DNA of 26,902 bases from a virus. Both the position numbers and the translations under genes were made by a program. Below the pieces are notes generated by a model. That model saw only the letters and a list, made by a program, of their open reading frames with translations, had not been told where the DNA came from and made no database searches. The stretch is taken from IMG/VR virus record IMGVR_UViG_3300037521_000453, positions 1 through 26,902 of that record. One strand, 5' to 3'. Positions 1-26,902 of this stretch are shown one piece after another. Positions within the stretch are counted from its first letter, which is position 1; each line of letters begins with the position of its first letter.

Positions 1-1
1 C

Positions 2-109
2 GGAGCTATTATTTTTTGTGAAAAATGTATCAAAGAAGAATTTAAATCCGATGACCCAGTCAGATTGGAACGGGCAAAATATTTAAAATGGTTACATAAA
101 GGAGAATAA
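2..109 (+). CDS. C-terminal fragment of a small CxxC protein (5' end outside window)
   Basis: Frame 2 is open from the left edge to a TAA that overlaps the next ATG as TAATG. The visible 35 residues include a CEKC pair near the start, then a charged tail ending WLHKGE. The last codons, cat-aaa-gga-gaa, also form the Shine-Dalgarno of the recombinase gene, so the two are probably translationally coupled. Too little is visible to name a family. The CxxC suggests half of a zinc ribbon, like several other small proteins in this window. Confidence 0.6.
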   Translation, partial: GAIIFCEKCIKEEFKSDDPVRLERAKYLKWLHKGE

Positions 110-1341
110 TGAGCCAATTTTTTAAGACACTGAAAAAAATATCCGGCAATGAATATGCTTTTACAATCGATGAAGAGAATCCATATGAAGTCAAAGAGTG
201 GATTGATACCGGCTGTTATGCCCTCAACGCCATTTTATCGGACGGGGACATATTTAAAGGCATCCCAAAGGGCAAGCGGGTCATGATTTCCGGCGAGTCC
301 GGGGTCGCAAAATCTCTCTTTGTTTCCATCATCGTCAAAGCCTATTTAAGCCAAGTCAAAAACTCCACGGTCATATTTTTTGAATCTGAGGCATCCACGG
401 TCATAGAAATGGCAAAACAAATCGGCATCCCGGATGATAAAATTTTGATTTTGCCGGTGCAGACTGTTGAGGAATTCCGAACTCAGGCGACCAATATCAT
501 CGATAAAGTCGTTGAATCCAATGCCAAAATCGATGAATTTAATATCAAAGCCGAAGTGGAGAATGCCAAAGCAATCAAAAAAGACAAAGGCAAAAAGGAC
601 AAACCGGAACTCAAAAAGCTAAAAGACCGGCACGAAATAATTATGGTGCTTGATAGTTTGGGGAACTTGGGGACAATAGCCGAGTCCACTATCATCCGCA
701 CTGACAAGCGATCTAAAAAAGGTGGGCCGCAAACCCGAGATATGACCCGTGCACAGCTTATTCGGGGAATGAGCCGCACTATATCGCTAAAAATTGCAAT
801 GGCACAAATCCCACTGCTGATTGTAAACCATACTTATAAAGTCATGTCCGAATACGCCGAAGATGAAACCTCTGGCGGCGGCGGAGTCAAATATATGTCC
901 GATATCTCTTTGGTGCTAACAAAGGCCAAGGAAAAGGATTCAGCCAAGCAACAAATCGGGATAATGATATCGCTAAATACCCGCAAGTCCCGTTATATGA
1001 AGGAAAACAAACAGATAAAGGTATTAATATCCTTTACGAGAGGAATGTATCGCTTTTCTGATTTGGTAAATAAGGCCGCAGAGTTAGAGGTTTTCAAAAA
1101 GGATGCTCAAAATTATATTCTGCCGGATGGCACATCTGCCAAAATGAAAGACGTCCGTCAAAAGGCATCCAAATATATCACCGGAGATGTTTTGGAGCAA
1201 CTCCGCAAAGCAATCTTGACCGAGTTTGGTTTCGGCCTGGAAGACAAAAAATTCTCATTTTTCGATGACATGGAAGAGGATATCGATGACCGCTCTACTC
1301 ACGAAATTGAAGATGATGTTGACAGGGAGTTGGAAAAGTAA
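109..1341 (+). CDS. uvsX: UvsX/RecA-like recombinase
   Basis: Strand-exchange ATPase of the RecA superfamily. It would form filaments on single-stranded DNA for recombination-dependent replication and repair. Walker A is GESGVAKS (residues 62-69), with Ala67 where the P-loop consensus has Gly; T4 UvsX is also non-canonical here. A glutamate-containing stretch FFESEAS follows at about 90-96. Walker B is IIMVLDSLGNLG (about 177-188), very like the IDSxGN of UvsX. A Gly-rich SGGGGVK segment later fits DNA-binding loop L2. Length (410 aa) is close to T4 UvsX (about 390). A Lys/Glu-rich segment at about 140-175, just before Walker B, looks like an insertion. The C-terminus is acidic, as in RecA proteins. 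The start is preceded by AAAGGAGA. The replicative helicase follows two genes downstream. Confidence 0.9.
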   Translation: MSQFFKTLKKISGNEYAFTIDEENPYEVKEWIDTGCYALNAILSDGDIFKGIPKGKRVMISGESGVAKSLFVSIIVKAYLSQVKNSTVIFFESEASTVIEMAKQIGIPDDKILILPVQTVEEFRTQATNIIDKVVESNAKIDEFNIKAEVENAKAIKKDKGKKDKPELKKLKDRHEIIMVLDSLGNLGTIAESTIIRTDKRSKKGGPQTRDMTRAQLIRGMSRTISLKIAMAQIPLLIVNHTYKVMSEYAEDETSGGGGVKYMSDISLVLTKAKEKDSAKQQIGIMISLNTRKSRYMKENKQIKVLISFTRGMYRFSDLVNKAAELEVFKKDAQNYILPDGTSAKMKDVRQKASKYITGDVLEQLRKAILTEFGFGLEDKKFSFFDDMEEDIDDRSTHEIEDDVDRELEK

Positions 1342-1567
1342 ATATCGCAAGCCGCCCACGTCAGTATCAATCGGAAATTATGCCGTTATCAAGCTAAAAA
1401 AGTTTGATAATTTTCCCGTGGTTATCATGGTCGATAAACATAATGGCGGAATATCTATATCATATAACGACAGTCAATATGATGAGCCGACAAAAATAGC
1501 AATCCATCAAGAAGTGCAAACGATAATATCAAATGAATTTGAAAGGATAGAAAATGGCGATTTATGA
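1313..1567 (+). CDS. Small conserved-looking hypothetical protein
   Basis: An 84-residue frame overlapping the recombinase 3' end. The frame stays open further upstream, but that part lies wholly inside the recombinase gene and reads as unlikely protein, so I prefer the ATG pair at 1313/1316. The SD there is weak (GAAG). The body alternates beta-like stretches (YAVIKLKKF, FPVVIMVDK, GGISISY) with a C-terminal helix. Its stop overlaps the next start, and an SD (GAAAGGAT) for that gene lies in its last codons, which supports translation through it. No recognised family. Confidence 0.55.
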   Translation: MMLTGSWKSKYRKPPTSVSIGNYAVIKLKKFDNFPVVIMVDKHNGGISISYNDSQYDEPTKIAIHQEVQTIISNEFERIENGDL

Positions 1568-1886
1568 ATATGAATGTAAAGCCTGCAAAATAACATTTGA
1601 GGTATTGGATTTTAAAAATGAAGGAAAGGATAAGCCCTGCCCCAAATGCAAATCCCTTTGTAAAAAAGTTGAAATCTCAAAGAGCAATTTTCAATTGGGT
1701 AAAAATGGTGGTGTCGGGTGGCACAAGGATGGGTATGCTGCTCGCCGAAGTGTTGCCAAAAGTCCAGGCGGCGAAAGAGAAAAAAGAGGTTCCAATAGAG
1801 CAGTCCCAGTCCGGCAGAGCAAATATTCCCTTGAGCCCAATAAAGACACGTCCAAGAAAAAACGTCCTAAATTAAAAGTAATGTGA
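1554..1886 (+). CDS. FmdB-type zinc ribbon protein
   Basis: The N-terminus MAIYEYECKAC is the hallmark of the FmdB/CxxC_CxxC putative regulatory zinc-ribbon family. C8/C11 and C29/C32 form two CxxC knuckles that should bind one zinc. The remaining ~70 residues are basic and rich in Arg, Lys and Ser, probably disordered, and could contact nucleic acid. Members are usually 70-110 aa, so 110 aa is full length. The function in phages is unknown; a transcription or nucleic-acid role is only inference. It overlaps the preceding gene by 14 bases and has a GAAAGGAT ribosome site. Confidence 0.8.
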   Translation: MAIYEYECKACKITFEVLDFKNEGKDKPCPKCKSLCKKVEISKSNFQLGKNGGVGWHKDGYAARRSVAKSPGGEREKRGSNRAVPVRQSKYSLEPNKDTSKKKRPKLKVM

Positions 1887-1916
1887 CAATCTATCGTGAA
1901 TATGGTATCCTAAATC

Positions 1917-3323
1917 ATGGAGCATATCCTTCTCGAACAGTTGATTGAAAACCATAAGTTTTCCCGCAAAGTAATCCCATATATCGAGCAAAGTTACTTT
2001 GATGAGTTTGAAGACCGCACCATTTTTCGCATAATTCGGGCATATGTAAATCGATATTATAAAATCCCAACCTATAATGTTCTGCGGGTTGCGCTATCAA
2101 AATCCGATAAATTCTCCGAAGACCAGTTCGATAATATTATGGAACGGATAAAGGGAATTGAGGACCAAACCAAAGAAAAATATAACGATGATTGGCTATT
2201 TGACGAGACCGAAGAATGGTGCAAAAAACAGGCACTTGAAAACGCTATCGTAACATCCTCTGATATTTTGCAGGATGAGAAAAAGTCAAATAATATCGTT
2301 TTTGACCTTGTTAAAAATGCACTGGCCGTCTCCTTTGATACCCATATGGGAATTGATTTCTTTAATGAGAAATCAATCGCCGAGCGATGGAAAACATATA
2401 ATGCGGTTACGACCAAATTTGCAACTAAACTCCATAAATTTAATCTGGTAACAGGCGGCGGGATTGAACCAAAGACCCTCTCTTGTGTGATGGGGGATAC
2501 CGGCGAAGGCAAAACAAACTGCATGGCATCGATTTCTGCAGACCTTGTTGCCAACAGCCACAATGTTTTATACATAACCGGTGAAATGTCGGAGGAGAAA
2601 ATCTCCCAAAAGCATGAAGCCAACTGGCTTAATGTAGAAATAAACGACATAACGGATCTAAAATTTGAAACTTTTAAAGGTAAAATCAACCAATTAAAAC
2701 TGAAGGCATTTGGTCGGTTGATTATAAAGGAATTTCCAACCGGAGCATTTAGCACAGCATCGATTCGAGCACATCTCGAAGAGTTAAAAATTAAAAAGGA
2801 TTTTATGCCGCAGGTTATTGTTGTGGATTACGTTAACCTTATGCGATCGGACCGATATTCTGAAGGTAATTCATATTCTATCATTAAAGCCATCGCAGAG
2901 GAGTTGCGGGGACTGGCCGTTGAATATAAAATTGCTATATTGACCGGCACTCAAGTAAATCGTAGCGGAGCAAATTCAACCAATATCAGTATGACCGATG
3001 TTGCAGAATCATACGGATTACCGGCCACATGCGACTTTTTATGGGTTATTTGGTCAACCGATGAATTGAAAGAGGCAAACATCCAGATATGGAATCCGCT
3101 CAAAAATCGCTTTACTGGAATAGTCAATTATAAATTCGGGGTCAATACCGAGTTTGCTTATGGCCGGACAAGGGATTTGAGCAGGGGTCAATCGGCGGAG
3201 ACCATCATTGAAAACAGCCCAAAAACTAAGAAAATGATGAAAAAATTCCATGATAAGCTAAAGCTAAAACGCTTAGAGGTAAATAGAAATAGCAAGGATG
3301 ACAATGAAATGTTCTCCAAATAA
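1917..3323 (+). CDS. DnaB/T4 gp41-like replicative helicase
   Basis: Hexameric 5'-3' helicase of the RecA-fold DnaB family that unwinds DNA at the fork and recruits primase. The N-terminal ~150 residues are helical and resemble the gp41/DnaB N-domain. The ATPase domain follows: Walker A GDTGEGKT (193-200), the TGEMSEE glutamate motif at about 221-227, Walker B VIVVDYVNLMR (about 300-310), and GTQVNRSG, the sensor/H4-like motif that DNA-binding loops follow. Its 468 aa is typical for gp41 (about 475). The start lies 30 bases after the previous stop with only a weak SD. The gene order recombinase-helicase, with primase and polymerase farther on, matches a T4-type replisome; no helicase loader is recognisable nearby. 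Confidence 0.9.
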   Translation: MEHILLEQLIENHKFSRKVIPYIEQSYFDEFEDRTIFRIIRAYVNRYYKIPTYNVLRVALSKSDKFSEDQFDNIMERIKGIEDQTKEKYNDDWLFDETEEWCKKQALENAIVTSSDILQDEKKSNNIVFDLVKNALAVSFDTHMGIDFFNEKSIAERWKTYNAVTTKFATKLHKFNLVTGGGIEPKTLSCVMGDTGEGKTNCMASISADLVANSHNVLYITGEMSEEKISQKHEANWLNVEINDITDLKFETFKGKINQLKLKAFGRLIIKEFPTGAFSTASIRAHLEELKIKKDFMPQVIVVDYVNLMRSDRYSEGNSYSIIKAIAEELRGLAVEYKIAILTGTQVNRSGANSTNISMTDVAESYGLPATCDFLWVIWSTDELKEANIQIWNPLKNRFTGIVNYKFGVNTEFAYGRTRDLSRGQSAETIIENSPKTKKMMKKFHDKLKLKRLEVNRNSKDDNEMFSK

Positions 3324-3474
3324 GTTAAACTGTAAAAGATGTCGCCGAGACGTTGTGCCAGTTATAAAAATGGCGGGACAAATTTGTCCGTTTTGCCGAA
3401 TAATACTTGAACCTGTAACCATTGCAGAGGTCAAAATTGAAAACAGTCAAGCAGATAGTAAAAGAGGCGAGTAA
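3304..3474 (+). CDS. 56-aa double-CxxC zinc ribbon protein
   Basis: A short frame overlapping the helicase end by 20 bases, with AAGGA well placed before its ATG. It has two knuckles, C10-K-R-C13 and C28-P-F-C31, spaced as in a minimal zinc ribbon, then an acidic and charged tail. Such proteins often bind nucleic acid or act as transcription accessory factors, but nothing here fixes the role. The double CxxC together with the SD makes a chance frame unlikely. Confidence 0.7.
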   Translation: MKCSPNKLNCKRCRRDVVPVIKMAGQICPFCRIILEPVTIAEVKIENSQADSKRGE

Positions 3475-3688
3475 GGATTCTCAAATCCGTGATATGTTAA
3501 GAAGCGCAGATAATACTTTGGTCAATAACGTCAAAGACCGCTTTTATGGCATTGTTGATAATATGGATTCCTTTGTCGGTGCATTAAATAGTTTAAACGG
3601 TGAGACCGGCGAATTTTCAAAAGACCTTATTGCTGCCAAAAAAATGAAAAAAGAGTTTGATAAAATAACTCTTGGAAAATACCTATAA
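3437..3688 (+). CDS. Small helical protein with capsid-targeting-like N-terminus
   Basis: The best start is TTG at 3437: AGAGG lies six bases upstream and the protein then begins MKTVKQIVKEASKD. An alternative in-frame TTG at 3422 lacks an SD. The first 10 residues fit the MKTFKE-type leader shared by several proteins here, with a possible cut after VKE before Ala. The remaining ~73 residues are charged and predicted helical, with no cysteine and no known motif. It overlaps the previous gene by 38 bases. Function unknown; a packaged internal protein is inference from the leader. Confidence 0.6.
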   Translation: MKTVKQIVKEASKDSQIRDMLRSADNTLVNNVKDRFYGIVDNMDSFVGALNSLNGETGEFSKDLIAAKKMKKEFDKITLGKYL

Positions 3689-3748
3689 GGAGAGAACCTA
3701 TGGACCCCGACCCGATACCAGTCAGCAAAGATACAACCGAAGTTTAAT

Positions 3749-3826
3749 CGGAGATTAGCTCAGTCTGGACAGAGCGCGCGGTTTGGGTCCGCGAAGTCGG
3801 AGGTTCGAATCCTCTATCTCCGACCA
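3749..3826 (+). tRNA. tRNA-Pro (anticodon UGG)
   Basis: A full cloverleaf can be drawn. The acceptor stem CGGAGAT pairs with ATCTCCG. The D stem is GCTC/GAGC. The anticodon stem CGCGG/CCGCG encloses the loop TTTGGGT, giving anticodon TGG. The T arm is GGAGG-TTCGAAT-CCTCT with one G-U pair. Discriminator A and the CCA end are encoded. The C1-G72 pair is typical of bacterial tRNA-Pro. It is the only tRNA I find in the window and sits inside the small-gene run. Confidence 0.95.
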
Positions 3827-3840
3827 TAAAAAGGAATTTT

Positions 3841-4407
3841 ATGCAAACTTTTAAAGAGCATTATCTGACAGAAGCCAAAAAAGCCGTTTCCAGAGAGCAG
3901 GCCGAAGAATATTTAAATACAATCAAACGCCAAATCAATCCCGAAATGTCAGACCCAGTCCGCCAAAATGGTGACTGGTGGGATTTGATGATTCGCGACC
4001 ATGATTTTTTTACAGATAGAGGTGGTGAAGAAGATGATGACCATCCAAATTTCACAGGCGATAAACGTCTCAATAAAATCCTCAAATCAATTTTAAAGGG
4101 TGTCGAGTTCCAATATTCACCGGAAGAAAAGGGTTGGATTACCATTCTTCTCAAAGCCAAAAAGCTCACGAAAAAACAACTCGCCGCCGATACCAAAAAG
4201 AAAATCCAACCAGTCATTGATGCCGCCAGAAATGAAATATATAATGCAAATGACCGGTGGGACAGAGATTATTATGAGCAGTTGGTCGATGTTTTGAAAA
4301 AATGGAAAAAGAAATTCATCAAGAAAGAGGAATTTTTCGACCTCCAGAAAAGTGTAAAACATGGGGACGATGAAAACGCAAATAATATCTGGTGGAAGGC
4401 AAAATGA
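3841..4407 (+). CDS. Putative internal head protein with capsid-targeting-like leader
   Basis: 188 aa. The N-terminus is MQTFKEHYLTE|AKKAV: it matches the recurring MKTFKE leader and ends in L-T-E before Ala, the cleavage rule of T4-type prohead proteases ((L/I)-x-E). The body is highly charged. It has an Asp/Glu/Gly patch at about 57-68, a Lys-rich mid-part and a C-terminal WWKAK. No catalytic motif is seen. The start has AAAAGGAATTTT upstream and lies 14 bases after the tRNA. I do not recognise the family. Packaging in the capsid is inferred from the leader. Confidence 0.75.
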   Translation: MQTFKEHYLTEAKKAVSREQAEEYLNTIKRQINPEMSDPVRQNGDWWDLMIRDHDFFTDRGGEEDDDHPNFTGDKRLNKILKSILKGVEFQYSPEEKGWITILLKAKKLTKKQLAADTKKKIQPVIDAARNEIYNANDRWDRDYYEQLVDVLKKWKKKFIKKEEFFDLQKSVKHGDDENANNIWWKAK

Positions 4408-4622
4408 AAACTTTCAAGGAAATATTCGAAGCCAAGTTAAAATTAAATTATACACCGGACAAAAAGTTACCTCTGGTTGTAAGCAAAACGACTTCCAGAT
4501 GGTTCATATATGAGAAGGATGAGCCAGACCCAGTTACGAGCAAATCCTTTAAAACACCGGAAGAGGCCGAGCAATTTATAAAGGATAATCTTCCAGGATA
4601 CAAAATTGAGATTGATAAATGA
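4404..4622 (+). CDS. Small protein with capsid-targeting-like leader
   Basis: 72 aa. The start ATG at 4404 overlaps the previous stop as ATGA and has GGAAGG upstream. A GTG four codons earlier is less likely because the leader MKTFKEIFE|AKL would then not be N-terminal. I-F-E before Ala fits the prohead protease rule. The rest resembles a small alpha/beta unit: beta-like LPLVVSKTTSRWFIY, then KSFKTPEEAEQFIKDNL, which looks like a compact helix motif. No known function; a role inside the head is inference. Confidence 0.75.
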   Translation: MKTFKEIFEAKLKLNYTPDKKLPLVVSKTTSRWFIYEKDEPDPVTSKSFKTPEEAEQFIKDNLPGYKIEIDK

Positions 4623-4843
4623 AAACTTTTCAGCAAATATTACTCGAAAAAATGGACAAAATTCCCCTCACCACGGCGGAACGTGAGGAGATGAAAAAGC
4701 GTTTCGGAAATCCTGGATGCTCTATTGCCAAAAATAAACGTGGCGAATTTTTCGCCTATACTCACCGAGCACGGACAAAATTTTACCCGTCTCTGGCTGA
4801 GTTACCTAAAGATAAAGTCAAATTTATAGCAAGCACGAGCTAA
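4619..4843 (+). CDS. Small protein with capsid-targeting-like leader
   Basis: 74 aa, overlapping the previous gene as ATGA. It begins MKTFQQILLE|KMDK, the same leader with L-L-E at the expected cut. The mature part would be basic, about 64 residues, with FGNPGCSIAKNKRGEFFAY and a C-terminal YPSLAELPKDKVKF. It could be a small beta-hairpin nucleic-acid binder, but this is a guess. Lack of a convincing SD suggests translation is coupled to the upstream gene. Confidence 0.75.
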   Translation: MKTFQQILLEKMDKIPLTTAEREEMKKRFGNPGCSIAKNKRGEFFAYTHRARTKFYPSLAELPKDKVKFIASTS

Positions 4844-4846
4844 ACT

Positions 4847-5077
4847 ATGAAGAGCTTTAAGGAAATATTGGAAAAGGGTTTGAAAGTATCTAAAGAATTA
4901 GAACAGCAGACCGGCTTTCTTATTGATGATATCGAATTTTATATCAATGATGGGGAAGATATTCTCAAAAAAATACCCGGCGCATCTAAAGAGTTTAAAA
5001 AGATGGTCGCCGATGCCAAAAAATTAAAAGATAGCATGACAGGATTTTCTAATTCTGTCGCTAAAAAGGAAAAATAA
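4847..5077 (+). CDS. Small helical protein with capsid-targeting-like leader
   Basis: 76 aa starting MKSFKEILE|KGLKV, three bases after the previous stop. I-L-E fits the protease rule. The remainder is amphipathic helix with heptad-like spacing (LEQQTGFLIDDIEFYI, then FKKMVADAKKLKDSM) and a lysine-rich end. The stop overlaps the next start at the final A. It is the third consecutive gene with this leader, which argues for a functional cassette. No family recognised. Confidence 0.75.
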   Translation: MKSFKEILEKGLKVSKELEQQTGFLIDDIEFYINDGEDILKKIPGASKEFKKMVADAKKLKDSMTGFSNSVAKKEK

Positions 5078-5742
5078 TGGCCAAGAAACTATCAATGACA
5101 ATGCGGGAAGAGTTTGCCGAACTTGAGGAAAGTATGGACGACTGGATGGCACATACTGAAATGGTCTCTGATGAAGCCGGTGACCAACGAAAAAATATGA
5201 TGAAAGCTTGGAACCAAATGGATAAGGCATATGAAGCCTTTAAAAAATCCACGAAGATTTTCATCAGAGCCCAACAGACTCTCAATGAAAGTGATTTATC
5301 GGAAGGTAAAGCACTGGATATGGTTAAAAAAGGTCAGCTTAAAAAACTTGATGATGACCAACTGGCCGATGTTGCCGGAGAAATTGAAAATAAAAAGTGG
5401 AATAAGGATAATAAGGCCGAGGTCCAGAGATGGGTAAAGGATATCAATGCCGAAATGAAAAAGCGGGGAATGTCATTCGGTGAGTCTCCTGTCAAAGCCA
5501 CGTTTGAATCCGATCCTGGCGATGGGAGCAGAACTTTCAAGCAATATTTCGCCGAGAAAACAAAAACAATCACGGAAAAATCCTCCGATGGACATTGGCA
5601 TGAGGCCGTTTTGGATGATGAAGGTGATGGGAAAACGACCAAAACCCTGCCCAAAGGCCATCCCGACCACACTCACAATATAGTCGGGGCAGAGGTTCAA
5701 ACAGCCGGTAAGAAAAAGCACAGCCACCTTTTAAAGGGGTAA
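5077..5742 (+). CDS. Coiled-coil protein with internal leader-like motif and His-rich tail
   Basis: 221 aa. Residues 1-70 are acidic helix, probably coiled coil. L-S-E|G occurs at 74-76. Residues 152-160 read RTFKQYFAE|K, the shared leader motif placed internally instead of at the N-terminus. The last ~50 residues carry HWH (173-175), GHPDHTH and KHSH around a DDEGDGKT turn, a pattern of paired histidines typical of small metal-binding tails in phage proteins. It could be a fusion of two internal proteins, or a precursor cut by the prohead protease. The start is ATGG directly after the previous stop. Function unknown. Confidence 0.7.
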   Translation: MAKKLSMTMREEFAELEESMDDWMAHTEMVSDEAGDQRKNMMKAWNQMDKAYEAFKKSTKIFIRAQQTLNESDLSEGKALDMVKKGQLKKLDDDQLADVAGEIENKKWNKDNKAEVQRWVKDINAEMKKRGMSFGESPVKATFESDPGDGSRTFKQYFAEKTKTITEKSSDGHWHEAVLDDEGDGKTTKTLPKGHPDHTHNIVGAEVQTAGKKKHSHLLKG

Positions 5743-5747
5743 AATAT

Positions 5748-6125
5748 ATGGGTGCATTCAATAAACTCTTGGCGATTACATTCGCCGCCATGCTCGCCAA
5801 ACCTTTCACAAAATGGAAAGCCTTTGAAAAAGGTTTAATTGACGAGAAAGGCAATCTCCTTCGCAAACCAGAAAATCAACCAGACCGAGATGCACTTGGT
5901 GGATTAAAGGGATTCGTCCGCAAACTTAAACGCCTTTTAATAAAGGTCGTGCCGGACAGCCGCTTATTAGGCATTTTAGTGGCCGCATTTTTATTGAAGA
6001 GGGAGTCCGAATTATCTGAGGTCGAGCAAGCGGTAAAAGCATCCATCGAGAAAAATATGACGGAAAAGGAAATTGATGATATAATTAGTCATCTCAAAAT
6101 ATTAGTAAAAATGAACTTAGATTAA
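5748..6125 (+). CDS. Hypothetical phage protein (FTKWKAFEKGLIDEKGN motif)
   Basis: 125 aa with AAGGGG upstream. The first 20 residues are hydrophobic (LLAITFAAMLA) and could be a membrane or buried helix. FTKWKAFEKGLIDEKGN follows at 20-36, then a basic VRKLKRLLIKVVP, a second hydrophobic helix (LLGILVAAFLL, about 73-83) and a charged helix pair. I have a recollection of similar 'W-K-A-F..G-I-I-D-E-K-G' proteins in other large phages, but no function is known to me. An L-S-E motif is present at about 90-92. Not named further. Confidence 0.7.
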   Translation: MGAFNKLLAITFAAMLAKPFTKWKAFEKGLIDEKGNLLRKPENQPDRDALGGLKGFVRKLKRLLIKVVPDSRLLGILVAAFLLKRESELSEVEQAVKASIEKNMTEKEIDDIISHLKILVKMNLD

Positions 6126-6134
6126 GGAGATATC

Positions 6135-6887
6135 ATGAAACCATTACCACATCTCATAATAATTTTTCTATTATCAGTCTTTTTAATTTGGGGATGTGCC
6201 GGACAACAGTTAGACCGGACGCCTATGCCACCACAAGAAGTAGAAGTAAAAATAACCATCGAAAATGTCGGTGAAGGTAAAGCCCTGATAAAAATTAAAG
6301 AGGGGAATAAAATCCATAAGTCAATGGAAGTTCAAAACCCCGAAATGAAATTATCCCAATTATCTTCCACTGCCGGTGATAAAGCATATATTAAAATATT
6401 CTCCGGCCTATCTGTGGCTGATGTAACCAGAACATGGAATGACTTAATTTATTTAGAAACTAAAACTTCAATTCGAGATGTTGTTATATTTATCGATTCT
6501 CCCGGTGGCGATGCTTTTTCTGGTCTCGCACTGGCCGATCAAATTGAAAAATATCAAAAACGTGGATTTAAATTTATTGCCCATGCCACTGGTATCATTG
6601 CATCGGCGGCGGTTCCAGTTTTTGCTGCTTGTGATGAGACCCATGCTACAGAGGCAACGATATTCATGGTTCATGAGGCCGCACTTTGGAAATGGCCGGG
6701 ACGGGAAACTGCAAGTCAAATCCGGTCACAAACGGCATTGATGGACTTATTGCAACGCCTATATTTAAATAAACTGGTCAGGCATTCAAATATTGATTAT
6801 GAAAAATGGGAAGACATGGAAGCAAAAACGTCTTGGTTTGATGTAAATAAAGCCGTTGAAATCGGAATACTTGACTATATCGATTAA
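6135..6887 (+). CDS. ClpP/SppA-fold serine protease with lipoprotein signal
   Basis: 250 aa. The N-terminus has a short basic start, a hydrophobic core LIIIFLLSVFL, and C21 after IWG, which fits a lipobox (Trp at -2 is unusual). Residues 22-80 are a linker or beta region. From about 85 on it matches the ClpP/crotonase fold: FIDSPGGD (119-126), the nucleophile region TGIIASAAV with Ser157, FMVHEA with His180, and a closing KAVEIGILD that resembles the end of ClpP. The Ser/His placement suggests an active protease. Export to the membrane is unexpected for a phage ClpP homologue; these are usually prohead or cytosolic proteases. A good SD (AAGGAG) precedes the ATG. It follows the internal-protein cassette. 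Confidence 0.85.
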   Translation: MKPLPHLIIIFLLSVFLIWGCAGQQLDRTPMPPQEVEVKITIENVGEGKALIKIKEGNKIHKSMEVQNPEMKLSQLSSTAGDKAYIKIFSGLSVADVTRTWNDLIYLETKTSIRDVVIFIDSPGGDAFSGLALADQIEKYQKRGFKFIAHATGIIASAAVPVFAACDETHATEATIFMVHEAALWKWPGRETASQIRSQTALMDLLQRLYLNKLVRHSNIDYEKWEDMEAKTSWFDVNKAVEIGILDYID

Positions 6888-6902
6888 AAGGTGGTATAAT
6901 AT

Positions 6903-7109
6903 ATGCCATTACCAAAAGTTGACCCAAAAGACAGCGAAAAGGGTTACGTTGAAAAGTGTATGAAGTTCCGCAGTAAGGAAAAGGATTTAACCGATGAGGC
7001 GGAACGTAAACAGTCTCTGGCGATGTGTTTCTCAAACTTTCGCCGTGACCGGGGCATAAAGGAAAATGCTCCGAAGACCATGTATCAAATATTACAAGAA
7101 AACGAATAA
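6903..7109 (+). CDS. Small protein with the phage 'CM...C' motif
   Basis: 68 aa. The core YVEKCMKFRSKEKDLTDE followed by ERKQSLAMCFSNFRRDRG matches a motif often seen in phage structural genes, F-x-x-R-C-M ... R-x-A-V-C-x-x-W, here as a stand-alone protein. The last residues TMYQILQENE resemble the shared leader in reverse context (hydrophobic run then L-Q-E), but at the C-terminus. AAAGGTGG upstream is the SD. The biochemical role of the motif is not established to my knowledge. Confidence 0.7.
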   Translation: MPLPKVDPKDSEKGYVEKCMKFRSKEKDLTDEAERKQSLAMCFSNFRRDRGIKENAPKTMYQILQENE

Positions 7110-7144
7110 AAACTCCACTAATTCAAATTTAACAGGAGACCTTT

Positions 7145-8407
7145 ATGGAAACCAGAAAGCCGGAAGAATATCGAGAGGGAATGACTTTTTTACAATCAGA
7201 AATTATTAGCTTAATCCGACAGGGACTTGACGACACCGCCGAAATAGCTGACCTGTTGGGATGCTCTCCCGACTGGATAAACAAAACGAAACGTCAGTTT
7301 TCATTGGATATCGAAGCTCCTAAAAATTACCAAAGCAAAAATCTGCGATATAAAGTGCAGGCCTCTTTGCAAAAAGCAAGGGATTCCTTGCGGGTCGAGC
7401 GAAAACATTTTCGAGAAGAAATCCGATATCATAATACCACAGGGTCTCTGTATGAAGAAATCGCTCAACTCCTGCGGGAGGAAGGTCGATACGCCGATTT
7501 TAATACCTATGTCCACGCCGATTGGAATGGCGAGACTGAAGGTGTTTTTCAAATATCGGATATACACTTCAACGAACTGGTCGAATTGCCTTTTAACACA
7601 TTCGACTTTAAAATCGCCGCCCAACGGTTGCAGAAATATGTTGTCCGGGCACGTAAATTTTTTGATTCTCATGATATTAAAACCGTTCATATCTGTTTTA
7701 CCGGAGATATGCTCAACTCAGACCGCCGCCTTGATGAGGTAATGAATGCCGCAACAAACCGTGCCAAAGCCTCCGTGTTAGCCGCAATGATACTGAAGCA
7801 AGTCCTTATCGACCTGAATCAAACTTACAACCTGAAAATCTATATGGTCACCGGCAACGAATCTCGAATGAACAAGGAAATGGGTTCATCCGAGATTATG
7901 CAGACCGACAATTACGATTTTATCATCCATGAAATGTTGCGGATGATGTTTTATCAAAAGCCTGGAATCAAATTTATTGATGGGAGTCCAATAGAACAGC
8001 CGATTGAAGTTATGGGCCATACCATCCTGCTTATCCACGGCCATCAAATCAAAATGTCGCAGGGGTCGAGCCAGATACAACGCCTTAAAGGTAAATGGTC
8101 GGATTATCTGCAAGGTAGAACGTGCAATTATGTCCTTTTCGGCCACTTCCATACCGCAAGAATCACCGACCTTTTTGCACGGTCCGGAGGAGTCTGCGGG
8201 GCAAACGCCTATTCGGATAACCAATTACAATTATCCTCTCGTGCCAGTCAAAATTGTTTCTTGGTTGATAAGGATGGAATCCACGGCATTAAAATCGACC
8301 TGCAACACGCTGATGATTTTGATGGATATAAAATTGACCCGATGCTTGAGGCATATAATGTGACCGCCGCCGCAAGGGTGCCTTGGTTAAGAAAGAAAAA
8401 GATTTAA
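7145..8407 (+). CDS. HTH-containing calcineurin-like metallophosphoesterase
   Basis: 420 aa. Residues ~14-55 form a helix-turn-helix (TAEIADLLGCSPDWINKTKR), and basic helix follows to about 95. The catalytic domain carries most of the calcineurin-like signature in order: SDIH (D139, H141), TGDML (G187-D188), TGNES (N238, where the family has GNHE), IHGHQ (H298, H300) and GHFH (333-336). It should bind two metals and hydrolyse phosphodiesters or phosphomonoesters. The catalytic His after GN is replaced by Glu-Ser, which would weaken the usual mechanism or point to another donor. The HTH suggests action at DNA, for example a nuclease. The SD is ACAGGAGA. It is not an obvious gp47/SbcD homologue, as no gp46 partner is seen. 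Confidence 0.85.
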   Translation: METRKPEEYREGMTFLQSEIISLIRQGLDDTAEIADLLGCSPDWINKTKRQFSLDIEAPKNYQSKNLRYKVQASLQKARDSLRVERKHFREEIRYHNTTGSLYEEIAQLLREEGRYADFNTYVHADWNGETEGVFQISDIHFNELVELPFNTFDFKIAAQRLQKYVVRARKFFDSHDIKTVHICFTGDMLNSDRRLDEVMNAATNRAKASVLAAMILKQVLIDLNQTYNLKIYMVTGNESRMNKEMGSSEIMQTDNYDFIIHEMLRMMFYQKPGIKFIDGSPIEQPIEVMGHTILLIHGHQIKMSQGSSQIQRLKGKWSDYLQGRTCNYVLFGHFHTARITDLFARSGGVCGANAYSDNQLQLSSRASQNCFLVDKDGIHGIKIDLQHADDFDGYKIDPMLEAYNVTAAARVPWLRKKKI

Positions 8408-8512
8408 GGGGTAAATACAGTTATGGGAAAATTAGATAAAAAGGTAAAATCAAGGTAAAAATAAATGAAGCTTAATTGGCCTGGAAGATGATTCGCAGTT
8501 CGCAAATAGCAA

Positions 8513-8848
8513 ATGAAAACATTTAAACAATTTTTAGAGGGAAAGTTGCCAGATGGGATGTATCCGACTCCGATGGTACAGCTTTCTCTCAGTTGGGCAT
8601 TCCGTAATAAAAAATTTGCCACGTGGCATAAATTATATAAAAAGCACATCGATGATTATTATGATAGCATGAAAGAATTTAGAGCCGCAGGTGGGAAGCC
8701 ATATAGCCGCAGTTGGTCAGAAATGGTTGGATACCACGTCCAAAATACCAATTATGACGGAGAACTCGGAGTCAGTGCATTCTGGTCCGCAATATCCAAA
8801 AAATTTAAAATAACACCCGAAGATTTAAACTATAAACCAGGACAGTGA
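8513..8848 (+). CDS. Putative internal protein with capsid-targeting-like leader
   Basis: 111 aa. It begins MKTFKQFLE|GKLPD, the shared leader, with F-L-E instead of strict (L/I)-x-E. The rest is rich in aromatic residues and compact: WAFRNKKFATWHKLYKKH, YYDSMKEFRAAGG, SWSEMVGYHV and a C-terminal helix-like FWSAISKKFKITPEDL. No transmembrane helix or Cys. The upstream ~105 bases carry only an 11-codon frame at 8423. It lies far from the 3841-5077 cassette, so the leader has spread to, or been kept in, several loci. Confidence 0.75.
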   Translation: MKTFKQFLEGKLPDGMYPTPMVQLSLSWAFRNKKFATWHKLYKKHIDDYYDSMKEFRAAGGKPYSRSWSEMVGYHVQNTNYDGELGVSAFWSAISKKFKITPEDLNYKPGQ

Positions 8849-8865
8849 CTGTAAAGGATTTTAAA

Positions 8866-8997
8866 ATGTATAGTAAAGTAAAAATAACTAAAACACCACG
8901 ACCACCAAAAATGGAATGGACTGACGACAAATCACCACGTCCGCCAAGAAGAGGTGGGACATGTAAATGGCGCGGGATGGATTGGTGGCCTAAATGA
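8866..8997 (+). CDS. 43-aa basic proline-rich protein
   Basis: ATG with AAAGGA upstream, 17 bases after the previous stop. The product is basic and Pro-rich (TPRPPK, SPRPPRRGG) with a Trp-rich end (GMDWWPK) and one Cys. It is the first and longest of a chain of short frames that lead directly to the peptidase gene at 9140. No known family. The good SD and the overlapping follow-on frame (ATGA) support translation. Confidence 0.5.
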   Translation: MYSKVKITKTPRPPKMEWTDDKSPRPPRRGGTCKWRGMDWWPK

Positions 8998-9138
8998 ACA
9001 AAAAAGATAAAGGCGGAGTTTAATTTGCGAATAGCAAATAGCAAACGGGGTCCTAAGGGACCGGAGTGGTTAAAGAGACCACATAAAGGATTTTAAATGG
9101 GACCACATTATCCAAAAAAGCCGCATAAAGGAGTTTAA
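8994..9138 (+). other. Cascade of three micro-ORFs (9, 23 and 13 codons)
   Basis: Three tiny frames follow one another without gaps: 8994-9023 (ATG, overlapping the previous stop), 9025-9096 (TTG start) and 9097-9138 (ATG). The next gene starts at 9140. The last two products end RPHKGF and KPHKGV, and the codons for HKG (cataaagga) also provide the SD of the following frame. They share GP-x(n)-K-PHKG and look like a degenerate tandem duplication. They may be real peptides, or only serve translational coupling. Confidence 0.4.
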
Positions 9139-9139
9139 A

Positions 9140-9589
9140 ATGCCCGGTTCAGGTTTATACATACCAACGCACTTTAAGGCCGTTGAGTTGGTGCCGAAAA
9201 ATATCTATAATAAATATAAATCCCGTGGGGATAATTGGTTCTGGCAGACCGTTTTTGATGAGCGACTGCTTATTGTAATCGATACCATCCGGACCGCCTT
9301 CGGACCTATGACCATAAATGATTGGTCGTGGGCCGGCACGAGCCAATATCGTGGATTTAGACCGCCGAATTGTGGGGTCGGGGCAACGCTCAGTCAGCAC
9401 CGTTTTGGTCGAGCCGCAGATTTAATAGCCAAAGATATTCATCCAGATTTAATCCGAGATGAAATTATCGACCATCAAAATGAAGAAATATGGGGTTTGG
9501 TTGGTGGATTGGAGATGAATATTTCTTGGTTGCACGTGGATGTCCGGCAAAGAGGGAAAGACGGCAAAATAAGTTTATTTTATCCATAA
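9140..9589 (+). CDS. M15-type zinc peptidase, endolysin candidate
   Basis: 149 aa. SQHRFGRAADL (85-95) supplies the S-x-H-x-x-G-x-A-x-D signature (H87, D94) and WLHVDV (130-135) gives the third zinc ligand H132 plus D134. This is the peptidase M15 / D-Ala-D-Ala carboxypeptidase-like fold, which cleaves peptidoglycan cross-links or stem peptides. There is no signal peptide or separate cell-wall binding domain, so it would need a holin, or could act from the virion. Length fits small M15 endolysins. AAAGGAG precedes the start. The only holin-like candidate in view is the 34-residue membrane peptide at 16711. Confidence 0.8.
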   Translation: MPGSGLYIPTHFKAVELVPKNIYNKYKSRGDNWFWQTVFDERLLIVIDTIRTAFGPMTINDWSWAGTSQYRGFRPPNCGVGATLSQHRFGRAADLIAKDIHPDLIRDEIIDHQNEEIWGLVGGLEMNISWLHVDVRQRGKDGKISLFYP

Positions 9590-9592
9590 TTT

Positions 9593-9621
9593 TTGTCAAA
9601 TTTGGCAATTTGTTATATAAT
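9593..9621 (+). promoter_or_regulatory. Sigma70-like promoter
   Basis: TTGTCA, 17 bases, TATAAT, located 24 bases before the HAD gene start and just after the M15 peptidase stop. Five of six bases match at -35 and six of six at -10. It would start transcription near 9628 and serve 9645 and the replication genes behind it. Confidence 0.65.
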
Positions 9622-9644
9622 TATTATAAACTAAGGAGATTGAA

Positions 9645-10244
9645 ATGTTAAAGAAAAATTATGGCAGTGCCTTTGATTTTGACGGGGTGATATCAGACGT
9701 CTATCATATATTCCGTGGACATTTTTGGGATATGTTTGGGGTCAATATAGAGGCTGAAAAAGACCACTATAATTTTGAATTTGACCTCAAAAAATCAGAG
9801 TTTTATGAAGATTGGTGGTGGAAGGAAATAGCAGTTGCCATCACTCAATATCAACACATCTGTCCGCCCATACATGAATCAATTGAAGCCTTAAAAGCCA
9901 TTTATGAAAAATATGGTGATATCACTATCATCACCGCACGGGAACCTTCCGATGCTGTAATGCAGGTTACAAAATTATGGTGCGAGAAGGTTTTTGATTT
10001 TCCTTATGAAATACATTTTGTCGCCGATTCAAAGCAAAAGAAACTGGAGTTGATGCGATTAGGTATTATATATTATGTGGATGACAGATGGAAGACCGCA
10101 CAGCATTTATCTGAAATATTGGATATCTCGTTTTTATTTGATTCACCTTGTAACCGTGGCCGCAAAGAACAATTAGAAAGAAATGTCATTCGAGTCGACT
10201 CGCTATGGCGGATGAAAGACATATTGGATGCACGACTTGCATAA
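9645..10244 (+). CDS. HAD-family 5'(3')-deoxyribonucleotidase-like hydrolase
   Basis: 199 aa. All HAD motifs are visible: DFDGV (D11 nucleophile, D13 acid/base), TAR (T97, motif II), DSKQKK (motif III lysine near 130-132) and YYVDDRW (D146, D147, motif IV). A helical cap of about 70 residues lies between motifs I and II. The nearest group I recognise is the NT5C deoxyribonucleotidases, which dephosphorylate nucleoside monophosphates. Its position beside dCMP deaminase and replication genes supports a dNMP pool role. It may instead act on a modified nucleotide or polynucleotide end. SD AAGGAG; promoter at 9593-9621. Confidence 0.8.
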   Translation: MLKKNYGSAFDFDGVISDVYHIFRGHFWDMFGVNIEAEKDHYNFEFDLKKSEFYEDWWWKEIAVAITQYQHICPPIHESIEALKAIYEKYGDITIITAREPSDAVMQVTKLWCEKVFDFPYEIHFVADSKQKKLELMRLGIIYYVDDRWKTAQHLSEILDISFLFDSPCNRGRKEQLERNVIRVDSLWRMKDILDARLA

Positions 10245-10381
10245 ATTATTGGCAGGATTTAAAAGCCTGCTCGATTACGCATAAGTTTATGCCGAAAATT
10301 TGTGACAAATTTGTTAAAAATAAGCCAATAGATCCCGAAGAATCTTGTGATAAACGGAGAGTATCATCAACATGGTTTTAA
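10205..10381 (+). CDS. 58-aa cysteine-rich small protein
   Basis: This frame overlaps the end of the HAD gene (40 bases) and the start of the RNase H gene (10 bases), and fills the space between them. The product has C9-T-T-C12, C22, C33 and C48, in a pattern (CTTC-INYWQDLKAC-x10-C) like many small zinc-binding phage proteins. The regular Cys spacing argues against a chance frame. The SD is poor, so the exact start (ATG 10205) is uncertain and coupling to the upstream gene is likely. Role unknown. Confidence 0.6.
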   Translation: MADERHIGCTTCINYWQDLKACSITHKFMPKICDKFVKNKPIDPEESCDKRRVSSTWF

Positions 10382-11259
10382 AACGAATATTATTGGTCGA
10401 TTTCAGCAATATTGCATGGGCAACATTTCACACTAATATCAAAATTACCAAGGATTCAACTTACACGCCCAAGCAGGTGCAGACCCACTGGAAATATCTT
10501 ATGCTGAACTCCCTTCAGCGTTTAAAAGTAAAGCATCAGCCGACAGAAATGGTTATTTGCTTCGACTCATATTCCTGGCGTAAAAAATATTTCAAATATT
10601 ACAAGGCACGGCGGGAGATTACTCGAAAGAAATCCAAGCTAAATTATTCCGAGTTTGTGGAAGTTATCGATGAAATCAAGGAAGACCTGCGAAAATACTT
10701 CCCGTTTAAAGTTGTGCAGGCACAATGGGCTGAAGCAGACGATATAATCGCCGTGTTGGTATACCATTTACAAAATACGGCATCCGAAATTATCATCGCG
10801 TCACGGGATAAAGATTTTAAACAACTCTTGAATTCAGGGGTAAAGCTGTGGGATACGCACGACTGGAAATGGATAAAATGCCCAAATCCAAGAGTCTTTC
10901 TGATAAAACATGTTATCGGCGGAGATGCGGGGGATGATGTTCCAAACATTCGGTCAGATTCTGATACATTTATCACCGATGGCAAGCGACAAAAAGCCTG
11001 CGGTCCCAAAACAATTGATAAAATACTGGAGCAGGGACTTGAGGAATACATCAAACAAGAGGGACTGCTTAGTAATTTTAAACGTAATAAACGGTTAATC
11101 CGGTTGTCAAAACATACTATTCCGGACCGAGTTTGGGAAGGATGTTTAAAATCCTATGACGATGAGCCGGAGAAAAAAGGTAATTATCAGCTTTTGACAG
11201 AATATTTCGGACATAACCGAATGAGAAAATTGGCAAAATCTATTGATAAGTTTTTTTAA
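10372..11259 (+). CDS. rnh: T4 RNase H-like 5'-3' exonuclease (flap nuclease)
   Basis: 295 aa, close to T4 RNase H (305 aa). It removes RNA primers and flaps from lagging-strand fragments. Acidic metal ligands appear in the FEN-1 order: VDFSNIAW (D10), CFDS (D65), AEADD (E121, D123, D124), SRDKDFKQL (D146, D148) and GGDAGDDVPNI (D185, D188, D189). The segment SYSWRKKYFKYYKARR (67-82) corresponds to the arch region of T4 RNase H (WRRDFAYYYK). The C-terminal helix-hairpin-helix part, with KACGPKTIDKILEQG, fits. The SD is CGGAGAG, nine bases upstream. Confidence 0.9.
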   Translation: MVLKRILLVDFSNIAWATFHTNIKITKDSTYTPKQVQTHWKYLMLNSLQRLKVKHQPTEMVICFDSYSWRKKYFKYYKARREITRKKSKLNYSEFVEVIDEIKEDLRKYFPFKVVQAQWAEADDIIAVLVYHLQNTASEIIIASRDKDFKQLLNSGVKLWDTHDWKWIKCPNPRVFLIKHVIGGDAGDDVPNIRSDSDTFITDGKRQKACGPKTIDKILEQGLEEYIKQEGLLSNFKRNKRLIRLSKHTIPDRVWEGCLKSYDDEPEKKGNYQLLTEYFGHNRMRKLAKSIDKFF

Positions 11260-11268
11260 GGAGAGATA

Positions 11269-11757
11269 ATGACAGCAATATCAAAATGGAATTATTTTAT
11301 GAGCTTGGCCTTTTTGTCTGCTCGCCGGAGCAAAGACCCGTCCACGCAGGTCGGTGCCTGCATCGCAAACCGAAAAGGTCGAGTTGTCGGGATGGGATAT
11401 AATGGCTTCGTCAATGGGTGCAAAAATGATTTCACGTGGGAACGGGAAGGGGATGGATGGGCCGGCACTAAATATCCGTTCGTGGTTCATGCAGAGGTCA
11501 ATGCCGTTTTAAATGCCACGGGGCCGGTCGAAGGTTCTTCCATTTATTGCACTTTATATCCCTGCAACATCTGCGCTCAAGTAATCGTGCAGGCCGGTAT
11601 AAAAAAGGTGGTATATTTTTCGGATAAATATCACGATGCCGACTTCACCAAACAAGCCCGGCTGATTTTCAGAAAGGCTGAAATCGACACCTGTGATTAT
11701 AATACATTTGAGCCGATTCTCAATATCGAGTTCGGACCGGATATAATTGAAATATGA
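11269..11757 (+). CDS. Deoxycytidylate (dCMP) deaminase
   Basis: 162 aa. It converts dCMP to dUMP, the precursor of dTMP. Zinc-site motifs are HAEVNA (H74 ligand, E76 catalytic) and PCNIC (C99, C102). SKDPSTQVGACI (21-32) and GMGYNGF (41-47) are the substrate-loop motifs of the T4 cd/ComEB family. Length fits family members. The GGAGAG SD lies in the 9-base gap after the RNase H stop. No thymidylate synthase is in this window; it may lie elsewhere, or the host supplies it. Confidence 0.92.
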   Translation: MTAISKWNYFMSLAFLSARRSKDPSTQVGACIANRKGRVVGMGYNGFVNGCKNDFTWEREGDGWAGTKYPFVVHAEVNAVLNATGPVEGSSIYCTLYPCNICAQVIVQAGIKKVVYFSDKYHDADFTKQARLIFRKAEIDTCDYNTFEPILNIEFGPDIIEI

Positions 11758-11783
11758 CAAAAATCAATTAACGGAGTATAATA

Positions 11784-11978
11784 ATGAAAAACAGAAATCT
11801 CAAATCGTCAAGAGATAAAGGGACGAAAATCATCCCTAAATTAAAGGTCAAAAAGACCATAACCAATGAACGAGTCGATGATATAGGTAAAGAAATTCGG
11901 AAATTTACCTATGGCCAGTGCCTCATTCTAAAACGGGAACTGGATAAGAGACTCGCCGCAGTTCGAAAGACTGAATGA
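11784..11978 (+). CDS. Small basic hypothetical protein
   Basis: 64 aa, with ACGGAG before ATG and an ATGA overlap with the primase gene. The N-terminal half is strongly basic and Lys-rich. The C-terminal half (RVDDIGKEIRKFTYGQCLILKRELDKRLAAVRK) looks like two helices, one Cys. It could be a DNA-binding or primase-partner protein by position only; no family is recognised. Confidence 0.6.
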   Translation: MKNRNLKSSRDKGTKIIPKLKVKKTITNERVDDIGKEIRKFTYGQCLILKRELDKRLAAVRKTE

Positions 11979-12979
11979 TTGAAAACATTATCCATCAATT
12001 ACCACTCCCCTTGCTTGAAAAGAAGGGAGACCATTGGAACTTCCGCTGTGTGGTTTGCGGGGACAGCTTAAAATCCGAGACCAAAAAACGGGGCTGGATT
12101 TTAATCAATGGCACAAAAATCACTTATCACTGCCATAATTGTGGATACTCAAAACCCATATTAGAATTTTTAAGAGAGCACTTTCCTTCGGTTGCCAAAG
12201 AATACACCAAAATTTTATTCAAAACCAAACGACAGACCCGCCCTGAATTGGTGCAGACCGAAGTCGAAGAGGACACTTCCGAGAACCAAAAACGCCGCCT
12301 CAACCTGCAGAAATTATGCAAATTACCGGACGACCACGAAGCCGTTAAGTATTTTGCCAACCGGCAGTTGCCCATGAGGTATATGCGTTATTTTTATTGG
12401 ACAGATAATTTCCAAGAGTATATCAACTCCATAATACCGGATAAATTTAAAAATGTAATGGAGTCCGACCCACGGATTGTCATTCCATTCTATACCCAAC
12501 ACCGCCAGATATTTGCCGTGCAGGGACGCTCGTTACAAAAGACCGGCCTGCGGTATATCACAATTAAATTTGATGACGCCCATAAAAAGGTTTTCGGCCT
12601 TGAACGGTTGGATGCCTATAAAACCATTCTGGTATTTGAGGGAGCATTTGATTCAATTTTTATGCCCAATGCCATCGCCTTCGGGGGAGCAGATTTGGAT
12701 TTAAAATATCTCCTGGATTTGGCTTCAAAGGATAAATACATATTTTGCTATGACAATGAGCCACGTAATAAAGAAATGTGTGCGCGAATTGACAAAGTTT
12801 TAAGAGCCGGTTTCAAGTTATGCCTGATACCATATAAATATAAACGATATGGAAAAGACGTCAATAAAATGATTGAGAACGGTATGTCAAAGGAAGAGAT
12901 TTGTGGTATAATTAAAGCCAATGTGGTTCAAGGAAAATTTGGCTTAATGAAATTTAAACTCTGGAAAAAAGGAAAGTAA
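11975..12979 (+). CDS. T4 gp61-like DNA primase
   Basis: 334 aa (T4 gp61 is about 342). It makes short RNA primers with the gp41-type helicase. The N-terminal zinc-binding domain has C25-x2-C28 and C53-x2-C56 (CVVCGD, CHNCGY). The Toprim catalytic core shows ILVFEGAFDSIF (E222, D226) and FCYDNEPRN (D260, E262), the metal-binding acidic residues. Between them lies a helical linker. The gene overlaps its upstream neighbour by four bases and abuts the polymerase start, so primase and polymerase are probably co-translated. Confidence 0.9.
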   Translation: MIENIIHQLPLPLLEKKGDHWNFRCVVCGDSLKSETKKRGWILINGTKITYHCHNCGYSKPILEFLREHFPSVAKEYTKILFKTKRQTRPELVQTEVEEDTSENQKRRLNLQKLCKLPDDHEAVKYFANRQLPMRYMRYFYWTDNFQEYINSIIPDKFKNVMESDPRIVIPFYTQHRQIFAVQGRSLQKTGLRYITIKFDDAHKKVFGLERLDAYKTILVFEGAFDSIFMPNAIAFGGADLDLKYLLDLASKDKYIFCYDNEPRNKEMCARIDKVLRAGFKLCLIPYKYKRYGKDVNKMIENGMSKEEICGIIKANVVQGKFGLMKFKLWKKGK

Positions 12980-15607
12980 ATGTCAAAATTTTACACCTAT
13001 GTTGGCCAGTCCCGTGATGATAATGGATTGGTTTTGCACGTCTATTATGATGAGGCCGGTGTCCGCCATGAAGAAAAGATTCCATTTCAACCGATGTTGG
13101 GGAAGATGGTCCGATCGCCAGACCCCGATAAAGAATATCAATACACGGATATTTATGGGAATCCCCTGCAATGGAAGCGATTTGACAGCATTGCCAAATA
13201 TCGAAACTTCATCGATGAATATGAGGAGGTCGATTTTTACGGCACAATGAAAGAGGAGTATCAATTCCTTGGTGAAAATTATCCAGATGAAGTTGATTAC
13301 GACCTATCAAAAGTCCGGCCATTTTTGATTGATATTGAAATTGATTCATCCGAAGGCTTTGCCAAAGTAGATGAGGCCGACAGGGAAATCACATCGATAT
13401 CATTAAAGGATATGCGGGGGAACCGTTATTTTGTTATGTCAACCAAAGCATGGGACCCCAAAAAGACGTGCCTAAAAGATGAAAAGGGGACGTGGATTGA
13501 TTTGAGCAAAGTCAAGTTTTACCTATGCCAAGATGAGGAGACCATATTTAAACGACTCCGGCAGGTCGTCCGCAAAGAGAAGCCGGATATGCTCGTTGGA
13601 TTTTACTCCAAGATGTTTGACTTCCCCTATATCATCAAGCGGGGCAAATTCGTCATGGGCAAGGAATATATGAACGGATTTTCGCCCTTTGGATTTACAA
13701 CCTGCAAGAAAAAGGTTGACCCAATATCCGGCAGGATAATTGATTATTTTTCAAAAATGGAAGGCATTCCCCTGCTCGATTTCCAACTCATGTATAAAAA
13801 GTTTGTCTATACGCCACGGGAAATGTATAGTCTTGATTATATCGCATCCCAAGAACTGGGTGATACGAAGTTGGATTATTCGGAATATGATACTCTGCAT
13901 GATATGTGGGTAAAAGACCCGCAAAAATACATCGATTATAATATATGGGACGTTGAATTAATGGACTTGCTCGACCAGAAGTTAGGTTTAATTGACCTAA
14001 CTTGCACCATCGCTTATTTTTCCAAAACCAACTTCGTTGATACCTTGGGGACGGTTGGAGTTTGGGATTCGATATTTTACAACACCCTGAAAAAGAAAAA
14101 CATAATGATTCCGCCGAAGCACACTGGGGAGAAAGAGGAATATGCGGGTGGCTATGTTTACAAGCCGGAAACCAAAATTCACGACTGGCTGATAGCAGTC
14201 GATTTAAAATCTTTGTATCCGCACGTGCAGCAACAATACAATATCTCACCGGAGTCTTTGATTGATGATATGCGGACTCAAATCGATATCACGATGGATT
14301 TGGATGACCGCTATTTAAACGAAGAATTTGTCGCACCAGAAGATGCAATTATGGCCGCAAACGGGTGCTTTTTCCGCAAGGATAAGGAAGGCATCGTGCC
14401 GGGTCTTTTGCGGGGGATTTATAGTGATAGAGTCGTGGCTAAGGAAAAGATGATTAAGTGGAAGCAAAAGCTTCAGGAATGGAAAAATAAAAACGGTATC
14501 GAAGTCAAAACGGAGTTCAAGGATTATAAAGGTCCGGACGATTTAAAAAAGCAGTGGGCAGTTTTTGAAAAGGAAATATCCACGAAGCACAATTATCAGA
14601 TGGCCATGAAGATTTTAATGAACTCCGAGTATGGCGCAATGGGTAATATCCATTTCCGGTATTATGATGTCCGCCTTGCATCTGCCATCACCCTCTCCTC
14701 TCAATTGGCTTTAAAATGGGCTGCAAAGCGAGTAATGGAACATCCGAATCGCAAAAAGTATCGATGGGAATTAATTTATGGGGATACCGATTCACTTTAC
14801 ATATCGGTCAAATATGTGGTTAACCAAATCCGCCTTCGAAATGAAGGGATTACCGATGTTGAATTAGTAAAGCAGGTCAATACTTTCGTGGCCAAAGTTA
14901 TCCAACCGATACTTTCGGACGGATATGAAGACCTTGCAAAATATGTCAACGCCAATGAGAACCGGATGTTTATGAACCATGAGAAAACGATTACTAACGC
15001 CTTATGGACTTCAAAAAAGCATTATGCCCTCAACGTCATATGGGATGAGGGAGTTACATATCCGGTGCCGAAATTGAAGGTCAAGGGGATTGAGGTTGTC
15101 CGGTCTTCCACGCCAAAAGTTATCAGGGATGCCTTAAAGGAATCGATTGGAATTTTATTAGATGATGAATCAAAACTCCTGGATTTTGTAAAAGAGCAAA
15201 AGGCCAAATTCAAATCATATGATGTAATCGATATCGCCTTCCCACGGTCTGCCAATAATATTGATAGATTCTTGGTCGAGAAAAAGAATGGTGATTTATC
15301 ATATACGACCAAAACTCCCATCGGCGTCCGTGCCGCTATCGTATACAATAACCATATCAGAAATATTGATGGATGGCCGCAGATAAACAGCGGGGAGAAA
15401 ATCAAGTTCGTTTACCTAACAAAACCAAACATATTCGATGAAAACGTGATAGGTTTTATCCGCCGCATCCCCGAAGAGGCAGTTAAATATGTGGACTGGG
15501 ATTTGCAATTTGAAAAAACGTTTTTATCGGTTATTAAAAACATTTATACCAAAATGGGCACGGTTTTCAAAATGTGCAAGGAAACGAATTTATCTGATAT
15601 TTTTTAA
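12980..15607 (+). CDS. Family B DNA polymerase (T4 gp43-like)
   Basis: 875 aa (T4 gp43 898). The 3'-5' exonuclease domain has Exo I LIDIEID (D118, E120), Exo II GFYSKMFDFPYI (D214) and Exo III YNIWD (Y320, D324). Polymerase motifs: A DLKSLYPH (408-415), B KILMNSEYG (544-552), C YGDTDS (600-605), then KKHYAL. All catalytic acids are present. The Asn normally found in Exo II (T4 GWNIEGFD) is Tyr209 here. The GGAAAG SD lies inside the end of the primase gene. Together with the nearby helicase, primase and RNase H this forms a T4-type replisome; clamp and loader are not in the window. Confidence 0.95.
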   Translation: MSKFYTYVGQSRDDNGLVLHVYYDEAGVRHEEKIPFQPMLGKMVRSPDPDKEYQYTDIYGNPLQWKRFDSIAKYRNFIDEYEEVDFYGTMKEEYQFLGENYPDEVDYDLSKVRPFLIDIEIDSSEGFAKVDEADREITSISLKDMRGNRYFVMSTKAWDPKKTCLKDEKGTWIDLSKVKFYLCQDEETIFKRLRQVVRKEKPDMLVGFYSKMFDFPYIIKRGKFVMGKEYMNGFSPFGFTTCKKKVDPISGRIIDYFSKMEGIPLLDFQLMYKKFVYTPREMYSLDYIASQELGDTKLDYSEYDTLHDMWVKDPQKYIDYNIWDVELMDLLDQKLGLIDLTCTIAYFSKTNFVDTLGTVGVWDSIFYNTLKKKNIMIPPKHTGEKEEYAGGYVYKPETKIHDWLIAVDLKSLYPHVQQQYNISPESLIDDMRTQIDITMDLDDRYLNEEFVAPEDAIMAANGCFFRKDKEGIVPGLLRGIYSDRVVAKEKMIKWKQKLQEWKNKNGIEVKTEFKDYKGPDDLKKQWAVFEKEISTKHNYQMAMKILMNSEYGAMGNIHFRYYDVRLASAITLSSQLALKWAAKRVMEHPNRKKYRWELIYGDTDSLYISVKYVVNQIRLRNEGITDVELVKQVNTFVAKVIQPILSDGYEDLAKYVNANENRMFMNHEKTITNALWTSKKHYALNVIWDEGVTYPVPKLKVKGIEVVRSSTPKVIRDALKESIGILLDDESKLLDFVKEQKAKFKSYDVIDIAFPRSANNIDRFLVEKKNGDLSYTTKTPIGVRAAIVYNNHIRNIDGWPQINSGEKIKFVYLTKPNIFDENVIGFIRRIPEEAVKYVDWDLQFEKTFLSVIKNIYTKMGTVFKMCKETNLSDIF

Positions 15608-15672
15608 AATAAACCTAAAGTTTTGTTGACAAAGGCCGATATAGGTTATAGAATGAGAAGAAAACGTCAACA
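15606..15672 (+). repeat. Promoter/operator repeat, copy 1
   Basis: The first 50 bases match 18008-18057 in 49 positions, and the following 17 match in 13. The unit contains a consensus promoter and inverted arms TGTTGAC (15624-15630) and GTCAACA (15666-15672). It begins in the last codons of the intergenic space after the polymerase stop. Confidence 0.85.
15626..15654 (+). promoter_or_regulatory. Sigma70-like promoter in repeat copy 1
   Basis: TTGACA, 17 bases, TAGAAT: a full -35 and five of six at -10. The -35 lies inside one arm of the TGTTGAC/GTCAACA inverted repeat, so a protein binding those arms could block polymerase. It should drive 15692 and the accessory genes to the methyltransferase. 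Confidence 0.75.
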
Positions 15673-15691
15673 TATAGGAGAATTTAATATC

Positions 15692-15961
15692 ATGGGTAAT
15701 ATGAAATTCCAATTTAAACAACACATAAGCAAGGCCAAATATGAGCACAAATTGATGACCTTGGTCGAAGAAAAATCAGGCCTTGACCCGACCAAACACG
15801 TATATAAATCGAAGCACGTTGAACAAGATGGAACGGTTGTTTGGTTATATTACGACAATCGCACCGATAAGCACATCGGGTCTTGGTGCAAAGGCCAAGG
15901 ATGGGCATACGATTTTGACGGCAATGGCAACGTGGAATATTTCGAAGCCAAAGCCGCATAA
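15692..15961 (+). CDS. Hypothetical protein, 89 aa
   Basis: ATG at 15692 with ATAGGAGAA upstream. The frame extends further 5' but that part runs through the promoter, so the later start is preferred. The basic N-terminus (MGNMKFQFKQHISKAKYEHK) is followed by beta-like DGTVVWLYYD, HIGSWCKGQGWAYDFDGNGNVEYF. The single Cys and Trp/Tyr-rich half suggest a small beta domain. No known family. It is the first gene after promoter copy 1, as expected for an early regulator or host-takeover protein, but that is only inference. Confidence 0.65.
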   Translation: MGNMKFQFKQHISKAKYEHKLMTLVEEKSGLDPTKHVYKSKHVEQDGTVVWLYYDNRTDKHIGSWCKGQGWAYDFDGNGNVEYFEAKAA

Positions 15962-16268
15962 AAATTTTTGTGATGTCGGTAAAATTTTGAGCATCTTCCA
16001 TCTGGATGTGCCTAATAAGCCACCAGAATCGTGAACGCTCTGCTTAAAAATACAATTTGGAAAAGTACCTGCTCCTTTCTGACCGTGATTGCAAGCACGA
16101 CTTTTTAGGAGATTCCCAAAAGCCGAAAACGGTGGGGTATAGGGAAGAAAAACCAACCGGCATCACGGCGAAAAAGCCGCAGGGAGAGGGCGGCGAAGGG
16201 TGGCGATGCATCTTAAGGGATGTGTCAAGTATCCCTGCGCAAACCTAAAATTAAGAGAGGTAAATATC
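15962..16268 (+). other. Gap of about 300 bases with a long-range inverted repeat
   Basis: No convincing gene: the 63-codon frame from TTG 16057 lacks an SD and has an odd composition. CGCAGGGA (16178-16185) and TCCCTGCG (16232-16239) form a perfect 8-bp inverted repeat with 46 bases between, which contain a smaller CATC/GATG hairpin. It could be a structured leader of the gene at 16269 or a small RNA. A GCATC...GGATG hairpin-like stretch is also near 15992-16012. Confidence 0.35.
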
Positions 16269-16496
16269 ATGGGCAAAAGAAAAATCAGAAAAAATTTTGA
16301 AGATAAATTTGGCAACGTTGTGCAGGTCGGTGATTACGTTTATGCCCACGGAGTAAATGAGGGACTGGAAGGCACCGTTGTAAAATGCAACGATGACAAT
16401 TCTGTAAAAGCCTTCAACGTAATGACCACTGACGGCATAATCCAGTATTTCAATCGGGAGTGGACACGAAAGGAATTAAATTTCCAAACGAAATGA
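16269..16496 (+). CDS. Small beta-barrel-like hypothetical protein
   Basis: 75 aa from ATG 16269, with AGAGAGGT upstream. In-frame codons before it reach into the structured gap and have no SD. After a basic start (MGKRKIRKNFEDKFG), the sequence VVQVGDYVYAHGVNEGLEGTVVKC resembles the V-x-V-G-D-x-V ... G-x-x-G-x-V pattern of KOW/SH3-like small barrels, which often bind RNA or protein. The C-terminus is DGIIQYFNREWTRKEL. Function unknown. Confidence 0.65.
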   Translation: MGKRKIRKNFEDKFGNVVQVGDYVYAHGVNEGLEGTVVKCNDDNSVKAFNVMTTDGIIQYFNREWTRKELNFQTK

Positions 16497-16510
16497 TTTT
16501 GAGGTAAATC

Positions 16511-16699
16511 ATGTTATTGAAAAACGGAAAAGAAAACGGTTTAAAAGAGGATGAATTTTGTCCCAAATGCAACACCGGAGTTATTTTCGGATATGCAACT
16601 ATTTGTGCTCTTTGCCAACCGATAGTTCTTCGCCAAGAAAAAGGGTTGGAATTCTTGGTCGATATGAAAGGTGACCCGCCGATTGATGGGCAGGGATAA
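16511..16699 (+). CDS. 62-aa zinc ribbon protein
   Basis: C17-P-K-C20 and C32-A-L-C35 form a double CxxC, a short zinc ribbon with 11 residues between knuckles. A hydrophilic tail with VLRQEKGLEFLVDMKG follows. GAGGT stands eight bases before the ATG. It lies in the accessory block between promoter copy 1 and the methyltransferase. Possible transcription-related adaptor; not recognised. Confidence 0.65.
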   Translation: MLLKNGKENGLKEDEFCPKCNTGVIFGYATICALCQPIVLRQEKGLEFLVDMKGDPPIDGQG

Positions 16700-16710
16700 A
16701 GGAGAATAAA

Positions 16711-16815
16711 ATGTTCGGAGATTATATTGCTCTATTTGCTATGGCTGTCGCACTTATTTTTATGTATGTTATGTGCCCCTCTGCCGCTGACAGTTTACCA
16801 TTAATTTTTATGTAA
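16711..16815 (+). CDS. 34-aa single-pass membrane peptide
   Basis: ATG with a perfect AAAGGAG SD nine bases upstream. Residues about 5-24 (YIALFAMAVALIFMYVMCPS) form one hydrophobic helix, followed by a short, mildly acidic tail ending IFM. Its stop is directly followed by the SD of the methyltransferase. It could be a small holin-like or inhibitor peptide; with so short a sequence no family can be assigned. Confidence 0.6.
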   Translation: MFGDYIALFAMAVALIFMYVMCPSAADSLPLIFM

Positions 16816-16828
16816 GGAGTGGTAAAAA

Positions 16829-17908
16829 ATGTTCAATGTTTTAAGCCTTTTTGATGGCATGAGCTGTGGGCAAATCGCACTGGAACGAGCCGGTATAAAA
16901 TACGACCATTATTTTGCCAGTGAGATTGACCAGTATGCTATCGAAATCACGCTAAAAAATTATCCCGATACACTTCAGCTTGGGGATATCACCAGTCTGA
17001 ATACAGACTCATTGCCGCCGATTGGTTTATTGATGGGAGGTTCGCCTTGTCAATCCTTTTCCAACGCCGGAGACCACTCTGGTTTTAAAGGCAAGTCCGG
17101 TCTCTTTTGGGAATTTGTGCGGATATTTAATAAGGTAAAACCCAAATATTTCCTGTTTGAAAACGTCAAAATGAAAAAGGAATGGCGGGATATTATATCT
17201 CGAGAGCTTGGGGTCGAGCCCATATTGATAAACTCCGCATTGGTATCCGCCCAAAATCGCCAACGATATTATTGGACAAACCTGACCGACAAGCAACCAA
17301 AAGATAAAGGTATCAAATTGGTCGATGTGCTTGAGGCCGGAGTCGTTGATAGAGATAAATCATTTTGCTTGGATGCCAATTATTTCAAAGGCACAAACCT
17401 GAAGGGACACCTTACAAAAAATCGCCGACAGGTCGTCTTTACGGAACGCCGGACAGAGTCCGCCAAACGCATCCGCCGCAAATTTAAACAGGCATATGGG
17501 GTCGATTACTCGCCACGGCGGGATAAAGAATTGGTCACCAGAGACGATGATAAAGTCAATTGCTTGACCACGTCCGGCTTCACAAAGGAGCATATTGTCC
17601 TTGATAAATCCCAGTGCATCCTTTCGACAATGTATAAAGAGAATGTCAAATCGATGCTCAAACGGAATAAATTGGGGTTGTTGGTCGGGGATGAGGATTT
17701 AAATAATATACATTTTCGTAAATTAACGCCGATGGAATGCGAAAGGTTGCAGACCGTGCCGGATAATTACACTGACGGAGTATCCGCCACGCAGAGATAT
17801 CGGATGATTGGAAACGGTTGGACGGTAGATGTTATCGCCCATATGCTCCAATATATAGGAAATAAAAAAGGTGCATTCAATGAAATCAAAATCTTGGATT
17901 TATTTTAA
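16829..17908 (+). CDS. C5-cytosine DNA methyltransferase
   Basis: 359 aa. It transfers methyl from SAM to C5 of cytosine. Motif I LSLFDGMSCGQIAL (5-18), motif IV GGSPCQSFS with catalytic C74, motif VI FENVK (E111), motif VIII QNRQRYYW (142-149), then a target-recognition region (about 170-290) and closing motifs IX/X (MECERLQTVPDNY, RYRMIGNGW). The complete set suggests an active enzyme. No restriction partner is next to it, so it probably protects phage DNA against host restriction or marks it for regulation. The recognition site cannot be read from the sequence. SD AAGGAG. Confidence 0.92.
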   Translation: MFNVLSLFDGMSCGQIALERAGIKYDHYFASEIDQYAIEITLKNYPDTLQLGDITSLNTDSLPPIGLLMGGSPCQSFSNAGDHSGFKGKSGLFWEFVRIFNKVKPKYFLFENVKMKKEWRDIISRELGVEPILINSALVSAQNRQRYYWTNLTDKQPKDKGIKLVDVLEAGVVDRDKSFCLDANYFKGTNLKGHLTKNRRQVVFTERRTESAKRIRRKFKQAYGVDYSPRRDKELVTRDDDKVNCLTTSGFTKEHIVLDKSQCILSTMYKENVKSMLKRNKLGLLVGDEDLNNIHFRKLTPMECERLQTVPDNYTDGVSATQRYRMIGNGWTVDVIAHMLQYIGNKKGAFNEIKILDLF

Positions 17909-18093
17909 TGGATTTCCAAGAATCAGCCGCCTATTATATGGAACTTTATCATCTCAGTCTGAGAAATTTCGACTATTGGTTGGACGATGTTTATTTTAAA
18001 AATAGTGAAAATAAACCTAAAGTTTTGTTGACAAATGCCGATATAGGTTATAGAATGGAAAGAAACGGTCAACAAACCAACGGGAGATTTTGA
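17908..18093 (+). CDS. Possible 61-aa protein spanning promoter copy 2
   Basis: Starts with a TAATG overlap on the methyltransferase stop. Residues 1-33 (acidic and aromatic: AAYYMELYHLSLRNFDYWLDD) look protein-like, and the end covers the promoter repeat, reading KPKVLLTNADIGYRM. The same peptide would be read from copy 1, but there without an upstream gene. No SD except coupling. Either a real short protein whose tail happens to carry the promoter, or a chance frame. Confidence 0.4.
   Translation: MDFQESAAYYMELYHLSLRNFDYWLDDVYFKNSENKPKVLLTNADIGYRMERNGQQTNGRF
18008..18074 (+). repeat. Promoter/operator repeat, copy 2
   Basis: Near-identical to 15606-15672 (about 62 of 67 positions). Here the inverted arms extend to 9 bp, TTTGTTGAC (18024-18032) and GTCAACAAA (18068-18076). 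The 35 bases between the arms equal the spacing in copy 1. Confidence 0.85.
18028..18056 (+). promoter_or_regulatory. Sigma70-like promoter in repeat copy 2
   Basis: TTGACA, 17 bases, TAGAAT, the same as copy 1 apart from one spacer base. It lies 39 bases before the 18095 gene, which carries a GGGAG SD, and should drive the 18095-20002 block. Confidence 0.75.
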
Positions 18094-18094
18094 A

Positions 18095-18472
18095 ATGAAT
18101 AGAGATGAATTTTGCAAAGCAACCGGCCTAAAATACGAAAGCATCGATGAGGATGATTGGAATACCATCCAGACGGTTTATAATTTTCATCCGATGATTT
18201 CCGATACCAAAGGCAAAAACGAAATCGCCGCCTTATATAAAAAAGGTGGGATGGGGCTGTTGACGGATATGTTTGGCACCGCCGATGAGATTAGTTGCCG
18301 AGAAAGCAACATCCAACTGGCATCGGTTGAAATGGAAAAAATCCAAAAGAAATTTGACGCCGATTTAAAAGAGCTGAACGCCAAATATGAAAATGAATTT
18401 TGGCAGATGAATGAAAAAATTCGGTCGAACCGAAATACCATCATCAACCTGATAAATAAATATGAGGTGTAA
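18095..18472 (+). CDS. Coiled-coil hypothetical protein, 125 aa
   Basis: The N-terminal half is mixed (FCKATGLKYESIDEDDW, YNFHPMISDTKGKNEIAALY). From about residue 70 there is a long charged helix (EMEKIQKKFDADLKELNAKY, then NEKIRSNRNTIINLIN) with heptad character, so it may dimerise. First gene behind promoter copy 2. No known domain; possibly an early host-interacting protein, by position only. Confidence 0.7.
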   Translation: MNRDEFCKATGLKYESIDEDDWNTIQTVYNFHPMISDTKGKNEIAALYKKGGMGLLTDMFGTADEISCRESNIQLASVEMEKIQKKFDADLKELNAKYENEFWQMNEKIRSNRNTIINLINKYEV

Positions 18473-18475
18473 ATT

Positions 18476-19018
18476 ATGATAGGGGCAAATGTAAAACATG
18501 GCCGCAAGGCCGAGACCTTTAATATTGACGGGTCAAAAATTGTTGTCGAAGCCTATCAGAAAACCTATATGCGGAATCCCGCAGGTTTTCAGGTAAAGAT
18601 TCGGGGAACCGACCACGCTTATCATCTCAATGTTTTGGAAATTGATGAGGCCATATCACGGGGTCTGCATAAGTTTTTGCAACGAGAACTTGGCCTATCG
18701 GATATGATGACTTATATGAATGTCAATGCCGATAATTGGATGGGCAAAACGGTCACGCTCGCCATCAACGCCAGAGACGGCAAATTCTGCATAAGCAACT
18801 TGGACGGGCAATTTACAATCAAGGAAGTTACCGACCAAACCACCAAGGAATGTGGAATGAGACAATGGGATGTATTGCATCCCGACTGGGCAGAAAAACT
18901 TTGCACCGTAATTAAAGCCAAAGATGAAAAAGAATACACCGCCGTTGGAATGGAAATAGCTCGCACCGGACGGGACGTTTATGACGCCGCCGCCAAACTT
19001 TTATGTAATATAATTTAA
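18476..19018 (+). CDS. Hypothetical protein, 180 aa
   Basis: GAGGTG upstream, four bases after the previous stop. Beta-rich N-terminal half (FNIDGSKIVVEAYQK, GFQVKIRGTDHAYHLNVLEI), a central helix (ISRGLHKFLQRELGLSDMM), a second beta region (GKTVTLAINARDGKFCISNL) and a C-terminal helical part with AVGMEIARTGRDVYDAAAKL. I see no catalytic signature. The double alpha/beta layout suggests two repeats of one fold, but the sequence similarity between the halves is low. Confidence 0.65.
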   Translation: MIGANVKHGRKAETFNIDGSKIVVEAYQKTYMRNPAGFQVKIRGTDHAYHLNVLEIDEAISRGLHKFLQRELGLSDMMTYMNVNADNWMGKTVTLAINARDGKFCISNLDGQFTIKEVTDQTTKECGMRQWDVLHPDWAEKLCTVIKAKDEKEYTAVGMEIARTGRDVYDAAAKLLCNII

Positions 19019-19204
19019 CGCCTTGGAGTGCCATGCTTAGTATTGGATTTTTATATCTGAGAAAGGACGCCACATGGGGAAGAGAAGGGCAGGGGATAAG
19101 GGCATATCTCCGTGATCGAAACCACTTTGTACAATTTTTGGGTGGGGTCACCCGACTCAGTCGGTATCAAATCCGGCCACTCCATTCGCTAACAAGGAGA
19201 AATG

Positions 19205-19408
19205 ATGAAAACAGATGGATTTACAGAAGACCAGATGATGGATAAGTTTTCCAGAAACGCCCGATATCAAGGTGGTGGATGTTATTCCATTTCATTTTTT
19301 GGCAGAACGCTTTATGATACTTGCACCTTAAAACTTCGGGAAAAATGGCAAGCATGTTTTATCAAAAGGAACGGGAGGTATTTTTACAATGAGAACTTAT
19401 ATTTATGA
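19205..19408 (+). CDS. Small hypothetical protein, 67 aa
   Basis: The AAGGAG at 19194-19199 favours the second of two tandem ATGs (19205), giving MKTDGFTEDQMMDKF. Later: GGGCYSISFFGRTLYDTC and WQACFIKRNGRYFYNENLYL, a compact beta-like, aromatic sequence with three Cys. The preceding 185 bases contain no clear gene but have GGGTG/CACCC and CCGA/TCGG hairpins near 19140-19170. It overlaps the next gene by 20 bases. Function unknown. Confidence 0.6.
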   Translation: MKTDGFTEDQMMDKFSRNARYQGGGCYSISFFGRTLYDTCTLKLREKWQACFIKRNGRYFYNENLYL

Positions 19409-19619
19409 TTTTTCGGGATATTATATTGGAGCATTTATGTATGTCCGTGCCGAAGACCGCACTGAGGCCGACAAAATGTTCAAAGAAAAAGTAAGAGATA
19501 TATCGGAGAGTTTATACCATGATAATGTATGGGAGAACGGAGGGATTCGTAAATCTGTAACGGTCACCGAAATCAAAAACGGCAAACGGGCAGTTTTGCT
19601 CGCTGATGGAGATTATTAA
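19389..19619 (+). CDS. Small hypothetical protein, 76 aa
   Basis: GGGAGGT SD inside the end of the previous gene. The pattern MRTYIYDFSGYYIGAFMYVRAEDRTEADKMF... reads as beta-hairpin plus helix, then KSVTVTEIKNGKRAVLLADGDY as two strands, a ferredoxin-like or small alpha/beta unit. Phage proteins with an 'A-x-x-x-x-E-A' helix after two strands are common, but no function follows from this. Confidence 0.65.
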   Translation: MRTYIYDFSGYYIGAFMYVRAEDRTEADKMFKEKVRDISESLYHDNVWENGGIRKSVTVTEIKNGKRAVLLADGDY

Positions 19620-19621
19620 GT

Positions 19622-20002
19622 ATGTATATGATGCCATCCAAATTGACGGAAGGGAAGACACGGTGCAATCGGAAAGACCCGCCCAAAACAGCCAAGAGGC
19701 CAATAAAGCCGCCGCCACAAGGCAGACCAACTGCAAAATGGACGTGGGACTGGCCGCAGGAAGAAGGATGGTTTTGGATTTATGGTCTATTAAATAAAGA
19801 GGATAAAGAATTCTCTTTATATCCAGCCAAGGCTTATAAATCTCTGGCCGGACAAATGTCATATGCATCCAACGGGGGATTTCTTTATCAATCGGAGGTC
19901 TGCCTAATTATGTGGTTTCCAATAACGATGCCAACTATGGTGCCGACACCGGAAATAATGTATCGAAATGTTTTCCCTGAAATGTTTGAAACGGGTAAAT
20001 AA
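19622..20002 (+). CDS. Hypothetical protein with basic Pro-rich N-terminus
   Basis: 126 aa, with GGAGAT upstream. Residues 8-40 are basic and Pro-rich (KDPPKTAKRPIKPPPQGRP), probably disordered. A Trp-rich part follows (KWTWDWPQEEGWFWIYGLL), then a hydrophobic segment SEVCLIMWFPITMPTMVP that is borderline for a membrane helix. Last gene before a hairpin-rich gap. No family recognised. Confidence 0.55.
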   Translation: MYMMPSKLTEGKTRCNRKDPPKTAKRPIKPPPQGRPTAKWTWDWPQEEGWFWIYGLLNKEDKEFSLYPAKAYKSLAGQMSYASNGGFLYQSEVCLIMWFPITMPTMVPTPEIMYRNVFPEMFETGK

Positions 20003-20269
20003 AAACAGGGTATGAGTAACCACAAACCCACTGGTATTAGGCGGGAGAAGGTGATGGAATGCTAATTCTCTGGAAGTCCTGCTCATATCTTTCCAAGGGT
20101 GATGCTCTCCGGTTGCTCTCCGAAAGAGGTCACCCACACATTTTTCAAATGGTCCTTATAGGGACCATATGGCCGCTTAATGTTGCTTTAAAGGACCATT
20201 AAGCCAATATTCGCCCTTAATGTGGGATATTATACCCATTAGGGTATTCAAAAAAAAAAAGAGGCATCC
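20003..20269 (+). other. Hairpin-rich non-coding region
   Basis: No credible gene in 267 bases. Visible structures: GGGTGA (20097-20102) with TCACCC (20130-20135), enclosing CTCT/AGAG and a tandem TGCTCTCCG direct repeat; ATGGTCC-ttatag-GGACCAT (20149-20168); GCTTAATG/CATTAAGC (20174-20206 region); and an imperfect CCCTTAATGTGGG/CCCATTAGGG pair (about 20215-20245). A run of ten A follows before the next gene. The TTAATG/CATTAAG theme recurs in the last hairpins. Candidate small RNA or leader. Confidence 0.5.
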
Positions 20270-20995
20270 GTGGTCAATAAATTTCGAGAACTTTTAGAGG
20301 CTGAACCTGCTCGTATAATCCGCACTGCAAATCCCGACATCGTCAGACGACTCAAAAAGGATAAGCCAAGGCCGACCAAACCAAAATTGGTCAAACCACT
20401 TTTACCGAAGGGTCCAGGTTTGCAATTTGAACGGAATGGACAAAGCCTTGAATATATTTTTAAGCACGGCGGAAGGTGGGTTATCGATACCAACCACGCC
20501 GCACAAAGGATGGGAGAAAGGAATTCATATTCCGATAAAGAGATACAAGGGTTTTTTCGCCGGATGATTGATAAATATTTATCAATGGGACCGGCCTATA
20601 CTAATTTAAATAATCCAGAATTTTTATTCTTCTCAAAAAGCCTTAATCAAGGCATGATTATTGCATACCGGAAGGATTTTAAAAAGATAGATAATAAAAA
20701 GCATTTCGTGGTCGTCACGTTTTTCCCAAAAGGTTCAAAGCGGGTTAAGCGGGGCACAGATATTATCATGTTGGAGTCTTATGATTATGGTGACGGGCCG
20801 ATATTTTCTGACGAATTTACCGAATATATGGACCAAATAAGGTGCCAATATGGGTCACCGTATAATTGCTTTTTAGATGGAAAACAAACTTATATCCCCG
20901 AATGTATCCAACTCGAAGATACAAAATTCGACATCATTTTCTGTGAAGGGAAATTATTTCATATTTCCGACTTTGAGGTAATTGAAATTGACTAA
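20270..20995 (+). CDS. Toxin-like protein with capsid-targeting-like leader
   Basis: 241 aa, GTG start with AAGAGG upstream. The N-terminus VNKFRELLE|AEPAR resembles the shared leader with L-L-E before Ala. Residues 30-50 are basic and Pro-rich. From about 60: IFKHGGRWVIDTNHAAQRMGE and later GMIIAYRKDFKK and HFVVVTFFPKGSKRVKRGTD. The H-A-x-x-R-M-x-x-R pattern followed by beta strands is reminiscent of DUF4258/BrnT-like small RNase folds, with an extra C-terminal domain holding three Cys. This match is by eye and weak. A packaged effector is a hypothesis only. Confidence 0.6.
   Translation: MVNKFRELLEAEPARIIRTANPDIVRRLKKDKPRPTKPKLVKPLLPKGPGLQFERNGQSLEYIFKHGGRWVIDTNHAAQRMGERNSYSDKEIQGFFRRMIDKYLSMGPAYTNLNNPEFLFFSKSLNQGMIIAYRKDFKKIDNKKHFVVVTFFPKGSKRVKRGTDIIMLESYDYGDGPIFSDEFTEYMDQIRCQYGSPYNCFLDGKQTYIPECIQLEDTKFDIIFCEGKLFHISDFEVIEID
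20567..20586. repeat. Perfect 20-bp palindrome inside a coding region
   Basis: ATTGATAAATATTTATCAAT reads the same on both strands, inside the 20270 gene (codons for MIDKYLSM). A dimeric regulator or topology-related site is possible, but it may be chance in AT-rich DNA. Confidence 0.6.
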
Positions 20996-21017
20996 TTTAA
21001 ACAAATCATAGTATAAT
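20988..21017 (+). promoter_or_regulatory. Sigma70-like promoter for ribonucleotide reductase
   Basis: TTGACT, 18 bases, TATAAT, overlapping the end of the 20270 gene and 74 bases before the reductase start. Transcription would start near 21024, at the base of the AGCCGGA/TCCGGCT hairpin. Confidence 0.7.
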
Positions 21018-21020
21018 GCA

Positions 21021-21061
21021 AGCCGGAGTGGTTGCAACTGCTATAAGCAAGCTGTCCGGCT
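21021..21061 (+). other. Stem-loop in the reductase 5' leader
   Basis: AGCCGGA (21021-21027) pairs with TCCGGCT (21055-21061), and the 27-base loop holds a GTTGCAAC palindrome and a TGC/GCA mini-stem. There is no run of T, so it is not a standard terminator. It is too short for a cobalamin riboswitch and lacks its B12 box. It may stabilise the mRNA. Confidence 0.5.
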
Positions 21062-21091
21062 TTACTTATTCCAAATAGAAAGGAATCACCA

Positions 21092-22822
21092 ATGCTCAAA
21101 CCGAAGGCACAAGTGATTGTAAAGAATCGGTATTTTATCAATGAACATGAAAATTGGGAAAGATTATCAATGCGAGTTGGACAAGGTGCCGCCGCCGTTG
21201 AAACAACATACGAAAACCAACAGCTTTATACCAAAAAATTCTCCGAAATGATATACAATATGCATTTCCTTTCTGCGGGACGTATTTTGAGAAATATGGG
21301 CCGGCCCCGTGGAACTTTATTCAATTGTTATGCCAAAAATATTGAAGATACCATTGAAAGCATTGCATACACCGGAGCTGATGCCATGATTTTATGGGCA
21401 GAAGGCGGCGGAGTTGGCTTTAACGCCTCTTTTATGAGGCCGGAGGATGCACCTATAATGCAAAAAGGCGGAGAATCGTCCGGACCCATATCATTTTTGA
21501 CCGGATATAACGCCTTCGCTCAAACCATTAAAACAGGGGGAGCAAGACGAGCCGCCGCCCTTGCTTTGATGGTTGTAAGCCATCCCGATATCTTTAAGTT
21601 TATCAATTCCAAAATCGTGGACGGACTGTTAAATAATTTTAATATATCAGTCGGGGTAACCGAAGATTTCTTGGATGCAGTGGAGACTGATTCCAACTGG
21701 GATTTGCATTTTAACCAGAAAGTGTATAATACCGTTCGGGCCAAAGATTTATGGGATTTGATGATGAATAATGCCGTAAAATATGCGGAACCTGGACTGA
21801 TAAACTGGGATAATCTGCGGAGCAACAACTCTTATTATTTTGACCCGATTATTGCACCAAATCCCTGTGGGGAAGTTCCCCTTGGAGACGATGGAGTTTG
21901 TTGCTTGGGGTCGCTTGTTTTGCCGAATTTAATTACCGGCCACGTCAATACCAATTGGCAGTTAATGGAGCAAACCGTGCATCTGGCCGTTCGATTTTTG
22001 GATAATATCATCCAAGTCAATAAATATCCGGACCATATTCCCGGTATAAAACGGAAAGCATTTGAATCTCGCCGCATAGGTATCGGCATTATGGGACTGG
22101 CCGAGTATTTATTCGCCAAAAAACTTCGGTATGGGTCGGAGGAAGCCGTTTTAGAAATTGAAAAGCTGATGAGAAATATCCGTGATTACGCATATGAGGC
22201 ATCAATTAAATTATCAGCAGAGAAGGGTGCCTTCCCAAAATTTGACCCGATGTTGTACAGTAAGGCCAATTTTGTGCGCCAATTACCTAACCAGACCAGA
22301 ATGGATATTAAAAAGTTTGGTATCCGAAATGTAACAATGCAAGCCATCGCACCAACGGGGACGATTTCTTTGTTGGCGGAAGTCACGGGGTCGGCGGAAC
22401 CATTAACTTATAAGGCATATATTCGCAATGATGAGGTCGGGAAACGGGCCTATGTCCATGAAATTTTCCAAAAAATAATCGAAAATAAAGAAGCAACGCC
22501 GGACTGGTTTGTTGATTCTGCAGACCTTAAGCCCGAAGACCATTTGGAAACACAGGTCGCCATCCAAAAATATGTGGATGGTGCCGTATCAAAAACGCTT
22601 AATTTACCGAAGGGGACAAAATCAGACCGCCTGAGTTACCTTTTATTACAGTATATGCGGGACTTAAAGGGGACAACCTGTTACGTGGATGGATCTAAAA
22701 AGGGGCAGATATTGGTGCCGATTACCAAAAGGCAGGCCGGGGAATATTTGCAAAAGGAGCAGGCTTATACTGAAGTGGATGAGGAAGTAACCGAGTGCTC
22801 CACGGGAAAATGTGACATATAA
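21092..22822 (+). CDS. nrdJ: Class II (adenosylcobalamin-type) ribonucleotide reductase
   Basis: 576 aa. It reduces ribonucleotides to deoxyribonucleotides for phage DNA. SAGRILRNMGRPRGTLFNCYA (about 61-81) has the first active-site Cys (C79); NPCGE (257-261) gives C259 and E261; GVCCLGS (268-274) holds the partner Cys; the C-terminal CSTGKC (569-574) is the shuttle pair. The N-terminal ATP-cone is absent and the length is shorter than class I. No NrdB-type radical protein follows, which supports the B12-dependent type. A transcription unit of its own: promoter upstream, terminator downstream. SD AAAGGAA. Confidence 0.9.
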   Translation: MLKPKAQVIVKNRYFINEHENWERLSMRVGQGAAAVETTYENQQLYTKKFSEMIYNMHFLSAGRILRNMGRPRGTLFNCYAKNIEDTIESIAYTGADAMILWAEGGGVGFNASFMRPEDAPIMQKGGESSGPISFLTGYNAFAQTIKTGGARRAAALALMVVSHPDIFKFINSKIVDGLLNNFNISVGVTEDFLDAVETDSNWDLHFNQKVYNTVRAKDLWDLMMNNAVKYAEPGLINWDNLRSNNSYYFDPIIAPNPCGEVPLGDDGVCCLGSLVLPNLITGHVNTNWQLMEQTVHLAVRFLDNIIQVNKYPDHIPGIKRKAFESRRIGIGIMGLAEYLFAKKLRYGSEEAVLEIEKLMRNIRDYAYEASIKLSAEKGAFPKFDPMLYSKANFVRQLPNQTRMDIKKFGIRNVTMQAIAPTGTISLLAEVTGSAEPLTYKAYIRNDEVGKRAYVHEIFQKIIENKEATPDWFVDSADLKPEDHLETQVAIQKYVDGAVSKTLNLPKGTKSDRLSYLLLQYMRDLKGTTCYVDGSKKGQILVPITKRQAGEYLQKEQAYTEVDEEVTECSTGKCDI

Positions 22823-22833
22823 ATGCATTCTGC

Positions 22834-22866
22834 ACGATAACGGTTCGGATGTTATCGTTCATTTTT
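22834..22866 (+). terminator. Rho-independent-like terminator after nrdJ
   Basis: ACGATAAC, 9-base loop, GTTATCGT: a perfect 8-bp stem, followed after three bases by five T. It starts 12 bases after the reductase stop. Confidence 0.65.
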
Positions 22867-22878
22867 AGAGTTGTACAC

Positions 22879-22909
22879 GTTCGCTGAACATTTCAATCCA
22901 GTGAACTGG
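22879..22909. repeat. Two short palindromes in the gap after nrdJ
   Basis: GTTCgctGAAC (22879-22889) and CCAGTgaACTGG (22898-22909) lie between the terminator and the 22946 gene. They could be operators for the head-protein genes, or chance. No -35/-10 pair is clear here. A TATAAAT sequence at 22922-22928 resembles the -10 of T4 late promoters. Confidence 0.35.
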
Positions 22910-22945
22910 TAAATAGTTATATATAAATCAAATAGGAGTATTTAA

Positions 22946-23545
22946 ATGAAAGATTTCAAAGAATTTTACGAAGCCAATGAATTTGATGACAGTTTTATCG
23001 ATGAGGATGAGGTTTTAGAGGAAGCCCAACTCTGCAATAAAATGTTCGATTTTATTATGGCACTCGATGAGGATAACGTGCCGGATGATTTGGTGGACGA
23101 ATATATCGAAATAATTGAAATCGTTGCCGGTGATGAGGATGAGGATTTAGCTGAAGCCGCCCTTAAAATCAAAACCGATAAGGGTGACGTCACCCTGAAG
23201 GCGAATGATAGCATCGAACACGAAGCCAAACCTGGAGTTGTTCGTATCGGTATGGCCGGTGACGTTATCAAATCCGGTGTCAAATTTAAAAAAGGTGGCA
23301 AATGGTATGTGGCCGAATCCATCGAAATAAATGAAGCACCGCCTGCCAAACGAGTCCGCCGAGACCCAGTGAAACGGCGGAAGGCCGCTCGCGAATTTCG
23401 GAAAGTTAAAGCCAAAAAGAAAATCGAAGGTCGCCGGACGAGAAAAACCGCCAAGTTCAAACGGTTTAAGAAAAAGCAAAAACGACTGGGCAAACGGGGC
23501 AAAACTGCAACCGGCAAACGCAAACGGACGTTTATCAATAAATAA
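22946..23545 (+). CDS. Bipartite acidic/basic putative head-core precursor
   Basis: 199 aa. Leader MKDFKEFYE|ANEF, then a very acidic part to about 70. A mixed middle domain (71-130) starts after L-A-E70|A and ends at I-N-E130|A. The C-terminal 69 residues (131-199) are packed with Lys and Arg (RRKAAREFRKVKAKKKIEGR and similar), like a histone-type or DNA-condensing tail. Another L-E-E|A lies at 24-26. If the phage protease follows the T4 (L/I)-x-E rule, cleavage would release three pieces, one strongly DNA-binding. The acidic half could keep the tail quiet until maturation. TAGGAG SD. Confidence 0.8.
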   Translation: MKDFKEFYEANEFDDSFIDEDEVLEEAQLCNKMFDFIMALDEDNVPDDLVDEYIEIIEIVAGDEDEDLAEAALKIKTDKGDVTLKANDSIEHEAKPGVVRIGMAGDVIKSGVKFKKGGKWYVAESIEINEAPPAKRVRRDPVKRRKAAREFRKVKAKKKIEGRRTRKTAKFKRFKKKQKRLGKRGKTATGKRKRTFINK

Positions 23546-23554
23546 GAGGCCGCA

Positions 23555-24649
23555 ATGAAGAAATTTAATTTTACGCCGTCAAGGAAGTTTTCCTTTCAGG
23601 ATATGTATGATAGTTTAACGCCGGAGCCAGAGCCGGAGCCAGAACCTTTTGGAGATTATCTGATTGAAGGTCGTGATAAAGGCACCATCGAACTTATCGA
23701 AGGTGGATCGACTGTTATTTTAAATTTTCAGGGGTCAGGTGGTAAAGGTTCCCTTGTGATGATGAAGGCGAAAGACTGGAACGCATTAAAAACCGGTAAA
23801 ACCGGCCAGAAGGTAAAGGCCGAAGCCGCTATATTTGGATTATGGGAGTCAGCACCTTTAAATGAAGCCGCATTACCGAGCCAATATACAAATAAAATCA
23901 AGGGGATACCGAGCAAAGCCTTTGATTGGTTCATGAAATATCAAACGCAGTTTGATAAAAAGGATTTCGGCTTTAAAAAGCTCAATATTTCCAAGGTATC
24001 AGTCAACACTTCCGCCCTGACCGATAAACAACGGGGCCGGATTGTCGCAAAACTTGGTTTTAAAAACCATAAAAGTCAAGCCAGTGCTCTGGAGAAAATA
24101 ATAGCATCGGCACGTGAGAAATGGTCTGATATCCAAACTCTGGCGCATATGGAAACATATGGCGAAAAGCCCGGCTTTGGCAGTTACAAAGTATCCGGCA
24201 TCGGCGATAATAAATATTCCGATATCCATAAAAAGCAATTGAGAACGCTTGCTCATATGGAAAATGTCTTTAAAAATGCACGTGATGCACATAAAGCCGC
24301 CGCAAAATTGACCGAAGCTAAGGAATCTTCATTTGTTGATGCTGTTTTAAAAGCCCTCAAAAATGCAGGTTCGAAGAGAATCAAGGAAGTTATGGATGCA
24401 ATGGCAAAAGGCGACCATGCAAAAGCTGCATCTTTATTAGGTAAAGGTAAATTAACTGAGGGGTCAACTGAAAACGCCCTTGGAACTTTAAAGGCGATTA
24501 TCGGCAGTCTGAAGGGACGAAATGACGCCACAGGCAAAGATATGTTTAAAATGGCTGTCGGTATAAAAGATTATTACGATAAGGAAAAAAGCTTCAGTCC
24601 AGACCAAGCAAGCTGGATTTTCAAAATGTCAAAAATGTTCAAAAAATAA
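23555..24649 (+). CDS. Putative multi-domain head precursor with repeated LxE sites
   Basis: 364 aa. It begins MKKFNFTPSRKFSFQDMYDS, a variant of the leader, then a Pro-Glu repeat (about 22-31). (L/I)-x-E|A/G/S sites occur at LIE38|G, LIE49|G, LWE98|S, LNE104|A, LTE254|A and LTE302|G. The central part (105-254) is basic and helical, with TLAHME repeated at 195-200 and 231-236. The final ~60 residues are helical (KDMFKMAVGIKDYYDKEKSF, WIFKMSKMFKK). The layout fits a scaffold or core protein that is chopped during head maturation. No catalytic motifs. Start with AAGAGGC. Confidence 0.75.
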   Translation: MKKFNFTPSRKFSFQDMYDSLTPEPEPEPEPFGDYLIEGRDKGTIELIEGGSTVILNFQGSGGKGSLVMMKAKDWNALKTGKTGQKVKAEAAIFGLWESAPLNEAALPSQYTNKIKGIPSKAFDWFMKYQTQFDKKDFGFKKLNISKVSVNTSALTDKQRGRIVAKLGFKNHKSQASALEKIIASAREKWSDIQTLAHMETYGEKPGFGSYKVSGIGDNKYSDIHKKQLRTLAHMENVFKNARDAHKAAAKLTEAKESSFVDAVLKALKNAGSKRIKEVMDAMAKGDHAKAASLLGKGKLTEGSTENALGTLKAIIGSLKGRNDATGKDMFKMAVGIKDYYDKEKSFSPDQASWIFKMSKMFKK

Positions 24650-24662
24650 GGAGATAAAACAT

Positions 24663-25979
24663 ATGTTTGCACAAAAATGGGATAAATTTGCAAGCCTTAG
24701 AACGAAGGGACTGGAAAGTTATGTCCCTCTCAGTTATAATGGCTTTATATGGATTTTCGGAGGCCAAGAATTCGAAAATGTATTAAACAATAAAGTCTAT
24801 AAATCAAAAACCGCTTATCTTTGGGAAAAGGTTACACCGAATCCCCTTGCAATTACGCCGGACGTGATGCATGCTGGATTTACCGAAGGGGACGCCGCCA
24901 TTTTCAATGGAAAAATGGTATTAGTCGGCGGGTTGGATGATACAGGCACCGTTATGGCCACTGTTATCTCTTCCATCGATGGTATCAATTGGGTTGGTGG
25001 TAAAGATTTGACCGCCGCCGTTCATAAGCATAAAGTTGTTGTTTACGCCGGTGAATTATATCAGGTCGGCGGGACAACCGATGGAACAACTCCTCTGGAA
25101 AAAGTTTACAAGAGTGCGGATGCCGATTTGCCCGGTGGAACTTGGGCACAGGTCGGGGTCGATATTTTACCCGCACCGCTTATGGCCTTTGCAATGGCCT
25201 CATGGAACGGCAGATTTTGGGTCGCCGGTGGCATTACCACAGCCGGTGCATACTCGAAGAAAATGTATTCCACAACCGATTTGCTCACCGACTGGGCCGA
25301 AGAAGGCACCGATATGTCGCCTGAAGTCAGGGATGCCACATTGATTCCGATGGGTGACCGGATGTATTTGGTCGGCGGAGAGACCGCTTCCGGTGCAAGC
25401 CGCAAAGTTTATGTCACCGAAGACGGAATAAACTGGGTCGATTTGGGAGACAAAATGCCATTCGGTTCCGAGAGACGAGCCGCCTTCAGGCAAGTCAAAC
25501 CAGATTATAATAAACGGGACGTCAGTGCCTTTATCATTGCCGGAACGACATTGCGGGATGAGATTTACGAATCAAAATTGGATTTTAATCCTTTTGGATG
25601 GAGAGACGTCACCCTGCCACGGCATTGGGAAATCACCGCCACCAACGGAACGTGGGTCGGAGACCATTGGTTACCGAAGGATAACGGGGCAACATTTGAC
25701 CTGCAACTGGCCGCTTTGACGGGGTCGACATGGGCAACATGGAAACGCCCGACAGCACTCCGGTTGGGTATCAGTCAAATCGGAGCAAGCCCTGGAGCCA
25801 TCGGTGTTGACATCCAAGATGCAGGTCCAGCAAGTATCGGGTCGGATGCCGCTTATAACCACGGCGAAATCGTCATTGCCTTCGCAGGAACGGACGATTT
25901 AGACCAGATTTTGATTGACCTTGATGTCACATATCAGGTTGATAAAATTGAACTTTATTATCCTGTGAGGCCGCTATAA
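24663..25979 (+). CDS. Kelch-repeat beta-propeller protein, probable virion/adsorption protein
   Basis: 438 aa. At least five kelch-like blades are seen by their Gly-Gly turns: IFGG (31-34), VLVGG (86-90), YQVGG (133-137), WVAGG (186-190) and YLVGG (235-239), with a weaker IIAG. Aromatic strands such as DGINW recur. From about 330 the fold changes to a beta-rich C-terminal domain (WATWKRPTALRLGISQIG...). Phage propellers of this sort usually sit on tails, fibres or capsid decorations and bind surface glycans. It follows the head precursor genes. It may be a tail-tip or head fibre; no enzyme motif. SD AAGGAGA. Confidence 0.75.
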   Translation: MFAQKWDKFASLRTKGLESYVPLSYNGFIWIFGGQEFENVLNNKVYKSKTAYLWEKVTPNPLAITPDVMHAGFTEGDAAIFNGKMVLVGGLDDTGTVMATVISSIDGINWVGGKDLTAAVHKHKVVVYAGELYQVGGTTDGTTPLEKVYKSADADLPGGTWAQVGVDILPAPLMAFAMASWNGRFWVAGGITTAGAYSKKMYSTTDLLTDWAEEGTDMSPEVRDATLIPMGDRMYLVGGETASGASRKVYVTEDGINWVDLGDKMPFGSERRAAFRQVKPDYNKRDVSAFIIAGTTLRDEIYESKLDFNPFGWRDVTLPRHWEITATNGTWVGDHWLPKDNGATFDLQLAALTGSTWATWKRPTALRLGISQIGASPGAIGVDIQDAGPASIGSDAAYNHGEIVIAFAGTDDLDQILIDLDVTYQVDKIELYYPVRPL

Positions 25980-26204
25980 TGCAAAGCAAAAAGTGCAAGA
26001 AAATTCACTCTGGATATTCAGATGAAAAAGCTATTTAGCGGCGTCTGGCCAGAATCGATAAAAGAAGTTAATTGAGGGCGCGTCCTGCAAGTGCACAGCA
26101 GGGTAAATTGTTAACCAAGTAACCTCCCACGCAGAGGTTTGTAATCATCATAGTTGTATAAAAACAGCGGGATAGAGTCGCAAAGCGTCTTTATTCCGCT
26201 TTTC
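25980..26204 (+). other. Structured intergenic region ending in a terminator
   Basis: Apart from a 19-codon frame at 25979 (TAATG coupled to the kelch gene), no gene is seen. Hairpins: TCTGGCCAGA palindrome (26044-26053), CCTGC/GCAGG (about 26084-26104), GTTA/TAAC, and AACCTC/GAGGTT near 26121-26140. A long terminator stem (26166-26200) follows. Either a small RNA gene or a 3' UTR. Confidence 0.4.
26166..26204 (+). terminator. Strong rho-independent terminator
   Basis: AGCGGGATAGAG pairs with CTTTATTCCGCT (two G-U pairs), one mismatch, then CGC/GCG closing an AAA loop. TTTTC follows and AAAA precedes, so it may work in both directions. It ends the kelch/core operon. Confidence 0.8.
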
Positions 26205-26206
26205 TT

Positions 26207-26235
26207 GTGACAAATTTTAATATATCGAGTATAAT
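26207..26235 (+). promoter_or_regulatory. Sigma70-like promoter
   Basis: GTGACA, 17 bases, TATAAT directly after the terminator, 50 bases before the next gene. The -35 lies within TTGTGACAAATTT, which also occurs at 10300-10312. Confidence 0.65.
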
Positions 26236-26284
26236 ACTTTTATGGATGAAATTGAAATTCAAAATTATAAGGGAGATGAAGAAA

Positions 26285-26524
26285 ATGAATCAGATACACC
26301 AACCGATAGTTGAAGCCTGTGCCGGATGCACGAAAATTTTTGATTTTGCACCGCCGCAGGGGATGATTCCTTACGAAGCCTGCCATGTCTATATTGACCC
26401 TGCAAAAATCCAATGCCGTATGGGTCGCACGGATGCCTGCGGGGTAAAACCTGCACAGGAACTGGAAAAGAAAAAGACTCCTGGAATGGTTCTCAAACGC
26501 AAATTTGGTCGGAAAACTCGATGA
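26285..26524 (+). CDS. 79-aa Cys-rich small protein
   Basis: ATG 26285 is nine bases after AAGGGAG; an ATG at 26276 overlaps the SD, so it is less likely. C12-A-G-C15, C33, C44 and C52 are spaced for zinc or cluster binding. FAPPQGMIPYEACHVYIDPA and a basic tail (KRKFGRKTR) follow. It is like the small protein at 10205 in style, not in detail. It overlaps the next gene by four bases. Function unknown. Confidence 0.7.
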   Translation: MNQIHQPIVEACAGCTKIFDFAPPQGMIPYEACHVYIDPAKIQCRMGRTDACGVKPAQELEKKKTPGMVLKRKFGRKTR

Positions 26525-26902
26525 TGTGGTTAAAATACCGGAGCCGTCAATGGTATAAAGGCCGTCAAATCAAATGGGATATTTATTTCGCCGGACCACT
26601 CTTTACGCAGGCAGAAACATCGTTTAATCTCCAAATGACCAGAGAATTGGAATTTATTGGTTTTAAAGTATTCCTGCCGCAAAGATATCCTGTCGGTTCA
26701 ATAAAAGAAATATTTGACAGAAACTTGGAAAATCTTTTAAAATCAAAGATGATGATTGCTATCTGTGACGGTCCGGATGCTGATTCTGGAACTTCTTGGG
26801 AGGTTGGACATTTTTACCTTAAAGGTAAAATATATGCCCTGCGGACGGATATTCGCAAATCAGGTGATGACCCGATGTCTGGCATTAATCTAATGATATC
26901 TC
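26521..26902 (+). CDS. Nucleoside 2-deoxyribosyltransferase (3' end outside window)
   Basis: 127 residues visible. It exchanges the base on deoxynucleosides and can also hydrolyse them. IYFAGPLFTQAE (21-32) and ICDGPDADSGTSWEVGH (81-97), with E94 as likely nucleophile, then KGKIYALRTDIRKSGDD (101-117), are the signature of the NDT family. Two ATGs (26521 and 26524) are possible starts. ATGA overlap with the previous gene. With the deaminase, reductase and HAD enzyme it points to salvage or remodelling of dNTP pools; a modified-base path is conceivable. Confidence 0.88.
   Translation, partial: MMWLKYRSRQWYKGRQIKWDIYFAGPLFTQAETSFNLQMTRELEFIGFKVFLPQRYPVGSIKEIFDRNLENLLKSKMMIAICDGPDADSGTSWEVGHFYLKGKIYALRTDIRKSGDDPMSGINLMIS

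Follow-up and report, generated by a model that had tools for sequence, protein, structure and literature searches.

A leader of about ten residues with the consensus MKTFKxILxE opens eight genes, all on the + strand, of a 26,902-nt viral fragment (IMG/VR record IMGVR_UViG_3300037521_000453, positions 1 to 26,902; this whole stretch is here called the window), confirming the observation of an earlier note on this DNA that these genes have one leader in common. Judged from sequence comparison, it very probably serves as a T4-type capsid targeting sequence which is cut by an S77 protease, and the proteins behind it would be cargo, packaged in the head and in many cases probably injected.

The leader in the window and in related genomes

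The window derives from a myovirus of the T4 superfamily, as a UvsX-like recombinase, a DnaB-like helicase, an exonuclease, a DNA polymerase and a ribonucleotide reductase are recognised in it. Every leader start listed previously is a real open frame on the + strand, with ATG as start codon in six genes (3841, 4404, 4619, 4847, 8513 and 22946), TTG in 3437 and GTG in 20270 (Table 1); the peptide of the last, given as VNKFRELLE, is corrected to M(V)NKFRELLE, ten residues counting the start. The pattern across the eight is M-K-[TS]-F-K-x-[IF]-[LF]-(x)-E. The proposed leader end, (L/I)-x-E, is present in five of them (3841 LTE, 4404 IFE, 4619 LLE, 4847 ILE and 20270 LLE), the remaining three having F or V at P3 (8513 FLE, 22946 FYE and 3437 VKE). 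As claimed, the bodies behind the leaders are mutually dissimilar (best window pair E=0.006, composition correction off), and none of the eight matches a PHROG or Pfam family of named IP function, i.e. an IPI, IPII or IPIII mature domain. Two further window copies, one internal and one C-terminal, had escaped the earlier note.

Table 1. Leader genes, additional leader copies and exchanged segments in the window (the arrow marks the predicted cut).
Feature	Position	Strand	Remarks
Leader protein MKTVKQIVKE↓A, 83 aa	3437..3688	+	TTG start; weak leader; profile score 13.3
Leader protein MQTFKEHYLTE↓A, 188 aa	3841..4407	+	leader kept in orthologues
Leader protein MKTFKEIFE↓A, 72 aa	4404..4622	+	score 15.3; body replaced in G001
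Exchanged segment	4427..4618	+	192 bp in window versus 303 unrelated bp in G001
Leader protein MKTFQQILLE↓K, 74 aa	4619..4843	+	score 15.9; PHROG 36052/3666 body
Leader protein MKSFKEILE↓K, 76 aa	4847..5077	+	score 17.7
Fusion protein with internal leader, 221 aa	5077..5742	+	G002 homologue has one more cargo after its internal leader
Internal leader RTFKQYFAE↓K	5530..5556	+	inside ORF 5077-5742
C-terminal leader-like KTMYQILQE	7074..7100	+	in ORF 6903-7109
Leader protein MKTFKQFLE↓G, 111 aa	8513..8848	+	score 14.5; adjoining DNA replaced in G001
Exchanged segment	8845..9127	+	283 bp in window; 676 bp in G001 including leader gene MKTLKNLIES
Leader protein M(V)NKFRELLE↓A, 241 aa	20270..20995	+	GTG start; phrog_17629 E=8e-4; homologues with leader
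Leader protein MKDFKEFYE↓A	22946..23545	+	acidic middle, INE↓A site, basic tail; family of seven

Orthologues at 30-60% identity retain the leader. Those of 3841 open with MQTFKQYLTEG in G002 (61%) and MKSFKKLFEA in G003 (40%), that of 4404 in G003 with MKSFRKLFEA and that of 4847 in G002 with MKTFKDILAE, while the homologue of 3437 in G003 (67039-67452) opens with MKSFRNIIIES. Among the homologues of 20270, L124-L126 and L128 open with MKTFKEFIKEA and L127 with MIDFKEILQE. Clear leaders in 22946 orthologues are MKTYKEQMEAE and MKSFRETLFEE.

The leader is present well beyond chance. With a profile built from the leaders of G003 alone, a 129.5-kb relative whose polymerase and UvsX are 65-67% identical to those of the window, five of the 674 possible window starts score at least 8, compared to a mean of 0.19 and a maximum of two after residue shuffling (500 shuffles); three window leaders (3841, 20270 and 22946) are weak or missed with this G003-trained profile. 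In the reverse test a window-trained profile found 20 of the 1,393 ATG starts of G003, versus 0.20 when shuffled. A DNA pattern encoding MKT(F/Y)(K/R)(Q/E)ILxE is matched by 41 stretches in IMG/VR, versus one for a control with the same residues permuted and none for a second control. Cellular genomes yield only six matching stretches in 257 Gb, one of them a two-leader contig whose genome bin has an S77 match. No comparable leader set was found in pelagiphage HTVC008M and Melnitz-3.

In the 120 bp preceding each of 30 leader genes, no T4-type late promoter (TATAAATA) was found. A 67-bp repeat in the window (15606-15672 and 18008-18074, 93% identical, with TTGACA-17-TAGAAT), of which more copies exist in G001 and G002, looks like a repeated block of a strong sigma-70 (early) promoter. 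A tRNA-Pro (TGG) lies at 3749-3826, directly upstream of leader gene 3841, and is also found in G001, in G002 and, ahead of a leader gene, in G003. The protein encoded at 16829-17908 carries a PCQSFS motif and resembles C5-cytosine DNA methyltransferases by its motifs.

Head genes of the lineage and a putative cleavage signature

A genome with no prohead protease was named in the note as a refutation, and within the lineage this test speaks for the earlier reading. No S77 (gp21-type) protease was found in the window, G001, G002 or G045, all of them replication-gene-side fragments without a head module, while one is present in five relatives of the lineage (G003, L139, L141, L142 and L143), the last four having capsid proteins 69-100% identical to that of G003. 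Since the head region is missing from the window and from G001 and G002, the evidence for the protease comes only from relatives. In G003 the head module follows the T4 order of portal, small leader protein, core protein, S77 protease (E=1e-34), scaffold (phrog_237, E=3e-31) and gp23-like capsid protein, and the protease gene adjoins portal, scaffold and capsid genes in L141, L142 and L143 as well. Aligned with T4 gp21, the proteases of G003 and L142 conserve the GELNHP (His) and SSRG (Ser) motifs, and the capsid protein of the lineage is gp23-like, sharing 34% identity with gp23 of cyanophages and pelagiphages. One metagenome (3300037234) is the source of both L142 and L133, and the latter matches the window with 99% identity at the 22946 gene. 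Among 39 IMG/VR contigs picked by the leader pattern alone, 15 encode S77; a gp23-type capsid protein, which offers a rough yardstick only for this co-occurrence, is encoded in 2,521 of 50,697 phage records (about 5%).

A ClpP-like protein encoded within the leader-gene cluster of the window (6135-6887) is similar to families of head maturation proteases (phrog_94, E=1.8e-19), and might be supposed to remove the leader in place of S77. This is most improbable: the protein opens with a lipoprotein signal (LIWGC), and homologues of it were found in G001 and G002 only, and not in G003, the genome with the most leaders and with an S77 protease.

Cleavage by the S77 protease is consistent with the residues at the leader end. 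Hydrophobic-x-Glu ends at residues 9-11 in 99 of the 105 leader proteins of the fetched contigs. Of the 84 unambiguous leader sites, 48 have A, G or S directly behind the leader Glu (P1'), compared to 57 of 248 behind other hydrophobic-x-Glu of the same proteins (p=2.6e-8); P1' is thus gp21-like, and the rule of (L/I)-x-E with a small residue behind it holds statistically over these 84 leaders. The earlier proposal of a capsid-targeted cargo set, its leaders presumably trimmed in the head, is supported by inference.

A second putative cut characterises the family of 22946, seven divergent members with an acidic middle and a basic C-terminal tail. The sites at the boundary are INE↓A (window), LGE↓A (G003), TTE↓A (G035), LDE↓A (G012 and L137), LQE↓A (L135) and VDE↓V (L136); Glu is thus found in all seven and exact (L/I)-x-E↓A in five. 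In the window the site follows residue 130, and 35 of the 69 residues behind it are Lys or Arg. Leaders are clear in the window, G035 and G012, and degenerate or missing in G003, L135, L136 and L137. The tail may be a DNA-binding peptide that is masked until head maturation. Relatives with such a basic tail were not found in named phages, where the low-complexity filter may hide the matches. The gene adjoining 22946 (23555-24649) encodes a 364-aa protein with many L-x-E sites (LIEG, LTEA, LTEG) and a distant homologue at the same place in G003 (8416-9204); by its sequence it is possibly another head-processed protein.

Diversity and exchange of the cargo

Behind their leaders the 105 proteins fall into 89 sequence clusters, 76 of them single. 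They have a median length of 110 residues and mostly belong to no known family, and G003 alone encodes about 20. Their basicity is not higher than that of other small proteins (median pI 9.0 versus 8.8), and none of the 89 cargo families matches in PADLOC, a library of defence rather than counter-defence proteins. Enzyme domains are recognisable in some. A leader protein of G030 (L057:3428-4426) carries an ADP-ribosyltransferase exoenzyme domain (PF03496, 44.1 bits with a cut-off of 23.4, E=1.9e-11), and a cytidylyltransferase domain is also found among the leader proteins. In G003 a PARP match at 64707-65159 reaches 21.5 bits, below the cut-off of 26.7, and 88697-89017 gives a weak ParB-like match; the window has no ADP-ribosyltransferase candidate. 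Three further G003 genes with leader or near-leader starts (65935-66348, 87065-87523 and 89014-89463) show ADP-ribosyltransferase-like motifs (YHG, YRG, GVYF) by eye and no significant Pfam match. Predicted structures of the PARP-like G003 cargo and of the 20270 protein had pLDDT values of 34 and 37 and were set aside.

Leader and body are not bound to each other. In Bacillus phage AR9 a homologue of the 4619 body, encoded beside the prohead protease gene, has a different N-terminus, and the window protein 5748 lacks the leader which its homologues in G030 and G039 have, so gain and loss of the leader do not depend on the body. The window and G001 are about 99% identical across most of 16.5 kb, but at leader genes they differ in three segments. 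In the first, at 4404, the identity spans the start codon, the leader reads MKTFKEIFE in the window and MKNYREILSE in G001, the bodies are unrelated, and identity returns at the ATG of leader gene 4619. Between 4619 and 4847, G001 has an additional leader gene (MKNFKEYFKE), and a further segment is replaced next to 8513 (Table 1). A fourth difference, at 16474-16803, involves no leader gene in the window. Protein 5077 has a homologue in G002 in which the stretch directly behind an internal leader, STFKQFFAE↓A, shares 45% identity with the extra cargo of G001; a cargo can therefore be a separate gene or part of a fusion.

Since the swaps fall on leader start codons, the DNA there may serve as homology for exchange, and the common N-terminus could be no more than an expression device (an initiation region or recombination site) or a relic of shared ancestry, with no role in packaging. 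This is very unlikely. Codons vary at leader positions 3-10, with many synonymous ones in use, i.e. the peptide is kept and not one DNA string; the Glu is fixed with a small residue behind it; the leader co-occurs with S77; and leaders also stand inside proteins, where the start of translation has no part.

A weightier alternative accepts that the leader targets the prohead core and holds that most of the proteins are parts of scaffold or core (gp67/gp68-like) which are destroyed or lost at maturation, rather than injected effectors. The leader gene at 96014-96271 of G003 (MKKLKDIFES), kept in L141-L143 between portal and protease, fits such a role, as do the neighbour of the AR9 protease gene and the disturbance of head morphogenesis by IPIII deficiency in T4 (PMC9026906). 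For the set as a whole it is nonetheless unlikely, because about 20 different cargoes in a single genome, 105 proteins with as many as 89 unrelated bodies, and swaps between strains that are 99% identical are unlike core structural genes, and because enzyme domains (ADP-ribosyltransferase, cytidylyltransferase) occur among the cargo. Very probably, to judge from the sequences, the leader is instead a head-loading tag for delivery into the next host cell.

Relation to T4 and significance

The sequences themselves show the leader and its statistics, the protease and head genes of the lineage, the exchange of cassettes and the internal leaders; targeting, cleavage, presence in the virion, injection and effector function are what we infer for the leader proteins. 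Residues 1-8 of the leader (MKTFKxIL) would attach to the prohead core during its assembly, a cut by the lineage's S77 prohead protease would then follow behind the Glu at residue 9-11, and the trimmed protein would stay free in the head alongside the DNA. The cargo would mostly consist of accessory proteins, swapped as cassettes at the leader start codons, many of them probably injected with the DNA to act on the defence or metabolism of the host. Some fewer, the 22946 family for example, in which a second cut would free the basic tail, more likely bind and condense the packaged DNA. The fullest form of this picture has about an even chance of being right: an arsenal of about 20-25 proteins delivered by the virion, including several ADP-ribosyltransferases, with the leader as sole shared part and with leader-bounded cassettes that swap between near-identical strains and can form polyproteins, cut apart by the head protease at internal leaders, the 22946 family being a proprotein in which the acidic half covers a histone-like tail up to head maturation.

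The likeness to T4 internal proteins noted previously is borne out, as ipII and ipIII begin MKTYQEFIAE↓A and ipI begins MKTFKEF. In IPIII, the residues mapped as needed are 4 and 7 for targeting and 8 and 10 for processing (PMC9026906). The internal proteins of T4 are a diverse set conserved only in the targeting sequence (PMC3012670); Ip1-3 have only the leader in common and act after injection as inhibitors of type IV restriction enzymes, and T-even phages are reported to have at least ten internal proteins (PMC12373910). As in IPI-III, the N-terminal leader here is about ten residues long with an aromatic residue 4, a hydrophobic residue 7/8 and Glu at the cut, the bodies are unrelated, several variants exist among related phages and a gp21-type protease is present in the lineage. 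Unlike the three IP genes of T4, the numerous leader genes of G003 stand amid head and tail genes and the eight of the window amid replication genes; the leader Glu is often at residue 9 and not 10, internal and C-terminal leaders occur, and the cargo has no recognisable IPI-III domain. The G030 protein, with its ADP-ribosyltransferase domain behind a leader-like N-terminus, recalls T4 Alt and other head-packaged ADP-ribosyltransferases (PMC9503650); there packaging is deduced from neighbouring genes or from MuF/portal fusions, whereas the marker here is a leader at the protein's own start. The ejection proteins of SPN3US and other giant phages (PMC7411985, PMC10052503) differ from the present system, which has a short T4-type leader and a gp23-like capsid protein. 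In T4 itself the 54-aa product of the hypothetical gene 61.1 (NC_000866 18966-19130, - strand; L147:667-831) begins MKTFKEFIKE↓D, the leader of the cargo set; a literature search found two papers that mention gp61.1 in passing and none that treats it as an internal protein of the head.

The principle is already known from T4. New are a severalfold larger set in a distant uncultured lineage, the leader-bounded exchange between near-identical strains, the internal leaders and the ADP-ribosyltransferase cargo; the basic-tail proprotein of the 22946 family is a probable further addition. As the leader also marks gene 61.1 of T4, the prediction is testable in the best studied phage. A packaging leader that can be read from the sequence makes small phage genes with no name candidates for effectors delivered by the virion and, since T4 Ip1-3 inhibit type IV restriction enzymes, makes each new cargo a candidate counter-defence or takeover protein.

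Follow-up and report, generated by a model that had tools for sequence, protein, structure and literature searches.

The 199-amino acid (aa) protein encoded at 22946-23545 of this viral DNA is likely the precursor of a prohead-core or internal-head protein in an uncultured T4-type myophage. A gp21-type protease would mature it, its charge being masked until then, and its basic tail would be retained for a while near the DNA. Support for a head precursor that a T4-type prohead protease processes comes from features read from the compared sequences: an acidic-to-basic layout with charge balance, a cleavage-type site at the border that is kept along with the tail in four lineages, a gp21 homologue in a relative, the residues of an N-terminal tag, late-promoter-like DNA shared upstream of the gene, and a partner gene of similar design.

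The window, meaning the whole stretch of DNA that was analysed, is an entire viral record of 26,902 bases, and the record is probably a fragment. T4-type replication genes are present (DNA polymerase, replicative helicase, a RecA-like protein, a T4 RNase H-like exonuclease, and ribonucleotide reductase); the DNA polymerase matched PHROG_262 at 7.5e-231 and was about 37% identical to the polymerases of T4-like marine phages. No capsid, portal, or protease genes were recognised within the 26.9-kb window. Two further regions were also noted. A Kelch-repeat protein is encoded at 24663-25979 (PF24681 at 6.5e-11, which does not reach its cut-off, and Kelch_6, which exceeds its own). The local G+C is higher, at 0.51 compared to about 0.41, and the protein was not seen at this place in the related contigs L004 and L005. 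At 6135-6887, a lipoprotein-like signal sequence is followed by an apparent ClpP-type protease domain, judged by eye, which is unusual for a phage. Translation of the open reading frame gave the 199-aa protein as previously described, and the gene adjoins ribonucleotide reductase in the window as well as in L004, L005, and L019. Its features are as follows, with a slash marking the bond at each cleavage-type site:

22903-22916, plus strand: GAACTGGTAAATAG block including GGTAAATA (22908-22915), late-promoter-like, 38 bp ahead of the start codon; putative promoter
22934-22938, plus strand: ribosome-binding site AGGAG by sequence; relatives have AGGAG or GGGAG at the same place
22946-23545, plus strand: candidate head-precursor gene, 199 aa, translation confirmed
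22946-22972, plus strand: capsid-targeting-like N-terminus MKDFKEFYE; M1, F4, and F7 invariant in four lineages
22946-23335, plus strand: acidic pro-region, residues 1-130, net charge -23; diverged, 75-130 aa long in relatives
23015-23026, plus strand: LEE/A site at residues 26/27, not conserved
23147-23158, plus strand: LAE/A site at residues 70/71, not conserved
23327-23338, plus strand: INE/A site at residues 130/131, conserved at the border as [IL]xE/[AG] in four lineages
23336-23542, plus strand: basic tail, residues 131-199, net charge +32; no internal site, purifying selection, two predicted helices (141-166 and 169-183)

Relatives of the protein were found only on viral contigs from uncultured viruses, in four lineages; these were L002 and L003 (99% identical), L004 (within the 129.5-kb record G003), L005, and L019. 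Neither annotated phages nor GTDB genome contigs yielded a homologue, and searches of Pfam, PHROGs, and solved structures with the protein gave no useful match; the tail had no recognised domain in any of the three. Structure prediction from five sequences was of low confidence (mean pLDDT 62). The alignment divides the protein into a conserved tail and a diverged part before the border. Tails were 81-90% identical to that of L005, and codon differences from the window tail were 24-30 synonymous versus 13-17 nonsynonymous, indicating purifying selection. The tail begins with APPAKR and is 51% Lys/Arg. Net charges of the pro-region and tail in the four lineages were -23/+32, -27/+28, -29/+30, and -34/+30, so that the two halves are roughly charge-balanced. 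No tail homologue was found in nine other T4-type contigs, 7 of which carry the partner domain described below; several of the nine are fragments, which makes this absence weak evidence.

Sites were counted with the pattern [IL]xE/[AG]. An earlier note on this DNA had described three such sites, the last standing exactly where a Lys/Arg-dense tail begins, and both observations were borne out: LEE/A (24-26/27), LAE/A (68-70/71), and INE/A (128-130/131) are present as translated, and INE/A coincides exactly with the start of the 69-residue tail. The same note divided the protein by these sites into leader, acidic region, middle domain, and tail. Of this division the border survived comparison, but the two upstream sites did not. 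Near the first site the other lineages carry LSE/A, LSD-A, and LSD-A, and at the second they have LAE-Q or nothing. In contrast, the border site reads INE/A, LGE/A, IEE/A, and LDE/G in the four lineages, with P3 being only I or L and P2 free to vary, and no site of this type lies inside the tail in any lineage. Composition-preserving shuffles of the 130-residue part gave a mean of 0.43 sites, and 0.8% of them had at least 3. In 2.3% a site fell exactly on the border, so the border site in the window sequence by itself is only suggestive. The corresponding frequencies for the four lineages were 2.3%, 2.4%, 3.3%, and 3.6%; their product is about 6e-7 if the pro-regions are independent, a figure that is overstated because the E/A or E/G adjoins the conserved tail. 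Retention of the site in four diverged lineages is what makes the finding strong, and the comparison supports constraint on the border. T4 gp21 cleaves after L/I-x-E (PMC9026906), and we infer that the 199-aa protein would be cut at its border in the same manner.

A better reading of the leader confines it to the first 9 residues, as a T4-like capsid-targeting tag. Among these residues M1, F4, and F7 are the sole invariant ones, and targeting of T4 IPIII relies mainly on residues 4 and 7 (PMC9026906); the N-terminus would thus direct the precursor to the head. On the late strand of G003, 14 of 104 genes start with a strict tag pattern, compared to none of the 122 genes on the opposite strand (heuristic gene calls), and a looser pattern occurs at 11% of N-termini compared to 1.5% of internal positions. 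When scored with a tag matrix, the other G003 proteins (n = 212) scoring at least as high as the query numbered 0 for L019, 1 for L005, 6 for the window, and 22 for L004, the last having the degenerate tag MEDFADFY (rank 22 of 212). A cleavage-type site right after the tag, FYE/A at residues 9/10, is an extra site of the window lineage only; a tag followed by E/A is absent in L004 and L005.

Other tagged genes were also noted. The window contains a group of small ones at 3841-4407, 4404-4622, 4619-4843, 4847-5077, and 8513-8848, with the tags MQTFKEHYLTE/A, MKTFKEIFE/A, MKTFQQILLE, MKSFKEILE, and MKTFKQFLE/G. Four of the 5 score above every untagged G003 protein, and their products are probably packaged internal head proteins. 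In G003 (L010-L013), at least 14 late genes with the tag, most of them lacking a known function, lie on the minus strand at about 47.5-104.5 kb, suggesting a large set of head-packaged proteins; one of them (L012:13017-13463) had a weak PARP-like match (E 0.047). The positive charge of tagged proteins was higher than that of other late-strand proteins, although not significantly (P 0.11).

The GAACTGGTAAATAG block upstream of the gene is conserved in all four lineages. In G003, GGTAAATA lies 45-66 bp upstream of the genes for the major capsid protein, scaffold, sheath, tail tube, and tail fibre, and it also precedes a tagged gene between portal and protease. On the late strand of this record it stands before 7 of 103 genes compared to 0.37 expected, an approximately 19-fold excess. 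GGTAAATA appears to be the late promoter core of this phage group, replacing the T4 sequence TATAAATA. The T4 element itself was considered for the window and set aside (1 match versus 2.2 expected). G003 encodes a gp55-like late sigma factor (1.1e-17). Given this factor and the upstream GAACTGGTAAATAG/GGTAAATA sequence, the 199-aa gene is probably late despite its early-gene neighbours, and late transcription would be expected for it.

The gp21-type protease, the capsid genes, and the late regulator were found in relatives and not in the window fragment. The G003 protease matched Peptidase_S77/gp21 (E 1e-34) and the PHROG head maturation protease (1.8e-54). A gp23 match (2.9e-89), portal, and gp22 are also encoded, and the gp21-family protease gene is followed by those for the scaffold and the major capsid protein. 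The gp22 scaffold is acidic, with a net charge of -35. Two genes lie between portal and protease, the position of T4 genes 67 and 68, and neither encodes a basic tail.

The immediate neighbour of the 199-aa gene shares its layout. The features of this partner gene are:

23555-24649, plus strand: partner gene; its variable leader contains the motif SFQDMYDSL plus several LxE sites and precedes a conserved C-terminal domain
24452-24463, plus strand: LTE/G site at the border of the partner domain; LxE/G in all four lineages, with L300, E302, and G303 invariant
24461-24646, plus strand: conserved partner domain of about 60 aa; found elsewhere directly after a short targeting leader, and in some contigs beside the prohead protease gene

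In other T4-type contigs the partner domain follows a short leader, ending for example in LNE/D or LCE/G, and adjoins portal or protease genes; it is close to the prohead protease gene in L045, L047, and L048. These settings make the partner a probable head-core protein, which in turn supports the head-precursor reading of the 199-aa gene. The domain, which is unnamed and has the form GSTENA..L.AI.G...DYYxKEKSFSPDQAxWI, was seen with phage-specific leaders in the window (24452-24646), L040, L041, L043, and L045-L048. In L040, several neighbouring genes have a common leader ending in LNE/A or LNE/G. Compared to L003 (10610-11560), the partner in the window (23555-24649) has 48 additional residues between two KLTE sites, although the two phages are near-identical. 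A difference of this kind is as expected if the sequence is disposable.

Taken together, these data suggest the following course of events. The gene would be transcribed late from a GGTAAATA-type promoter, jointly with the second head-core gene, and its product, the precursor, would be sent into the scaffold core by the N-terminal MxxFxxF. With a net charge of -23 to -34, the acidic pro-region would nearly offset the +28 to +32 of the basic tail, so that before packaging the tail stays soluble and away from nucleic acid. Once the prohead is complete, a gp21-type protease would cleave after L/I-x-E; the acidic part would be cut at its extra sites and then lost, and the border cut would free a basic peptide of about 69 residues without a further site. 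We infer that this peptide remains, at least temporarily, in contact with the incoming DNA, having been masked by charge until then. DNA binding by the tail is predicted from its composition, since its Lys/Arg content makes the peptide sufficiently basic for it. The earlier note had proposed a designed precursor that frees a DNA-condensing peptide inside the head, perhaps histone-like in action. The comparison upholds a head precursor with a protease-type site, but bulk condensation is unlikely at T4-like copy numbers. T4 internal proteins are present at about 360 copies per head (PMC9026906), and at that number a charge of +32 each would, by arithmetic, offset only about 4% of the phosphate charge in a 150-kb genome. 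A role with DNA would therefore be local or transient unless the copy number is far higher. A more specific version, which we offer tentatively, is a zymogen-style DNA-binding peptide: an acidic pro-domain of equal and opposite charge would keep it neutral while it is made and the core is assembled. Proteolysis in the prohead would then activate it as DNA enters or just before, tying the release of charge to head maturation.

The main alternative to a role with DNA is a scaffold-core part resembling T4 gp68, whose tail binds the acidic gp22 electrostatically to build the core and whose cleavage dismantles it, the peptide then leaving or being degraded with no lasting DNA role. T4 gp68 (PHROG_1049) is the closest known protein by layout, a likeness without demonstrated homology. 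It is a late core gene product with a diverged acidic or neutral N-terminal half containing several [IL]xE, followed by a conserved C-terminal module rich in Lys/Arg that has a conserved [LIV]xE immediately ahead of it. This acidic/basic protein belongs to the prohead core and is listed at 0 copies in the mature head (PMC9026906). The basic peptide may therefore act in the scaffold core rather than on DNA, or act there first. The strongly negative gp22 of G003 and the lack of a basic tail among the products encoded between its portal and protease also fit such a role. However, homology to gp68 was not detected: there was no PHROG_1049 match, hhalign probability was 0.3%, and a comparison of the tail with nine gp68 sequences gave a score lower than the average for column permutations (z -0.6). 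T4 gp68 has no MxxFxxF tag and a less basic tail, and in T4 gene 68 is flanked by 67 and 21, whereas the 199-aa gene is beside ribonucleotide reductase and not between portal and gp21 genes. Furthermore, a site-free tail that is the best-conserved part of the protein is more in keeping with a product that is retained than with one that is discarded. We regard the scaffold-core role as possible, if short of probable.

An injected internal protein like T4 IPI-III, entering the host with the DNA and acting there on, for example, restriction enzymes or transcription, is unlikely. The tag resembles the one on T4 internal proteins, a group of basic proteins that are packaged and ejected (PMC9026906), and relative G003 has many tagged genes; IPI-IPIII also share aromatic residues at 4 and 7, a basic mature product, and the L/I-x-E cleavage type. 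In contrast, their propeptides are 10-19 residues long, whereas the 199-aa family has 75-130 acidic residues and a post-tag cut that is not conserved. The tail is about half Lys/Arg without a recognised domain, and it is conserved across lineages while anti-host proteins evolve fast. Least probable is an uncut late DNA- or RNA-binding protein with [IL]xE/[AG] as a mere linker, since, although the motif is short and common and falls at the border in 2-4% of shuffles per lineage, four lineages keep it with P3 only I or L and P2 varying freely, the partner gene has the same kind of border site, and a relative encodes the protease.

The preferred reading, a head precursor matured by proteolysis, has parallels elsewhere. 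Ejection and inner-body proteins of phiKZ and SPN3US have long N-terminal propeptides with several cuts by a gp21-related protease (PMC10052503). The SPN3US cut motif is AxE, unlike the L/I-x-E seen here. To our knowledge, no short Lys/Arg-rich product is known among the cleaved proteins of these phages. In adenovirus, the virion protease trims an N-terminal piece from the basic DNA-bound core proteins pVII and pX/mu (PMC7998265). The similarity is in outline of working only; the virus, protease, and sequence are unrelated, and the propeptide is short and lacks a charge-balancing acidic half.

The findings indicate that sequence suffices to read T4-type head maturation in phages that are uncultured. 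In combination, conservation of the border site, the targeting tag, and late-promoter-like DNA flag internal head proteins that family libraries leave unnamed. Since gp67 and gp68 are reported missing in cyanophages (PMC2984593), analogues in other T4-type lineages are of interest. If the charge switch is true, it would explain how very basic DNA-binding proteins can be made before the head holds DNA, and it would offer a compact model for gp67 and gp68 of the T4 core.
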